NCBI RefSeq assembly: GCF_030296575.1
Contig: NZ_AP027729.1
Span: 1,488,001-1,552,000 of the forward strand
Length of the DNA stretch: 64,000 bases
Direction: 5' to 3'
From: Paraoerskovia sediminicola
GTDB taxonomy: Bacteria; Actinomycetota; Actinomycetes; Actinomycetales; Cellulomonadaceae
The notes below the pieces were generated by a model, which worked only from the letters and a program-made list of their open reading frames with translations, had not been told where the DNA came from and ran no database searches. Positions within the stretch are counted from its first letter, which is position 1. Every line of letters begins with the position of its first letter. Positions 1 through 64,000 of the stretch are shown here, one piece after another. Position numbers and translations under genes: made by a program.

Positions 1-1
1 G

Positions 2-1417
2 GGCGGCGGCGCGTCGGGACGCGCCATGGTGGAGCTGCTCCTCCAGCGCGCCGAGGCGTCTCGGTCGATGGGTCGGGCGGCCGCCGCGGCGCGGGACGTC
101 AGGGACGCCCTCGACGAGCTCGAGAAGGCGGAGGAGCTCACCGACGACGACCTCGCCACCTACCTGCGCGGCGCTGCGCTCGAGTCCGGGATCCATCACT
201 ACGAGTTGGGGCTGGGGGAGGCGCTGCGCAGGCTCGACGCGGCGTCAGCGGCCCTCGTGCGCCGGCTCGGGCCCCGGCGCTACCGGGCTGCCGCCGAGGT
301 CCTCGAGTCGACCAGGCTGACGCGCCGCGGCTGGGACGGGGACCCGTCGGCGCTCGAACCTGCGGTGCTCCTCCTCGAGGGAACGCAGAACCCGCAGCGT
401 GCGCTGTCGCTCGTGGCGCCGACGATCCTCGCCCTGGGACATGCCGGCCGCGTCGCCGAGGGGCTCGGTCTGGCGCGACGGTACGCGCCGATCGGCGCCG
501 CGCACACCGACCTCTATCGCTGGGCGGTCGGCGAGATCGGGGTGGCGGCCTTCTTCGTGGCGCTCAACGCCGGCGTGGTGCCCGCGGAACCGTCCGACTA
601 CGACGACCCGGCGGCGGCGGTGGGCTCCGGCAGCACCCGGGACCCGCTGGACCCGGTCGCCGTCCACGTGCGGCGCGGCCTGATCGCGGCCGCCCGCGGT
701 TCGTGGCGGACGGCGGCCGCGGACTTCCATGCTGCGAGCGCCAGCTTCGGAGTGGTCGACCTGGGTGGCCTGCTCAGCTTCACGCTGGCGGCCGGGGCCC
801 GCGCCTGCGCGGCGGCCGGCGAGTCCGTCGCCGCGCGGTCGGCGCTCGACCGGCTGTCCCGGACGCGGCTGCGGGCTGCGCGAAGCCTCGAGCCCGACAT
901 CCGGCTGCTGTGCGTCGACGCTCTGGCCTGGCTGCGGGACCCGGCTCTCGACGCCGAGCTCCAGGACCTCGCGGCCTGGGCGCGAGCGCGTGGTGCAGCG
1001 AGGGTCGAGCTCGAGGCGCTGCACCGGCGGGTGGTGCTGTCCGCCGACACCGCCAAGATCTTGGGTCTCGACGCTGTGGTCGCGCGGTGCCACGAGCTCG
1101 GCGGGATCGTCGAGGGTGCTCGCGCCACGGCACTCGTCGCGCACGTCGTCGCCGTCACGACCGGGGACGAGGCGCTCCGGGAGATCTCCGTGCGGGGGCT
1201 CGGCACCGTCGGCCTCTGGCTGCCGACACCCTCGCCGGCGGTGGCGCTCACCCAGCGGGAGCGCGAGGTCGCGGCCCTCGCGGCCGGCGGCCTGTCGAGC
1301 AAAGCGATCGCGGAGCGGCTGACGCTGTCGGTGCGCACGGTCGACAGCCACCTGTCCAGGGTCTTCGCGAAGACCGGGGTGCACTCGCGCCAGGAGCTCG
1401 CCCGCGCGCTGCGCTGA
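2..1417 (+). CDS. LuxR-family transcriptional regulator, C-terminal part
   Basis: The frame is open from the left edge of the window, so the true start lies upstream; an internal ATG is at 26. The last ~60 residues form a LuxR/FixJ-type helix-turn-helix (LTQREREVAALAAGG, then SSKAIAERLTLSVRTVDSHL), ending at the stop. The ~400 residues before it are alanine- and arginine-rich helical sequence like the TPR-type linker of large LAL/MalT-like regulators, whose N-terminal P-loop ATPase would be outside the window. It is expected to be a DNA-binding activator acting in the cytoplasm. The giant surface protein gene begins about 220 bases downstream on the same strand, so it is a possible target, but that is inference from position only. 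The effector cannot be told. Confidence 0.8.
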   Translation, partial: GGGASGRAMVELLLQRAEASRSMGRAAAAARDVRDALDELEKAEELTDDDLATYLRGAALESGIHHYELGLGEALRRLDAASAALVRRLGPRRYRAAAEVLESTRLTRRGWDGDPSALEPAVLLLEGTQNPQRALSLVAPTILALGHAGRVAEGLGLARRYAPIGAAHTDLYRWAVGEIGVAAFFVALNAGVVPAEPSDYDDPAAAVGSGSTRDPLDPVAVHVRRGLIAAARGSWRTAAADFHAASASFGVVDLGGLLSFTLAAGARACAAAGESVAARSALDRLSRTRLRAARSLEPDIRLLCVDALAWLRDPALDAELQDLAAWARARGAARVELEALHRRVVLSADTAKILGLDAVVARCHELGGIVEGARATALVAHVVAVTTGDEALREISVRGLGTVGLWLPTPSPAVALTQREREVAALAAGGLSSKAIAERLTLSVRTVDSHLSRVFAKTGVHSRQELARALR

Positions 1418-1561
1418 CTCCCGGCGCCTCGAACCCACGCGCCCGGACTGCGAGTCACGATTCGATAACGAAAGTCGACGGACTCTCGTCACAAACGCCG
1501 TCGTCATAGCAAATCTGCCGATTCGGGTCAATCGCCTCCGGTTGCGCGCCGTCGTACTGGA

Positions 1562-1577
1562 TGTGACAACAGTCACA
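1562..1577. promoter_or_regulatory. CRP/GlxR-type palindrome upstream of giant surface protein
   Basis: TGTGACAACAGTCACA is a perfect match to the TGTGA-N6-TCACA site of the CRP/FNR family, which in actinobacteria is bound by cAMP receptor homologues such as GlxR. It lies 60 bases before the likely start codon at 1637, in the only non-coding gap between the LuxR gene and the giant gene. Occupancy is inference; the motif itself is plain in the sequence. Confidence 0.5.
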
Positions 1578-1636
1578 GAGAACGTGCCGTCACCGCTCGC
1601 ATGCTGTCGCGGCAAGCCATCTACCGGGGGACGACC

Positions 1637-4600
1637 ATGGTCCAGAACGCGCGACCCGCCCAGCACGCACACGGGGCGACCACGCCCCTATGGAGGTCAC
1701 GAGGCAGGGGCCGGCATCGCGCCACCCGGAGCCTCGGCGGCGCGACCTCCGTCGCCCTGGTCGCCGCGCTCGGGGTTGTCTCGGTGCCGGTGACGGCGGT
1801 GGTCGCCCCGGTCGCGCCGGCGGCGGCAGTACCCGGCCAGCCGGGGGTGATGGAGGCGCCCGCCAACTTCTTCGCCGAGAACTTCGAGAACGTCACGTGG
1901 CCGGAGCCGGTCGGTGAGACGCAGATCGGCACGAATCCGGATGCATGGGACGCGGCCGACTGGGTGCAGACCCTCACGGAGTACCCGTTCGACGACGACG
2001 GGACCGCTGCCGACTTCCAGGCCGGCTACGTCAACGAGAACGGGACGACCACCTACTCCGCCGATGCGCAGTGGGCCGCCGGCACCTTCTGCAACGGGTT
2101 CATCACCGCCGCGCACGGCAACCAGGCGTTCTCCAACCTCAACAGTGACGCGCCGCTGCCGGCCTCCGCCCCCGCGCAGGTCTGCGGCGACGCGCGCTCC
2201 TGGAACTCGGTACGGCTTCTCGCGAACGTCATGGGGCAATACCACCTCAATGCGAACCAGAACCCGTATTTCGGCCAGGGCCTCGGCGACCCCGCGGACC
2301 CTCTCGAGAACCACGTCGTCAGCTCGTACACAGCGGGTTCGGGTATCGACCCCGGGACGATGTTGGAGTTCGACGAGCCGATCGACGTCGACCCGGGGCG
2401 CTACTACCAGGCGTCGATCGACATCGCGGCGATGAGTTGCATCACTTCGGGCAACGGAGCGATCCCGCAGATCTTCCTCACCCAGTCGGACGGGTCTGAG
2501 AGCCCGGTGTTCTCGAACGCGATCAACACCTGTAACCCCGGCGGTCTGGGGGAGATCTTCCAGTACGGGCCCGGCGGGGGCGCCAACAACATCGGACGCC
2601 AGCGCACGACGCGCGTCGGGACCTTCCTCAGTGACCAGGCCCTTCGCTCGACCGGCGACACCCTCGGCATCCGCATCAACAACGACCAGGCGGCCACCGC
2701 GGGGAACGACAGCGCCTTCGACAACATCGTCGTCCTGGACACCACGCCGAAGATCGACAAGGAGTTCAGCGCCTACCCCGGTCCCGGATCCGACGGCGTG
2801 TACCCGACCGGTGCCGACGGCACCCTCACGTTCACGATCACCAACACGTTCGACCCCATCGACCCGGAGGAGCCCTCGGGGCCCAAGGAGGACTTCTCCT
2901 TCGTCGACACGATCAACGACGGGGACCTGCAGCTGACAGGCACTTCAGAGACGACCTGTGGCGACGGCACGGTCACGGTCGACACCGGGGCGGGCACGGT
3001 CGCGCTCGACGGCGGCGACCTCGTCGACCCGAACCTCGTCAGCTGCACGGTCACCGTCGGCGTCACGTCGGACGTCGCGGGCACGTACACCAACGGCCCC
3101 GACGACATGGAGCTCGTCGGCCTCAACCCCCGGGTGACACCGAGATCTCCTTCGAGGAGCCGAGCACGGTGCCGTGTTCGACGACGGCGCAGCTCTGGCA
3201 GGTCACCGAGGACAGCCCGCCGACAACCGTCTTCGACCTCAACCTGATCACGGGTGACTACGTCGACCAGGGCGAGGTGCCCGAGGCAAGCATCAACGCC
3301 GTGGGGTACAGCGCGCTCGACGGCTGGTACTGGGGCGCGCGCAACACCAACGAGTCGACGACGCCGCCGGAGATCGTCGCGACGTCTCCGGACTACTCGG
3401 AGCAGGAGCTGTACGGCACCCCGAACTTCGACGACGTCCCGTTCGGGGCCGGGTCGTTCAGCGGCGGCGTCAATATCGGTGACGTCTCGCCGGACGGGAT
3501 CTGGTACGGCTCGACCGCTGAGAACACCGGTGCCGCATGGCTCTCCGTCGACGTCGACCCCTCGTCGCCGACGTTCATGCGCGTGCTTGACGGTGACACG
3601 TCCTACGGGACGGGGAACGTCAACCTGGAGCCGGGTGATGACTGGTCCTACTACGAGGGCAAGCTCTGGTCGATCGGCTACGGGTCGGGAAGCAACCGTA
3701 CGCTGCTCTGGTCGCTCGACCCGTCGGTCGACAACGCGAACCTGGTTCTCGAGGCGGACTACGGCGTCATCCAGGGACCTGACGGCATCAACCCGTCAAA
3801 CCCTCCGGGTGGAATGCGACAGTGGGGCGCGACCTATACGGACGACGCCGGCTTCCTCTACGCCTCCAACAACGGCACCGGCCAGATCTGGCGCTTCGAC
3901 ATGAACGAGCCGACCGAGCCCGCCGCGTTCTTCTCCTATGGTCCGGGCTCCGGCGGGAACGACGGCTCGCGGTGCCCCGGGCCACTGCCGATCGACTTCG
4001 GTGACGCACCCGACAGCTATGACACGCTCCTCGTCTCCAACGGGCCGTTCCACGGCGTGACGGTCGACCCCGCAGACCCGCTGCTGACCATCGGTGACTC
4101 CGTCACCATCGAGCCCGACGGCCAGCCGGACGCCTCCGCCGCGCTCGACGAGGACGACGCGTTCACCGAGGACCCGACCGTCAACGTCGACGCGGACGAG
4201 ACCACGCTGAGCATCCCGATCACCAACAACTCGCCCGACGGCGCCGCGCTGGCGGGCTGGATCGACTTCGACCTGAGCGGCACGTTCGACGACGACGAGC
4301 GATCGGTGATCGACACGGGCGTCATCACCGGGACCTCGACGCTGACGTGGACCGTCCCGGCCGACGCCGTGGCGGGGGATTCCTATCTGCGGCTTCGGGC
4401 CGCACTCGTGCCGGGCGAAGCAATTCCGACCGACACGGACGACATCGGACCCGGTGTGGACTCCGGTGAGGTCGAGGACTGGCCGATCACGCTCGAGGTG
4501 CTGCCTAGGGACTTCGGCGACGCCCCGGACACCTACGGCACGCTCGACGCGTCGGACGGCGCGAGCCACGGCGTCATCGCCTACGACGAGACCACGAACA

Positions 4601-7600
4601 CCGCACCGCTGATGCTGGGCGACGCGAACACCGTCGACACCGAGGACGACGGCGTGCCCACCCCTGGCGCGGACGGTGACGACCTCGCAGGGGTCGACGA
4701 CGAAGGCGGGGTCAGCGAACCGGTCACCGCCGTCCTCGGCGAGGACCTCACCGTCGACGCGACGGCGACCAACGACAGCGCGACCGACGCGACCCTCGTC
4801 GCGTGGCTCGACGCGGACCTCAACGGCACCTTCGACGCGGGCGAGATCAGCGCGGCGGTCACGGTGCCGGCCGAGACGGGGACCGACACCTATGCGCTGA
4901 CGGTGCCCGGACCCGCCTCCACCGATGACACCTACCTGCGCGTCCGGCTCTTCGCCGGCGGCAACGACGACCCCCAGCCCACGGGAGCGTGGACCGGCGG
5001 TGAGGTCGAGGACTACCTGGTGACCGTCGTCGAGCCTGAGCTGACGATCACCAAGCAGGCCGTGGGCGTGGGGTCGGCGACCCCCGGCCAGACCATCGAG
5101 TACACCGTCGAGATCGAGAACACCGGCGGCGTCGACTACACCGACGCGAACCCGGCCGTCATCACGGACGACCTCTCCGAGGTCCTGGACGACGCCGACT
5201 ACAACGACGATGCGGCGACGGACCCGGAAGGCGTCGGAGCGTTCGACTACACGAGCCCGACGCTGACCTGGACCGGGCCGATCGCAGTCGGCGAGACCGT
5301 GACGCTCAGCTACTCGGTGACCGTCCACGACCCGGCGGATGGCGACGGCACGATGACGAACGTCATCCTCGGGCCTCCCGGGTCCAACTGTGAGGACGAC
5401 GGTACCGGCGTGCCAGTGACCTTCTCGAACTGCGTGGTCGAGCTGCCCGTGCGCTCCGTGGACATGGTCAAGACCTCCGACCCGGAGGGCACGGTCGCCC
5501 CGGGCGACGTGATCGACTACACGATCACGGTGACGAACACGGGTCAGGTGCCCTACACGGCCGAGGACCCGCTCGTGATCACCGACGTGCTCGACGACGT
5601 CACCGACGACGCGACCTACAACGGCGACTTCTCGGACAACGGCGCCGGCGGGACGCAGACGGGCCCGACGTGGACCGGGCCGCTGCCGGTCGGCGAGACG
5701 ATCACGCTGACCTTCTCGTACACGGTCAACGACCCCGTCACCGGCGACGGGATCGTCGGCAACGCGGTGACCGGTCCGCCCGAGTCCAACTGCGACCCGG
5801 ACCAGACCCCCGAGGACCCGTCGTGCACGACGACCAACCCGGTGGCGGCCTTCGAGGCCGTGAAGACCTCCGACTCGCCGGACGGCGTGGTCGCCGGCGA
5901 CCAGATCACCTACACCGTCGAGGTGACGAACGTCGGCGGCGTCGACTACACCGAGGACGCCCCGGCGTCCGTGACCGACGACCTGACCGGTGTGCTGGAC
6001 GACGCCACCTGGGACGGTGACGTCACGGTCGAATCCTCCGTGGAGGGGAGCACCCCGCCCGACGCGGTGTTCACCGACCCGAACCTCGCCTGGTCCGGCC
6101 CCCTCGCGGTCGGCGAGACGGTGACGATCACCTACACGCTCACCGTGAACGACCCGGCGACCGGGGACGGCACGATGACCAACGCCGTCGTCGGCGGTCA
6201 GTGCCCCGACCCGGCGATCACCGATCCCGACGCGGAAGGTTTCGACCCGGACTGCTCGACGCAGGTCCCCGTCCTGGAGCCGAGCCTGGACATCGTGAAG
6301 ACGTCGGACGCCGCGGGGCCGGTCGTCCCCGGTGACACGATCGAGTACACGGTCACCGTCGAGAACGACGGCGACGTCGACTACACGGTCGAGGACCCGG
6401 CGACGTTCGACGACGACCTGTCGGCCGTCCTCGACGACGCGGCGTACAACGACGACGCGATCGCCTCGGCCGGCGACGTGACGTTCGCGGACCCGACCCT
6501 GAGCTGGTCCGGCCCGCTCGCCGTCGGCGACGTCGCGACCATCACCTACTCGGTGACCGTGACCGACCCACCGACGGGGGACGGTGACGGAGAGATCACC
6601 AACGCGATCCTCGGCCCGCCCGAGGCCAACTGCCCGGACCCGGCGGTCACCGACCCCGACGATCCCGACTTCGTCGCGGACTGCGTGACGACGACCCCGG
6701 TCCAGTCGCTCGACATCACCAAGACGAGCGACGCCGACCCGACAGCGGAGCTCGCGCCGGGCGAGACCGTCACGTACACGATCACGGTCGAGAACACCGG
6801 CCAGGTCGCCTACATCGCCCCGGACCTCGTCGAGATCTCCGACGACCTGACCGAGGTCATCGACGACGCGACGTACCAGGACGACGCGATCGCGACGTCC
6901 GACAACGCGGACGCCGGCACCGTCGCGTACACCGAACCCTTCCTGACCTGGTCGGGCCCGCTGGACCCCGGCGAGACCGCGACCATCACCTACTCGGTGG
7001 TCGTCGACGACCCGATCGAGGGCGACGGGGTCCTCACCAACGCGGTCACCGGCCCGCCCGAGGCGAACTGCGACCCGGACGCCGACCCGGCCGACCCGGA
7101 CTGCTCGGTGACGCTCCCCGCACCTGTCGAGGGCGTCGCCATCGAGAAGTCGGTCGACGTGACCGAGGCCCTTCCCGGTGACGTCGTGACCTACACGGTC
7201 ACGGTGGAGAACACCGGCCAGGTGCCGTTCACGGTCTTCAACCCGGTCGAGGTCTCCGACGACCTGACCGAGGTGCTCGACGACGCCGACTACAACGGCG
7301 ACGCCGCGACCGACCCCGAGGGCACCGGTACGTTCGACTTCACCGACCCGGTGCTGAGCTGGTCGGGTCCGGTCGGCGTCGGCGAGACCGTCACGCTCAC
7401 GTACTCGGTGACCGTCCACGACCCGGCGGACGGCGACGGCGTGATGACGAACGTCGTCACCGGCCCCCCGACGTCGACCTGCCCCGAGGGCTCCGAGGAC
7501 CCGGACTGCACGACGACGACGCCGGTGCAGTCGGTGTCGATCGTCAAGACGTCCGAGCCGTCCAGCGACCCGCTCGCGCCGGGCGGCACGGTGACCTACA

Positions 7601-10600
7601 CGGTCGAGATCGAGAACACCGGGGGCGTCGCGTACGTGGACCCGGACCTCCTGACCGTGTCCGACTCCCTCGCCGAGGTGATCGACGACGCCGTGGTCGA
7701 CGAGGGCTCGTTCACCGCGACCTCCGACGCGGGCGGGACGCCGCCGCTGCCGACCTTGGACGGCACCGACCTGACGTGGACCGGTCCGCTGGCGGTCGGC
7801 GAGACGGTGACCATCACCTACGTCGTCACCGTGAACGACCCGGTCTCCGGCGACGGCGTGCTCACCAACGCCGTCACCGGGCCGCCCGAGTCGAACTGTG
7901 ACGACCCGACGACGCCCGAGGCCGAGACCTGCACGACGACGAACCCGGTCGAGTCGCTCGACGTCATCAAGACGTCCGACGCCGTTGGCTCGGTCGAGGC
8001 CGGCGACACGGTCGTCTACACGGTCGAGGTCACGAACACCGGCGGCACGTCGTTCGCCGACCCGAACCTCGCGTCGTTCACCGACGACCTGTCGGACGTC
8101 GTCGACGACGCGACGTACAACGACGACGTCGCCGCGACGTCGGACAACGCGGATGCGGGGACCGCCGGCTACGCGGCACCGCTCATCACGTGGTCCGGTC
8201 CGCTCGACCCTGGCGAGACGGCGACCATCACCTACTCGGTGACCGTCCCGAACCCGTTCCCGGGCGACCCGGCAGGCGACGGCACGCTGACGAACGCGGT
8301 CGTCGGCGGCGACTGCCCCGACCCGGCAGTCACCGACCCCGACGACCCGGCGTACGACCCGGACTGCGTCGTCGAGCTGCCCGTCCGCGCGCTCGACGTG
8401 ACCAAGACGGCCGACCCGGCCGACGGCGTCGCGCTGGGCGACCAGATCACCTACACGATCACCGTGGAGAACACCGGGACCGCGGGCTACACGCTGCTCG
8501 ACCCGGCGACCGTCTCGGACGACCTGTCCGACGTGCTCGACGACGCGACGTGGGACGACGACGTGACCGTCACGTCGTCCGACGTCACGGCGACACCGCC
8601 TGACGTGGTCTTCACCGACCCCACGCTCACCTGGTCCGGCGCGCTCGGCGCCGGCGAGACGGTGACGATCACCTACACGCTGACCGTCAACGACCCCGCC
8701 ACGGGCGACGGCATGTTGACCAACGCGGTGACCGCGCCGGGTTCGGGCTGCCCCGACCCCGCGATCACCGACCCCGACGACCCGGACTACGACCCCGACT
8801 GCTCGACCGAGGTCCCGACGCTGACGCCGGCTCTCGGCCTGAGCAAGACGTCCGACGCGACCGGCGAGGTGCTGCCGGGCGACACGATCACCTACACGGT
8901 GACGGTCGAGAACACCGGCGAGGTCGACTACACCGACGCCGACCCGGCGACGTTCGAGGACGACCTGACCGCGGTCCTCGACGACGCCACGCTCGACGAG
9001 GGCTCGTTCGTCGTCATGCCGGACACCGCTCCGGCGCCGACCTTCGCGGACCCGACCCTGAGCTGGTCGGGCCCCTGGCCGTCGGCGAGACCGTCACCGT
9101 CAGCTACACCGTGACGGTGGACGACCCGGCCACGGGCGACGGCGACATCACGAACGCCGTCACGGGACCGCCGGAGTCCACGTGCGTCGAGGGCACGGAC
9201 CCCGGGTGCACGGTCACGACGCCGGTCCGCTCGCTCGACATCGTCAAGTCCTCGAACGCCCCCGCGCAGGTGCTGCCCGGCACCGACGTGGTCTACACGG
9301 TGACCGTGACCAACACCGGCCAGTTCGCCTACACCCTCGACGACCCCGCGATCGTCGCGGACGACCTGACGGAGGTCCTCGACGACGCGACCCTCGACGA
9401 GGGTTCGCTCGGCGCGACCACCGACGGGGCGAACGCCCCGGACGCGCCGACGTACAGCGAGCCCACGATCGAGTGGTCCGGCGCCCTCGACCCCGGCGAG
9501 ACGGTGACCCTCACCTACACGGTGACCGTCGACGACCCCGCCACCGGGGACGGCGTCATGACGAACACCGTCGTCGGCCCGCCCGAGTCGACCTGTGACC
9601 CGGACCAGACGCCCGAGGACCCCGAGTGCACCGTGACGGTGCCGGTCCGGTCGCTCGACGTGTCGAAGTCGTCCGACGTGACCGAGGCCGAGCTCGGCGA
9701 CACCGTGACGTACACGCTGACGGTCGAGAACACCGGCGGCGTCGACTACACCGAGCTCGACCCGGCCGCCGTGTTCGACGACCTGGACGAGGTGCTCGAC
9801 GACGCGACGTTCGTCGACGGGTCGCTGACGACGGAAGTCACCCCGGCGGACCCGGCGACGAACGACGCCGAGTTCGACGGCGACTCGATCAGCTGGTCCG
9901 GGCCGCTGGCCGCCGGCCAGACGGTGACGATCACCTACTCCGTCGTCGTCGCCGACCCGGCGACGGGCGACGGCGTGCTCGACAACACCGTGGTCGGCCC
10001 GCCCGAGTCGAGCTGCGACCCGGCACAGGACCCTGCGGACCCGGGGTGCACCGTGACGGTTCCCGTCCGGTCGCTCGCCCTGACCAAGACCGCGACACCC
10101 GTCGACGGCGTCGCGCTCGGCGACACGATCACCTACACGGTGACCGTCGAGAACACCGGCCAGGCGCCCTACACGGCGGGCGACCCGGCGGACTTCTCCG
10201 ACTCCCTGACCGACGTGCTCGACGACGCGACGTGGGACGACACCCTCACGGCGACGTCGGACAACGCGGACGCAGGGACGGGCGAGTACGTCGAGCCGAC
10301 CGTGACGTGGTCGGGTCCGCTCGACCCCGGGGAGGTCGCGACGATCACCTACACGTTGACCGTGAACGACCCGGGGACTGGCGACGGCGTCATGACGAAC
10401 GCGGTCACCGGCCCGCCCGAGGCGAACTGCCCCGACCCCGCGGTCACGGACCCGCAGGACCCGGCCTTCGACGCCGACTGCGTCACGGAGGTGCCGACAC
10501 TGACCCCGGCGCTGGAGATCGACAAGACCTCCGACGCGGGTGACGAGGTGCTCCCGGGCGACGAGATCGTGTACACGGTCGTCGTCACCAACACGGGCGA

Positions 10601-13231
10601 GACCTCGTACACGGTCGACGACCCCGCCGAGGTGACCGACGACCTGTCCGAGGTGCTCGACGACGGCGCGGTGACCGACGGGCCGGCCGTCACCTCCGAC
10701 GGCGCCGACCCGGGGACGGTCTCCCTGGTGGGCGACGAGATCACCTGGTCCGGGCCGCTCGAGCCCGGGGAGTCGGCGACGATCACCTACACGGTGACGG
10801 TCGACGACCCCGGCACGGGCGACGGCGTCCTGACCAACACGGTCACCGGTCCTCCGGAGTCCACCTGCCCCGAGGTCGATCCGGATGACGGGCCGGGGGA
10901 GGGCTGCGTGGTCGTCACGCCGGTCCGCCGGTTGGAGATCGCCAAGACGTCCACGCCGTCGTCCGACCCCCTGCTGCCCGGCGGGACGGTCGAGTACACC
11001 GTCACCGTGACCAACACGGGTGGCGCCGACTACGTCGCGCCGGACCTGGCGACGTTCACCGACGACCTGTCGGACGTCCTCGACGACGCCACCGTCACGG
11101 CCGGACCGACGGCCGACGTCGGCACGGCGACCCTCGCGGGCACGACGCTCAGCTGGGAGGGCGAGCTGCCCGTTGACGGCGTCGCCACCGTCACCTACAC
11201 CGTGACGGTCGCCGACCCGGTGACCGGGGACGGCGTCCTGACGAACGTGGTGACCGGACCCCGGAGTCGGGCTGCGTCGACGGCACCGAGGAAGGCTGCA
11301 CCACCACCACGCCGGTGCAGGCGCTGGAGATCGTCAAGACCTCCACGCCCGACGAGGTCCTGGCCGGCGGGACCGTCGAGTACACGGTGACGGTGACCAA
11401 CACGGGCGGCGTCGACTACGTCGCGCCCGACCTCGCCTCGTTCACGGACGACCTCTCCGAGGTGCTCGACGACGCGGTGTACGACGGCGACGCGGCGGCG
11501 GACGTCGGATCGGTCACCGTCTCGGGCGACCTCCTCGCCTGGGCCGGCCCGCTCCCGGTCGACGGCGTCGCCACCATCACCTACTCGGTGACCGTGAACA
11601 ACCCGCTCACGGGCGACGGCCTGCTGACCAACGCGGTGACCGGACCCCCGGAGTCGGGCTGCGTCGACGGCACCGAGGAGGGCTGCACCACGACCACGCC
11701 GGTGCAGGCGCTCGACATCGTCAAGTCGAAGGTCTCCCCGGACACCGTCGAGGTGCTCCCCGGCGAGGAGGTGACCTACCAGGTCGAGATCACCAACAGC
11801 GGCCAGGTGGACTACCCGGACGTCGACGGTGAGCGCGCGTCCTTCGAGGACGACCTCTCCGAGGTGCTCGACGACGCCACCCTCGACGAGACGTCGATCG
11901 TCGTCGACCCGGACGTCGGGACGCCGGACTTCACCGACCCGACCCTCTCCTGGACCGGGCCGCTCGCGGTCGGCGAGACGGTGACCGTCACCTACACCGT
12001 GACGGTGAACGCACCGCTCTCGGGCGACGGGATCCTCGCCAACGTCGTCACCGGCCCGCCGGAGTCGAGCTGCGTCGACCCGACGGCACCCGGCTGCTTC
12101 GTGGTGCTGCCGGAGCGGGCGCTGGACATCGAGAAGACGGCCTCGGAGGAGGCCGTCGCTCCCGGTGACACCGTGACGTACACGGTGACGGCGACGAACC
12201 TCAGCGAGGTCCCGTACACCGAGGCGTTCCCCGCCCTGGTGGTCGACGACCTGACGGGCGTGCTCGACGACGCCACGCTCGACGAGGGATCGATCACGGT
12301 CGACCCGGAGTCCGGCGAGCTCGACTACACGGAGCCGCAGATCACCTGGACCGGACCCATCCCGGGCGGGGAGTCGGTGGAGATCTCCTACACGGTGACC
12401 GTGGACGACCCGATCACCGGCGACGGGGTGCTCGCGAACGTGGCCTTCCAGCAGCCGGTGCCGCCCGAGTGCCCCGACGGCGAGATCTGCCCGCCGCCCC
12501 CGCCCCCGCCGCCGCCGACGTGCCCGCCGGACGGGATCGACCCCGACACCGGGCTGCCGTGCGCCGGGACCACCACGCCGGTGAAGGGGCTGGACATCGT
12601 CAAGTCCTCCGACGCGGACCCCGACGGCACCGAGGTGGCTGAGGGCGACGTGGTCGAGTACAGCGTCGAGGTGACGAACACGGGGACGTACGCCTACACC
12701 GACGCCGACCCCGCGGTGATCACGGACGACCTGTCCGACGTGCTCGACGACGCGTCCTACAACGACGACGCGACGGTCACGCCCGACCAGGGGGCGGTCT
12801 CGGTCGACGGGTCGACGCTCACGTGGTCCGGTCCTCTGGACCCCGGTGACACCGTGACGATCACCTACTCGGTGACGATCGGCGAGGCCGGGTCCGGCGA
12901 CGGCACCGTGCGCAACGTGGTCACCGGTCCGCCGGAGTCCACCTGCGTGCCCGACTCCGCGGACGAGACCGAGGGGTGCACGACGACGGCCGTCGTCCCG
13001 CCGCCCGCTCCCGCACCGCCGACGACGGCTCCCACGCCGCCGCCGACGACGCCTCCGGCACCTCCCGGACCGGGCGGGCCTGCCGGGCCTCCCGGGCCGA
13101 GCGGCCCCGGGTCGCTGCCCATGACCGGTGCTGAGCTCGCCAGCCTCGGCGGTCTGGCGCTGCTGCTCCTGCTGGGTGGCGCGGCGGTGACGCTGGGTGC
13201 GGGCCGGGTGCGCAGGCTGACCCGGGCCTGA
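1637..13231 (+). CDS. Giant LPXTG-anchored surface protein with GEVED and DUF11-like repeats (three frameshifts)
   Basis: Four overlapping open segments (to about 3130, 9075, 11260 and 13231) join into one protein of about 3,865 residues if one C is restored in each of three C runs (3127-3131, 9072-9075, 11259-11262). The start at ATG 1637 follows a GGGGGA ribosome site; ATG 1601 is an alternative. Order: signal peptide (hydrophobic run ending near VAPAAAVPG); a ~450-residue N-terminal region; a segment with propeller-like W/Y-rich strands; two GEVED-type domains (each opening DFGDAPD and closing GEVEDW or GEVEDY); 19 DUF11-like beta-sandwich repeats of ~140 residues; a Pro/Gly-rich wall-spanning stretch; LPMTG (13115-13129); a hydrophobic helix and an Arg-rich tail. 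Sortase would anchor it to peptidoglycan. The role is probably adhesion or a surface layer; the ligand is unknown. Confidence 0.85.
5038..12954 (+). repeat. 19 tandem DUF11-like repeats within the giant surface protein
   Basis: Each unit is about 415 bases and opens with a strand like LDIVKTSD, then VxPGDxVxYTVTVxNTG, a DDLSEVLDDA block, WSGPLxxGETVTITYxVTV, and NAVTGPPES followed by a Cys pair. I count 19 units. Cys spacing is kept, suggesting one disulfide per unit outside the cell. Nucleotide similarity between units is high enough to allow slippage or recombination, so repeat number may vary between strains and short-read assemblies could collapse it. Confidence 0.85.
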
Positions 13232-13235
13232 CCGA

Positions 13236-13280
13236 CGGGTACGCGCACCGCGGGCGGGTCGCTCGCGGTGCGTGTACCCG
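13236..13280. terminator. Bidirectional hairpin between convergent genes
   Basis: Two 17-base arms (13236-13252 and 13264-13280) pair with a single G-U exchange around an 11-base loop. It sits between the stop of the giant gene and the stop of the minus-strand membrane protein, so it can serve both. There is no T run. Confidence 0.6.
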
Positions 13281-13291
13281 CGCGGGTCGCC

Positions 13292-14368
13292 CTAGGCCTC
13301 CGCGCCGCCGACCGTCGCTGCCGGCTCTTTGGCCGTGCGACGTCGTCCGACCGCTCGCACCGCCCACGGCCACGCGATCGCCGCTGCTGCGACGACCACG
13401 GAGAGCCCGACCCACCACCAGAGCTGGGTGCGCAGCGGGTCGAGCAGCGCCCGCGTGACGGACCGCGTCGCGTCGAGGCCGACGGCGCCCAGGGGCAGGT
13501 TGCCGAGGTAGGCGGCGGAGGCGAGAGCGAGCCCGGCGAGCATCAGGGCCATGAGGGCACCGATCGAGATCGCGGCCGCGACGACGACGCGGTGGCGCCG
13601 TCGTGGCGCCACCCAGGCGGCCCCGGCGATCAGGAGGATCACGAGCCACGGCAGGATCCCGGCGACGTTCTGGAAGATCACCAGGCCCTGCTGGGCGGTC
13701 CCGAGCTGGTCGGACTGCACGAGCACGATCTCGCGGCCCTGTGGCTCGATGTTCGCGGCCCGCTCGAGCCCCGCGTCGACGAGCCGGTCGCGCAGCTCCA
13801 GGACGAGCCCGTCCAGGGGCACCGAGATGGTGCCGGCGTCGATGTCGAGGTACTTCCCGTCGTGCCCCTCGAGCACGGTGGTCGCCGTGCCGTGGGCGAC
13901 GCGGTTGGCGGTGACCCACACGGCGGCGAACTGCTCGGACGTGACGAGCTTGTCGGCCGCGCGCTGCACGAGCTGCTCGATCTGGTTCGTCAGTATCGGC
14001 CCCAGCGCCTCGACGGCGTCGGGCACCCGGTCGCGGTCGGCGAAGGCCTCGACGTTGTCGGTGACGATCGCCTCGACGTCGAGCTGGGTCATCACCTGGT
14101 CGGTGAGGGCGTCGGCGACAGCGGTCTGCACGGCCGGGTCCGAGGCGAGGGGTCCCACGAGCTCGACGTACCCCTCGGTCTCCAGGACGTTCTGCTGGAC
14201 GTATCGGGCGGGGACGGCGAGCACCGCGATCAGGACGGCGAGCACCACCAGCACCACGCAGACGACGCGCCGCCCGAGCCCTCGTGATGCTGGTGAGGGG
14301 TCTGGCGACGCGTCGTCGGTCGCGCTGGTGCTGCTGTCGCTCAGGTCCGAAGCACGCTCTCTAGGCAT
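13292..14368 (-). CDS. Membrane protein with one N-terminal and about three C-terminal helices
   Basis: The 358-residue product has a charged, Ser/Asp-rich cytoplasmic N-terminus (~35 residues), a strong transmembrane helix at about 36-53, a ~180-residue soluble domain, then three hydrophobic stretches and a short Arg/Lys-rich tail. The soluble part, presumably outside the membrane, has regular hydrophobic spacing (LASDPAVQTAVADALTDQVM) typical of actinobacterial integral membrane proteins of unknown function. I do not recognise a catalytic motif. It is convergent with the giant surface protein and lies head-to-tail after the SHOCT protein. Function unknown. Confidence 0.7.
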   Translation of the reverse strand: MPRERASDLSDSSTSATDDASPDPSPASRGLGRRVVCVVLVVLAVLIAVLAVPARYVQQNVLETEGYVELVGPLASDPAVQTAVADALTDQVMTQLDVEAIVTDNVEAFADRDRVPDAVEALGPILTNQIEQLVQRAADKLVTSEQFAAVWVTANRVAHGTATTVLEGHDGKYLDIDAGTISVPLDGLVLELRDRLVDAGLERAANIEPQGREIVLVQSDQLGTAQQGLVIFQNVAGILPWLVILLIAGAAWVAPRRRHRVVVAAAISIGALMALMLAGLALASAAYLGNLPLGAVGLDATRSVTRALLDPLRTQLWWWVGLSVVVAAAAIAWPWAVRAVGRRRTAKEPAATVGGAEA

Positions 14369-14386
14369 GGTCGAACCGTAGCGCTG

Positions 14387-14770
14387 TCAGGCCTGGAGCG
14401 CCTTGGCCTTGATGACCTCGAACTCGGCGTCGTTGATCGCACCTGAGTCGAGCAGGGTCTTGGCCTGGGCGATCTGGTCGGCCGGCGAGGCGGCGCCGGC
14501 AGCGGTGCTGCGGATGTACTCGTCCGTGTCGGCCTTGGCCTGGGCGACGGCCGACGCCTGGCGGCGGGCCATGCCGCGGCCGCGAGCGATGAAGTAGATG
14601 AGGGCCGTGAGGAACGGGATGAAGACGAGCGCCACGAACCACAGGGCCTTCCACCAGCCGGAGAGCTCGTGGTCGCGGATCAGGTCGCTGATGATCTGGA
14701 AGAGGACGATCAGGTACGCGATGAACGCGAACGAGACGATGATCAGCCAGAAGAAGTCGAGAAAGTCCAT
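14387..14770 (-). CDS. PLDc_N/SHOCT-domain small membrane protein
   Basis: The 127-residue product has two membrane helices (about residues 7-30 and 42-62, with the WWKALWFVALVFIPFLTAL pattern of the phospholipase D N-terminal-like domain) and ends in a SHOCT motif (ADQIAQAKTLLDSGAINDAEF, then EVIKAKAL). SHOCT modules are short helical pairs found at the ends of many actinobacterial membrane proteins, with a proposed role in oligomerisation. It starts at ATG 14770. The gene just downstream on the same strand is the larger membrane protein, 18 bases away, so the pair is probably co-transcribed. Family assignment is good; the physiological role is not known. Confidence 0.8.
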   Translation of the reverse strand: MDFLDFFWLIIVSFAFIAYLIVLFQIISDLIRDHELSGWWKALWFVALVFIPFLTALIYFIARGRGMARRQASAVAQAKADTDEYIRSTAAGAASPADQIAQAKTLLDSGAINDAEFEVIKAKALQA

Positions 14771-14993
14771 GAGATCTCAGTCCTAGTGTCGAGCGAAGTG
14801 CGTCCACCGAGGTGCGTCGACATCGGGAACCCAGGCGACGGTGCTGTCGCACGAGGTCATTCAACCGGTTCTCGGTGATCCTGGTCAACGTGGAGCCGTA
14901 CCATTCCTCTGCAGTTCACGTGTCTTCGGTGTACTTTCTGCTCGTCCTGAGGTCGAGGACGGGACTCGACAAGCGGTTCGGGTGGGGGGCGTG

Positions 14994-15593
14994 GTGAGCA
15001 CGGACGGATCATCGGCATCGGCGGCGACGAAGGGCTCGGGCAGGGCCGTCCACCCGCGCGTCGGCCACGTGGCGTGGGACATGCGCTCGGGAGAGGTCCT
15101 GTGGTCCGAGGCCACCTACGCCATCTACGGGTTCGAGCCGGGCGAGGTGGTGCCCACCATGGAGCTCGTCACCGCCCACAAGCATCCCGACGACCGGGCG
15201 GCGTTCGTCGCGCTCCTCGACGGGCTGCGCGGGCGCGGCGGCGACTTCGCGCACTGGCACCGGGTCGTCGACACGCGGGGCCGCGTGCGGCACGTCGTCA
15301 CGGTGGGCACCGTGCTGCTCGCCCCCGACGGCACACTGACGCACGTCGAGGGGTACCTCGTGGACATCAGCGAGCCGCAGAGCGTCGTCGTCGAGCAGGA
15401 CGTGCAGCGTTCGCTCGCCCACTTCCGGGAGGGGGCCGCCGTGATCGAGCAGGCCAAGGGTGCGCTCATGGTGACTCGGGGCGCCGACGCCGACGAGGCG
15501 TTCGCGGAGCTGCGCCGGCGGTCGAACGAGACGAACGTCCCCCTGCGCGAGGTCGCGACCTCGCTGCTGGCCGGGCTCCGCGTCGACGCCTGA
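14994..15593 (+). CDS. PAS-ANTAR regulator
   Basis: The 199-residue protein has a PAS_3-type sensor (about 20-125; VAWDMRSGEVLWSEATYAIY and the closing VEGYLVDISEPQ) and a C-terminal ANTAR domain (about 140-195; AAVIEQAKGALMVTRGADAD, then EAFAELRRRS). ANTAR domains bind paired RNA hairpins and prevent transcription termination, so it is probably an RNA-binding antiterminator controlled by a ligand or redox signal at the PAS. GTG 14994 follows a G-rich ribosome site; GTG 14991 is equally possible. The open frame continues upstream to 14841, but that part has no family match. It is the first of five related regulators in 5.2 kb. Confidence 0.85.
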   Translation: MSTDGSSASAATKGSGRAVHPRVGHVAWDMRSGEVLWSEATYAIYGFEPGEVVPTMELVTAHKHPDDRAAFVALLDGLRGRGGDFAHWHRVVDTRGRVRHVVTVGTVLLAPDGTLTHVEGYLVDISEPQSVVVEQDVQRSLAHFREGAAVIEQAKGALMVTRGADADEAFAELRRRSNETNVPLREVATSLLAGLRVDA

Positions 15594-15772
15594 GTCCCGC
15601 CGGTCCGGAACTGCGGTCGGCAGCACCCCGTGCGCCCGGCCGGGAGCGGTGCGCGCAGCCACGCCCGGGTGATCTGTGCGCCCCTGCGCGTTCTCACCGT
15701 GCGAGGCGCCGCCGTCCTGCAAGAGTGGTGCGGGACGACGGCAGGCCCTCACGACTGACGGTGGCGACGGCG

Positions 15773-16555
15773 ATGGACGAGGCGACACGGCTCCTGGACG
15801 AGCTGGAGGCAGGGCTCTCGACGCGTGCCCGCCAGGAGTCCCTCGCGACGAGCGTGTGTCGGCTCTGCGTCGAGCTGCTGGACGCCGACGGCGGCTACAT
15901 GGCGGTCTCGCCGTCCCGCGGCGACGAGCTCACGGTCTACTCCACGGACGGCCGTGCGGAGCGCATGGCCGACCTGGAGATCGCCCTGGGGGAGGGCCCG
16001 GCGCACGAGTCCTTCGTGGGGGCGCGGCGCACCGTCGCAGACCTCTCGGCGGCGTGGGACCGCTGGCCCCTGTTCGGGCCGGCGGCGTCGGCGGCCGTCG
16101 GCGACCTGCACCTCCAGGTGCTGCCGCTCGGTGTCGGGATCCGTCGCATCGGCGTCCTCACGACCTACTACGAGTCGCGCGGCCCGCAGGTCGATCCCAG
16201 GGCCGCGCAGGCGCTGGCCGACGGCGCCGGCATCGCCCTGCTCGGCAGGCCGGAGCCCCGCGCCCTCGGGTTCGGGCGGTCCCGGCTGGAAGCCGGTACC
16301 GAGGTGCCGGACGGCGGCGCGCGGCCGGGCGGCCGGGTCGCGGTGGCGCCGCGTCGAGAGCGCGACCGGTCGGGGCGTGACCCGCTCGACCTCGCGACCG
16401 GCATGGTGGCGGTGCAGATGGGGGTCCCGGCGTGGGCGGCGCTCGCGGTGATGCGGGCCCGGGCGTTCTCGACGGACGTCGAGCTCGACGACCTGGCCTC
16501 CGCCGTGGTCGAGCGCCGGCTGACGTTCGACCCGGGCTCGGCGGGACCGCCGTGA
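15773..16555 (+). CDS. GAF-domain regulator with degenerate ANTAR-like tail
   Basis: A GAF domain covers about residues 15-160 (VCRLCVELLDADGGYMAVSP, LGEGPAHESF, GVLTTYYES), the same architecture as GAF-ANTAR proteins. The C-terminal ~55 residues (DLATGMVAVQMGVPAWAALA, then VMRARAF and DLASAVVERRL) keep the hydrophobic spacing of ANTAR but lack the usual QAKG signature, so RNA binding may be altered or lost. A linker of ~40 charged residues joins the two. ATG 15773 is chosen because the family alignment begins there; GTG 15761 in frame is an alternative. It lies 180 bases after the first PAS-ANTAR gene. Confidence 0.75.
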   Translation: MDEATRLLDELEAGLSTRARQESLATSVCRLCVELLDADGGYMAVSPSRGDELTVYSTDGRAERMADLEIALGEGPAHESFVGARRTVADLSAAWDRWPLFGPAASAAVGDLHLQVLPLGVGIRRIGVLTTYYESRGPQVDPRAAQALADGAGIALLGRPEPRALGFGRSRLEAGTEVPDGGARPGGRVAVAPRRERDRSGRDPLDLATGMVAVQMGVPAWAALAVMRARAFSTDVELDDLASAVVERRLTFDPGSAGPP

Positions 16556-16704
16556 ACTGATACTCGGAGTACTACCTTTGTGGCGCTGTGACCTGCGTGG
16601 ACGCGAATCCTCACAGCCACCTCTCGCTATCCGTGCGGGTGAAGGCTATGTTGGGCAACGGAGTCAAGAAGCGGCGCCGCGAATCATTGTCCGGAAGGAC
16701 GTTC

Positions 16705-17427
16705 ATGGGCACCGACGACGCCGAGATCACGACCACACCCTGGGACGTGACGGTCGAGGACGCACTGGGTGGAGGACGATCCCTCCCCATCGGCCAGTAC
16801 CGCACCGACCTCACCAAGCACACCTGGTGGTGGTCCGACGAGGTCTACGGGATGCTCGGGCTCGTGCCCGGGAGCGTCCCCGCGAGCGCCGAGCTGCTCG
16901 CCTCGCACAAGCACCAGGACGACCGCGGGCGCATCTCCCGCGAGGTCTCGCAGTGCCGCCGTACGGGGCGGCCGTTCAGCTTCCTGTACCGCATGGTCGA
17001 CGCCAAGGGCCGGACCCGCACGGTGACCGTCACCGGCCAGGGGCGTCGCGACGGGACGGGGCAGATCGCCGAGATCGCCGGCTACGTCGTCGACCAGTCG
17101 GCCGCGCAGCGCGAGCTGCTCGACCGTGACGTTCAGCGGCTGGCCGCGTCCGTCAGCGCGGAGCGGACGATCGTGGAGCGCGCCAAGGGCGTGCTCATGG
17201 CCGTGTACGGCATGAACGAGGAGACCGCGGCCGACCGTCTCGTCTGGTACTCCAGCCATGCCGGCCTGCGGGTGCACGACGTCGCGGCGCGCCTCGTCGA
17301 GGCGCTCGACGGTGGTCCGGGGCTCGGCGGCCAGGCCGAGGAGACGGTCGACGGAGTCCTGACCGGTCTGACGTCGTCCGACAAGCGTCGCCCGCGCAAC
17401 GCCCAGCTCACGCGCCGGTTCGGCTGA
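16705..17427 (+). CDS. PAS-ANTAR regulator
   Basis: The 240-residue protein has a PAS_3 sensor (about 28-135; HTWWWSDEVYGMLGLVPGSV, FSFLYRMVDAKGR, IAGYVVDQS) followed by a helix and an ANTAR domain (about 150-210; IVERAKGVLMAVYGMNEETA, ADRLVWYSSH). ATG 16705 has a clear GGAAGGA ribosome site at 16693-16699, which decides the start although the frame is open further upstream. It resembles the protein at 14994 in architecture and is a probable paralogue. The downstream SDR starts one base after its stop codon, so the two are almost certainly co-expressed. The likely role is an antiterminator responding to a small molecule or redox state. Confidence 0.87.
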   Translation: MGTDDAEITTTPWDVTVEDALGGGRSLPIGQYRTDLTKHTWWWSDEVYGMLGLVPGSVPASAELLASHKHQDDRGRISREVSQCRRTGRPFSFLYRMVDAKGRTRTVTVTGQGRRDGTGQIAEIAGYVVDQSAAQRELLDRDVQRLAASVSAERTIVERAKGVLMAVYGMNEETAADRLVWYSSHAGLRVHDVAARLVEALDGGPGLGGQAEETVDGVLTGLTSSDKRRPRNAQLTRRFG

Positions 17428-17428
17428 C

Positions 17429-18313
17429 GTGGCGGCTGGCGTGACGGCAGAGAGCGACTCGTCCGGCGGCTTCCCCGCGCAGCACCAGCAACCGCCCGGC
17501 CTGACCGGCCGGATGCGGCCGCTGCCCGACCACGGCGAGGACTCGTACGTGGGCCACGACCGGCTCACCGGCGTGCGCGCCCTGATCACCGGGGGCGACT
17601 CCGGGATCGGTCGTGCGGTCGCGATCGCGTACGCGCGCGAGGGTGCCGACGTCGCGATCGGGTACCTCGACGAGGAGCAGGAGGACGCCGAGGAGACCGC
17701 CCGGCTGGTCGAGGCGGCCGGGGCCACGGCCGTGCTCGTCCCGGGCGACCTGACCGAGGAGGGGACGTGCCGCGCGGTGGTGCGGGACGCCGTCCGAGGC
17801 CTGGGCGGGCTCGACGTGCTGGTCAACAACGCGGGATTCCAGATGGCGCGGCGCGGGTCGATCGAGGACGTCACCCCTGAGGACCTCGACCGGGTGCTCA
17901 AGACCAACCTGTACGCCCTCGTGTGGATGACCCAGGCGTCGCTCGAGCACCTGGGCTACGGGGCGTCGATCATCAACGTGTCGTCGATCCAGGCGTACCA
18001 GCCGTCGACGTCCCTGCTCGACTACGCGTCCACGAAGGCCGCGATCAACAACATGACCGTCAACCTGGCCGCGGAGCTGGGCGAGCGCGGGATCCGCGTC
18101 AACGCCGTCGCGCCGGGACCGATCTGGACGCCCCTGCAGCCGGCGACCCAGCCGTCGCAGAAGCTCGAGAGCTTCGGCGCCGACACGCCGCTCGGCAGAG
18201 CAGGTCAGCCGGCCGAGGTGGCGCACGCGTTCGTCTACCTCGCGTCGAATCACGAGGCGGGATACGTCTCGGGGACGGTGCTCGGGGTCACCGGCGGCAA
18301 GCCGGTGTTCTGA
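17429..18313 (+). CDS. SDR-family oxidoreductase (general-stress type)
   Basis: The 294-residue protein is a classical short-chain dehydrogenase: nucleotide-binding TGGDSGIG at 54-61, NNAG at 133-136, catalytic Ser185/186, Tyr199 and Lys203 (YASTK), and the late GRAGQPAEVAHAFVYLAS segment. The long N-terminal extension (GLTGRMRPLPDHGEDSYVG) before the Rossmann fold is typical of the YghA/YhdF/GsiB-associated branch, often listed as glucose or general-stress dehydrogenases. It starts with GTG one base after the preceding PAS-ANTAR gene and is likely in its operon. Substrate cannot be predicted; NADP use is plausible. Confidence 0.85.
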   Translation: MAAGVTAESDSSGGFPAQHQQPPGLTGRMRPLPDHGEDSYVGHDRLTGVRALITGGDSGIGRAVAIAYAREGADVAIGYLDEEQEDAEETARLVEAAGATAVLVPGDLTEEGTCRAVVRDAVRGLGGLDVLVNNAGFQMARRGSIEDVTPEDLDRVLKTNLYALVWMTQASLEHLGYGASIINVSSIQAYQPSTSLLDYASTKAAINNMTVNLAAELGERGIRVNAVAPGPIWTPLQPATQPSQKLESFGADTPLGRAGQPAEVAHAFVYLASNHEAGYVSGTVLGVTGGKPVF

Positions 18314-18624
18314 GCCCGTCGGCCCGGACGGTCGCGGTCGCACGTCGACCGGACCGCCCGGGCGGGGGCGCCTGCGCGAGAGCACAGACGCCGTAGGTAC
18401 GGAGCTGCCACGTCCAGTGCCGGCGAGACGGCTCCAGTCCCCCGGTGGTGTCCCCGCCCGCGCCGGTGCGCGGGCGGGGATACCGTCGTGCCGAGAGAAT
18501 TGGTGGGCGGTGGCCGGCCTGCAGCAACCAGCAGTCGGCCGGTGGTCGGCCGGTGGTCGGTGAGGAGCCGGGCGATCCGGACGACCCGGGCACCGCCCCG
18601 CGAGACGAGGGGACGTGGAGCGAC
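18314..18624. other. 311-base gap between SDR and next ANTAR gene
   Basis: This gap holds a strong hairpin at 18452-18479 and direct repeats of GGCCGGTGGTC around 18536-18557 just before the next gene. No open frame with family support is seen in it. Confidence 0.5.
18452..18479. terminator. Perfect 12-bp hairpin with CGGT loop
   Basis: CCCCGCCCGCGC pairs exactly with GCGCGGGCGGGG around a four-base loop. It lies 139 bases after the SDR stop and 146 before the next start. It may end the SDR transcript or act as the kind of leader hairpin an ANTAR protein could target; no T run follows. Confidence 0.5.
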
Positions 18625-19329
18625 ATGGGCGGGGAACGGACGGCCGAGGACGTGCTGGCTGCGAGGATCTCGGCGGCGGTCCGCGGTCTCGCCGCGCAGG
18701 ACTCGCTCCAGAGCACCCTGGACTCCACGGTCACGTCGGCCGTCGCCATGGTCGACGGGTGCTCGGCGGCCGGGGTCACGCTCGTCGAGCGGGACGGTGA
18801 GGTGACCACGCCGGCGGCGAGCGACGGCGTCGCGGGCCGGGGCGACGTCCTCCAGTACGAGCTGGGCGAGGGACCGTGCCTCGACGCCGTGCGCCACGCG
18901 GAGGTCGTCACGACCGACGACCTCGCCGACGACGCGCGGTGGCGCCGCTGGGGCGCTGCGGTGGTCGACGAGCTCGGGGTGCGGAGCATGCTCTGCGTCC
19001 AGCTCTTCACGAGCGACTCCCGCCACGGCGCCCTGAACCTCTACGCGCGCGAACCCCGGGCCTTCACCGACGAGAGCCGCGCCGTCGCGACGACGTTCGC
19101 AGCGGTGGCAGCCGCCGCCCTCGGCGCCGCCCGGACCGAGGAGCGGCTCGGGTCGCGCGTGCAGACCCGCACGATCGTCGGTCAGGCCCAAGGGGTGCTC
19201 ATGGAGCGTCACGGGATCGGTGCCCAGCAGGCGATCGACCTCCTGGCGACCGTGGCGGCCGAGCGCGGGGCCACGGTCGTCGAGCTCGCCCACGAGCTCC
19301 TCGCCGACGTCGGCGCCCGCACCTCCTGA
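18625..19329 (+). CDS. GAF-ANTAR antitermination regulator
   Basis: The 234-residue protein has a GAF sensor at about 20-165 (SAVAMVDGCSAAGVTLVERD, ELGEGPCLDAV, MLCVQLFTSDSRHGALNLYA) and an ANTAR domain at about 175-230 (IVGQAQGVLMERHGIGAQQA, IDLLATVA). The GEGPCLDA motif is a hallmark of actinobacterial GAF-ANTAR proteins. ATG 18625 has GTGGAG upstream. It is closely similar to the next gene (shared runs such as RSMLCVQLFTS and QTRT-V-GQAQG-LMER), so the two are tandem duplicates. The role is probably RNA-binding antitermination in response to a ligand held by the GAF domain. Confidence 0.88.
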   Translation: MGGERTAEDVLAARISAAVRGLAAQDSLQSTLDSTVTSAVAMVDGCSAAGVTLVERDGEVTTPAASDGVAGRGDVLQYELGEGPCLDAVRHAEVVTTDDLADDARWRRWGAAVVDELGVRSMLCVQLFTSDSRHGALNLYAREPRAFTDESRAVATTFAAVAAAALGAARTEERLGSRVQTRTIVGQAQGVLMERHGIGAQQAIDLLATVAAERGATVVELAHELLADVGARTS

Positions 19330-19440
19330 CACCGGGCGGCGGAGGGGCAATGCCCTGCCGCGCCAGGCCGGTCTAAAATGGCGCGACGGGACGATTCCCG
19401 ACCCGGTTCGGCGCAGCCACTCTGGTCACGGAGGCCACAC

Positions 19441-20198
19441 ATGACGGACGGTCTGGAGCTCACGCCCGCCAGCACCCCTGAGCTCGGCATCCGTGGCCTC
19501 GTGGCCCAGTCGGTGCGCCTCCTCGCCGACGAGCCGACCCTCGAGCAGACGCTCGCGCGCACCGCCGAGCTCGCCGTCGCCCTGATCGACGGGTGCGACT
19601 CCGCCGGCATCTCGCTGATCACGCGCAAGGGCCGCATCGAGACGCCCGCGGCCACCGACCACGTGGCGCGCCGCGGGGACGAGCTGCAGTACTCGCTCGA
19701 CGAAGGTCCGTGCCTCGACGCGATCCGTGAGGCCGAGGTCGTCGCGACCGACGACCTCGCCGACGACGCCCGCTGGCCGCGCTGGGGGCGGCGGTCGTCG
19801 ACGAGCTCGACGTGCGGAGCATGCTCTGCGTCCAGCTCTTCACGAGCTCGACCCGGCACGGGGCGCTCAACCTCTACGCGCGCGAGGCCCGCGCCTTCCC
19901 CGCGGACGACTACTCGCTCGCGACCACCTTCGCTGCCGTCGCGGCCGCGGCCCTGGACGCCGCCCGCACCGAGGACCAGCTCACGTCCGCGGTGCAGACG
20001 CGCACCGTGATCGGCCAGGCGCAGGGGATCCTGATGGAGCGCTACTCGATCTCCGCGAGCCGCGCGTTCTCGGTGCTCAGCCGGCTCTCGCAGGACGGGA
20101 ACACCAAGCTCGTCGACCTCGCCCGCCAGGTGGTCTCGGACCGTGCGCTGCCCGAGGCGGCGTCGAAGGCGGAGAAGATCGCCAGCACGCTCTCGTGA
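19441..20198 (+). CDS. GAF-ANTAR antitermination regulator (one apparent frameshift)
   Basis: From ATG 19441 (GGAGG just upstream) the frame encodes the first half of a GAF domain through DDLADDARWPRWG, then a run of five G (19784-19788) shifts it; the other half continues in the next frame from about 19790 with the end of the GAF domain and a full ANTAR domain (VIGQAQGILMERYSISASRA). Adding one G gives 252 residues aligned throughout with the neighbour at 18625. Because both halves are well conserved, I treat it as an intact gene with a sequence error rather than a dead one. A true frameshift would leave a GAF fragment without its RNA-binding domain. Confidence 0.8.
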
Positions 20199-20261
20199 GC
20201 CGGGCGGCGGCGCCGCAGACCGGGCTCGTCCCGGCGCTGCTGTCTGCGTCATGATGGCCGC

Positions 20262-21482
20262 ATGAAGGTCTCGCGCAGGTCCCGGGTCGCGCCCTTCGCC
20301 GTCATGCAGATCCTGGCCGCGGCGAACGCGCGCCGGGACGCGGGGGAGTCCGTCCTCAACCTGTGCGCGGGCGAGCCGTCCACCGGGGCGAGCGACGTCG
20401 TCCGGCAGCGGGCGGCCGAGCTGCTGCGCACGGAGAACCTCGGCTACACGGAGGCGATGGGCGCTCCGGCGCTGCGCCGGGCGGTCGCCACCCACTACGA
20501 GCGCTGGTACGGCGTCGACGTGGACCCCTCGCGGATCGCGGTGACGACCGGGTCGTCCGGCGGGTTCGTGCTGGCGTTCCTCGCCTCCTTCGAGGTCGGT
20601 GACCGGGTGGCGCTCGCACGGCCGGGCTACCCGGCGTACAAGAACATCCTCGCGTCGCTCGGGTGCGAGGTCGTCGAGCTCGACTGCGGACCGGACGAGC
20701 GGTACCAGCCCACCGTCCCGCGGCTCATGGAGGCCTACTACGAGGGCGGGCTCGACGGGCTCGTGCTCGCGAGCCCCGCGAACCCGACGGGCACGATGGT
20801 CTCGGCCGCGGAGCTCGAGACGCTCGCACGGTGGTGCGCCGAGCACGACGTCCGGCTGATCAGCGACGAGATCTACCACGGGATCACGTACCCGGGTACT
20901 GCTGCTGCTGGTGCCGGTGCTGCTGCTTCTGTGCCGGAGGGCTCGCCCGCCGGGGCCGCGACCGCCGCCCGCTACCTGGGGGACGGGGCCGTCGTCGTCA
21001 GCTCGTTCTCGAAGTACTGGGCGATGACCGGCTGGCGCCTCGGGTGGCTGGTGCTGCCCGAGGACCTCGTCGACCCGGTCGACGCGCTCGCCGGCAACGT
21101 GGCGCTGTGCCCGCCCGCGCTCGCGCAGCACGCCGGGGTCGCGGCGTTCACCGACGAGGGCATGGCCGCCGCGCGCGAGAACGTGGAGCGCTACGCCGTC
21201 AGCCGTGCGCTGCTGCTGGACCGTGCCGACGAGCTCGGGTGGTCACCGGTCGCCCCGGCCGACGGGGCCTTCTACCTGTACGGGAACGTGTCGCGGTTCG
21301 GCCTCGACTCCGTGACGTACTGCGAGCGCCTGCTCGCGGAGACGGGGGTCGCGATCACGCCCGGGACGGACTTCGACGGGGTCGCGGGCGGGGACTGGGT
21401 GCGCCTGTCGTTCGCGGCGGCGCCGGACGTCGTCGCGGCCGCCGTGGACCGGATCGTCGCCTGGCAGGCAGGGCTGGCCTGA
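20262..21482 (+). CDS. Pyridoxal-phosphate aminotransferase, class I/II fold
   Basis: The 406-residue fold-type I aminotransferase shows the N-terminal LCAGEPSTGA loop, SPANPTGTM, DEIYHGITY and the PLP-lysine segment SSFSKYWAMTGWRLGW, with the late DWVRLSFAA arginine region that binds the substrate carboxylate. Aspartate/aromatic-type transamination with 2-oxoglutarate is likely, but substrate is not fixed. ATG 20262 opens the conserved KVSRRSRVAPFAVMQIL. An unusual Ala/Gly-rich insertion sits between DEIYHGITYPG and the SFSKYW lysine region, encoded partly by GCT/GGT triplets at 20898-20932; it probably forms a surface loop. It lies 63 bases after the ANTAR array and appears unrelated to it. 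Confidence 0.87.
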   Translation: MKVSRRSRVAPFAVMQILAAANARRDAGESVLNLCAGEPSTGASDVVRQRAAELLRTENLGYTEAMGAPALRRAVATHYERWYGVDVDPSRIAVTTGSSGGFVLAFLASFEVGDRVALARPGYPAYKNILASLGCEVVELDCGPDERYQPTVPRLMEAYYEGGLDGLVLASPANPTGTMVSAAELETLARWCAEHDVRLISDEIYHGITYPGTAAAGAGAAASVPEGSPAGAATAARYLGDGAVVVSSFSKYWAMTGWRLGWLVLPEDLVDPVDALAGNVALCPPALAQHAGVAAFTDEGMAAARENVERYAVSRALLLDRADELGWSPVAPADGAFYLYGNVSRFGLDSVTYCERLLAETGVAITPGTDFDGVAGGDWVRLSFAAAPDVVAAAVDRIVAWQAGLA

Positions 21483-21607
21483 GCCTCGGGTCGGCGATCG
21501 GTCGGGCGGCCGACTCCCCGTGCCGCGCCTGTTCGGCGGGCGGCGGCGTTCGGCGGGGTCGGACGGCGCCCGAACGACGGAGCGTCGGTCGAGCGCGGGT
21601 CGCGCGG

Positions 21608-22051
21608 TCAGGCGGCGGCCGGGACCTCGCTGGCGGTGCCGAAGTCGAGGGCGACGTCCGGCGAGACGAGCGGGAGCTCGAGCGTGAGGGCGGTGAGCTC
21701 GTGGGCGAAGTCGTCGAATGCGGCCTGGGCCAGGACGGCCTCGGCGTTGGCGATCGCGGCGGCCTCTGCCTCCTCGCGGGCGGCGCGGGCCGCGGCGCGG
21801 CGCTGACCGTAGATGGCGATGAGCGCCTGGGTCCCGATGACGACCCACACGAGGTTGGCGGCCACCGACGGCCACAGCCCGTTGGCCCCGGCGACGACGA
21901 CCATGAGGCCGGCCGCGGTGACGTTCGTGAGGTTGAAGCGCAGGGACTTGGCGTCCCAGGTGCCGCGTGACGCGAGGAGGTATGCGGCGGCGCCGAAGAA
22001 GGCGCTGACCCAGCCGAGGATCATGAGGGACTGGGTGAGGACTGCGTCCAT
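21608..22051 (-). CDS. Small multi-pass membrane protein
   Basis: The 147-residue product has three hydrophobic segments (about 4-27, 42-60 and 63-82) followed by an Ala/Glu-rich helical cytoplasmic tail. The helix pattern (GWVSAFFGAAAYLLASRG, then FNLTNVTAAGLM and ANLVWVVIG) resembles the CBU_0592-like family of predicted transporters or permeases of unknown role. ATG 22051 is chosen because of GGAG nine bases upstream; the frame is open to 22174 without support. It is transcribed alone, convergent with the aminotransferase. Confidence 0.7.
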   Translation of the reverse strand: MDAVLTQSLMILGWVSAFFGAAAYLLASRGTWDAKSLRFNLTNVTAAGLMVVVAGANGLWPSVAANLVWVVIGTQALIAIYGQRRAAARAAREEAEAAAIANAEAVLAQAAFDDFAHELTALTLELPLVSPDVALDFGTASEVPAAA

Positions 22052-22439
22052 GGTGGAGCTCCGAGAGGTACAGAAGGGATCGGGACGGACGCGGTTTCTC
22101 GGCCGAGCGGAGCGTGTGCTCCACCGCGTCGTGATCATTCTGAGACCCGATCTGGGTTCAGCGCAATCGAACAAATCTTCAAAGCCCCATAAGTAGCACT
22201 ACATGGGTTGCAGCCGGTCCCCCCGTGACCGGGCGTGCGTGCGGCTTGCCTCGGACGGGTGCGTCGGGCGGGCTCGTTGACCAACTCTCGACAGCGCAGG
22301 ACCGGTGCGGAGCGGGGCAGTGGCGGACGTCACACGGCGCTGCGGCGACGTCGCGCCGGACTCGTGCGGGCAGCCTCACGGGCCGTCGCACGGCACCCGT
22401 ACGTGGGCGCGAGGTCGGCTCACGCTCGGCGCGCGGCCG
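22052..22439. other. 388-base intergenic region
   Basis: This gap contains an AT-richer patch at about 22125-22205, the probable promoter region of the minus-strand membrane protein. The rest is GC-rich and shows no family-supported frame or strong hairpin. Confidence 0.4.
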
Positions 22440-22904
22440 TCAGTCCTCGGCGACCTGCCGGTCCACGTCGGCGAGGATCCGCTGCGCGTCCTCGACGTCC
22501 CACCGGGTGCCCTGCAGCTCGAACTCCAGCAGCATCGGCCGGCCCGAGGCCCGCGCGATCTCACGGGCCGCGGCCTGGTAGTGCTCGCCGAAGTTCCGGT
22601 TGCCCGAGCCCATCACCCCGACGAGGCGACGACGGGTCTCGGGGTCCTGCAGGAACCGGCGCACCGGCTCGGGCACGGTGTCGTTGTCGTCGTTGCCCGT
22701 CTTGTACGAGGGGGTCACGAGCACCCACGGCCCGGTCGGGACGGAGCGGCGCACCTCGCGGACCGCGAGGTCGTGGACCGGCCGTCCGAGCCGTTCCGCG
22801 AAGAGGCGCACCTGGCCCGACGTCGACGAGTAGTAGTAGACGTCCACCGGTGGTGCCGCGGGTGCTGCCGCCTCTCCGTCGTCCGTCACCCCTCCATCCT
22901 CCAC
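22440..22904 (-). CDS. nrdI: Ribonucleotide reductase flavodoxin NrdI
   Basis: NrdI supplies the oxidant that assembles the dimanganese-tyrosyl cofactor of class Ib ribonucleotide reductase. The 154-residue protein has the flavodoxin FMN loop YYSSTSGQVRLF, PSYKTGND, and the characteristic GSGNRNFGEHY near the isoalloxazine site, plus the family ending LLEFELQGTRWDVEDAQRIL. A ~20-residue acidic/Ala-rich N-terminal tail precedes the domain, so an internal GTG start (VTDDGE) is possible. It is usually in an nrdHIEF operon; here no nrdH, nrdE or nrdF is adjacent, and the divergent neighbour is a peptidase. The assignment is firm. Confidence 0.93.
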   Translation of the reverse strand: MEDGGVTDDGEAAAPAAPPVDVYYYSSTSGQVRLFAERLGRPVHDLAVREVRRSVPTGPWVLVTPSYKTGNDDNDTVPEPVRRFLQDPETRRRLVGVMGSGNRNFGEHYQAAAREIARASGRPMLLEFELQGTRWDVEDAQRILADVDRQVAED

Positions 22905-22960
22905 CCGCGGCGAGGGTGCTCTCCGAACCTCGGCTCGTACCCGGCTCGTACGATGCGGGC

Positions 22961-23986
22961 ATGGTCGTTCGATACCCCCGGCCCCTGCGCCCCGGCGACA
23001 CCATCGGCGTCACCGCGCCCTCGGCACCCGTGCCGGCCGCGCTGGACGCCCGGCTCGACCACGCGATCGAGCGCCTGCGAGCGCGCGGGTTCGACGTCCG
23101 CGTCGGCGACTGCCTGCGCGGCGACGGGGTGACCAGCGCCCCCGCCGCCGACCGCGCGGCCGAGCTCGCTTCGATGCTGACCGACCCGGAGGTCCGCGCC
23201 GTCGTCCCGCCGTGGGGCGGCAGCCTCGCGATCGACCTGCTCGGCCTGCTCGACTGGGACGAGCTCGCGCACGACCCGACGTGGCTCGTCGGGTTCTCCG
23301 ACCTCTCGACGCTGCTCATGCCGCTCACGCTCCGCACGGGGGTCGCGTCGCTGCACGGCCAGAACCTCATGGACACGCCCTACCGCGTGCCCGAGCCGCT
23401 GCACCACTGGCTGGACGTGCTCGCCGAACCGGCCGGCGCCGTCGTCGTCCAGGGCGCTGCCGCCGCCTACCGGGCCGGGGGCTGGGACGACTACGAGGGC
23501 GACCCGACCGTGCACGAGTTCACCCTCGACACCCCTGCGGGGTGGACTCGCCTGGACGCCGACGACCCGGTCGAGGTGACCGGGCGGCTGATCGGCGGAT
23601 GCATCGAGACCGTCGGCAACCTCGCGGGCACGCCCTACGGCGACATCGGCGCGTTCGCGTCGGAGCACGCGCCCGAAGGGCTGATCGTGCACCTCGAGGC
23701 GTCGAGCGCCGACTCCGACGAGATCGGCCGGCGCCTGTGGGGCATGCGGCACGCGGGCTGGTTCGAGCGCGCCAACGCCGTCCTCGTCGGTCGGACGCGG
23801 GCCCCGGGCGTCGACGGCTTCAGCCAGCACGACGCCGTGCTCGACGCCCTCGGTGGCCTCGGGCTGCCCGTGATCGCCGACGTGGAGTGCGGCCACGTCG
23901 CCCCGTACCTCGCGCTGGTCGAGGGCGCCCTGGCGACCGTGACCCACGGGCCGGGCGAGTCGCGCATCGAGCAGCGACTCGCCTGA
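22961..23986 (+). CDS. S66-family peptidase (LD-carboxypeptidase / MccF-like)
   Basis: The 341-residue protein matches the S66 serine peptidase fold: nucleophile Ser113 in GFSDLST, Glu246 in IVHLEAS, and His312 in ECGHVAPY, positions close to the known MccF and LdcA triads. Family members trim L,D-bonds of murein tetrapeptides or cleave microcin C-type aminoacyl nucleotides to give immunity. Without a signal peptide it acts in the cytoplasm. ATG 22961 starts the conserved YPRPLRPGDTIGVTAPSAP; the frame is open further upstream but that part is nrdI antisense. It lies 25 bases before the LysR gene. Recycling versus detoxification cannot be decided from sequence. Confidence 0.88.
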   Translation: MVVRYPRPLRPGDTIGVTAPSAPVPAALDARLDHAIERLRARGFDVRVGDCLRGDGVTSAPAADRAAELASMLTDPEVRAVVPPWGGSLAIDLLGLLDWDELAHDPTWLVGFSDLSTLLMPLTLRTGVASLHGQNLMDTPYRVPEPLHHWLDVLAEPAGAVVVQGAAAAYRAGGWDDYEGDPTVHEFTLDTPAGWTRLDADDPVEVTGRLIGGCIETVGNLAGTPYGDIGAFASEHAPEGLIVHLEASSADSDEIGRRLWGMRHAGWFERANAVLVGRTRAPGVDGFSQHDAVLDALGGLGLPVIADVECGHVAPYLALVEGALATVTHGPGESRIEQRLA

Positions 23987-24011
23987 GCCGCTGCGAACCT
24001 ACGCTGGGCCC

Positions 24012-24980
24012 ATGAACCCCAGCTCGCGCGGAGGTCCGCAGGCTGCCGGAGCCACGCCGTCCACGGCGGTCGCTCCCGGCGGCACCGACCCGCGGCGCCT
24101 CGCGTTCCTCCTCGCCGTCCACCGCACGGGCGGCGTCCTCGCCGCCGCGGACGTGCTCGGCGTGACGGCCTCCGCGGTGTCGCAGCAGATCCACCGGCTG
24201 GAGGCCGAGGAGGGCGTGCAGGTCCTCGACCGCGGGCCGCGCGGCGTCTCGCTGACCCCGGTCGGGCGCGTACTTGCCGACGCGGCGGAGCGCATCGAGG
24301 CCGAGATGGTCGACGCGCGCAAGGCCATCGCCACCATGAGCGACGACGTCTCGGGTCGCGTAGTCGTCGGGTCGGTGCAGTCGGCGATCCGGTCGGTCGT
24401 CGCGCCGGTGCTCCACGCGCTGCCCGAGCGGTTCCCCGGCATCGACCTCGAGGTCCAGGAGGCCGAGCCCGAGGCGGCGATGCGCGGGCTGCGGGCGGGG
24501 AGCCTCGACCTCGTGCTCGTCGAGCGCGACAGCGAGTCGGACGTCAGCGTGCCCCGCGGCATGGACGACGTGATCGTGCGCGAGGAGCCCTGGTGCCTGG
24601 TCACCCACGTCGCGTTCCCGACCCCGACGCAGCTCGCCGACCTCCGGGACGCGCCGTGGCTCGGGGCCGTCGACGGCACGGCCGCCGCGCGGGCTCTCGC
24701 GCGGGTCATCGCCCAGGTCGGCGGCTCGGCCGTCACCCGCCACCGGTACTTCGACTTCGACGTCGCCCTGGCCCTCGTGGCGGCCGGTCAGGGTGTCGCG
24801 CTCCTCCCGGCGCTCGCGCTCCAGGGCGAGCTGCCGGACGACGTCGCGGTCGTCCGGCTCCCGGGTCTCGGTTCGCGCTACCTCGTCGCGCGGCACCGCT
24901 CGACCCGCGCCGAGCCGGGCCCGGCGACGTCGACGGTGCTCGACGAGCTGCTCGCCGTCGCGGCCGGGATCGAGCTCTGA
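24012..24980 (+). CDS. LysR-family transcriptional regulator
   Basis: The 322-residue protein has an N-terminal winged HTH (about 30-90; AFLLAVHRTGGVLAAADVLG, VTASAVSQQIHRLEAEEG) and a type 2 periplasmic-binding-like effector domain. Its 3' end is the left member of the 40-bp direct repeat, so the gene ends intact inside the repeat (stop at 24978-24980). That is the pattern left when an element integrates at a gene's 3' end without breaking it. It is co-directional with the S66 peptidase and may regulate it or be co-transcribed. The effector is unknown. Confidence 0.88.
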   Translation: MNPSSRGGPQAAGATPSTAVAPGGTDPRRLAFLLAVHRTGGVLAAADVLGVTASAVSQQIHRLEAEEGVQVLDRGPRGVSLTPVGRVLADAAERIEAEMVDARKAIATMSDDVSGRVVVGSVQSAIRSVVAPVLHALPERFPGIDLEVQEAEPEAAMRGLRAGSLDLVLVERDSESDVSVPRGMDDVIVREEPWCLVTHVAFPTPTQLADLRDAPWLGAVDGTAAARALARVIAQVGGSAVTRHRYFDFDVALALVAAGQGVALLPALALQGELPDDVAVVRLPGLGSRYLVARHRSTRAEPGPATSTVLDELLAVAAGIEL

Positions 24981-24983
24981 CCG
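24944..24983 (+). repeat. Left 40-bp direct repeat (lysR 3' end)
   Basis: These forty bases, from CGAGCTGCTCGCCGTCGCGG onward, recur exactly at 25967-26006. This copy includes the last codons and stop of lysR. It is a candidate attachment-site core flanking the hicAB cassette. Confidence 0.8.
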
Positions 24984-25044
24984 TTCGTTTCATGGTGACC
25001 TTGCCCGCGACCACGCCCGAACTCGAATCGGAACTGGGCCATTG

Positions 25045-25085
25045 TCTAGCCGCCATTGACTTGTTGCGTCAATGGCGCCTAGACT
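25045..25085 (+). promoter_or_regulatory. hicAB promoter with overlapping operator palindrome, probably leaderless
   Basis: A -35 TTGACT (25056-25061) and -10 TAGACT (25080-25085) are spaced 18 bases, and the hicA ATG lies 7 bases after the -10, so the transcript would begin at or next to the start codon. A 16-base inverted repeat (TCTAGCCGCCATTGAC at 25045-25060 with its complement at 25068-25083, one mismatch) covers the promoter, as expected for repression by the HicB antitoxin or HicAB complex. Confidence 0.65.
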
Positions 25086-25092
25086 GACGGGG

Positions 25093-25287
25093 ATGATCAG
25101 TCCGAAGCCGACCCGTGAAGTCGTGAAAGACCTACGGCGCGCAGGCTTCGAGCCGGGCCGCACCCGCGGCTCACACACCCGGTGGGCACACCCCTGCGGC
25201 GTCCAAGTCACAGTCCCCGACGGGCACCGGATGATTTCCCCTGGCGTGCTCCGCCAGATTCAAGCCGCAATCAAGGAGGCACGATGA
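25093..25287 (+). CDS. hicA: HicA-type mRNA interferase toxin
   Basis: The 64-residue protein has the compact double-stranded-RNA-binding-like fold of HicA: KPTREVVKDLRRAGFEPGRT, the catalytic-histidine motif GSH at 26-28, and the closing PDGHRMISPGVLRQIQAAIK. HicA cleaves mRNA without the ribosome until bound by HicB. The ATG at 25093 follows the -10 box by seven bases, consistent with leaderless translation; an upstream in-frame start at 25072 would lie inside the promoter. Its stop overlaps the hicB start (ATGA). Composition is less GC-rich than the host genes, which suggests acquisition. Confidence 0.88.
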   Translation: MISPKPTREVVKDLRRAGFEPGRTRGSHTRWAHPCGVQVTVPDGHRMISPGVLRQIQAAIKEAR

Positions 25288-25661
25288 CCAAGTACGAGGC
25301 GCGAGTCACCCATGAAGACGGTTGGTGGATGATCCGAGTCGACGGGGTTGGTGTCACGCAGGCCCGACGACTTTCAGAAGCTCGAACGATGGTCCGCGAG
25401 TTCATCGCTGTCAGCACCGACGACCTCGAGCCCGAAGATGTAGACGTCACGGTCGAGGTCATGGTTGAGGCGGTCGACATTTTACAGGCGGTGGCAAGCA
25501 TCAGAGCGGAGCGGGAGGAAGCCGCCCGGCTTGAAGCGGATGCAGCAGCTCGCGCGAAGGCTCTGGCGCGACAGCTTTCAGATGCGGGACTCTCTTTGAG
25601 GGATGTTGGCGCTGCACTTGGCGTGTCCCACCAGCGGGCACACCAACTCGTGTCTGCCTGA
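25284..25661 (+). CDS. hicB: HicB-type antitoxin with C-terminal HTH
   Basis: The 125-residue protein pairs an N-terminal HicB fold (YEARVTHEDGWWMIRVDGVG, ARRLSEARTMVREFIAVSTD) that would bind HicA with a C-terminal helix-turn-helix (LRDVGAALGVSHQRAHQLV), joined by an Ala/Glu-rich coiled helix (about 68-95). The HTH probably binds the palindrome over the promoter, giving autoregulation. The ATG overlaps the hicA stop codon and AAGGAG lies at 25273-25278. This toxin-first order with coupling is usual for hicAB. Confidence 0.85.
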   Translation: MTKYEARVTHEDGWWMIRVDGVGVTQARRLSEARTMVREFIAVSTDDLEPEDVDVTVEVMVEAVDILQAVASIRAEREEAARLEADAAARAKALARQLSDAGLSLRDVGAALGVSHQRAHQLVSA

Positions 25662-25689
25662 CGGCACCCGCCACCCACGTCCGAGTCCA

Positions 25690-25918
25690 TCCGAAGGTGT
25701 GGGCTGCGGCCCTGCGTCTCCTGCTCGATGCGCAGAGGCCCAACCCGGGCTGGGTCGCACAGCAGCTCGTACAACTCCCGTTCGGCCGGCGGCAGCATGA
25801 GGGCTTTCGGGGTGGCGACAGTCAACGGGCGGCCCTTCGCGTCCACGTCGACACCGAACTGGCCGTACTTCATGTACGCCGGGGGCTGCCGCACCGATAG
25901 GTGACGGTGATCGGTCAC
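25690..25918 (-). pseudogene. Fragment of an unrecognised minus-strand gene inside the cassette
   Basis: Reading from GTG 25918 leftward gives about 60-75 residues with strong G/C third-position bias (PPAYMKYGQFGVDVDAKGRP, PKALMLPPAERELYELLCDP), so this strand looks truly coding. Going on, the frame runs into the antisense of hicB and loses coding character. I do not recognise a family. It is probably the start of an older gene truncated when hicAB joined the element. Confidence 0.35.
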
Positions 25919-25966
25919 TCAGCCTGTGGGGCGGGTGAGGTCACGGGCGGTGCATCGCCACGAAGT

Positions 25967-26006
25967 CGAGCTGCTCGCCGTCGCGGCCGGGATCGAGCTC
26001 TGACCG
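25967..26006 (+). repeat. Right 40-bp direct repeat
   Basis: This is an exact copy of 24944-24983, here in non-coding DNA, followed by a diverging sequence after TGACCG. It is the outer boundary of the hicAB cassette. Confidence 0.8.
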
Positions 26007-26171
26007 CCGGTCAGGTACCCCGGAGCCGCCACGGCGTGCGCTCCGCTGCGATTCGGCCACGATCGCGCGCACTTTCGGTGTCGCGCGTGGTCAGGAAGGG
26101 TGGTCGGCCCTAAAGTGTGGCCGACCGTGCACCGGATGGGGGAGCGCGGCGCGACGCCTCGGAGGCACACC

Positions 26172-26582
26172 ATGAGCGACCCGTATCAGACACCTGGACC
26201 CGAGCAGCAGGGGCAGAACCCCCAGCAGCAGCCCGCGTACCCGCAGCCGCAGTCGAACTACCCCTCGGCCCCGGGCTACGTGCCGGCGCCGGTGCAGGGA
26301 CCCGTGCCCGGGAAGACGCTCGGGATCGTGGGCTTCGTCCTGGCCTTCCTCATGCCCCTCATCGGGATGATCCTCAGCATCGTCGCGCTGGTCCAGTCCA
26401 AGAAGGCGGGCCACAAGAACGGCCTCGCGCTCGCGGGCATCATCATCGGCGCCATCCTCTCCATCATCTCGATCGTGGTGATCGTCAGCATCTTCGGGCT
26501 CTTCGGCGACGCCGTGCAGCAGTGCATCGACGGCGCTGCGACGGTCACCGTCAACGGCCAGGAGATCGACTGCACCGCCTGA
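26172..26582 (+). CDS. DUF4190-domain membrane protein
   Basis: The 136-residue protein has a Gln/Pro/Tyr-rich disordered cytoplasmic N-terminus (about 45 residues) and two membrane helices (about 51-74 and 83-110) with the DUF4190 pattern LGIVGFVLAFLMPLIGMILS, then GLALAGIIIGAILSIISIVV. A short tail outside contains two Cys that could pair. ATG 26172 follows a GGAGG box. DUF4190 proteins are common in actinobacteria and have no settled function. A strong hairpin 57 bases downstream probably ends its transcript before the glycine riboswitch. Confidence 0.83.
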   Translation: MSDPYQTPGPEQQGQNPQQQPAYPQPQSNYPSAPGYVPAPVQGPVPGKTLGIVGFVLAFLMPLIGMILSIVALVQSKKAGHKNGLALAGIIIGAILSIISIVVIVSIFGLFGDAVQQCIDGAATVTVNGQEIDCTA

Positions 26583-26639
26583 CACCCCGGTAGGGCCGCT
26601 CACCGCGGCCGGCGCGCCGGACTCTCCACCCCGCACGAC

Positions 26640-26678
26640 CCCCGCCCCCACGGACCCTCGCGGACCGTGGGGGCGGGG
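26640..26678 (+). terminator. 14-bp hairpin terminator after DUF4190 gene
   Basis: CCCCGCCCCCACGG pairs exactly with CCGTGGGGGCGGGG across an 11-base loop. It lies between the DUF4190 stop and the glycine-riboswitch leader. A possible -10 TATCCT for the gcv transcript follows at 26682-26687. Confidence 0.65.
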
Positions 26679-26702
26679 CGCTATCCTGGGTGCGCTGCTC
26701 GA

Positions 26703-26936
26703 ACCGTGACGGGAGAGCCCGGGCCCGCCCGGCGCCGAAGGAGCAATTCCCTCCCCGGGAATCTCTCAGGCCCCCGTACCGTCACGGCGAGGCAACTCTG
26801 AAAAGCGGTGCTCCGCCGTCCGGCACCCGGGCCGGGGCTCCCACCGACGGTGCAAGTCGGCGCGCGCCGTCCGCAGGTCTCGACCTGCGGGTACTGTGGA
26901 CCGGCAAAACTCTCAGGTCGACGCGACGCGTCAGAT
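26703..26936 (+). promoter_or_regulatory. Tandem glycine riboswitch upstream of gcvP
   Basis: Two glycine aptamers follow one another. The first has a P1 stem (CCGTGAC 26704-26710 with GTCACGG 26781-26787), GGGAGAG, CGCCGAAGGAGCAA and ATCTCTCAGGC; the second has CACCGACGGTGCAAG and AAAACTCTCAGGTC (26906-26919). These are the conserved cores of the gcvT-type element, which turns on the glycine cleavage genes when glycine is abundant. A GC-rich hairpin at 26960-26975 between aptamer 2 and the start codon is the likely expression platform. Confidence 0.93.
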
Positions 26937-27005
26937 GACAGAGCGGGGAGGGACAGGTCGGCCCCGGACGGGGCCGGTCTCCCGACGATGTGCTCCGGAG
27001 CCACC

Positions 27006-29990
<2,985 letters not shown>

Positions 29991-30040
29991 TCCGCACGTT
30001 CGACCGGACACGGCACGACGAACTCCGAGAGGATCGACCC

Positions 30041-31243
30041 ATGAGCGAGCAGACCCCTGACCCGACGGCCGCGCAGACGGACGGCGCCCCGACCACCGAC
30101 GCCGCGGCCGAGGGGCGGCGCAGCCCGCTGCACGACGAGCACGTCGCGCTCGGTGCGACGCTGACGAACTTCGGCGGCTGGCAGATGCCCCTGCGGTACG
30201 AGTCGGACCTCGCCGAGCACCGGGCCGTGCGCGCCGCTGCGGGCCTGTTCGACCTGTCCCACATGGGCGAGATCGAGGTCTCCGGCCCGCAGGCGGCCGC
30301 AGCCCTCGACTACGCCCTCGTCGGGAACCTCTCCGCGGTCGGCGTCGGTCGCGCCCGCTACACGATGATCTGCGCCGACGACGGCAGCGTGCTGGACGAC
30401 CTCGTCGTCTACCGACCGGCGCCGGAGTCGTTCTCGGTCGTCGCCAACGCGGGCAACGCCGAGCGGGTCCTCGCCGAGCTCCGCGACCGGGTCGAGGGCT
30501 TCGACGCGACGGTCGTCGACCACTCGGCGAGCACCGCGCTCATCGCGGTCCAGGGGCCCCGCGCCGCCGAGATCGTCGTCGGGCTCACCGCGCCCGAGGC
30601 CGCCGACGTCGTCCGCGACATGAAGTACTACTCGGGGACGTTCGTGGAGGTCGCCGGGGTCGGGACCTTCGTCGCTCGCACCGGCTACACGGGCGAGGAC
30701 GGCTTCGAGCTGTTCGTGCCCGCCGAGGTGGCGCCCGAGGTGTGGCGGACCGTGCTCGAGGCGGGGCGTCCCCTCGGCCTCGTCCCGGCGGGTCTGAGCG
30801 CGCGCGACTCGCTGCGCCTGGAGGCCGGGATGCCGCTCTACGGCAACGAGCTGGACGAGACGGTCACGCCGTACGCGGCGGGGCTGGGCCGGGTGGTCAA
30901 GCTCGACAAGGTCGCGGACGACGGCTCGCCCCTCGACTTCGTCGGGCGAGCCGCGCTCGAGGCGCGCCGGCACTCCGCTCCCGCGCGGGTGCTCGTGGGA
31001 CTCAAGGGCCTCGGACGGCGTCCCGCACGGTCGGGCCACGACGTCGTCCTCCCGGGCAAGGACGCGCCGATCGGCCACGTGACCTCGGGCGCGCCGTCCC
31101 CGACCCTCGGGTGCCCGATCGCCATGGCGTACGTGACGCCCGAGCTCTCGGCCGAGGGCACCGAGCTCGCCGTGGACGTGCGCGGCCGGCAGGAGCCGTT
31201 CGTCGTCGTCCCGCTGCGGTTCTACACCCGTCCACAGGACTGA
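30041..31243 (+). CDS. gcvT: Aminomethyltransferase, T protein of glycine cleavage
   Basis: GcvT moves the aminomethyl group from GcvH to tetrahydrofolate, releasing ammonia. The 400-residue protein shows [21 protein letters not shown], the folate-binding [12 protein letters not shown] and the [16 protein letters not shown] segment, with the C-terminal barrel ([20 protein letters not shown]). A disordered Thr/Ala-rich N-terminal tail of ~30 residues is longer than usual. ATG 30041 follows GAGAGGA. It lies between gcvP and gcvH in one transcription unit. Confidence 0.95.
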
Positions 31244-31350
31244 TCCGACGGCGTCCGACACCCCACGACATCGCCGGCACGCACCGGCGCGACCCGAACC
31301 CTAGGCTCGGAACTGCCCTCGAGACCTGCCCTCACCACCAAGGAGACACC

Positions 31351-31725
31351 ATGAGCGACGCGTTCCCCGAGAACCTGAGGTACACCGCCGAGCACGAGTG
31401 GATCGACGACGCGTCGCCGGCCACCGTCGGCATCACCGCGAACGCCGCCGAGGCACTCGGCGACATCGTCTACCTGGAGCTGCCCGAGGTCGGCGCTCAG
31501 CTCACCGCGGGCGACGTGTTCGGCGAGATCGAATCGACGAAGTCGGTCTCGGAGCTGTACGCCCCGGTGACCGGGACGGTCGTCGAGATCAACCAGGACG
31601 CGGTCGACTCGCCCGAGACGGTGGGCTCGGACCCGTACGGTGCGGGCTGGCTCGTGAAGGTCGACGTCACCGAGACCGGCCCCACCCTCTCCGCCGAGGA
31701 GTACCAGGCCTCCATCGGGGCCTGA
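31351..31725 (+). CDS. gcvH: Glycine cleavage system H protein
   Basis: GcvH is the lipoyl carrier that shuttles the aminomethyl group between P, T and L proteins. The 124-residue protein has [29 protein letters not shown], and the lipoylation site Lys64 in [15 protein letters not shown] 31351 follows AAGGAGA. It is the last gene of the gcvPTH operon; the L protein (lipoamide dehydrogenase) and serine hydroxymethyltransferase are not in the window. A hairpin follows at 31754-31786. Confidence 0.96.
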
Positions 31726-32057
31726 CCGGCAGTCTCCGGGTCGCCCGCGTCGACCCGGACGGAGACCGATCCGGTCCCCGTCCGGGCCTGCGCAGCGTCG
31801 TGATCTTGGTCACTTGCGCGCAACGACGGGTGTGAGAGCGCACACATTTGCCAACCCGCCGAAAATGCTCGATGCTTCCTGACCTGCGGCGACACACAGA
31901 GCGATCGAAATCGTCCCACGATGCGGGATGATTCAGAGGTTATGGCACCGAGTCACGTCATAGATCGAGGTTTCACCCATCTCTCCTCGTAAGAGCACCG
32001 AACCAGGTGAAGAAGGCTCGCGTCGCCGCGGGTACGCCTGGACCCACTGGAGGAGAC
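31726..32057. other. 332-base intergenic region after gcvH
   Basis: It holds a hairpin (31754-31786), then a partial CRP-type palindrome CGTGA-TCTTGG-TCACT (31799-31814), and an AT-richer stretch (about 31850-31990) that probably carries the promoter of the small LuxR-like gene. No supported open frame. Confidence 0.45.
31754..31786 (+). terminator. Hairpin terminator after gcvPTH
   Basis: CCCGGACGG and CCGTCCGGG pair exactly with a 15-base loop, 29 bases after the gcvH stop. There is no T run. Confidence 0.45.
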
Positions 32058-32303
32058 ATGAGCACCATCGAGATGACCCGACCCGCCGCCGCACCGGCGA
32101 CGATCCTCGGCGCGCCCCTGACGCGCCGCGAGCTGGTCGTGCTGTCCCACCTGTCCGAGGACGTGACGCTCGAGGAGATCGCCACGACCCTGTTCGTCAC
32201 GCGCAACACCGTCAAGTCCCAGGTTCGCAGCCTGTACCGCAAGCTCGGCGTCTCGACGCGCGCCGGAGCGGTCGCCTGGGCCGAGGAGCGCGGGCTGCGC
32301 TGA
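32058..32303 (+). CDS. Stand-alone LuxR-type HTH protein
   Basis: The 81-residue protein is almost only a LuxR C-terminal HTH (LTRRELVVLSHLSEDVTLEE, IATTLFVTRNTVKSQVRSLY, RKLGVSTRAGAVAWAEERGL) after a ~18-residue tail. It has no receiver or sensor domain, so its activity must be set by level or by a partner. ATG 32058 has a strong GGAGGAG at 32049-32055. Similar single-domain regulators are common in this bacterial group and their targets are mostly unknown. mutT starts 43 bases after its stop and could be co-transcribed; an inverted repeat GTCACA-N4-TGTGAC (32308-32323) lies between them. Confidence 0.85.
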   Translation: MSTIEMTRPAAAPATILGAPLTRRELVVLSHLSEDVTLEEIATTLFVTRNTVKSQVRSLYRKLGVSTRAGAVAWAEERGLR

Positions 32304-32346
32304 CCGTGTCACACAGCTGTGACGCGCGCATGGCATCATCCGGGGC

Positions 32347-32775
32347 ATGACCCCGGCCCGACTCGTCGTCGCAGCAGCGATCGTGGACGACCTCCACGCG
32401 CCGACGCGGCTTCTCGCCGCCCGGCGGGCCTACCCCGAGCACCTCGTCGGCCGCTGGGAGTTCCCGGGCGGCAAGGTCGAACCCGACGAGACGCCTGAGG
32501 CCGGTCTCCACCGCGAGCTGGCCGAGGAGCTCGGCATCGTCGTCGAGCTGGGCGACGAGGTCGTCCCCGCGGTCGGGGGCGCCTGGACGATCACCGACCG
32601 GCACGTGATGCGGCTCTGGCTCGCGCGCGTGACCGAGGGCGAGCCGTCGCCGGCGGACGCCCACGACGAGGTGCGCTGGCTCAGCAGCGCCGAGCGGTTC
32701 AGCGTCCCCTGGCTCGACGCCGACGTCCCGATCGTGGACGCGGTGGTCGACCGCCCGGAGTTCCTCGCCGGCTGA
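32347..32775 (+). CDS. mutT: NUDIX hydrolase, MutT-like (8-oxo-dGTP diphosphatase)
   Basis: The 142-residue protein has a complete Nudix box (GGKVEPDETPEAGLHRELAE, then ELGI) matching GX5EX7REUXEEXGU, preceded by RWEFPGGK and followed by a short beta domain (EVRWLSSAERF) as in MutT. MutT removes oxidised guanine nucleotides from the pool. The mutT symbol rests on the family match and length; another NUDIX pyrophosphatase substrate is possible. ATG 32347. Confidence 0.85.
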   Translation: MTPARLVVAAAIVDDLHAPTRLLAARRAYPEHLVGRWEFPGGKVEPDETPEAGLHRELAEELGIVVELGDEVVPAVGGAWTITDRHVMRLWLARVTEGEPSPADAHDEVRWLSSAERFSVPWLDADVPIVDAVVDRPEFLAG

Positions 32776-32793
32776 GGCGGGCCGCCGTCAGCT

Positions 32794-33798
32794 CTACCAG
32801 GCCGCGGCGACCCGTTCGAGGGTGTCGATCCGGGTCTCGACGGAGTGCGCGGTGCCCGTCACCATGATCTCGTCCGCGCGGGTCTGCGACTGCAGGTCCG
32901 CGAGGTACGCGACGACGTCCTCGGCCGTGCCTGCGGCCTGCGTCCCGGGCAGGTGTTCGAGGAGCATGCGCTCCTCGGCGGTGAACCCGCGCTCGGCGGC
33001 GTCCTCGGGCGTCACGATCGGCCCGAGGCGGCCGCCCGTGCGCAGCGTGAGCGCCATGACGCGACTCGGACCCGCGAGGTAGTCGGCCGCTTCACGCGTC
33101 TCTGCGGCGAGCACCGACGCGCTGACCATCACGTACGGCTCGGGCAGCGCCTCGGACGGCTGGAACGCCGACCGGTACGCCTGCACGGCGTCGAGCGTGA
33201 TGCCGGTGTTGAAGTGGTGCGCGTACACGTACGGCAGGCTCAGGGCTGCGGCGACCTGCGCGGAGTAGGGCGACGAGCCGAGCAGCCACATGCGGGGGGA
33301 CGACGTCGCAGCGGGAGTCCCGCGGAACGCTCCGGTCGGGTGGGTCGAGAGCTGGTCGGCGAGCTCGACCAGGTGCTGCGGGAACTCCTGGACCCCGAGC
33401 GTGTCGGTGGACCGGCGCAGGGCGGCGGCCGTCCGCGGGTCCGTCCCGGGGGCGCGCCCGATCCCGAGGTCGATCCGGCCGGGGTGCAGGGCCTCGAGCA
33501 TCGCGAACTGCTCGGCGACCACCAGCGGTGCGTGGTTCGGGAGCATGACGCCGCCGGAGCCGACGGAGATCCGCTCGGTCGACGCGGCGAGGTGCGCGAT
33601 GAGCACGGGCGGCGTCGTCGACGCGACGGCCGCCATGTTGTGGTGCTCGGCGACCCAGAACCTGCGGTAGCCCGCGACGTCGGCCGCCTGCGCGAGGCGG
33701 GTCGAGGCGGCGAGCGCCTCGGACGACGTCTGACCCGCGCCGACCGGCGCGAGGTCGAGGACGGAGAGTGGGGCGCGGGTGCTCGTCGAAAGGGTCAC
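32794..33798 (-). CDS. LLM-class flavin-dependent oxidoreductase
   Basis: This ~334-residue bacterial-luciferase-like protein carries the family signatures [51 protein letters not shown] and [20 protein letters not shown]. It belongs to the YhbW-like group that uses reduced FMN; the substrate is unknown. GTG 33798 is chosen because family proteins begin near the LSVLDLAPV strand; the frame is open to a TTG at 33855. It follows the MFS exporter gene on the same strand with a gap of about 160 bases, and is convergent with mutT. Confidence 0.87.
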
Positions 33799-33954
33799 GT
33801 CCGTCCACAACGCTCGGTGCGCCGTCCGGCATCCCGAGAACAGGGTGACGTGCAAGACCCTTGCCCCGCGCTGCCTCGGACCGGCGACGCGTCGTCGGCA
33901 CTCCGTGCGATCACTCTCACGGTGCGGAGTGGCGTCACCCAGGCAGGCCGGCGC

Positions 33955-35295
33955 TCATCGGGTGGGGGCGGCGGGCTCCCGGTCGGTTGCGGCGGGGCTC
34001 TGAGCGTCCTGTCGGCGCAGCGGCGCGACCTGACCGGCGAGCACGATGCTCATCACCAGCGCGAGCGCGATCGTCAGCAGCGCGTACCGTCCGCCGATCG
34101 ACGCGACGAGCAGGCCGAGGACGGGCGGGGCGGCGAGCTGGGCCATCGAGCTGAACGACGTCACGACGGAGACGCGGGCGGCAGCGCGGGTCGGGTCGTC
34201 CGAAGCGGCGGCGATCGCGATCGGGTTGCCGAGGGCCGCTCCGAATCCCCAGGCGACGATGCCGATCCACGCGACCCACAGGCTCGGGCCGAGCGCGAAC
34301 AGCACGAGCCCCAGGAGCGACACGACGGCGGAGGCGCGGAGGACCGCCACGCGGCCGAACCGGTCGATGACGCGCGTGCCGAGCATCCGGAAGACCGTCA
34401 TGGCGACGATGAACGTGCCGTAGGCGAGCGACCCGACGGCCTCCTGCTCGTGGAATCCGTCGACGACCGCGATCGACAGCCAGTTCCCGGCGGAACCCTC
34501 CGAGAGCGAGGCGGCGAGGATCACGAGGCCGATGAGCAGGGTGCGCGGCTCGGTCCACGCGGCGAGCGCCGTCCGCAGAGCGGCCCCGCGGCGGCGTGGT
34601 CCGGTGCTGGGAGCGCTGCCCGGATCTCCTGCCGAGGAGCCGTCGCGCGGGTCGCCCGACCCGTCGCGCATCGGCGGCGGCTGCAGCGCCGAGGCCGCGG
34701 GGATCAGCGCGATGCGGAGCCCGGCCACCACCACGGCGATCACCACGATGTGCGTCGCGGCCGAGACGTGGGCGAACGAGAACGCGGCCCCGGTGACGGT
34801 GCCGATCGCAGCGCCGATCGAGAAGGCGGCGTGGAAGTGCGGCAGGATCGCGCGCCCGACGCGCTGCTCGACGATCGCCGCGTTGAGGTTGATCGGGATG
34901 TTCGTGCCCGCACCGCTGAACCCGTTGAGGAACGCGCCGGCGACGAAGAGTCCGACGGACCCTGTCACGGCGCCGGCCGCGATGAGGCCGAACCCGACGA
35001 CGTTCCCGGCGGTCGCCGCGTACATGACGGCCCGGCTGCCGTAGCGCGTCACGACGGTCCCGCCGATGAGCACGGAGATGAGCGCACCCACCGCGCCGAA
35101 GATCAGGAGGGTGCCAAGACGGGCGGAGTCGATGCCCAGGTCCTCGCGCAGCGAGGGGAGACGGGTGAGCCAGCTGGAGAACGTGAGCCCCATGAGCCCG
35201 AAGAGGATGAGCAGGGACCACCGTGCCTGTCGGACGACGGTCGGTACGGCGGTCTGCGCTGCTGGGGAGCGCTGGGGGTCTGGCTGGGTGCTCAC
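33955..35295 (-). CDS. MFS transporter
   Basis: This ~446-residue major facilitator has twelve hydrophobic segments in two halves, with a charged linker around residues 205-235 (MRDGSGDPRDGSSAGDPGSA). The pattern (GLTFSSWLTRLPSLREDLG, FLNGFSGAGTNIPINLNAAI) fits the YbjJ/FucP-like group of proton-coupled transporters; substrate is unknown. GTG 35295 lies about seven bases after a -10-like TACACT, suggesting a leaderless message; GTG 35346 is another possible start. Confidence 0.85.
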   Translation of the reverse strand: MSTQPDPQRSPAAQTAVPTVVRQARWSLLILFGLMGLTFSSWLTRLPSLREDLGIDSARLGTLLIFGAVGALISVLIGGTVVTRYGSRAVMYAATAGNVVGFGLIAAGAVTGSVGLFVAGAFLNGFSGAGTNIPINLNAAIVEQRVGRAILPHFHAAFSIGAAIGTVTGAAFSFAHVSAATHIVVIAVVVAGLRIALIPAASALQPPPMRDGSGDPRDGSSAGDPGSAPSTGPRRRGAALRTALAAWTEPRTLLIGLVILAASLSEGSAGNWLSIAVVDGFHEQEAVGSLAYGTFIVAMTVFRMLGTRVIDRFGRVAVLRASAVVSLLGLVLFALGPSLWVAWIGIVAWGFGAALGNPIAIAAASDDPTRAAARVSVVTSFSSMAQLAAPPVLGLLVASIGGRYALLTIALALVMSIVLAGQVAPLRRQDAQSPAATDREPAAPTR

Positions 35296-35308
35296 TGGCA
35301 ACAGTGTA

Positions 35309-35322
35309 TCGAAACGATTCGA
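35309..35322. promoter_or_regulatory. Palindrome over the MFS promoter
   Basis: TCGAAACGATTCGA is an inverted repeat with one mismatch around a central CG, like LacI/GntR-family operators. It touches the likely -10 (35303-35308) of the minus-strand MFS gene. A second pair of arms (CACTGGC 35293-35299 and GCCAGTG 35323-35329) brackets it. Confidence 0.4.
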
Positions 35323-35400
35323 GCCAGTGGCTGTGTCGTCCGCCACGGAAACGGCGTCACGCGCCGCGGTGCGCGCTCAGGGAAGAGAGGGCGCACGACA

Positions 35401-35432
35401 GCGGCGGGCCACCCCGAGAGGTGACCCGCCGC
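35401..35432 (-). terminator. Hairpin after the GlsB/YeaQ-like gene
   Basis: GCGGCGGG pairs with CCCGCCGC, extended by CACC/GGTG past one mismatch. It lies 23 bases beyond the stop of the minus-strand gene at 35455. Confidence 0.5.
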
Positions 35433-35454
35433 GTCGGTACGAGGTGGAGAGGTG

Positions 35455-35715
35455 TCAGCGCTTGCGGCCGACGATCGCTCCGTAGATGCCGAGCACGATC
35501 AGCGCGCCGAGGATCGCGAGGCCCCACGACTGGAGGGACCAGAACTCCTCGAGACCGCCGCCGAAGAACTGTGCGCCGATCCATCCGCCGAGGAGCGCGC
35601 CGACGATCCCGAGCAGGATCGTCATGATGAGGCTGCCCGTCTGCTTGCCGGGGAGGATGGCACGGGCGATGAGGCCCGCGATGAGGCCGAGAACGATGAG
35701 AGCGATCCAACCCAT
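35455..35715 (-). CDS. GlsB/YeaQ/YmgE-family stress membrane protein
   Basis: The 86-residue protein has three glycine-rich membrane helices (MGWIALIVLGLIAGLIARAI, LPGKQTGSLIMTILLGIVGA, WGLAILGALIVLGIYGAIVG), the layout of the transglycosylase-associated family of small stress-induced membrane proteins. Usual family length is 80-90 residues, so it is complete. ATG 35715 follows AGGAGA. It is transcribed alone with its own downstream hairpin. Biochemical role is unknown for the family. Confidence 0.88.
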   Translation of the reverse strand: MGWIALIVLGLIAGLIARAILPGKQTGSLIMTILLGIVGALLGGWIGAQFFGGGLEEFWSLQSWGLAILGALIVLGIYGAIVGRKR

Positions 35716-35881
35716 GAGTGTTCTCCTTCTGAGTTCTGACGGACGTGAGCGGGCTGACTATCCCACAGACTCGTGGTCGGCGGTACGGTGAGCACCGACG
35801 CGCCGCGCCGCCCGTGATCAGGTGACCGACCGGCGCAGGGCGACCACAGACCAGCACGTGACCGGGCCAGCAGGAGGAAAC

Positions 35882-36118
35882 ATGGACGACGACCGCACGA
35901 CAGGCACCTCGGCGAGCACTGCCGGCTCCGACGCCGACTCCACCGTCGGCGGCAACATCGCCGGCGTGACGAACTTCGTCGTCGGCATGGTGCTGTTCCT
36001 GCTCGGCCTCGGGCTCATGAGCCTCGGCTACTCGGAGGAGAGCCTCTGGCTGTTCTTCGCCGGCATCATCGCGTCGTCGCTCGCGTTCTTCATCCCGCTG
36101 GCACGCCGCGAGCACTGA
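35882..36118 (+). CDS. Small two-helix membrane protein
   Basis: The 78-residue protein has an acidic, Ser/Thr-rich N-terminal tail of ~30 residues, two membrane helices (NFVVGMVLFLLGLGLMSLGY and LWLFFAGIIASSLAFFIPLA) and an Arg-rich end. ATG 35882 follows AGGAGGAAA, which fixes the start over the upstream ATG at 35822. I recognise no family. It is read divergently from the GlsB-like gene with ~165 bases between them. Confidence 0.65.
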   Translation: MDDDRTTGTSASTAGSDADSTVGGNIAGVTNFVVGMVLFLLGLGLMSLGYSEESLWLFFAGIIASSLAFFIPLARREH

Positions 36119-36191
36119 TCGCCGGCTGCTGGGCCACCGCTGGTACGACGACCGACCGGGCGGCGATGGCACGAGACTGACGACGGACACG

Positions 36192-36419
36192 ATGACGATC
36201 CAGGGGCAGGGCACGCCGCGCGGAGGCCCTCCGGCAGGGCGGCGAGGGACCAACCTGCCGACCGACGTCATGGCGTCCTACGGAGTCGGTCTCACGTCGC
36301 GAACGGGGTGGAGCAGCACTGAACAGATGAAGGCTGCCTTCCCCGACGCGACCGGCAGGGTGTGTGGGTTCGGCGGGTACGCGACGCAGTCGAACGCTTG
36401 CCAGATCGTCGCGAAATGA
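36192..36419 (+). CDS. Small hypothetical protein coupled to a lipoprotein
   Basis: The 75-residue frame starts at ATG 36192, is Gly/Arg-rich at first, then reads SYGVGLTSRTGWSSTEQMKA and ends near CGFGGYATQSNACQIV. Its TGA overlaps the next ATG (ATGA), and it is the only open frame that explains the spacing, so it is probably translated. No family recognised and no signal peptide. Confidence 0.4.
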   Translation: MTIQGQGTPRGGPPAGRRGTNLPTDVMASYGVGLTSRTGWSSTEQMKAAFPDATGRVCGFGGYATQSNACQIVAK

Positions 36420-36958
36420 TGGCGGCGGGAACACGAGTCGTCGGGGCGGGCGCCGGATTGCTCGTCGCACTGCCTCTCGCGGCATGCGCTCCCGTCGGCG
36501 ACGGTCCGCTCGCCGGGCCCAGAGTGGCAGCCGACGACGTCGAGCTGTGCGTTCCGACGACCGCCGGTGAGCACATCTATTTCGGCGAAGCGCTCGCCAA
36601 CGGCGGCTCGGACCCCGCGGTGATCTCGGACGTCCGAGGGACCGCGGAGAGAGCCGAGTCCGTCGACTTCTCCATAGACCAGGAGGGGCTTTCTCTCGAC
36701 GAGGTGCTGGGCGGCGGCGGATGGCCGACCGACGAACCCGTCGGGTTCGAGGCTGACGCTCTCGGCCGTGCCGTCCCCGTCGAGGGCGTCGTCGTCGATC
36801 CTGGAGCCGCGGTCACGTTGATCGCCGTCGTGGAGCCGACCTCCGCCACGGATGACGCGATCGTCGACGACATCATCGTGACGTACACGAGTGGCGACGA
36901 AGAGTACGAGGAGCACATCTCCGTCGCGTATCGGGTGCACCACGGTGACAGCTGCTAG
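36416..36958 (+). CDS. Predicted lipoprotein of unknown function
   Basis: The 180-residue product has a type II signal peptide (GAGAGLLVALPLAACAPVG) with lipobox Leu-Ala-Ala-Cys, so it should be lipid-anchored outside the membrane. The mature part is acidic and beta-rich, with Cys in ELCVPTT and at the C-terminus that could pair. ATG 36416 overlaps the stop of the upstream small frame; ATG 36419 is equally possible. No family recognised. Confidence 0.7.
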   Translation: MMAAGTRVVGAGAGLLVALPLAACAPVGDGPLAGPRVAADDVELCVPTTAGEHIYFGEALANGGSDPAVISDVRGTAERAESVDFSIDQEGLSLDEVLGGGGWPTDEPVGFEADALGRAVPVEGVVVDPGAAVTLIAVVEPTSATDDAIVDDIIVTYTSGDEEYEEHISVAYRVHHGDSC

Positions 36959-37355
36959 AAGGATCACGGCTCTCGTTCTCGCTGCGGCGGAGCCGAGCGC
37001 CCGCGCGATTCCTGGTCGGAAGGACACCTCTGCTGCGCAGACGGCCCCACCGGTGCGCGTGCGTCCCGAGCCGCCGAGCTCGACGTCCATGCTCGTCGCG
37101 GAGCGTCTCGTCCGTCGCCAAGGCCCTCGCTGCGCGACCGGGAGTGGGTCAGCCCCGATCGCTCTGACCAGAGCGTCCAGCGCCTGACCGCGCCCGGGGA
37201 TGCGTCTCCATCATCCGCCCAGCGTGTCCGCAGGCCCGGTAGCGCTCGCAGTGCGGTGTCGGCGCTAACGGGCGGGCCGACCGGGCCAGACCAATCTGGT
37301 CAGAACGGCGACCCTGTGACGACCGGTCGGGCGCGGCGCGCCCGATCACGAGAAC
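36959..37355. other. Gap between lipoprotein and hsp20 terminator
   Basis: About 400 bases. A small hairpin CCAGA-CCAA-TCTGG lies near 37287-37300. No supported open frame or recognisable RNA. Confidence 0.4.
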
Positions 37356-37398
37356 GGCGTTGCCACCCGACCTGAACGACCGGTCGGGCGGCAACGCC
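37356..37398 (-). terminator. Strong hairpin downstream of hsp20
   Basis: GGCGTTGCC (37356-37364) pairs with GGCAACGCC (37390-37398), and inside it CCCGACC with GGTCGGG (37382-37388). It lies 22 bases past the hsp20 stop. Confidence 0.65.
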
Positions 37399-37419
37399 GC
37401 GTTCGGGCTCGGGGCAGGA

Positions 37420-37851
37420 TCAGCCCGCGTCCGCGCCCGTCGTGATCTCGCCGCGCGACCCGGCGTGAGCGATCTCGATCTTGCGAGGCTTCGCCTCCTC
37501 GCTGACCGGGATCGTGAGGGTCAGCACACCGTCGGCATAGGACGCCTCGATCTTGTCGAGGGCGAGGCCTCGACCGACCGTGAGCTGCCGGGCGAACGTG
37601 CCGGTGGCTCGCTCGCGCAGGAGCCACTGCGCCTCGGACGAGCGTGGCGTGCGCTCCGCGCGGATCGTGAGCGTCCGGTCCTCGACCGAGACGTCGATCG
37701 TGCCCGGGTCCACACCCGGCAGGTCGACGGCCAGGACGTAGTGGTCACCCGAGCGGAACAGGTCCATCGGCAGCGAGGACGACGCCCGGTTGGTCAGCAC
37801 GGAGCCGAACAGACGGTCCATCTCCTGAAAAGGGTCCCAACGCGTAGCCAT
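37420..37851 (-). CDS. Hsp20/alpha-crystallin small heat-shock protein
   Basis: The 143-residue protein is an ATP-independent holdase that keeps unfolding proteins soluble. It has a short N-terminal arm (MATRWDPFQEMDRLFGS), the alpha-crystallin domain (about 35-130; DLPGVDPGTIDVSVEDRTLT, TFARQLTVGRGLALDKIEAS, YADGVLTLTIPV) and a C-terminal tail starting KPRKIEI. ATG 37851 follows GAGGAGGTG. A CIRCE element 93 bases upstream shows control by the HrcA repressor. Confidence 0.92.
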   Translation of the reverse strand: MATRWDPFQEMDRLFGSVLTNRASSSLPMDLFRSGDHYVLAVDLPGVDPGTIDVSVEDRTLTIRAERTPRSSEAQWLLRERATGTFARQLTVGRGLALDKIEASYADGVLTLTIPVSEEAKPRKIEIAHAGSRGEITTGADAG

Positions 37852-37943
37852 CGCGCATCACCTCCTCGACGAATGGCCCCGACCGCCGGGGCCGAGCGAC
37901 CACGGGGCGGAGGTGCCCGCCCCGTGTGGCTACGAGACACTTT

Positions 37944-37970
37944 TTAGCACTCGGACCCGGAGAGTGCTAG
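37944..37970 (-). promoter_or_regulatory. CIRCE element (HrcA operator) of hsp20
   Basis: TTAGCACTC-N9-GAGTGCTAG is the textbook CIRCE inverted repeat, here with a single end-base change. HrcA would bind it and be released on heat shock. No hrcA gene is in the window. Confidence 0.92.
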
Positions 37971-38020
37971 CGATGATCGCTGACGGCGAACTTGGAGTCT
38001 TTCTGCGCCGCGAACGCGGC

Positions 38021-38057
38021 GCTGCCGCCGGATCGGTGGTCCCGATCCGGCGGCAGC
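38021..38057 (-). terminator. 16-bp hairpin downstream of metE
   Basis: GCTGCCGCCGGATCGG and CCGATCCGGCGGCAGC pair perfectly with a five-base loop, 22 bases after the metE stop. Confidence 0.65.
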
Positions 38058-38078
38058 CCCACGTTCGACCCGGTGGCG

Positions 38079-40606
38079 TCAGAGCGTCGCGCGGACCGCC
38101 TTGGTGGCCGACACGAGGTTCTCCAGCGACGGCACCGTCTCGGCGTACCGGCGCGTCTTGAGCCCGCAGTCGGGGTTCGCCCACACGACGTGCGGGTCGA
38201 TCGACTTCACGGCGAGCTCGAGCAGCTCCGTGGCCTCCTCGACCGACGGCACGCGCGGGCTGTGGATGTCGTAGACGCCCGGTCCGATCCCGCGGGCGAA
38301 CCCGACGGCCTCGAGCTCGGGCACGATCTCCATGCGCGACCGCGCCGCCTCGACGGAGGTCACGTCGGCATCGAGGGCGTCGATCGCGCCGATGACCTCG
38401 CCGAACTCCGAGTAGCACAGGTGAGTGTGCACCTGCGTCTCGGTGCGGACGCCCGAGGTGGCGAGCCGGAACGACCCGACCGACCAGTCCAGGTAGGCCG
38501 GCTGGTCGGCGGCGCGCAGCGGCAGCAGCTCGCGCAGCGCCGGCTCGTCGACCTGGATGATCCCGATGCCCGCGGCCTCGAGGTCGGCGAGCTCGTCGCG
38601 CAGCGCGAGACCGACCTGGTTGGCGGAGTCGCCCAGCGGCTGGTCGTCGCGCACGAACGACCACGCGAGGATCGTCACCGGCCCGGTCAGCATGCCCTTG
38701 ACCGGCTTCGACGTCAGCGACGCCGTGTACGACGACCAGTCGACGGTCATGGGCGCCGAGCGCACGACGTCGCCCCAGAGGATCGGCGGGCGCACGCAGC
38801 GCGAGCCGTAGGACTGGACCCAGCCGTTGGCGGTCGTAGCGAAGCCGTCGAGCAGCTCCGCGAAGTACTGCACCATGTCGTTGCGCTCGGGCTCGCCGTG
38901 CACGAGCACGTCGAGGCCGATCTGCTCCTGCAGCTCGACGACCCGGCGGATCTCCGCCTGCATCGCCGAGGTGTACTCGGCCTCGGGCAGCGCACCGCGC
39001 GCGTGCTGGGCCCGCGCCCGCCGGATCTCCGGCGTCTGCGGGAACGACCCGATCGTCGTCGTCGGCAGCAGCGGCAGGCCGAGCGCCGCCTGCTGGGCGG
39101 CCGCGCGCTCTGCGTAGGCGCCGCGCGTGAAGTCGCCCGCGGTCAGGCTCGCGAGGCGCTCGCGGACCTCCGGCACCCGCACGCCCTCCGCGGTCACCCG
39201 GGAGGCGACGGCGTCGGACGACGCACGCAGCTCGTCCGCGACGGCGTCACGACCTGAGGCCAGGCCTCGGGCGAGCGTGGCGACCTCGCCGACCTTCTGG
39301 TTCGCGAACGCGAGCCACTCCCGCAGCCGCGGGTCGAGCTTGCGGCGCGCGGCGCCGGGGGTCGAGTCGTTGCCCCACTGCTCGTCGTCCGCGTCGTGCG
39401 GCACGTGGAGCAGGGACGTCGAGGTGCCGACCGCGACCGCTCCGGCGCCGAGACCCTGGGGCCCGACGAGCCCTTCGAGGGTCGTGAGCTTCGCGTCCAG
39501 GTCGGCGCGCCAGACGTTGTGCCCGTCGATCACGCCGGCGACGACGGTCTTGGTGGCGAGGCCCGGGTACGCGGCCGCAGCGGCGCCGTCCGACACGATG
39601 CTGCCCTTGACCAGGTCGAGCGAGATCGCCTCGACGTCGGTCGCGGCGAGCACGGCGAGACCGTCGCTCTGCGGCGTGACGAGGCTGCCGAACGGGGTGC
39701 CGACGAGGATCCGGGGGCGCTCGGGGATCGTGTCCAGGTCGGCGTCCGGCGACGGCGGCGCGAGCTCGGACGCGAGCGCGCGGTAGGCCGTCTCGATCGC
39801 GGCGTGGATCCGCTCGACCGGGACGTCGACGGAGTCGGTGACGAGGATCGGCTCGTCGAGCTGGACCCACGGCGCGCCGACCGCGCCGAGCGCGCGGAGC
39901 AGCTCGGCATAGGCGGCGACGACGTCGTCGAGGCGGTCGAGGGGTGGAAGTCCTGACTTCGCGTCGTCCCGTCGATGTGCTCAGCCTTCGCGAGCGCGAG
40001 GAACGTCACCGGGCCGACGACGACCGGGCGCGTCGTGACGCCGGCCTCCTTGGCCTCGGCGAATTCGCGGACGATCCGGTGGTCGGCGAACGAGATCGGC
40101 GTGCTCTCGCTGATCTCCGGCACCAGGTAGTGGTAGTTCGTGTCGAACCACTTCGTCATCTCGAGCGGGGCGTCCTCGCCGCGACCGCGGGCGACCGTGA
40201 AGTAGCCCTCGGGCTCGAGGGAGCCGTCGTCCTCGTCCAGGAGGTCCGCGAACCGGGACGGGACCGCGCCGAGGAGCGCGACGACGTCGAGCACCTGGTC
40301 GTAGTACGAGAACGAGCCCGGGACGGAGCCGTCCTCGGGGTCCAGGCCGAGCGCGACGAGGCGCTTGACCGTCTCGCGGCGCAGGGTGCCGCCCGCGACC
40401 TCGAGGTCGACCGCGTCGATCTCGCCGGACCAGAAGGACTCGACGGCCTTCTTGAGCTCGCGGCGGCGCCCGATGCGCGGGTAGCCGAGGATCGTCCCGC
40501 CCGGGAACGCGGGCCTGACGGCCGGCGCGGGAGCAGTGGCAGCGGTGGGGTCGGTGGTCGGTGCGGTGGTGCTGGTCGTGCTGGTGCTGTCGTCTGATGC
40601 AGTCAT
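38079..40606 (-). CDS. metE: Cobalamin-independent methionine synthase MetE (one apparent frameshift)
   Basis: MetE makes methionine from homocysteine with methyl-tetrahydrofolate polyglutamate, using zinc. From ATG 40606 the N-terminal barrel reads [20 protein letters not shown] and [16 protein letters not shown], then breaks at GGG (39968-39970 on the plus strand, CCC); the C-terminal part continues in the next frame with [57 protein letters not shown] and NPDCGLKTR (zinc ligands His, Cys, Glu, Cys). Adding one G gives 842 residues. The start overlaps the metF stop. Regulated by the SAM-I riboswitch before metF. Confidence 0.9.
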
Positions 40607-41652
40607 CGTCCGAGTCCTTCTGCGGTAGCTGGTGCAGGAGTGGTCTGACCGATGACCCACGGCCCGCTGGCCAGGTCGGGGGCGACGGCGGGGTCGACGG
40701 CTTCCGAACCGTCTGACCCGCCACGTGCCCCGCCGCCGAGGTGTACACCCTCGAGCAGGTCAAGTGCGGCTTCGTGCTTGTTGAACGTGTAGATGTGGAT
40801 GCCCGGGGCGCCCGCGTCGAGCACGGCCTGGGCGAGCTCCACGGAGTGCCGGACGCCGAGCGCGTGGCGCGCCGCGTCGTCGTCCGCCGCGGCCTCCAGC
40901 TCGGCGACGATCACCCGCGGGGCGGGGACGCCGGTGAGCTCCTCGACGCGGCGCAGGCGCCGCGGCTCGGTCATGGGCAGGATCCCGGCGAGGATCGGGA
41001 TCGTGACCCCGGCCTCGCGGGCGTCGGCGACGAAGTCGATGTACGACGACGCCTCGTAGAACAGCTGCGTGATCGCGAAGTCCGCGCCCGCCTTCTGCTT
41101 CTCCAGCAGCCGGGCGACCTCCTGCGCGCGGGTGGTGCCGGCGTCGCGGTTCCCGTCGGGGAAGGTCGCGACGCAGATGGTCAGCGGGCGGGCGGCCCCG
41201 CGGAGGGCGGTGCTGGCGCTCGCGGCGCAGCGGTCGGACTCGACCTGCCGCAGGAGCTCGACGAGCCCGATGCTCGAGCCGACGCCGTCCTCGGCCGGCT
41301 GCCAGTCGGGCTGGTCCTTGGGCGGGTCCCCGCGCAGAGCGAGGAAGCTCCGCACGCCCTCGTCGAGGAAGTCGCCGATGACCTCGGAGACGTCCTCGCG
41401 GGACGCGCCGACGCAGGTCAGGTGGGCGATCGGGAGGACGGGGGTGCCCTGGAGCAGGCGTCCGACGACGGTACGCGCCGTGTCCCGGTCGTTGCCGGCC
41501 GCGCCGTAGGTCACCGAGATGAAGTCCGGGCGCGCCGCGACGAGGCGCCGCGCGGTCTCCCAGAACTTCGGCGCCGCCGACGGGTTGCGCGGGGGCATGA
41601 GCTCGAACGAGACGGTGGGGCGGTCGCGACCGGTGCCGACGGTGACGGTCAT
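40603..41652 (-). CDS. metF: Methylenetetrahydrofolate reductase
   Basis: MetF reduces 5,10-methylene-THF to 5-methyl-THF, the methyl donor for MetE. The 349-residue TIM barrel has VSFELMPPRNPSAAPKFWET, FISVTYGAAGNDRDTA, FLALRGDPPKDQPDW, DFAITQLFYEASSYIDFVAD and GAPGIHIYTFNKHEAALDLL. A ~50-residue Gly/Ala-rich C-terminal tail is longer than usual. Its stop overlaps the metE start (ATGA), so the two are translated together. The leader carries a SAM-I riboswitch. Confidence 0.95.
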   Translation of the reverse strand: MTVTVGTGRDRPTVSFELMPPRNPSAAPKFWETARRLVAARPDFISVTYGAAGNDRDTARTVVGRLLQGTPVLPIAHLTCVGASREDVSEVIGDFLDEGVRSFLALRGDPPKDQPDWQPAEDGVGSSIGLVELLRQVESDRCAASASTALRGAARPLTICVATFPDGNRDAGTTRAQEVARLLEKQKAGADFAITQLFYEASSYIDFVADAREAGVTIPILAGILPMTEPRRLRRVEELTGVPAPRVIVAELEAAADDDAARHALGVRHSVELAQAVLDAGAPGIHIYTFNKHEAALDLLEGVHLGGGARGGSDGSEAVDPAVAPDLASGPWVIGQTTPAPATAEGLGR

Positions 41653-41711
41653 CGGACCGGCCCGCAGGACGGTCCGCAGGGTTGCGAAGTGGGTGCCTCT
41701 GAAAACATAGA

Positions 41712-41813
41712 TCTCTCCATCGACCCTGGCTGTAGCACCCTCACCCTCGGGAGGCTTCCGTCGGGGGTTGCTGCGGTGTCGTCGAGCCAGGACTCTCGAC
41801 CGCTCTGGATGGC
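41712..41813 (-). promoter_or_regulatory. SAM-I (S-box) riboswitch upstream of metF-metE
   Basis: On the minus strand the leader reads CCATCCAGAG, CGAGAGTCCTGGCTCGACGA, GCAGCAACC, GGTGCTACAGCCAG and GATGGAGAGA. CCATC and GATGG form P1, and the GAG/GCAACC/GGTGC blocks are the conserved S-box core in its actinobacterial form. High S-adenosylmethionine would shut off metF-metE. It lies 59 bases before the metF start. Confidence 0.82.
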
Positions 41814-41933
41814 TTGACGGCGATCCTACGAGCGTCCCAGGGTCCGGGCAAAGGTGCGACCGGATGCTGGACGGGTGTGAACGCGGGTCACGCGCCCGGC
41901 GATGGGCCGAAAGATGACAATCTCAAACGCATG

Positions 41934-41962
41934 TTGACATGTGCGGGCGCTGGTGCAAGCAT
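41934..41962 (+). promoter_or_regulatory. Likely promoter of galactoside operon
   Basis: A perfect -35 TTGACA (41934-41939) is followed after 17 bases by a weak -10 AAGCAT (41957-41962). The LacI-type palindrome begins 11 bases downstream, a position that would block the polymerase. Confidence 0.5.
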
Positions 41963-41973
41963 CGTCGGTACAG

Positions 41974-41991
41974 GATGTTTACGTAAACATC
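41974..41991. promoter_or_regulatory. LacI-family operator
   Basis: GATGTTTACGTAAACATC is an exact 18-base palindrome with the central CG typical of LacI-family repressors. The only lacI gene in the window is in the operon just downstream (49293), so it is the probable ligand. No second copy is seen before the second transporter. Confidence 0.75.
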
Positions 41992-42025
41992 ATCCCGGCA
42001 CCGAAGCCAGGCCATGGAGGGCTAC

Positions 42026-43904
42026 AGATGACGATGGCGTCTGTCAGTACGGGGCGTGGTTCTGTCGCGCCTGCTGTGCGTCGTAGTAGGAGGCGCTGGA
42101 CGGGGTGGCAGTTCGTGGGCCCGTTCATGGTGATCTTCACGCTGGTGTTCTTGGCGCCGATCGCGTATTCGATCTATATCAGCCTGTTCCGCACGCAGTT
42201 GATCGGTGGGACGTCGTTCGTCGGGTTCGACAACTATGTGACCGCGTTCCAGGATCCGCAGTTCTGGTCCGGGGTCTCGCGGGTGGCGTTGTTGTTGTTG
42301 GTGCAGGTGCCGATCATGTTGGGGATCGCGTTGTTGGTCGCGTTGGCGATCGATTCGGGCCGGTTGTACGGCAAGTCGTTCTTCCGGATCTCGATCTTCA
42401 TGCCGTACGCGGTGCCGGCGGTGGTTGCGGCCCTGATGTGGGGGTTCATGTATGGGACGCGGTTCGGTCTGATCGGCAACATCAACGACGCGTTCGGGAC
42501 CTCGATCCCGGACCCGATCAGTTCGGGGTTCGTGCTCGCCGCGATCGGGAACATCGTGACGTGGGAGTTCGTGGGTTACAACATGCTGATCTTCTTCGCG
42601 GCGTTGCGTACGGTCCCGCACTCGTTGTACGAGGCGGCGGAGATCGATGGTGCGGGGCAGTGGCGGATCATCTCGGCGATCAAGCTCCCCGCGATCCGTG
42701 GGGCGTTGGTGATCGCGACGATCTTCTCGATCATCGGGTCGTTCCAGCTGTTCAACGAGCCGTCGATCCTGCAGAGCTTGTCGCCGAACTACATCACGAC
42801 GTACTTCACCCCGAACCTGTATGCGTACTCGTTGTCGTTCTCGGGTCAGCAGTACAACTATGCGGCGACGATCGCGATCATCATGGGCGTGCTGACGATG
42901 CTCGTGGCCTATGTCGTCCAGCTGCGCGGCATGCGCAAGGAGGTGTGAACCGATGAGTTCTGCAACCCAGCAGGCGACGGCAGGTCGTCCCACCGGTGCG
43001 GGTCGTAGCGGTGCGAAGGGTCCGGCGCGGTTGAGGTCGAAGCGTCCTGCACCGTCGATCGCGAACCCGCGCAAGAGCTTGACGTTGACGGTCCTGACGG
43101 GTCTGGTGCTGTTGTACGCGCTGGTGCCGTTGGCGTGGTTGGTGATCAACGCGTCCAAGACGCAGAAGGACCTGTTCTCCTCGTTCGGGTTGTGGTTCGC
43201 CGGTGACTTCGCCCTGTGGGACAACATCACCACGACGTTGACGTATCAGGACGGGATCTTCGCCCGGTGGTTCTTCAACACGTTGTTGTACGTGGTCGTG
43301 GGTGCCGGGGGTGCGACGTTCCTGGCGCTGCTGGGCGGGTACGGGTTGGCGAAGTTCAACTTCCCGGGCAAGCGTGCGGTGTTCGCGATCGTGATCGGTG
43401 CGGTCGCGGTCCCGGGGACGGCGTTGGCGGTCCCGACGTTCTTGATGTTCTCCAAGATGGGCCTGACCGATACCCCGTGGGCGGTGATCATCCCGTCGTT
43501 GATCGCGCCGTTCGGGTTGTACCTGATGTGGACGTTCGCGGCCGAGGCGGTGCCCGGTGAGTTGATCGAGGCCGCGCAGATCGATGGTGCGGGGCCGTTC
43601 AGGACGTTCTTCAAGGTCGCGATCCCGTTGCTGGGGCCGGGGATCGTGACGGTGCTGCTGTTCACGATGGTCGCGACGTGGAACAACTACTTCCTGCCGC
43701 TGATCATGCTTCGCGATCCGGACTGGTACCCGTTGACCCTCGGGCTCAACGCGTGGAACTCGCAGTCCTCCACGGCGGGTGGTGAGGCGATCTTCAACCT
43801 CGTGATCACCGGTTCGCTGCTGACGATCCTGCCGTTGGTCATCGCGTTCTTGTTCCTCCAGCGGTACTGGCAGTCCGGCCTCGCCGCAGGATCCGTCAAG
43901 GAAT
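42026..43904 (+). repeat. Copy 1 of 1.88-kb permease-pair duplication
   Basis: The sequence matches 61156-63034 (offset 19,130) through both permease genes. The first 1,865 bases look identical, then A at 43891 is C at 63021 (silent, Gly), then 13 more bases match before the stop codons differ (TAG here). Identity starts two bases before the first ATG. Confidence 0.93.
42028..42948 (+). CDS. Sugar ABC transporter permease (MalF/UgpA type), copy 1
   Basis: The 306-residue integral membrane subunit has six predicted helices and the EAA loop that docks the ATPase (LYEAAEIDGAGQWRIISAIK). It forms a heterodimer with the next gene's product for import of an oligosaccharide delivered by the lipoprotein at 44000. 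ATG 42028. Leucine is often TTG here (for example 42283-42300), unlike most neighbours where CTC/CTG dominate. The protein is identical to that at 61158. There is no ATPase gene nearby; actinobacteria often share one MsiK-type ATPase. First gene downstream of the LacI operator. Confidence 0.93.
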   Translation: MTMASVSTGRGSVAPAVRRSRRRWTGWQFVGPFMVIFTLVFLAPIAYSIYISLFRTQLIGGTSFVGFDNYVTAFQDPQFWSGVSRVALLLLVQVPIMLGIALLVALAIDSGRLYGKSFFRISIFMPYAVPAVVAALMWGFMYGTRFGLIGNINDAFGTSIPDPISSGFVLAAIGNIVTWEFVGYNMLIFFAALRTVPHSLYEAAEIDGAGQWRIISAIKLPAIRGALVIATIFSIIGSFQLFNEPSILQSLSPNYITTYFTPNLYAYSLSFSGQQYNYAATIAIIMGVLTMLVAYVVQLRGMRKEV

Positions 43905-43906
43905 AG
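42953..43906 (+). CDS. Sugar ABC transporter permease (MalG/UgpE type), copy 1
   Basis: The 317-residue partner permease has a Lys/Arg-rich N-terminal tail, six predicted helices and an EAA loop (LIEAAQIDGAGPFRTFFKVA). The gene starts four bases after the first permease, behind AAGGAGGTG. The protein is identical to that of 62083. TTG leucine codons are again common. Together with the MalF-type subunit it forms the membrane channel of a carbohydrate importer of the CUT1 group. Confidence 0.93.
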   Translation: MSSATQQATAGRPTGAGRSGAKGPARLRSKRPAPSIANPRKSLTLTVLTGLVLLYALVPLAWLVINASKTQKDLFSSFGLWFAGDFALWDNITTTLTYQDGIFARWFFNTLLYVVVGAGGATFLALLGGYGLAKFNFPGKRAVFAIVIGAVAVPGTALAVPTFLMFSKMGLTDTPWAVIIPSLIAPFGLYLMWTFAAEAVPGELIEAAQIDGAGPFRTFFKVAIPLLGPGIVTVLLFTMVATWNNYFLPLIMLRDPDWYPLTLGLNAWNSQSSTAGGEAIFNLVITGSLLTILPLVIAFLFLQRYWQSGLAAGSVKE

Positions 43907-43999
43907 CCCCTCCCGATGCGCCACGACGCGCATGACGCCGCTGCTTGACGAGCGTCGTCCTCGCTGATGAAGCCCAACAATGAAGTGAAAGGGACCACC

Positions 44000-45352
44000 A
44001 TGAACATCACACGTCGCCGCACCATCGTGCGGACGGCGGCACTGGCCGGAGCTCTGTCTCTCGCCCTTGCCGCATGCTCCAGCTCCGACGACTCGGGTGC
44101 CGAGGCGCCATCGTCGGAGGACGCCGCTGCGGACATCCAGGCAGCGCTCGACGAGGGCGGGGAGATCACCGTCTGGGCCTGGGAGCCGACGCTCACCCAG
44201 GTCGTCGAGGACTTCGAGGCGGAGTACCCGAACGTCACGGTGAACCTCGCCAACGTGGGGACGAGCCAGGACCAGTACACCTCGTTGCAGAACGCCCTTG
44301 CCGCCGGCGACGGTGTCCCGGACGTCGCGCAGATCGAGTACTACGCCATCCCGCAGTTCGCGATCGGGGAGTCGCTCGCCGACCTGACCCCGTACGGCGC
44401 TGCCGACCTGGACGGCACCTTCACTCCCGGGCCGTGGAGCACGGTGAAGCAGGGTGACGCGATCTACGGCCTCCCGATGGACTCCGGGCCTATGGCCATG
44501 TTCTACAACGCCGAGATCTTCGACGGCCTCGGCATCGACGTACCGACGACGTGGGACGAGTACTACGAGGCCGCCAAGGCGATCCACGAAGCCGACCCGA
44601 ACGTGTACATCACGTCGGACAACGGTGACGCCGGCCAGACGCTGAGCATGACGTGGCAGGCGGGCGGCCGCCCCTACACGGTCGATGGCACCGACGTGTC
44701 CATCGACTTCTCCGACGAGGGCACCACGAAGTACGCCACCCAGTGGCAGAAGATGATCGACGAGGGCCTGCTCTCGGACATCGGCGGCTGGTCCGACGAG
44801 TGGTTCCAGGGCCTGGGCAACGGCACGCTCGCCACCCTCGTGACCGGTGCCTGGATGCCCGCGAACCTCGAGTCAGGTGCTCCCGACGGCGAGGGCAAGT
44901 GGCGTGTCGCCCCCATGCCGCAGTGGGAGGACGGCGAGTCCGTCACCTCCGAGAACGGCGGTAGCTCGATCGCGGTCATGGAGGCCAGCGAGAACAAGGA
45001 GCTGGCGTACGCGTTCATCGACTACGCGAATGTCGGCGACGGCATCCAGACCCGCATCGACGGCGGCGCGTTCCCGGCCACCACGGCCGAGCTGAACTCC
45101 GACGAGTTCCTCAACAAGGAGTTCCCGTACTTCGGTGGCCAGAAGGTCAACGAGGTCCTGTCGCAGTCCGCCGCGGACGTCGCCGAGGGTTGGCAGTTCC
45201 TGCCCTACCAGGTCTACGCGAACAGCGTCTTCAAGGACACCGCGGGACAGGCGTACATCAACTCCTCGACATCCCTCGCCGACGGACTGCAGTCCTGGCA
45301 GGACACCAGCGTCAAGTACGGCAACGACCAGGGCTTCTCGGTCGACCAGTAG
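44000..45352 (+). CDS. Sugar ABC transporter solute-binding lipoprotein 1
   Basis: The 450-residue extracellular substrate-binding protein has a lipobox (SLALAAC, Cys26) and the cluster-B fold of oligosaccharide binders: ITVWAWEPTLTQVVEDFEAE, YPNVTVNLANVG, MDSGPMAMFYNAEIFDGLGI, VPTTWDEYYEAAKAI. It delivers sugar to the permeases just upstream. ATG 44000 is preceded by AAAGGGA; the leader CAATGAAG-GA-AGGGACC is shared with the second binding protein. In the 266 residues that can be compared it is clearly similar to that protein, with differences in many loops. Neighbouring GH35, GH42 and GH36 genes suggest a galactose-containing ligand. Confidence 0.92.
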   Translation: MNITRRRTIVRTAALAGALSLALAACSSSDDSGAEAPSSEDAAADIQAALDEGGEITVWAWEPTLTQVVEDFEAEYPNVTVNLANVGTSQDQYTSLQNALAAGDGVPDVAQIEYYAIPQFAIGESLADLTPYGAADLDGTFTPGPWSTVKQGDAIYGLPMDSGPMAMFYNAEIFDGLGIDVPTTWDEYYEAAKAIHEADPNVYITSDNGDAGQTLSMTWQAGGRPYTVDGTDVSIDFSDEGTTKYATQWQKMIDEGLLSDIGGWSDEWFQGLGNGTLATLVTGAWMPANLESGAPDGEGKWRVAPMPQWEDGESVTSENGGSSIAVMEASENKELAYAFIDYANVGDGIQTRIDGGAFPATTAELNSDEFLNKEFPYFGGQKVNEVLSQSAADVAEGWQFLPYQVYANSVFKDTAGQAYINSSTSLADGLQSWQDTSVKYGNDQGFSVDQ

Positions 45353-45357
45353 CACCT

Positions 45358-45399
45358 GACGACGGCGGGCCCGAGCGCACGCCCGGGCCCGCCGTCGTC
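45358..45399 (+). terminator. 16-bp hairpin between binding protein and GH35
   Basis: GACGACGGCGGGCCCG and CGGGCCCGCCGTCGTC pair perfectly with a 10-base loop, five bases after the stop. Placed inside the operon, it probably stabilises or partly ends the message so the lipoprotein is made in excess over the enzymes. Confidence 0.6.
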
Positions 45400-45436
45400 C
45401 GTCACGCTGACAAGCACACGAACCAAAGGTGATCTG

Positions 45437-47209
45437 ATGAGCACGTTCGCGATCGGGGAGACGGACTTCCTCCTCGACGACAAGCCCTTCCAGGTCATCA
45501 GTGGCGCACTGCACTACTTCCGGGTCCACCCCGACCTGTGGGAGGACCGGATCCACAAGGCGCGCCTCATGGGGCTCAACACCATCGAGACGTACGTCGC
45601 GTGGAACTTCCATGCACCGTCGCCCGGGGCCTTCGACACGACCGGGCGCCGCGACCTGGGTCGATTCCTCGACCTCGTCGCGGCGGAGGGCATGCAGGCG
45701 ATCGTCCGTCCAGGCCCGTACATCTGTGCGGAGTGGGACGACGGCGGTCTGCCGGCCTGGTTGCTGACGACGCCGGGCGTCGGCGTCCGTCGCTCCGAAC
45801 CGATCTACCTGACTGCGGTCGCCGCCTTCTACGGAAAGGTCCTGCCGATCGTCGCCGAGCGGCAGATCGGTCGCGGTGGGCCCGTGATCGCCGTCCAGGT
45901 GGAGAACGAGTACGGCGCCTACGGCGACGACGAGGACTATCTGCGCGAGCTGGTCCGGATGATCCGGGCCGAGGGCATCGATGTCCCCTTGCTCACGTGC
46001 GACCAGGCGAACGACGAGATGCTCGCGCGCGGAGGACTCCCCGAGCTGCACCGCACCGCGACGTTCGGCTCCCGCTCCACGGAGCGCCTCGCCACCCTCC
46101 GTCGTCACCAGCCGACAGGCCCGCTCATGTGCGGTGAGTTCTGGAACGGCTGGTTCGACAGCTGGGGCCAGCACCATCACACGGCGCCCGTCGAACTCAA
46201 CGTCGACGACCTGGACGACCTGCTCGCGTCGGGCGCCTCGGTCAACCTCTACATGTTCCACGGCGGGACGAACTTCGGATTCTCCAACGGCGCCAACGAC
46301 AAGGGCGTGTACGTCCCGATCGTCACGTCCTACGACTACGACGCCCCGCTCTCGGAGAGCGGCGACCCGACGGCCAAGTACATGGCGATGCGCGACGTCA
46401 TCGGCAGGTATGCACCGGTTCCCGACGAGGTGCCGCCCCCGCGCGCGCAGGCTCCTACCCTTGCCGTCCGCCTCGACCACGCCCTCGCCTGGTGCCAGGC
46501 ACGCCCACTTCTCGGGACGACGTCCAGCCACGACCATCTCCCGACGACCGGTGAGATCGGCCAGTGGTCCGGGTTCACGTCCTACCGGACGCAGATCACC
46601 GCCGACGACGACGCCGTCGCCCTCGAGGTCCGCGACCGGGCCGTGGCACTCCTCGACGGTCAGCCCGTGGGGACGCTGAGCCGGTCGGAGCACGGCGGGA
46701 CGTTGGCACTGCCGCATCGCGCCGGGACCCTCGAACTGATCGTTGAGAACCAGGGCGGGGTCAGCTACGGAAGCCGCCTCGGCGAGACCAAGGGACTTCT
46801 TGCCCCCGCCCGGACCGCGACGCGCGTGCTCGACGCATGGAACGTGACCGCTCTGCGACTCGAGGACCTTCCCGAGGATTTCACCGAGCGTCTGCGGGCC
46901 ACCACGCCGGAGTCGACGTGCGACGAGAACCGTCCGGTCGCCGGTCCGTCGTTCCGTCTCGGGACCTTCGACACGACGGCCGGTGCGGACCACTTCCTTC
47001 GGCTCGACGGTTGGACCAAGGGTCTCGTGTGGGTCAACGGGTTCCTGCTCGGTCGGTACTGGAGCGCCGGCCCTACCAAGACCCTCTACGTGCCCGGCCC
47101 GCTGCTGCGGTCGAACGGCAACGAACTGATCATCCTCGAGCTGCACGGTGCAGCCGCCGCGACGGCGAACTTCGTCGCGGCACCCGACCTCGGACACACG
47201 GAGCAGTGA
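45437..47209 (+). CDS. Beta-galactosidase, glycoside hydrolase family 35
   Basis: The 590-residue GH35 enzyme removes terminal beta-galactose with retention. The TIM barrel (1-330) shows ISGALHYFRVHPDLWEDRIH, ETYVAWNFHAPSPGAFD, RPGPYICAEWDDGGLPAWLL, the acid Glu158 in VENEYGAYG and the nucleophile Glu234 in CGEFWNGWFDSWG; two beta domains follow. It has no signal peptide, so acts on imported sugars. ATG 45437 follows AAAGGTGA. It lies two bases before the GH42 gene. Confidence 0.94.
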   Translation: MSTFAIGETDFLLDDKPFQVISGALHYFRVHPDLWEDRIHKARLMGLNTIETYVAWNFHAPSPGAFDTTGRRDLGRFLDLVAAEGMQAIVRPGPYICAEWDDGGLPAWLLTTPGVGVRRSEPIYLTAVAAFYGKVLPIVAERQIGRGGPVIAVQVENEYGAYGDDEDYLRELVRMIRAEGIDVPLLTCDQANDEMLARGGLPELHRTATFGSRSTERLATLRRHQPTGPLMCGEFWNGWFDSWGQHHHTAPVELNVDDLDDLLASGASVNLYMFHGGTNFGFSNGANDKGVYVPIVTSYDYDAPLSESGDPTAKYMAMRDVIGRYAPVPDEVPPPRAQAPTLAVRLDHALAWCQARPLLGTTSSHDHLPTTGEIGQWSGFTSYRTQITADDDAVALEVRDRAVALLDGQPVGTLSRSEHGGTLALPHRAGTLELIVENQGGVSYGSRLGETKGLLAPARTATRVLDAWNVTALRLEDLPEDFTERLRATTPESTCDENRPVAGPSFRLGTFDTTAGADHFLRLDGWTKGLVWVNGFLLGRYWSAGPTKTLYVPGPLLRSNGNELIILELHGAAAATANFVAAPDLGHTEQ

Positions 47210-47211
47210 AC

Positions 47212-49248
47212 ATGACGGACACGACCTTCGAACCCCTCGGCATGCCTCACATGGGGACAGGCTCCTCGATCGGGTTCGGCGCCGACTACAACCCGGACCA
47301 GTGGCCGCGCGAGGTGTGGGACGAGGACGTCGCCCTCATGCGCGAGGCCGGCGTCAACGTCGTCTCCGTCGCGATCTTCTCCTGGGCACGGCTGCAGCCG
47401 ACGGCGGACACCTGGGACTTCGCGTGGCTCGACGAGGTCATGGACCTGCTCCACGCGAACGGCATCGGCGTTGACCTCGCCACCGCGACCGCGTCGCCGC
47501 CCGCCTGGCTCACGACCGCCCACCCCGAGGTGCTGCCGGTCACGCGCACCGGCGAGACGCTGTGGCCCGGCGGGCGGCAGCAGTGGCGACCGACGTCGCC
47601 GGTCTTCCGGGAGCATGCCCTGCGCCTCGCCGACGCGATGGCGCAGCGGTACGCCGACCATCCCGCCCTCGTCGCGTGGCACGTCTCCAACGAACTCGGC
47701 TGCCACAACGTCTGGGACTACTCCGACGATGCCGCCGCGGCGTTCCGTGCGTGGCTGCGCGAGCGTTACGGCACCCTCGACGCGCTCAACGCGGCGTGGG
47801 GCACGGCGTTCTGGTCGCAACGGGTCGGTGACTGGGCGCAGGTGCTTCCCCCGAGGCAGTCGGCAGCGCAGTCGAACCCGACCCAACAGCTCGACTTCAA
47901 GCGGTACTCGTCAGACGCCCTGCGTGACTACCTCCGGGCCGAGCGGGAGGTGCTGCGTCGCCACACCCCGAGAGTCCCGATCACGACCAACTTCATGGTC
48001 ATGCGTACCCCCGAGGGCATGGACTATGCCTCGTGGGCGCGGGAGGTCGACTTCGTCTCGAACGATCACTACGTGCACCCCGGTCCGCAGGGGCACGACG
48101 AGCTGTCCTTCTCGGCGAACCTCACCAGCGGTATCGCCGGTGGCGACCCGTGGTTCCTCATGGAGCACTCGACCAGTGCGGTCAACTGGCAACCGGTGAA
48201 CCGGCCCAAGGCCCCGGGTGAGCTCGCCCGTGACTCCCTCACGCACGTCGCCCACGGCGCCGACGCCGTCTGCTACTTCCAGTGGCGGCAGTCCGCGTCG
48301 GGCGCTGAGAAGTACCACTCGGCGATGGTTCCCCACGCCGGCCGCGACAGCGACGTCTTCCGGGCCGTCGCGGACCTCGGGCGCACCCTCGAGACCCTCG
48401 CCCCGGTCGTCGGCACCCGCCGGAGCCCGGCTCGTGCAGCGATCCTCTTCGACTGGGACTCCTGGTGGACGTCCGAGATCGACTCCCACCCGAGCGACCG
48501 ACTCCGCTACCGCCAGGAGGCGCTCGACTGGTACTCGGCCTTCCTGGCGCTCGGCGTGCGGGCCGACGTCGTCCCCGCCCACGGCGACCTGTCGGCCTAC
48601 GACGTCGTCGTCGCCCCCATCCTCCACGTCGTCCCTGCGGACCTCGCCCGGAGCCTCGCGGAGTGGGTCTCCGCAGGCGGGCACCTGGTCACGACGTACT
48701 TCTCCGGGATCGTCGACCAGGACGACCACGCGTGGCTCGGCGGCTACCCCGGCGCGTTCCGGGATCTCCTCGGGATCCGGATCCAGGAGATGGCACCCCT
48801 GTTCGACGACGAGACACCACGCCTCGACGACGGGCGTCCCGTCAGCCTGTGGGCGGACCCGATCGACGTCGTCGCCGCCGAGGTCGAGGTGCTGAGCACC
48901 TACGTGGACGGCGCTCAGGCCGGACGCCCGGCCGTGACCCGGCGTCCCGTCGGCCAGGGTTCGGCGTCGTACGTGGGGGCGCGTCTCGGTGCGGTGGGGA
49001 TCGCCCCGACGCTGGCGCAGATCCTCGACGGTGCGGGCGTGCACAGCGAACTTCCGGTGGCGAACCGGGGCGAGGTTGAACTGACAGTTCGCACCGACGG
49101 GGAGTCCGACTACTGGTTCCTCGTCAACCGGACGACCGAGGCGATCGAGGTCACGGGTCTTCACGGGCAGGCACTGATCGGCGACCTCTCGGGCGAGGTG
49201 CTGACCCTCGCCCGGCGAGGCGTCGCGGTGCTGCGGATGGACGTCTGA
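47212..49248 (+). CDS. Beta-galactosidase, glycoside hydrolase family 42
   Basis: The 678-residue GH42 enzyme has the barrel start GFGADYNPDQWP, acid/base Glu161 in HVSNELGCHN and nucleophile Glu318 in WFLMEHSTSAVNW, followed by trimerisation and beta domains. GH42 enzymes split short beta-galactosides inside the cell and complement GH35. No signal peptide. ATG 47212 is two bases after the GH35 stop, so the two enzymes are made together. Different linkage preferences are likely but not readable from sequence. Confidence 0.94.
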   Translation: MTDTTFEPLGMPHMGTGSSIGFGADYNPDQWPREVWDEDVALMREAGVNVVSVAIFSWARLQPTADTWDFAWLDEVMDLLHANGIGVDLATATASPPAWLTTAHPEVLPVTRTGETLWPGGRQQWRPTSPVFREHALRLADAMAQRYADHPALVAWHVSNELGCHNVWDYSDDAAAAFRAWLRERYGTLDALNAAWGTAFWSQRVGDWAQVLPPRQSAAQSNPTQQLDFKRYSSDALRDYLRAEREVLRRHTPRVPITTNFMVMRTPEGMDYASWAREVDFVSNDHYVHPGPQGHDELSFSANLTSGIAGGDPWFLMEHSTSAVNWQPVNRPKAPGELARDSLTHVAHGADAVCYFQWRQSASGAEKYHSAMVPHAGRDSDVFRAVADLGRTLETLAPVVGTRRSPARAAILFDWDSWWTSEIDSHPSDRLRYRQEALDWYSAFLALGVRADVVPAHGDLSAYDVVVAPILHVVPADLARSLAEWVSAGGHLVTTYFSGIVDQDDHAWLGGYPGAFRDLLGIRIQEMAPLFDDETPRLDDGRPVSLWADPIDVVAAEVEVLSTYVDGAQAGRPAVTRRPVGQGSASYVGARLGAVGIAPTLAQILDGAGVHSELPVANRGEVELTVRTDGESDYWFLVNRTTEAIEVTGLHGQALIGDLSGEVLTLARRGVAVLRMDV

Positions 49249-49292
49249 CGGCTCGGTAGGGTCCGGCTCGAGACCGCGAGAGGAGGCAGACC

Positions 49293-50363
49293 GTGAGCAC
49301 GACGGAGAGATCGTCGACCTTGGCGTGGTCGGGAGCCAGACCCACCGGGCGCAAGAAGGGCCCCGGGGCGTCGATGGCGGACGTGGCGGCGCTCGCGAAG
49401 GTCTCTTCGCAGACGGTCTCCCGCGTCTCGAACGGACACCCCAGCGTCCGTGAGGAGACGCGCGAACGGGTGCTGAAGGCGATGGAGACGCTCGGGTACG
49501 CACCGAACGAGGCAGCGCGCGCCCTGCGGTACGGGAAGTTCGGCACCATCGGCCTCATCGCGCACCGGCTCGCCCGTACCGGCGAGTCGCGCACGGTCGA
49601 GGGCGTCGTCGAGGCGGCCCGGACGCTCGGATTGACCGTGACGTTGGTCGACGTCCTCGCACCCACGTCGGACGACATGACGGCCGCCGTCGCGCAGCTG
49701 ACGCACCAGTCCATCGACGGACTCATCATCATCCGCTCCGAGCTGAGTGCCACGGAGAACATCGCCTTGCCACCTCGCTTGCCGGTCGTGGTGTCCGACT
49801 CCCGACTGATCGGGAGCCGTCCCGCTGTGGGCACGGACCAGTCGCAGGGTGCACGCCTGCTCGTCGAGCACCTCCTCGCCCTGGGCCACCGCACCGTGCA
49901 TCATCTCGCGGGCCCCTTGGACTCGGGACCGGCCCAGGAGCGTTCCGACACCTGGGCGCAAGTGCTCCGGGAAGCCGGACGGGACGTCCCGGAGATCGGG
50001 GTCGGGGACTGGACAGCGCACTCGGGATACGTGTGGGCCACCAGTCTCGACATCGGCGGCGTCTCGGCGGTGTTCTGCGCGAACGACGAGATGGCAGCGG
50101 GCGTCGTGCGAGGCCTGCACGAACGGGGCTGCCGGGTGCCGCAGGACGTGTCTGTCGTCGGGTTCGACGACGTGGCCCTGGCGGGATATCTCTGGCCGCC
50201 TCTGACGACGGTCCGCCAAGACTTCCAGAAGATCGGCAGCGAACTGGTCAGGCTCCTCGCTGAGCAGATGGACACCGGCAGACATCTCTCGGACGTGCAC
50301 GTCACCGTCCCGGTCGAACTGCTCGTCCGTGAAAGCTCCGCGCCGCCACCCGCCACCGCGTGA
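49293..50363 (+). CDS. LacI-family repressor of the galactoside operon
   Basis: The 356-residue regulator has an unusually long (~27-residue) basic N-terminal tail, then the LacI HTH (MADVAALAKVSSQTVSRVSN, 28-47), hinge (LRYGKFGTIGLIAHR) and a sugar-binding core ending with FCANDEMAAGVVRGL and GFDDVALAGYLWPPLTTVRQ. GTG 49293 has GAGGAGG upstream. It most likely binds the palindrome at 41974 and is released by galactose or a galactoside. Placement inside the operon gives negative feedback. Confidence 0.92.
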   Translation: MSTTERSSTLAWSGARPTGRKKGPGASMADVAALAKVSSQTVSRVSNGHPSVREETRERVLKAMETLGYAPNEAARALRYGKFGTIGLIAHRLARTGESRTVEGVVEAARTLGLTVTLVDVLAPTSDDMTAAVAQLTHQSIDGLIIIRSELSATENIALPPRLPVVVSDSRLIGSRPAVGTDQSQGARLLVEHLLALGHRTVHHLAGPLDSGPAQERSDTWAQVLREAGRDVPEIGVGDWTAHSGYVWATSLDIGGVSAVFCANDEMAAGVVRGLHERGCRVPQDVSVVGFDDVALAGYLWPPLTTVRQDFQKIGSELVRLLAEQMDTGRHLSDVHVTVPVELLVRESSAPPPATA

Positions 50364-50403
50364 TGCGCTGCCTGCACCCCGATCTGTCGACGGAAGGACC
50401 TTC

Positions 50404-52536
50404 GTGACCGCGATCCACCACCTCCAGGTCGCCGGGACGAGCCTCGTGCTCGACGCCCGCGGCAGCGACGTACCCGTCGTCGTCCACTGGGGCGGCGACC
50501 TCGGGGAACTGACGGAGGGCGATCTGACCACGCTCGCGGACTCCCAGGTCCCGGCGATCCCACCGAACTCGGTCGACACCCCGTTGCGCGCGCGCCTCGT
50601 GCCGTTGCCGACCGACGGATGGTCAGGCACGCCGGGACTTCGAGGGTGGCGTCCGGACGGCTCGCCCGCTGCGGCTCGGCCCGCACTGCGACACGTCGAG
50701 ACCACGCGTGCGTCGGGCACCGCCCACGGTGGGAGCCTTCGGATTGCCCTGGTAGACGACGAGGCCGGCCTGGAGGTCGTCGTCACCCTCGCGCTCGGCC
50801 CGACGGGAGTCCTCGAGAGCCGCACCGACGTGACCAACGCCGGACCGACGTCGTACGCCCTCGATGCGGTTCACGCCACCCTCCCACTCCCTGCCCGTGC
50901 GGCCGAGATCCTCGACCTGAGCGGGCGCTGGTCCGGGGAGCGGCGACCCCAGCGGCTCCCCGTGCGCGACGGCGTGTGGTCCCGTGAGACCCGGCACGGG
51001 CGGACCGGACACGACGCACCCACGCTCACGGTCGTCGGGACGCCAGGGTTCGGTTTCCGCTCCGGCGAGGTCTGGGCCGTGCACCACGCGTGGAGCGGCG
51101 ACATCGCCGTGCGCGTGGAGCATCAGCCGACGGGGCACACCGTCGTCGGGGCCGGCGAGATCTGGGGACAGGGCGAGGTCGTCCTCGCTCCCGGCGAGAC
51201 GTACTCCTCGCCGCGCACCCTCGCCGCGTGGTCAGCAGACGGGATGGACGGCACGTCCGCGCGGTTCCACGCCTGGGTCCGGTCGCGTCCCGGCCGGGTG
51301 GCGACGCCACGGCCCCTGACCCTCAACATCTGGGAGGCCGTGTACTTCGACCACGACCTCGACAAGCTCACGGCGCTCGCCGACGCGGCGGCCGCCGTCG
51401 GCGTCGAGCGGTTCGTGGTCGACGACGGATGGTTCCGCGGGCGGATCGACGACTCCCGGGCACTGGGGGACTGGCAGGTCGACCCCGGCCGCTGGCCCGA
51501 CGGCCTGGCACCCCTCGCGAACCACGTGCGCGGACTCGGAATGGGCTTCGGACTCTGGGTCGAGCCCGAGATGGTCAACCTCGATTCCGACGTCGCTCGG
51601 GCACACCCTCAGTGGGTCCTTCGGGGTGCCCCGCACCGCGACCCGTTGCCCTGGCGCCACCAGCACGTCCTCGACCTCGCGAACCCCGACGCCTACGCCT
51701 ACGTGCGGGACGCCGTGGTGGCACTGCTCGACGAGTACCCCATCGAGTACCTCAAGTGGGACCAGAACCGCGATGTGCTCGACGGGCCGGCCCGCGCTCA
51801 GGTGCTCGCGACCCGCAGGCTCATGGATGAGCTCAAGGCGCGGTTCCCCGAGGTCGAGATCGAGTCGTGCTCGTCCGGCGGCGGGCGCGTCGATCTCGAC
51901 GTCCTCGATCGTACGGACCGCGTGTGGGCGTCCGACACCAACGACCCGCTGGAGCGCCAGGTGGTGCAGCGCTGGACCGGGCTGCTGGTCCCGCCGGAAC
52001 TCGTCGGCACGCACGTCGGCGACGCCCGCGCGCACACCACGGGCCGCACGCTACCCCTGGGTCTGCGGCTGCTGACCGCGACCTTCGGGCACAGCGGCAT
52101 CGAGTCAGACATCACCAAGGTCACCGATGAGGACCGTGCCGCGCTCACCCGATGGGCCGCCGTCGTCCGCGACGTGCGAGGCCTCGTGGCGAGCGGCACG
52201 ACCGTGCGAGCCGATCGGCACGACGAGTCGTGCTGGGTGCACGGCCTCGTCGCCCCGGATCGCTCGGAGGCGCTGTTCGCGATCGTCAGCCGCTCCGCGT
52301 CGCCCGATGCGATGCCGTCGGCGGCCGTCCTGCCAGGGCTCGACCGCGACCGGTGCTACCGCGTCGAACGGATCGATCTGGGCGCGGTGGCGCTCGCTGT
52401 CGAGAACGCACCACCCGCCTGGTGGGCCGCGGGAAGGGTGGAACTGTCCGGCGCGGCGCTCGATCAGGTCGGCCTGCCGCTGCCGTGCCTCGCGCCGGAG
52501 CAAGGCGTGCTGTTGCGAGTGCGTGAGGTGGCGTGA
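50404..52536 (+). CDS. Alpha-galactosidase, glycoside hydrolase family 36
   Basis: The 710-residue GH36 enzyme has an N-terminal beta-sandwich (1-300), TIM barrel with VDDGWFRGR, nucleophile Asp453 in YLKWDQNRD and acid Asp511 in WASDTNDP after [11 protein letters not shown], and a C-terminal beta domain. It cleaves alpha-galactosides such as melibiose or raffinose-type sugars in the cytoplasm. GTG 50404 follows GGAAGGA at 50392-50398. The stop overlaps the acetyltransferase start by one base. With GH35 and GH42 the locus can handle both anomers of galactose. Confidence 0.94.
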
Positions 52537-53179
52537 TGGACGAGCGCGAGATCGAGGTCCGTCGACGCATGGTCGGCCACGAGCTGTACACGGACGGGGG
52601 CCCCGGGCTCGACGGTCTGGCGCAGGAGCGCCTGCGCGCCCGGGAGCTGGCGTTCGACTTCGCGCACACCCGCCCCCGTGACAGAGAGGGACGTGCGCGG
52701 ATCCTCGCGGAACTCCTCGGCTCGGTCGGGGAAGGACTGTGGGTCGAACCGCCCCTGCAGGTCTCCTACGGATCCACGGTCACGCTCGGCGACGACGTGT
52801 TCGCCAACAGCAACCTCACGCTGGTGGACGACGTCGCGATCACCGTGGGTGACCGCGTGATGTTCGCGCCGAACGTGACGATCACGACGACGGGACACCC
52901 TGTCCATCCCGACCTGCGACGGGACGGAACACAGTTCTCGGCACCGGTCGTGGTCGAGGACGACGTCTGGATCGGCACCGGCGCGATCGTCCTGCCCGGA
53001 GTGACCATCGGCCACGGCTCGGTGGTCGCGGCGGGGAGCGTCGTGACAACGAACGTCCCGCCTGACGTCGTCGTCGGGGGACGCCCGCGCGGGTGCTGCG
53101 GGCGATCACCGAAGCGGACCGCGAGTGGCGGTATCGGGCCCCGAGCTCGCTGCCGGATCCGTCCTCGGCGCCACGGTGA
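52536..53179 (+). CDS. Maltose/galactoside O-acetyltransferase (one apparent frameshift)
   Basis: The left-handed beta-helix (hexapeptide-repeat) acetyltransferase uses acetyl-CoA on a sugar hydroxyl. The N-terminal Mac domain ([20 protein letters not shown]), [20 protein letters not shown], the catalytic His region [32 protein letters not shown] and VVGGRP are all present. At 53087 the frame breaks; restoring one G gives [20 protein letters not shown] and a normal end at 53179, 214 residues, the family's usual size. LacA-like detoxification of non-metabolised galactosides is the likely role. The frameshift is probably a sequence error. Confidence 0.82.
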
Positions 53180-53183
53180 CCCG

Positions 53184-54028
53184 GTGAGCGCCGGGGACGG
53201 ACGCTTCCACGTGGACGTCGACCTGGACCACGGGGGCGATGGACATCCCTTCGGGACCCGGTGGGTAAGGAATGGCTCTGGTCCCGGCCCGATCCGGCAA
53301 GGGATCTCGTCGCACCTGGCGACGCCTTCGTGGACGTCGGAGGTATGGAGGAGTGTCTCCCGACCATTGCCGGGCAGCCGGACCACGGCGACGTGTGGTC
53401 GCGGGGATGGACGGCAGAGGCGGGTCGGCACGTCGTCGAGCACCCCGACTTCTTCCTGAGCCGATGCATGACGGTCGGCGCTCAGGTCCGCGTCGACTAT
53501 CGACTCGTCGCGGCTCCCGGGTTCCGATTCATCTGGGCCATGCACGCGCTCGTCATGCCCGACGTCGGTACCCGCCTCGATCTACCGGCAGGTCACCCGG
53601 TCAGGGCCTGGCCATCCGGCGCCACGGCTGTGCAGCGCACGTGGCCGCGGGTCACCGAGAACTCGTGGGATCGACTCGGGGAGGACGACGGGTCGGCCGT
53701 CTTCGCGCTCCTGCCGGGACTGGACCGCTGCGCGGTGACGGCGCCTGACGGGTCGTCGCTCGGATGGCGCATATGGGCGCCCGGGCAGCCAGTGTCCATC
53801 GGTCTGTTCCGCAACCTCGGCGGGTTCCCTGATCGACTGTCGGGGTACCGCACGCTCGGCATCGAGCCGATGATCGGGCACGCCCACGAACTGGCCACTG
53901 CGAGGCCTGCGGAGACCGGATGTGTCCCCGCTTCCGGGGAGGTCGAGTGGTCAGTGGCGGTCACGTCGGCAGCGACCCGACCCACACGATCCCCCGCCGT
54001 GGGGACACCCGCCGCGGATCGCGAGTGA
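53184..54028 (+). CDS. Aldose 1-epimerase-like protein (one apparent frameshift)
   Basis: A GTG at 53184, four bases after the acetyltransferase stop, opens [18 protein letters not shown]; after GGG at 53263-53265 the frame shifts and continues as [49 protein letters not shown] and [15 protein letters not shown]. Adding one G yields 281 residues resembling the galactose mutarotase fold, with the central DVWSR and GGMEECLPT regions. It may interconvert sugar anomers released by the adjacent galactosidases. An alternative is that translation starts at GTG 53261 and the N-terminal part is not translated. Confidence 0.65.
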
Positions 54029-54089
54029 ACCACCCCTGCGGGTGGAAGGTCCCTGGAGCCGCTGAGCGGACTCGGTGTCGCCGCGATCG

Positions 54090-54998
54090 TCATCCACGGT
54101 CGTGCGCGCGATAGTCCGTGGGACTCATGGAGTGCAACTTGCGGAACTGGCGCGAGAAGTACAGCGGGTCGGCGTACCCGACTTGCTGGGCGATCGACAC
54201 GATCGGTCTGTCGGTCGTGTCGAGGAGCTCCCGTGCGATCCCCATGCGTAGACGGGTCTGGTATTCGAGGACTCCGTACCCGACCCGCTTGCGGAACAGA
54301 GCCGCATAGTGCGACTGGCTGAGCCGGGCCATCGCGGCGAGCTCGGGGACGGAAACCCGCTCGGAGACGTTCGCACGGAGAAACTCGAGAGTCACCTCGA
54401 CCGGGTCCACGCGATCCGGGCTGGTCGCACGTCGGTCCGCGCCGATGAGGGCGAGCGCGTGCCATGCGGCCCCGGCGGCCGCAATGAGGCTCGACATCGT
54501 CTCGTCATGCTCCATGCGTCGGATGATCGTCTCGAAGAGGGCGACGATCCGGGGTGGATCACCCAGCGTGAGTACCGGTCCGTCGACCCCTGCTGTCATC
54601 GTCTCGACGAGCTCCGGCACCGCACTTCCGGTGACGTGCATCCACCAGATCGTCCAGGGATCGTCCTGGTCGGCCTCGTACTGATGCGCCGTTCCGGCGG
54701 GGATCACGAGTGCCTGACCGGCGCGTACCGCATGCGTGCCCGAGGGGAGTCGACAGATCCCCCGACCTCCGGAGCAGACGATGACGATGTGCTGCGGTGC
54801 GCCGGATGTGCGCCATCGCCCGTGAAAAGCTGCGTGAGGGAAGAAGCCGACGTCGGTCACGAGGATATGGGACGTCGTGGGCTGCTTCAGTGCGTGTGTG
54901 AGCAGCGGTCGGGGCAGGACGCGCATGCGTTGTCCGGGGAAGCCGTCCCGGCGTCGACGGTATCCAGATCGCGGCGCTGCTCTCGTCGATTCGTCCAT
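54090..54998 (-). CDS. AraC-family transcriptional regulator
   Basis: The 302-residue regulator has a cupin-type sugar-binding domain (IVIVCSGGRGICRLPSGTHA, VRAGQALVIPAGTAHQYEAD) and a C-terminal double HTH (SVPELAAMARLSQSHYAALF, VSIAQQVGYADPLYFSRQFR). It is read divergently from the DUF5107-TPR gene with ~60 bases between starts, so it probably controls that second operon. ATG 54998 is chosen; an upstream start at 55019 is less likely. This second regulator suggests the two transporter sets respond to different sugars. Confidence 0.9.
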   Translation of the reverse strand: MDESTRAAPRSGYRRRRDGFPGQRMRVLPRPLLTHALKQPTTSHILVTDVGFFPHAAFHGRWRTSGAPQHIVIVCSGGRGICRLPSGTHAVRAGQALVIPAGTAHQYEADQDDPWTIWWMHVTGSAVPELVETMTAGVDGPVLTLGDPPRIVALFETIIRRMEHDETMSSLIAAAGAAWHALALIGADRRATSPDRVDPVEVTLEFLRANVSERVSVPELAAMARLSQSHYAALFRKRVGYGVLEYQTRLRMGIARELLDTTDRPIVSIAQQVGYADPLYFSRQFRKLHSMSPTDYRAHDRG

Positions 54999-55057
54999 GA
55001 TGCTCGCAGGATCGCACATTCCCGGAGGCTTACGCGCTCACTAGCGTCGCAAGGGTG

Positions 55058-58000
55058 ATGACGCAGACCTCTCGGCTAGAGCTCCCGACGGCACCGATCG
55101 GACGAGCAGACGACCCCGTCAAGGCGTGGCGGGAGCCCGTCGAGATCGACACTTACATGCCGCAGGAGCCGGACGCCTACCCCGCATATCTCGGGAATCG
55201 GGTCTATCAAGGTTCTTCCGGGCAGATCTTCCCGCTGCCGTTCCATGAGCGGATCAGCTCGACCAAGAGCCCTCGGCAATGGGATGCCATCCATCTGGAG
55301 AACGAGTGGGTCCGGCTCATGATCCTGCCGGAGCTCGGCGGCCGGATCCACATCGGGGTCGACAAGTCGAACGGCTACGACTTCTTCTACCGCAACAACG
55401 TCATCAAGCCGGCACTGGTCGGTCTCACCGGACCCTGGCTCGCCGGTGGTGTCGAGTTCAACTGGCCGCAGCACCATCGCCCCGGGACCTTCCTGCCCAC
55501 GGACGCCTTCATCGAGTACGAGGACGACGGGGCGGTGACGGTCTGGTGCTCGGACCACGACCCGTTCGCCCGGATGAAGGGGATGCACGGTATTCGGCTA
55601 CGGCCAGGGTCGAACGTCATCGAAGCTCGCGTGCGGTTGTTCAATCGGACGACCGATGCCCAGACTTTCCTCTGGTGGGCCAACGTCGCGGCCGCCGTCG
55701 GGGACGACTACCAGTCGTTCTTCCCGACCGACGTGACCTATGTCGCGGACCATGCCAAGCGCGCGATCACGGCCTTTCCTGCCGCCGACCGTCCCTACTA
55801 CGGGATCGACTACCCGGATCGCGTCACGGATGAACGGCCCGACGGCGACCGCATCGACTGGTATCGCAACGTGCCGGTGCCGACGTCCTACATGTGCATC
55901 GGCACGCAGGACGACTTCTTCGGTGGCTACGACCATGGGGTCGACGCCGGCTTCGTCCACTGGGCGGACCACCTGGTGGCGCCCGGGAAGAAGATGTGGT
56001 CCTGGGGCGACGCACCATTCGGCCACACATGGGACGACAACCTGACCGACACGGACGGTCCGTACATCGAGCTCATGGCTGGGGTGTTCACCGACAATCA
56101 GCCCGACTTCACCTACCTCGCGCCGGGCGAGACCAAGACGTTCAGCCAGTACTGGTACCCGATCCAGCGCATCGGCGCGGCGCATCAGGCGACACTCGAT
56201 TCGGCGGTGCGACTCGACGTCCGACCCGATGGGAACGGGACGCGCGTGCACCTCGGCGTTGCCGTGACCCAGGCACGCGCTGGCCTGCAGATCGACCTCG
56301 TCGATGCGCGCGAGAACTCGCTGTGGCAGGACACGGTCGATGCGGATCCGGGCCGGCCCGTCCTCCGCGATGTATCACTGGCCGCCGTCCTCGACCCCAC
56401 GGACGTCACGCTGGTCGTCTCCCAGGCCGGGGCGGACCTCCTGCGATGGACACCCCGGCCGGAGCGCTCCGGTGGCGTGCCCGAGCGCGAGCCGGAACCC
56501 GCGCGGGAACCGGTCGATCCTCAGGAGATCGCGTCGTCGGACGAGCTGTACCTCACCGGGGTCCACCTCGAGCAGTACCGGCACGCCACGCGCTCTCCAG
56601 AGCCGTACTGGGAGGAACTTCTCGCGCGGGACCCTCTCGATGCACGGGGCAATACCGCCCTCGCGGCGCGCCGACTCCGGGCCGGGCGGTTCGTCGAGGC
56701 CGAGCTGCTCGCCAGGACGGCGCTGGATCGGCAGACCGCACTCAACCCCAACCCACGTGACGGCGAGGTCCTTTACCTCCTCGGCCAGATCTGTGAGAGC
56801 ACCGGGCGTCGCGAGGAGGCGTATGCCGCGTACGGGAAGGCTGCGTGGTCCGCGCAGTGGAAGGTGCCCGCCTGGCTCGCGATGGCACGAATCGATGCCG
56901 CCGCGCATCGGGACCGTGCTGCGCTCTCGCGCGTGGAGAGCGTCCTTGCAGTGGACGCCGAGCACGTTCAGGCGCGGGATCTCGCCGTGGTCGTACTCCG
57001 CCGCCTCGACATGGGCGACCGTGCTGCCGAGGTCCTCGCCGGCACGTTGTCCTTCGATCCTGGCGATTGGTGGGCGCGGGACCTCGCGGGCGAAGCCGTC
57101 CTCGCGGACGGCCCGACCTGCGTGGACATCGCCCTCGAGTATGTATCCGTGGGTGACCAGGATGCTGCCCTGCGCCTCTTCGAACATGCGGCAGCACGTC
57201 CTCTGCCCACGGGGCAGGTCGCGGTGGGGCCGCTCGCGCACTACTACCGTGCAGACCTGATGCGCAGCGCAGGCGACATCGAGGGCGCTGCTGCGGCGCA
57301 CGCGCAAGCGTGTGCTGCCGACGGTGCGTTCTGCCAGGCGTCCCGCCGCGAGGATGCGGCGATGCTCGTGCGTACGGTGGACGCTCACCCGGATGATGCG
57401 AGGGCTTGGCTGCTGCTCGGGAACTGGCTCTATTCCGAACGCCGACACGACGAGGCCATCCACGCTTGGCGGCGCGCCGCTGTCATCGATTCCGAGGACA
57501 CCGTCGCGAGAAGGAACCTCGCCGTGGCGAGCTTCAACGTACTCGATGACCCCGAAGCGGCCCTCCGGTGGTACGCGGAAGCGCTCGCCCTGGCTCCTCG
57601 CGACCCGCGACTGATCTACGAGTCGGACCAGTTGGACAAGCGTCTCGGGAAATCCGCCAGTGACCGGCTCGTGCGCCTTGAGCGACTGAGGGGCATCGTC
57701 GGACTACGTGACGACCTCACCGTCGAGCTGGTCGAACTGCTGACCGCGACCGGGCGCGCCGACGAGGCACGTGAGGTCTTGAGGTTCCGCCACTTTCAAC
57801 CCTGGGAAGGTGGCGAGGGTCGTGTTCTGGGTGCGTGGGACGAGGCTCTCCTCGCTCTTGCGCGGGAAGCTCTCGCACATGGTCGCGCGACTGAGTCTCG
57901 ACGACGTCTCGAGGAGGCCCTCGACCCGCCCGCAAACCTCGGGGAGGCCCGCCACCCGCTTGCCAACGCCGCACACATCCTCCTGGCCCTGGGCACCGCA

Positions 58001-58435
58001 CGCGCTGACGAGGGCGACCGTGCGGGGGCTCGGAGGGCATGGACCGAGGCAGCGACCTTCGCCGGGGACTTCCGCGGCATGGAGACGGTGCCCTACTCGG
58101 AGATGACGTACTACTCGGTCCTCGCGGCCCGTCACCTCGACGACATCGAGATGGCTGAACGGCTCGAGCGGGGACTCGCCGAGTACGTCGCTCACTTGCG
58201 CTCGACTCCGGCGAAGGTCGACTACTTCGCCACGTCCTTGCCGACCATGCTGCTCTTCAGCGACGACCTCGCTGGTCGACAGGTGACGACGGCCCTACTC
58301 CTCGATGCTCAGCTCGCCGTGCTGCGCGGCGGCGCAGAGCGAGCTCAAGAGCTTGTCGCCCAGGTTCTCGACCGTGACCCGAATCAGGTCCGTGCCATCG
58401 ACCTTGCGCGAGAGCTCGGAGCGAGAGTGCGCTAG
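55058..58435 (+). CDS. DUF5107-TPR protein
   Basis: The 1,125-residue cytoplasmic protein has an N-terminal DUF5107 region (about 1-400; GNRVYQGSSGQIFPLPFHER, WVRLMILPELGGRIHIGVDK, VEFNWPQHHRPGTFLPTDAF, WSWGDAPFGHTWDDNLTDTD) whose layout resembles galactose-mutarotase-like beta-sandwiches, and a long C-terminal array of TPR-type helices (about 500-1120; DDARAWLLLGNWLYSERRHD, EAIHAWRRAAVIDSEDTVAR). DUF5107-TPR proteins often lie in carbohydrate loci, yet no activity is settled. Start ATG 55058 or GTG 55055; a leaderless message is possible. First gene of the araC-divergent operon. Sugar-processing function is inference. Confidence 0.85.
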   Translation: MTQTSRLELPTAPIGRADDPVKAWREPVEIDTYMPQEPDAYPAYLGNRVYQGSSGQIFPLPFHERISSTKSPRQWDAIHLENEWVRLMILPELGGRIHIGVDKSNGYDFFYRNNVIKPALVGLTGPWLAGGVEFNWPQHHRPGTFLPTDAFIEYEDDGAVTVWCSDHDPFARMKGMHGIRLRPGSNVIEARVRLFNRTTDAQTFLWWANVAAAVGDDYQSFFPTDVTYVADHAKRAITAFPAADRPYYGIDYPDRVTDERPDGDRIDWYRNVPVPTSYMCIGTQDDFFGGYDHGVDAGFVHWADHLVAPGKKMWSWGDAPFGHTWDDNLTDTDGPYIELMAGVFTDNQPDFTYLAPGETKTFSQYWYPIQRIGAAHQATLDSAVRLDVRPDGNGTRVHLGVAVTQARAGLQIDLVDARENSLWQDTVDADPGRPVLRDVSLAAVLDPTDVTLVVSQAGADLLRWTPRPERSGGVPEREPEPAREPVDPQEIASSDELYLTGVHLEQYRHATRSPEPYWEELLARDPLDARGNTALAARRLRAGRFVEAELLARTALDRQTALNPNPRDGEVLYLLGQICESTGRREEAYAAYGKAAWSAQWKVPAWLAMARIDAAAHRDRAALSRVESVLAVDAEHVQARDLAVVVLRRLDMGDRAAEVLAGTLSFDPGDWWARDLAGEAVLADGPTCVDIALEYVSVGDQDAALRLFEHAAARPLPTGQVAVGPLAHYYRADLMRSAGDIEGAAAAHAQACAADGAFCQASRREDAAMLVRTVDAHPDDARAWLLLGNWLYSERRHDEAIHAWRRAAVIDSEDTVARRNLAVASFNVLDDPEAALRWYAEALALAPRDPRLIYESDQLDKRLGKSASDRLVRLERLRGIVGLRDDLTVELVELLTATGRADEAREVLRFRHFQPWEGGEGRVLGAWDEALLALAREALAHGRATESRRRLEEALDPPANLGEARHPLANAAHILLALGTARADEGDRAGARRAWTEAATFAGDFRGMETVPYSEMTYYSVLAARHLDDIEMAERLERGLAEYVAHLRSTPAKVDYFATSLPTMLLFSDDLAGRQVTTALLLDAQLAVLRGGAERAQELVAQVLDRDPNQVRAIDLARELGARVR

Positions 58436-58481
58436 GCCGACCGAAGAACGCACCGCGAACAACGTCTCGAAAGGTTGACCA

Positions 58482-59771
58482 ATGACGATCGCCCGCCCGA
58501 CGGGAATCCCCGACCACCTCCCGGCACGCCTGACCATCTCACTGTGGGACTTCTCCTGGTACACCCGGACACAGGAGGGTGAACCGTTCGCCGACCTCGA
58601 CGTCGCTTTCGACGAGGCGGTGGAGCGGGGCTACAACACCGTCCGCATCTGCGCGATGCCGTTCCTGCTCTTCGGCGAGCACGGCATCGACACGACTGCT
58701 CTGCGCATGGTCTCGATGGGCGGGGAGGTCGGGCAGCGCACCCGCTGGTACGACGCCGATGGCGGCGCCACCATCGACGGTCGGGCGCATCTTCTCGAAC
58801 TGTTCCGCGCCGCGGACAGGCACGGCTGCTCGGTCATCCTGTCCTCCTGGGAGTACCAGCAGAGTCCCGCCTTCCTGGAGGGTCCCGAGTGGTACGAGGC
58901 GCTCGCCGCCGTTCCCGCCGACGAGCGGCACTCGGTACTCGCGGCAGCGATGTCGGACCTCGTCCAGTTCGTCAAGGACGAGGGACTCGCGCACCGGATC
59001 GCCTATGCGGAGCTCCACAACGAGGTCGACCTGAGCCGCCTCAACCTCGCGGGCGGTGGTTCCGATACCGATCCGTTCTGGCCACAGCGCGCGAGCCTCG
59101 ACCACGCGGTCCGCCAGGTGCAGGAACGGCATCCCGACATCCACGCGACCTGGTGCTACGGAATTCCGCCGCACCTCGACATGGGTGCAGTTCCTGACGT
59201 CGGTCAGATCGGGCACTTCCATCTCTACGTCTACGGAGTCCTCGGGGCGCTGGAGCGATTCGCGGGGGTCCGGGACACCGAAGGGTTCCCGTCCGAGGCC
59301 TTGAGGACGTTGCTGCGACGCGATGCGCCGCCCGTGTCCCAGTACGAGGGCAAGGTCGAGCCGTGGCGTCTTGCGGCGACAGGAGTCTCGACCACGATGT
59401 TCTACACCTACGACTGGGTCGACACCGCGAAATGGGACCTATGGCTCTACGAGCACTACGGCGAGTGGCGCGAAGCGATGATGCAGGCGATCGACGACCG
59501 GCTCGAGGTCTTCGCGCGATGGAGCAGCGGGCATGGTGTCCCGATGGTCGTCGGCGAAGGGTGGGTGGGCTACACCCCACTGCTCGCGGAGTTCGAGGAC
59601 GGTCCGGTCGGGCAGGCGATCGCTGAGCACGCGCTCGAACGCTGCATCGACCTAGGTGTCTGGGGTGCCGTCGCCGGCTCGAACTCGGCGCCGCAACACC
59701 CGGGCTGGGACAACGTCGAGTGGCAACAGGCGTGGAACCGACGCTTCCTCGCGGGCCAGATCGATGACTGA
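58482..59771 (+). CDS. Cellulase-like glycoside hydrolase (GH5-like clan A barrel)
   Basis: The 429-residue TIM barrel has sequence features of cellulase-like (clan GH-A) enzymes: LTISLWDFSWYTRTQEGEPF, VRICAMPFLLFG, the acid/base candidate Glu181 in AELHNEVDLSRLN and nucleophile candidate Glu359 in VVGEGWVGYTPL. Such proteins are listed as cellulase-like with few characterised members. No signal peptide. ATG 58482 follows AAAGG. It overlaps the sulfatase gene by eight bases, implying they act on the same substrate. Linkage specificity cannot be read from sequence. Confidence 0.8.
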   Translation: MTIARPTGIPDHLPARLTISLWDFSWYTRTQEGEPFADLDVAFDEAVERGYNTVRICAMPFLLFGEHGIDTTALRMVSMGGEVGQRTRWYDADGGATIDGRAHLLELFRAADRHGCSVILSSWEYQQSPAFLEGPEWYEALAAVPADERHSVLAAAMSDLVQFVKDEGLAHRIAYAELHNEVDLSRLNLAGGGSDTDPFWPQRASLDHAVRQVQERHPDIHATWCYGIPPHLDMGAVPDVGQIGHFHLYVYGVLGALERFAGVRDTEGFPSEALRTLLRRDAPPVSQYEGKVEPWRLAATGVSTTMFYTYDWVDTAKWDLWLYEHYGEWREAMMQAIDDRLEVFARWSSGHGVPMVVGEGWVGYTPLLAEFEDGPVGQAIAEHALERCIDLGVWGAVAGSNSAPQHPGWDNVEWQQAWNRRFLAGQIDD

Positions 59772-61161
59772 CGGCGGGCGTGCCGCCAGGCGGCCGAACG
59801 TCATCGTCTTCTTCACCGATCAACAACGGGCAGACACCCTCGGTGTCACGGGGAACCCTTCAGGACTGACACCGAACCTCGACCGGATGGCCGGCCGCGG
59901 CACCATGTTCGAGGCCGCTTGCGCGTCCAACCCGGTGTGTGCACCGTCGCGTGCTGCCGTCCTCACCGGGCGATACCCGACCGAGGCAGGGGTGCACAAC
60001 AACCTCATGCCGTTGGATCCGTCGATCCCGACTCTCGGACAGATCTACCAGGAGGCCGGCTACCGCACGGGCTACATCGGGAAGTGGCATCTCGGGTCGA
60101 CGAACCCGGTGCCGCGAGAGGAGCGGCAGGGCTACGACCATTGGTTGGCGTCGAATCTCTTGGAGTTCACGTCCGACGCCTACCGGACCGTCGTCTACGA
60201 CGACGACGGCACGCCGGTCGAGCTACCCGGGTATCGCGCCGACGGGATCACCGACGCGGCGATCCGATTCATCGCCGAAAGCTCGGACGAGCCGTTCTTC
60301 CTCTTCGTGTCGCTGCTGGAACCGCATCACCAGAACGAGACAGACAACTACCCCGCACCCGAGGTCTACGAGAAGGCGTTCAAGGATGCCTGGGTTCCAC
60401 CAGACCTCGCAGCACTCGGTGGAACTGCCCCTCAGCACTTGCCGGGATACTACGGCCAGGTGAAGCGCCTTGACGAGTGCATGGGACGACTCAGGGACGT
60501 ACTGGTGAGTCTGGAGATCGACGGCGACACGATCGTCACCTACACCTCGGATCACGGTGCGCATTTCAAGACTCGGAACGACGAGTACAAGCGCTCCTGC
60601 CACGATGCATCGATCCGCGTGCCGTTGCTCATGGAAGGTCCGGGGATCGCTGCCGGCCGCCGCGTCGAGTCCCCCGTCTGCACGGTCGACCTCGCACCCA
60701 CCCTGCTCGAGGCGAGCGGCCTGGCGCGCCCCGAGGGGATGCGGGATCGATCCCTCCTCCGCGATCACGGACTCGACGAGGACGTGTTCATCCAGGTGAG
60801 TGAGGCAGAGACCGGGCGCGCACTGCGCACCCGCCGGTGGAAATACCACGTCGTCGCCGACCTCGAAGGGGACCCAGCGACGACCGACGCGTATCGCGAG
60901 CTCGAGCTCTTCGACGTGTCGATCGATCCCTACGAGCTCGACAACCTCATCGACAGCGAGGGCCATCGAGATGTCGCCGAGCAGCTGCGGGCGCGGCTGT
61001 GCAGCCGTGTCCTCGAGATCGAGGGCATCGAGCCATCGATCATCAAGTTCGGTGGACAGGGGCGTCCGCTGCGATCGGTGGAGCCGACGGTTCGGCTGTC
61101 CGGTCTGCGCGGTGAGCGGTTCGGCCATCAGGGTCCTCGTCGCACGGAGGTCGTGAGATGA
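59764..61161 (+). CDS. Type I sulfatase (formylglycine-dependent)
   Basis: The 465-residue alkaline-phosphatase-fold sulfatase has the metal site start NVIVFFTDQQRADTLG, the formylglycine motif Cys59-Ala-Pro-Ser-Arg63 (CAPSRAAVLTGR), GYIGKWHLG, and the late SDHGAHFKTR/KRSCHDASIRVPLL. It removes sulfate esters from a glycan or small molecule in the cytoplasm (no signal peptide). ATG 59764 overlaps the previous gene's end (ATGACTGA); its own TGA overlaps the start of the duplicated permease. The C-terminal ~30 residues are not typical and may reflect joining to the duplicated block. Maturation needs a formylglycine-generating enzyme encoded elsewhere. Confidence 0.9.
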   Translation: MTDGGRAARRPNVIVFFTDQQRADTLGVTGNPSGLTPNLDRMAGRGTMFEAACASNPVCAPSRAAVLTGRYPTEAGVHNNLMPLDPSIPTLGQIYQEAGYRTGYIGKWHLGSTNPVPREERQGYDHWLASNLLEFTSDAYRTVVYDDDGTPVELPGYRADGITDAAIRFIAESSDEPFFLFVSLLEPHHQNETDNYPAPEVYEKAFKDAWVPPDLAALGGTAPQHLPGYYGQVKRLDECMGRLRDVLVSLEIDGDTIVTYTSDHGAHFKTRNDEYKRSCHDASIRVPLLMEGPGIAAGRRVESPVCTVDLAPTLLEASGLARPEGMRDRSLLRDHGLDEDVFIQVSEAETGRALRTRRWKYHVVADLEGDPATTDAYRELELFDVSIDPYELDNLIDSEGHRDVAEQLRARLCSRVLEIEGIEPSIIKFGGQGRPLRSVEPTVRLSGLRGERFGHQGPRRTEVVR

Positions 61162-63034
61162 CGATGGCGTCTGTCAGTACGGGGCGTGGTTCTGTCGCGC
61201 CTGCTGTGCGTCGTAGTAGGAGGCGCTGGACGGGGTGGCAGTTCGTGGGCCCGTTCATGGTGATCTTCACGCTGGTGTTCTTGGCGCCGATCGCGTATTC
61301 GATCTATATCAGCCTGTTCCGCACGCAGTTGATCGGTGGGACGTCGTTCGTCGGGTTCGACAACTATGTGACCGCGTTCCAGGATCCGCAGTTCTGGTCC
61401 GGGGTCTCGCGGGTGGCGTTGTTGTTGTTGGTGCAGGTGCCGATCATGTTGGGGATCGCGTTGTTGGTCGCGTTGGCGATCGATTCGGGCCGGTTGTACG
61501 GCAAGTCGTTCTTCCGGATCTCGATCTTCATGCCGTACGCGGTGCCGGCGGTGGTTGCGGCCCTGATGTGGGGGTTCATGTATGGGACGCGGTTCGGTCT
61601 GATCGGCAACATCAACGACGCGTTCGGGACCTCGATCCCGGACCCGATCAGTTCGGGGTTCGTGCTCGCCGCGATCGGGAACATCGTGACGTGGGAGTTC
61701 GTGGGTTACAACATGCTGATCTTCTTCGCGGCGTTGCGTACGGTCCCGCACTCGTTGTACGAGGCGGCGGAGATCGATGGTGCGGGGCAGTGGCGGATCA
61801 TCTCGGCGATCAAGCTCCCCGCGATCCGTGGGGCGTTGGTGATCGCGACGATCTTCTCGATCATCGGGTCGTTCCAGCTGTTCAACGAGCCGTCGATCCT
61901 GCAGAGCTTGTCGCCGAACTACATCACGACGTACTTCACCCCGAACCTGTATGCGTACTCGTTGTCGTTCTCGGGTCAGCAGTACAACTATGCGGCGACG
62001 ATCGCGATCATCATGGGCGTGCTGACGATGCTCGTGGCCTATGTCGTCCAGCTGCGCGGCATGCGCAAGGAGGTGTGAACCGATGAGTTCTGCAACCCAG
62101 CAGGCGACGGCAGGTCGTCCCACCGGTGCGGGTCGTAGCGGTGCGAAGGGTCCGGCGCGGTTGAGGTCGAAGCGTCCTGCACCGTCGATCGCGAACCCGC
62201 GCAAGAGCTTGACGTTGACGGTCCTGACGGGTCTGGTGCTGTTGTACGCGCTGGTGCCGTTGGCGTGGTTGGTGATCAACGCGTCCAAGACGCAGAAGGA
62301 CCTGTTCTCCTCGTTCGGGTTGTGGTTCGCCGGTGACTTCGCCCTGTGGGACAACATCACCACGACGTTGACGTATCAGGACGGGATCTTCGCCCGGTGG
62401 TTCTTCAACACGTTGTTGTACGTGGTCGTGGGTGCCGGGGGTGCGACGTTCCTGGCGCTGCTGGGCGGGTACGGGTTGGCGAAGTTCAACTTCCCGGGCA
62501 AGCGTGCGGTGTTCGCGATCGTGATCGGTGCGGTCGCGGTCCCGGGGACGGCGTTGGCGGTCCCGACGTTCTTGATGTTCTCCAAGATGGGCCTGACCGA
62601 TACCCCGTGGGCGGTGATCATCCCGTCGTTGATCGCGCCGTTCGGGTTGTACCTGATGTGGACGTTCGCGGCCGAGGCGGTGCCCGGTGAGTTGATCGAG
62701 GCCGCGCAGATCGATGGTGCGGGGCCGTTCAGGACGTTCTTCAAGGTCGCGATCCCGTTGCTGGGGCCGGGGATCGTGACGGTGCTGCTGTTCACGATGG
62801 TCGCGACGTGGAACAACTACTTCCTGCCGCTGATCATGCTTCGCGATCCGGACTGGTACCCGTTGACCCTCGGGCTCAACGCGTGGAACTCGCAGTCCTC
62901 CACGGCGGGTGGTGAGGCGATCTTCAACCTCGTGATCACCGGTTCGCTGCTGACGATCCTGCCGTTGGTCATCGCGTTCTTGTTCCTCCAGCGGTACTGG
63001 CAGTCCGGCCTCGCCGCAGGCTCCGTCAAGGAAT
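61156..63034 (+). repeat. Copy 2 of 1.88-kb permease-pair duplication
   Basis: This copy matches 42026-43904 with one internal difference (C at 63021). Its left edge abuts the sulfatase stop codon and its right edge falls in the stop codon of the second permease (TGA here). Confidence 0.93.
61158..62078 (+). CDS. Sugar ABC transporter permease (MalF/UgpA type), copy 2
   Basis: The 306-residue protein is identical to that at 42028. The ATG overlaps the sulfatase stop (ATGA), so in this copy expression depends on the sulfatase transcript and translational coupling, and the LacI operator of copy 1 is absent. It has the same TTG-rich codon use and the same EAA loop. It should form a channel with the next gene and be fed by the second binding lipoprotein. 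Confidence 0.93.
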   Translation: MTMASVSTGRGSVAPAVRRSRRRWTGWQFVGPFMVIFTLVFLAPIAYSIYISLFRTQLIGGTSFVGFDNYVTAFQDPQFWSGVSRVALLLLVQVPIMLGIALLVALAIDSGRLYGKSFFRISIFMPYAVPAVVAALMWGFMYGTRFGLIGNINDAFGTSIPDPISSGFVLAAIGNIVTWEFVGYNMLIFFAALRTVPHSLYEAAEIDGAGQWRIISAIKLPAIRGALVIATIFSIIGSFQLFNEPSILQSLSPNYITTYFTPNLYAYSLSFSGQQYNYAATIAIIMGVLTMLVAYVVQLRGMRKEV

Positions 63035-63036
63035 GA
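62083..63036 (+). CDS. Sugar ABC transporter permease (MalG/UgpE type), copy 2
   Basis: The 317-residue protein is identical to that at 42953, with the same strong AAGGAGGTG ribosome site. It differs in DNA only at one silent Gly codon near the end and at the stop (TGA for TAG). It is followed, after ~165 bases without similarity to copy 1 except the short leader before the ATG, by a second binding-protein gene. Confidence 0.93.
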   Translation: MSSATQQATAGRPTGAGRSGAKGPARLRSKRPAPSIANPRKSLTLTVLTGLVLLYALVPLAWLVINASKTQKDLFSSFGLWFAGDFALWDNITTTLTYQDGIFARWFFNTLLYVVVGAGGATFLALLGGYGLAKFNFPGKRAVFAIVIGAVAVPGTALAVPTFLMFSKMGLTDTPWAVIIPSLIAPFGLYLMWTFAAEAVPGELIEAAQIDGAGPFRTFFKVAIPLLGPGIVTVLLFTMVATWNNYFLPLIMLRDPDWYPLTLGLNAWNSQSSTAGGEAIFNLVITGSLLTILPLVIAFLFLQRYWQSGLAAGSVKE

Positions 63037-63202
63037 CCCGCCGTCATTTCGTCCATGTTGACCGCGGAATAGGGCATTCCTCAGGACCGTGCGGGCTGCC
63101 TATGGTCGGCGTCGTACACAGCGATCGCGGCCGGGCAGTGAGGGCGACGACGTCTGTGCGCACGGCGCAGTGCAACTCGACAATGAAGCGAGAGGGACCC
63201 CT

Positions 63203-64000
63203 ATGAATACCATCCGCCGCCGCACACTTGCGCGCAGTGCCGCTCTGGCGGGCATCGTGTCGCTCGGGCTCACGGCCTGCGGCTCCGGGGATGCCGGGAG
63301 CGGGACCGAGGCACCTTCCTCGGCCGACGCGGAGCAGAGCATGGAGGCCGCCCTGGAAAAGGGTGGCGAACTCACCGCCTGGGCCTGGGACCCGAACATG
63401 CAGGAGATCGTCGACAGTTTCGAGGAGGAGTACCCGAACGTCACGGTGAACCTCTCGAACGTTGGGACCGGCACCGACGAGTACACGTCGCTGCAGAACG
63501 CGATCGCCGCCGGCGATGGCATCCCGGATGTCGCAGTGCTTGAGTATTACGCGCTGCCACAGTTTGCTCTCGGAGGCGCCTTAGCTGACCTCACGCCGTA
63601 CGGCGCAGCCGACCTCGACGGGACGTTCTCGCCAGGAACATGGGAATCGGTGCAGCAGGGCGGAAAGATCGTCGGATTGCCCCAGAACTCGGGTCCGATG
63701 GCGATGTTCTACAACAAGGCGGTCTTCGACGCCCACGGCATCGAGGTGCCGACCACGTGGGACGAGTACTACGAGGCCGCGAAGACGCTGCATGAGGCCG
63801 ACCCGAACGCCTACATCACCTCCGACAACGGTGACCCGGGCTTCGTCGAAAGCATGATCTGGCAGGCCGGTGGACGCCCGTACTCGGTGGACGGCACCGA
63901 TGTCTCGATCGACTTCTCGGATGAGGGGTCGCAGAAGTTCGCCACCCAGTGGCAGAAGATGATCGACGAAGGCCTCCTGTCCAGCGTCAATGGATGGACC
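63203..64000 (+). CDS. Sugar ABC transporter solute-binding lipoprotein 2 (cut by window end)
   Basis: The first 266 residues are in the window. The lipobox (SLGLTAC, Cys26) and core (WAWDPNMQEIVDSFEEEYPN, SGPMAMFYNKAVFDAHGIEV, IDFSDEGSQKFATQWQKMID) are those of the protein at 44000, but many positions differ, e.g. LPQNSGPMAM for LPMDSGPMAM and DPGFVESMIWQ for DAGQTLSMTWQ. The ligand-binding site may therefore accept another sugar while using identical permeases. ATG 63203 follows a leader conserved with copy 1 (GAGGGACC). The 3' end lies outside the window. Confidence 0.9.
   Translation, partial: MNTIRRRTLARSAALAGIVSLGLTACGSGDAGSGTEAPSSADAEQSMEAALEKGGELTAWAWDPNMQEIVDSFEEEYPNVTVNLSNVGTGTDEYTSLQNAIAAGDGIPDVAVLEYYALPQFALGGALADLTPYGAADLDGTFSPGTWESVQQGGKIVGLPQNSGPMAMFYNKAVFDAHGIEVPTTWDEYYEAAKTLHEADPNAYITSDNGDPGFVESMIWQAGGRPYSVDGTDVSIDFSDEGSQKFATQWQKMIDEGLLSSVNGWT

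Follow-up and report, generated by a model that had tools for sequence, protein, structure and literature searches.

The two predicted sugar-importer loci described here carry permease genes that are nearly identical, silent sites included, next to binding-protein genes that have diverged widely, and we consider it most likely that the permease pair of locus B (61158-63036) was recently overwritten by that of locus A (42028-43906) through gene conversion. Both loci lie within the window, the 64,000-nt stretch of contig NZ_AP027729.1 of Paraoerskovia sediminicola that was analysed, and all features given below are on its forward strand.

The shared block and its two surroundings

The first-pass annotation held that bases 42026-43904 (copy A) and 61156-63034 (copy B) agree except for one silent base, and direct alignment confirms this. 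The copies, 1,879 nt each, have a single mismatch, A at 43891 (codon GGA) against C at 63021 (codon GGC); lying 13 nt ahead of the stop, it occupies the third position of Gly codon 313 in permease 2 and is therefore silent. The edges, which had been placed near the first start and the last stop codon, indeed lie there: identity begins 2 nt before the ATG of permease 1 (42028 and 61158) and ends with the first base of the permease 2 stop codon (TAG at 43904-43906, TGA at 63034-63036). Beyond these points an ungapped comparison of both loci finds similarity at background level, the non-homologous flanks beginning at both gene ends. A whole-genome DNA search returns these two near-identical copies, the next best match covering a part of the query at 74% identity.

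At locus A the block encodes a MalF/UgpA-like permease 1 (42028..42948, 306 aa by translation), whose Pfam BPD_transp_1 match was obtained on the identical copy B and whose solved relatives are 7cad, 8ja7 and chain F of 2r6g, and a MalG/UgpE-like permease 2 (42953..43906, 317 aa, stop TAG, BPD_transp_1). Binding lipoprotein A follows (44000..45352, 450 aa, SBP_bac_1; closest solved relative 6h0h, E 4.6e-122), a predicted galacto-oligosaccharide binder. The span after it, 45437..52536, holds genes assigned by Pfam and by synteny with Cellulomonas sp. PhB143, the syntenic relative of locus A: GH35 (45437-47209), GH42 (open frame 46837-49248), a LacI-family regulator (49293-50363) and GH36/melibiase (50329-52536). 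Upstream of the permeases lies a perfect palindrome, TGTTTACGTAAACA (41976..41989), which by its appearance may be a LacI-type operator. It is the sole match in the window at up to 3 mismatches and has a copy upstream of the PhB143 orthologue; no similar palindrome precedes permease pair B in the extended sequence from 53000 to 82000.

Locus B opens with a sulfatase gene (59656..61161, Pfam Sulfatase) ending in a stop codon that partly coincides with the ATG of permease 1 (61158..62078, identical in DNA to its locus A counterpart), followed by permease 2 (62083..63036, stop TGA) and binding lipoprotein B (63203..64000 and on to 64558 past the window end; 451 aa, SBP_bac_1). Binding proteins A and B are 73.8% identical over 451 aligned positions, so that about a quarter of their residues differ, in keeping with their earlier description as diverged paralogues. 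A third binding protein in the genome, C, has no permease pair nearby and is frameshifted at a G run.

Two BPD_transp_1 permeases encoded together with an SBP_bac_1 lipoprotein place the importer in class CUT1 by Pfam; in NCBIfam its proteins show resemblance below the equivalog cut-offs, and the lipobox of the binding proteins was judged by eye. The genome has one MalK-type ATPase, encoded elsewhere and recognised by an OB_MalK match, which presumably powers these channels. Actinobacterial CUT1 sugar importers are described, in passages of PMC6167110, as having an ATPase of the MsiK type common to several of them, and the present operons are like these in having a binding protein and two permeases each, and no ATPase gene there.

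Silent-site divergence, probable direction of transfer and probable tract end

Between loci A and B, Ks is 0.000 for permease 1 and 0.004 for permease 2, as against 0.93 for the adjacent binding-protein genes. This amounts to one difference in about 470 silent sites of the permeases, whereas 44-45% of these sites differ from PhB143. Measured from locus A to PhB143, Ks is 0.69 and 0.67 for the permeases and 0.58 for binding protein A; for binding protein B it is 0.82. In all, permease 1 shows about 161 changes from PhB143 in 918 compared sites and permease 2 about 206 in 951. Old paralogues would thus be expected to show hundreds of differences where one is observed, which excludes chance. A tree test rejects binding proteins A and B as sisters (p-AU 0.00024); the binding-protein tree used 16 of the 41 alignment rows, and C, owing to its frameshift, contributes only its second part to both trees. 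In its first part C is nearer A than B in Ka (0.10 vs 0.28), but Ks is 1.0-1.3 to either, so its closer likeness to A reflects unequal rates. A sliding-window scan of the binding-protein genes of A, B, C and PhB143 brought out no conversion tract within them. Taken together, the Ks contrast and the rejected sister relation indicate old loci that carry recently homogenised permeases, that is, a near-identical tract, silent sites included, in otherwise diverged loci. That the entire operon was recently duplicated is ruled out by the same Ks of 0.93 and by the tree. Purifying selection, acting alone to keep both channels alike, would fit the conserved protein (permease 1 and its PhB143 counterpart share 92% identity); it is refuted as sole cause by the silent sites, which are just as alike, and we give it practically no weight.

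Composition points to A as the donor. The GC3s of the permeases minus that of their binding protein is -0.026 at locus A and +0.071 at locus B. Over 84 related loci the same difference has a mean of -0.002 (sd 0.014, largest 0.051) and none of the 84 reaches +0.071; this set comprises the 84 of 86 loci with all three genes, is not random but drawn mostly from best-scoring matches (the best 80 of 581), and includes at least three second fetches of the same place (L041/L078, L045/L059, L046/L126). Since the misfit is found at B alone, copying from A to B is suggested, copy A being the likely donor and copy B the likely recipient. Ks by itself gives no direction, because the permease values to PhB143 (0.67-0.69) are intermediate between those of binding proteins A and B.

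The right edge was compared as well. From the stop codon on, locus B reads TGACCCG, in common with PhB143, and locus A reads TAGCCCC; among relatives TGACCCG is the heptamer most often found after the stop (7 of 85), and this edge is defined by a few bases only. The GGC at 63021 is likewise the PhB143 state, as expected if the tract ended inside an older homologous gene, and this base probably marks its right end. Locus B holds permeases whose composition fits locus A, but their last Gly codon and the stop codon resemble those of PhB143. The annotation had named recent gene conversion as one explanation, and it now finds support in the Ks contrast, the tree test, the GC3s direction and the edge anatomy.

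Proposed gene conversion, its alternatives and the relatives

If gene conversion is the cause, locus B would formerly have carried a divergent permease pair of its own, an earlier pair that is not seen in the genomes searched. The transfer would have been a non-reciprocal homologous recombination with no fresh insertion, likely running to the ends of the stretch common to both loci, and the binding-protein genes beside the permeases would have kept their high silent-site divergence. Both binding proteins could draw on the identical channels, with the single MalK-type ATPase as their presumed source of energy. Alternatively, binding protein B may have been an orphan that recently received permease pair A as a copy in front of it, inserted immediately after the sulfatase gene. 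Orphans of this kind do exist: besides the genome's own binding protein C, ten extra paralogues in nine family genomes have no permease pair nearby. Yet a fresh insertion would need one breakpoint to coincide with the first ATG and the other to lie within the final stop codon, both by chance and with a good stop retained, and a copy of A would not have brought the GGC and TGACCCG of the right edge of B; we regard it as improbable.

That assembly or polishing wrote the sequence of copy A into copy B is less probable still. The consensus may hold errors, given a completeness of 87.6% for this two-contig genome, compared with 98-99% in three congeners, and the frameshift of binding protein C at its G run. 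Against such an artefact, a single 3.45-Mb contig carries both copies, 19 kb from each other and between unrelated flanks, and the copies differ at one base and in the stop codon and are both open reading frames; moreover, true B permeases would have been absent or divergent, and hence not confusable with A by assemblers. An assembly error is therefore an unlikely cause, and conversion of pair B by pair A is the reading we prefer.

Among the relatives searched we found neither a second genome with both loci nor an unconverted locus B. At E <= 1e-80 the locus B sulfatase occurs in its own genome only among 221 family genomes, own included, and in eight genomes besides its own among 396 of the order. 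At six sulfatase places in five of those eight genomes a close relative of the permease pair was never adjacent (0 of 6), four having distant permeases (about 26-34% identity) and two none; hence the search yielded no donor of the island. Two metagenomic proteins, P0004 and P0005, are relatives of binding proteins A and of B/C. Protein searches, which scored only candidates sharing most words, revealed no near-identical relative of binding protein B or of permease 2 among the best 120 listed for each, the best outside the genome being 69% and 84% identical, respectively. Homogenisation was seen in none of four control paralogue pairs in which each side retains its permeases; the table of pairs does not include the genome's own binding protein C. 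Recurrent concerted evolution is thus not indicated, as there is no second genome with both loci and the four control pairs have diverged.

Orphan binding proteins are common in the family, so that binding protein B may once have been one of them and acquired a permease copy later. Among the orphans, the status of the one in G226 is uncertain (its contig extends just 1.9 kb upstream of the gene) and that in G216 is limited by a 13.2-kb contig; for L208 in G225 a single weak match to permease 2, 61 residues long, lies about 8 kb off, and the orphan in G020 has the other operon's permeases about 10 kb away, just outside the stretch fetched.

Known systems and the meaning of a possible common channel

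Gene conversion is a known kind of event, to which the present case would add. Abdulkarim and Hughes reportedly worked on conversion of the Salmonella tuf genes in 1996, as a citing paper has it. For Salmonella tufA/tufB, passages of PMC5485169 describe conversion shown experimentally, bounded by the coding ends, with 12 differences. Like these genes, the permease pairs are near-identical paralogous coding stretches on one chromosome with identity ending at coding boundaries; unlike tuf, a single gene, they form a two-gene channel cassette whose third operon gene has diverged, and the event is read from the sequence. In prokaryotic duplicates under long-lasting concerted evolution, silent and non-silent similarity is ascribed to gene conversion in parts of PMC6053082, the genes being mostly subunits of protein complexes and some whole operons, such as amoCAB. 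That evolution is recurrent and seen in many species, whereas here one genome and possibly one event are concerned; passages and word counts of its main text gave no occurrence of "transporter" or "permease". A limited literature survey of titles and abstract starts met no earlier description of the present pattern, which is no proof of absence.

Several binding proteins can work on one ABC importer, as do HisJ and ArgT, and a cited title of Thomas (2010) is said to concern this arrangement. Further examples, from passages of the respective papers, are Athe_0597/0598 of Anaerocellum bescii (PMC12838199) and BlMnBP1/2 (PMC8106489). As in these systems, more than one paralogous binding protein goes with one kind of permease pair; here, in contrast, the pair is present twice, beside different enzymes, and sharing is predicted only. 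Such a predicted shared importer would be consistent with the identity of the permease proteins and with the existence of orphan paralogues, and channels common to several binding proteins are plausible given the orphans here and in nine related genomes.

Are the identical channels the product of selection? The annotation had also offered selection for an interchangeable channel, which cannot alone give silent-site identity but may be the reason why the conversion was kept. One may further speculate, tentatively, that the channel is a standard part of the genome: an incoming sulfated-glycan island would have brought the related receptors B and orphan C, the resident cassette would have overwritten the island's own from start to stop codon, and all receptors would dock on one channel, with sensing and regulation kept separate.

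In this probable conversion a single functional module of an operon, the channel, has been homogenised and the receptors have stayed free to diverge, which makes it a clean example from nature, and a warning that permease trees and binding-protein trees of the same operon can disagree. Gene conversion here would leave one channel type serving several sugar receptors. If the receptors do share it, they would lend themselves to simple studies of which components of an ABC importer need to fit each other and which are free to change, and of how sugar-use islands, once acquired, become connected to resident transporters. Should the channel be a standard part, conversion would give bacteria a means of connecting foreign receptors to a transporter they already have.

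Two loci with near-identical permease pairs

The first-pass annotation had reported that bases 42026-43904 and 61156-63034 agree but for one silent base, and this near-identity holds. A single mismatch was found in 1,879 bases (43891 A versus 63021 C), silent and in the third position of Gly codon 313 of permease 2. The block carries permease 1 (locus A 42028-42948; locus B 61158-62078) and permease 2 (42953-43906; 62083-63036), two BPD_transp_1 proteins whose genes are spaced by four bases at both loci and which are MalF/UgpA-like and MalG/UgpE-like, with scores below the NCBIfam equivalog cut-offs. Its edges lie at the coding ends, as had likewise been proposed: it begins 2 bases 5' of the first ATG, and its last base is the first of the permease 2 stop codon (TAG in locus A, TGA in locus B). 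When the genome (3.52 Mb in 2 contigs) was searched at the DNA level, no further near-identical copy came up, and in the repeat search of the window no other listed pair matches the block in length and identity.

The genes of locus A form a galactoside operon: the permeases and binding lipoprotein A come first, then two beta-galactosidases (GH35 and GH42), a regulator of the LacI family and a GH36 enzyme. Ahead of the permeases stands the palindrome TGTTTACGTAAACA (41976-41989), which is matched nowhere else in the window even with 3 mismatches allowed. Gene order and palindrome are the same in the congener Cellulomonas sp. PhB143. Among solved structures, 6h0h (Bal6GBP) is the nearest relative of binding protein A and is about equally near to B. 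The published account (PMC8106489) describes Bal6GBP as beta-1,6-galactobiose-selective and places its gene in a locus that also has a GH42 enzyme. The ligands of binding proteins A, B and their third paralogue, C, are predictions. A SAM riboswitch (RF00162; 41714-41815, minus strand; 48 bits versus a gathering threshold of 44.4) adjoins the palindrome and lies immediately 5' of a divergent methylenetetrahydrofolate reductase (MTHFR) gene (40603-41652).

Locus B lies in a stretch of about 53.2-69.4 kb in window numbering, extending past the window end, which has no DNA matches to PhB143 at the same place except in the permease and binding-protein genes. Its G+C of 65.5% is lower than that of locus A (68.7%) and of the sequence outside (71.7-73.5%). 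Genes here encode a DUF5107/TPR protein, a cellulase-like protein, a first sulfatase, the permease pair, binding lipoprotein B, a second sulfatase and a GH43 enzyme; the stop codon of the first sulfatase gene and the start codon of permease 1 overlap. Binding protein C (67951-69305; L039:5052-6406 in the extended sequence that runs past the window end) follows a reading frame that by eye is SGNH hydrolase-like, has no adjoining permeases and carries a frameshift in a stretch of six G, being either a true pseudogene or the product of a consensus error. The only MalK-type ATPase (OB_MalK) found in the genome is distant from both loci.

The open frame of the second sulfatase (L039:1784-2944; 64683-65843 in window numbering) lacks the domain start, its profile match running from position 27 of 301, possibly through another frameshift. 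The assembly is 87.6% complete in 2 contigs and three congeners reach 98-99%; many small frameshift errors may account for the low value. At 3169-13231, very long repeat-built surface-type protein sequence (its first open frame has 10 DUF7927 and 9 DUF11 stretches) contains a 142-nt unit 18 times at about 420-nt spacing over three adjacent open frames, perhaps one gene split by frameshifts. Two adjoining GAF-ANTAR paralogues (18445-20198) are 78% identical over 268 nt, and the open frame of the second is short at its start.

Permease identity and binding-protein history

Nei-Gojobori counts of Ks separate the channel genes from their receptors. Between loci A and B, Ks is 0.000 for permease 1, 0.004 for permease 2 and 0.93 for the binding proteins. 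Between locus A and PhB143 it is 0.69, 0.67 and 0.58, respectively, with neighbouring genes at 0.28 (MTHFR), 0.54 (GH42), 0.68 (GH35), 0.73 (GH36) and 0.92 (LacI). One difference remains in about 470 silent sites, right at the border of the block, and elsewhere in it the upper limit is roughly 3/470 = 0.006; homogenisation is thus very recent relative to the PhB143 split.

Protein trees of 41 rows, and of a 16-row subset, group binding protein A with the metagenomic protein P0004, and B with C and a second such protein, P0005. A tree constrained to unite A and B is worse by 42.7 log-likelihood units (p-AU 0.00024), and one uniting A, B and C has p-AU 0.00076. PhB143 falls weakly with B and C in these trees; its shared-site patterns favour A (40 sites versus 22 and 20), and the test does not reject uniting A with PhB143 and P0004 in one clade (p-AU 0.08). 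Loci A and B therefore predate the permease identity, whether B was duplicated or came with its island.

Among 221 family genomes surveyed for binding-protein matches at E <= 1e-150, 12, P. sediminicola included, hold at least two paralogues, and P. sediminicola is the only one of these twelve in which homogenised permeases are seen. Two of the remaining genomes, G187 (one pair) and G219 (three pairs), keep permeases with every paralogue, and these have diverged like the binding proteins (Ks 0.50-0.78 and 0.41-0.75). Ten extra binding-protein genes (in G020, G033, G216, G218, G221, G222, G224, G225 and, uncertainly because of a contig edge, G226) have no permease pair in the fetched 12.5-20 kb. 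For G216 the contig spans just 13.2 kb, in G225 a single weak permease 2 match of 61 residues lies about 8 kb off, and in G020 permeases of the other operon are about 10 kb from the orphan, slightly beyond the sequence covered.

Probable direction of copying and alternatives

Across 84 related loci that carry both permeases and a binding protein (mostly best-scoring matches, at least 3 of them duplicates), GC3s of the permeases minus that of the binding protein has a mean of -0.002 (sd 0.014, maximum 0.051); the value is -0.026 in locus A and +0.071 in locus B. Permease GC3s (0.90) fits the neighbours in locus A (0.86-0.92) and is foreign to those in locus B (0.80-0.84), so A is the likely donor. 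Ks leaves the direction undecided: measured against PhB143, the permeases fall between binding protein A (0.58) and binding protein B (0.82).

We consider recent gene conversion from A into B the probable explanation: the locus A pair would have been copied, non-reciprocally, over a pair that locus B previously had of its own. The main rival, a fresh insertion of the copied pair beside an orphan binding protein, appears unlikely, and an artefact very improbable. Orphan receptors are common in the family, which makes channel sharing plausible, yet also supports insertion. Homology stops at the coding ends, as identity does: left of the start codon lies the putative operator region in A and sulfatase coding sequence in B, and the right spacers (93 and 166 nt) are dissimilar up to a short leader, seen by eye, just 5' of the binding-protein start. 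The one mismatch is 13 nt upstream of the stop codon; there B has GGC like PhB143, and from the stop codon on both read TGACCCG, against TAGCCCC in A. These few bases are consistent with a tract that may have stopped several codons before the 3' end of a permease 2 gene already present in B, and TGACCCG is also the most frequent heptamer after the stop codon among relatives (7 of 85).

Gene conversion is itself a known mechanism. Channels and receptors may be interchangeable, and the setting is instructive: a channel cassette would have been homogenised while its receptors diverged.
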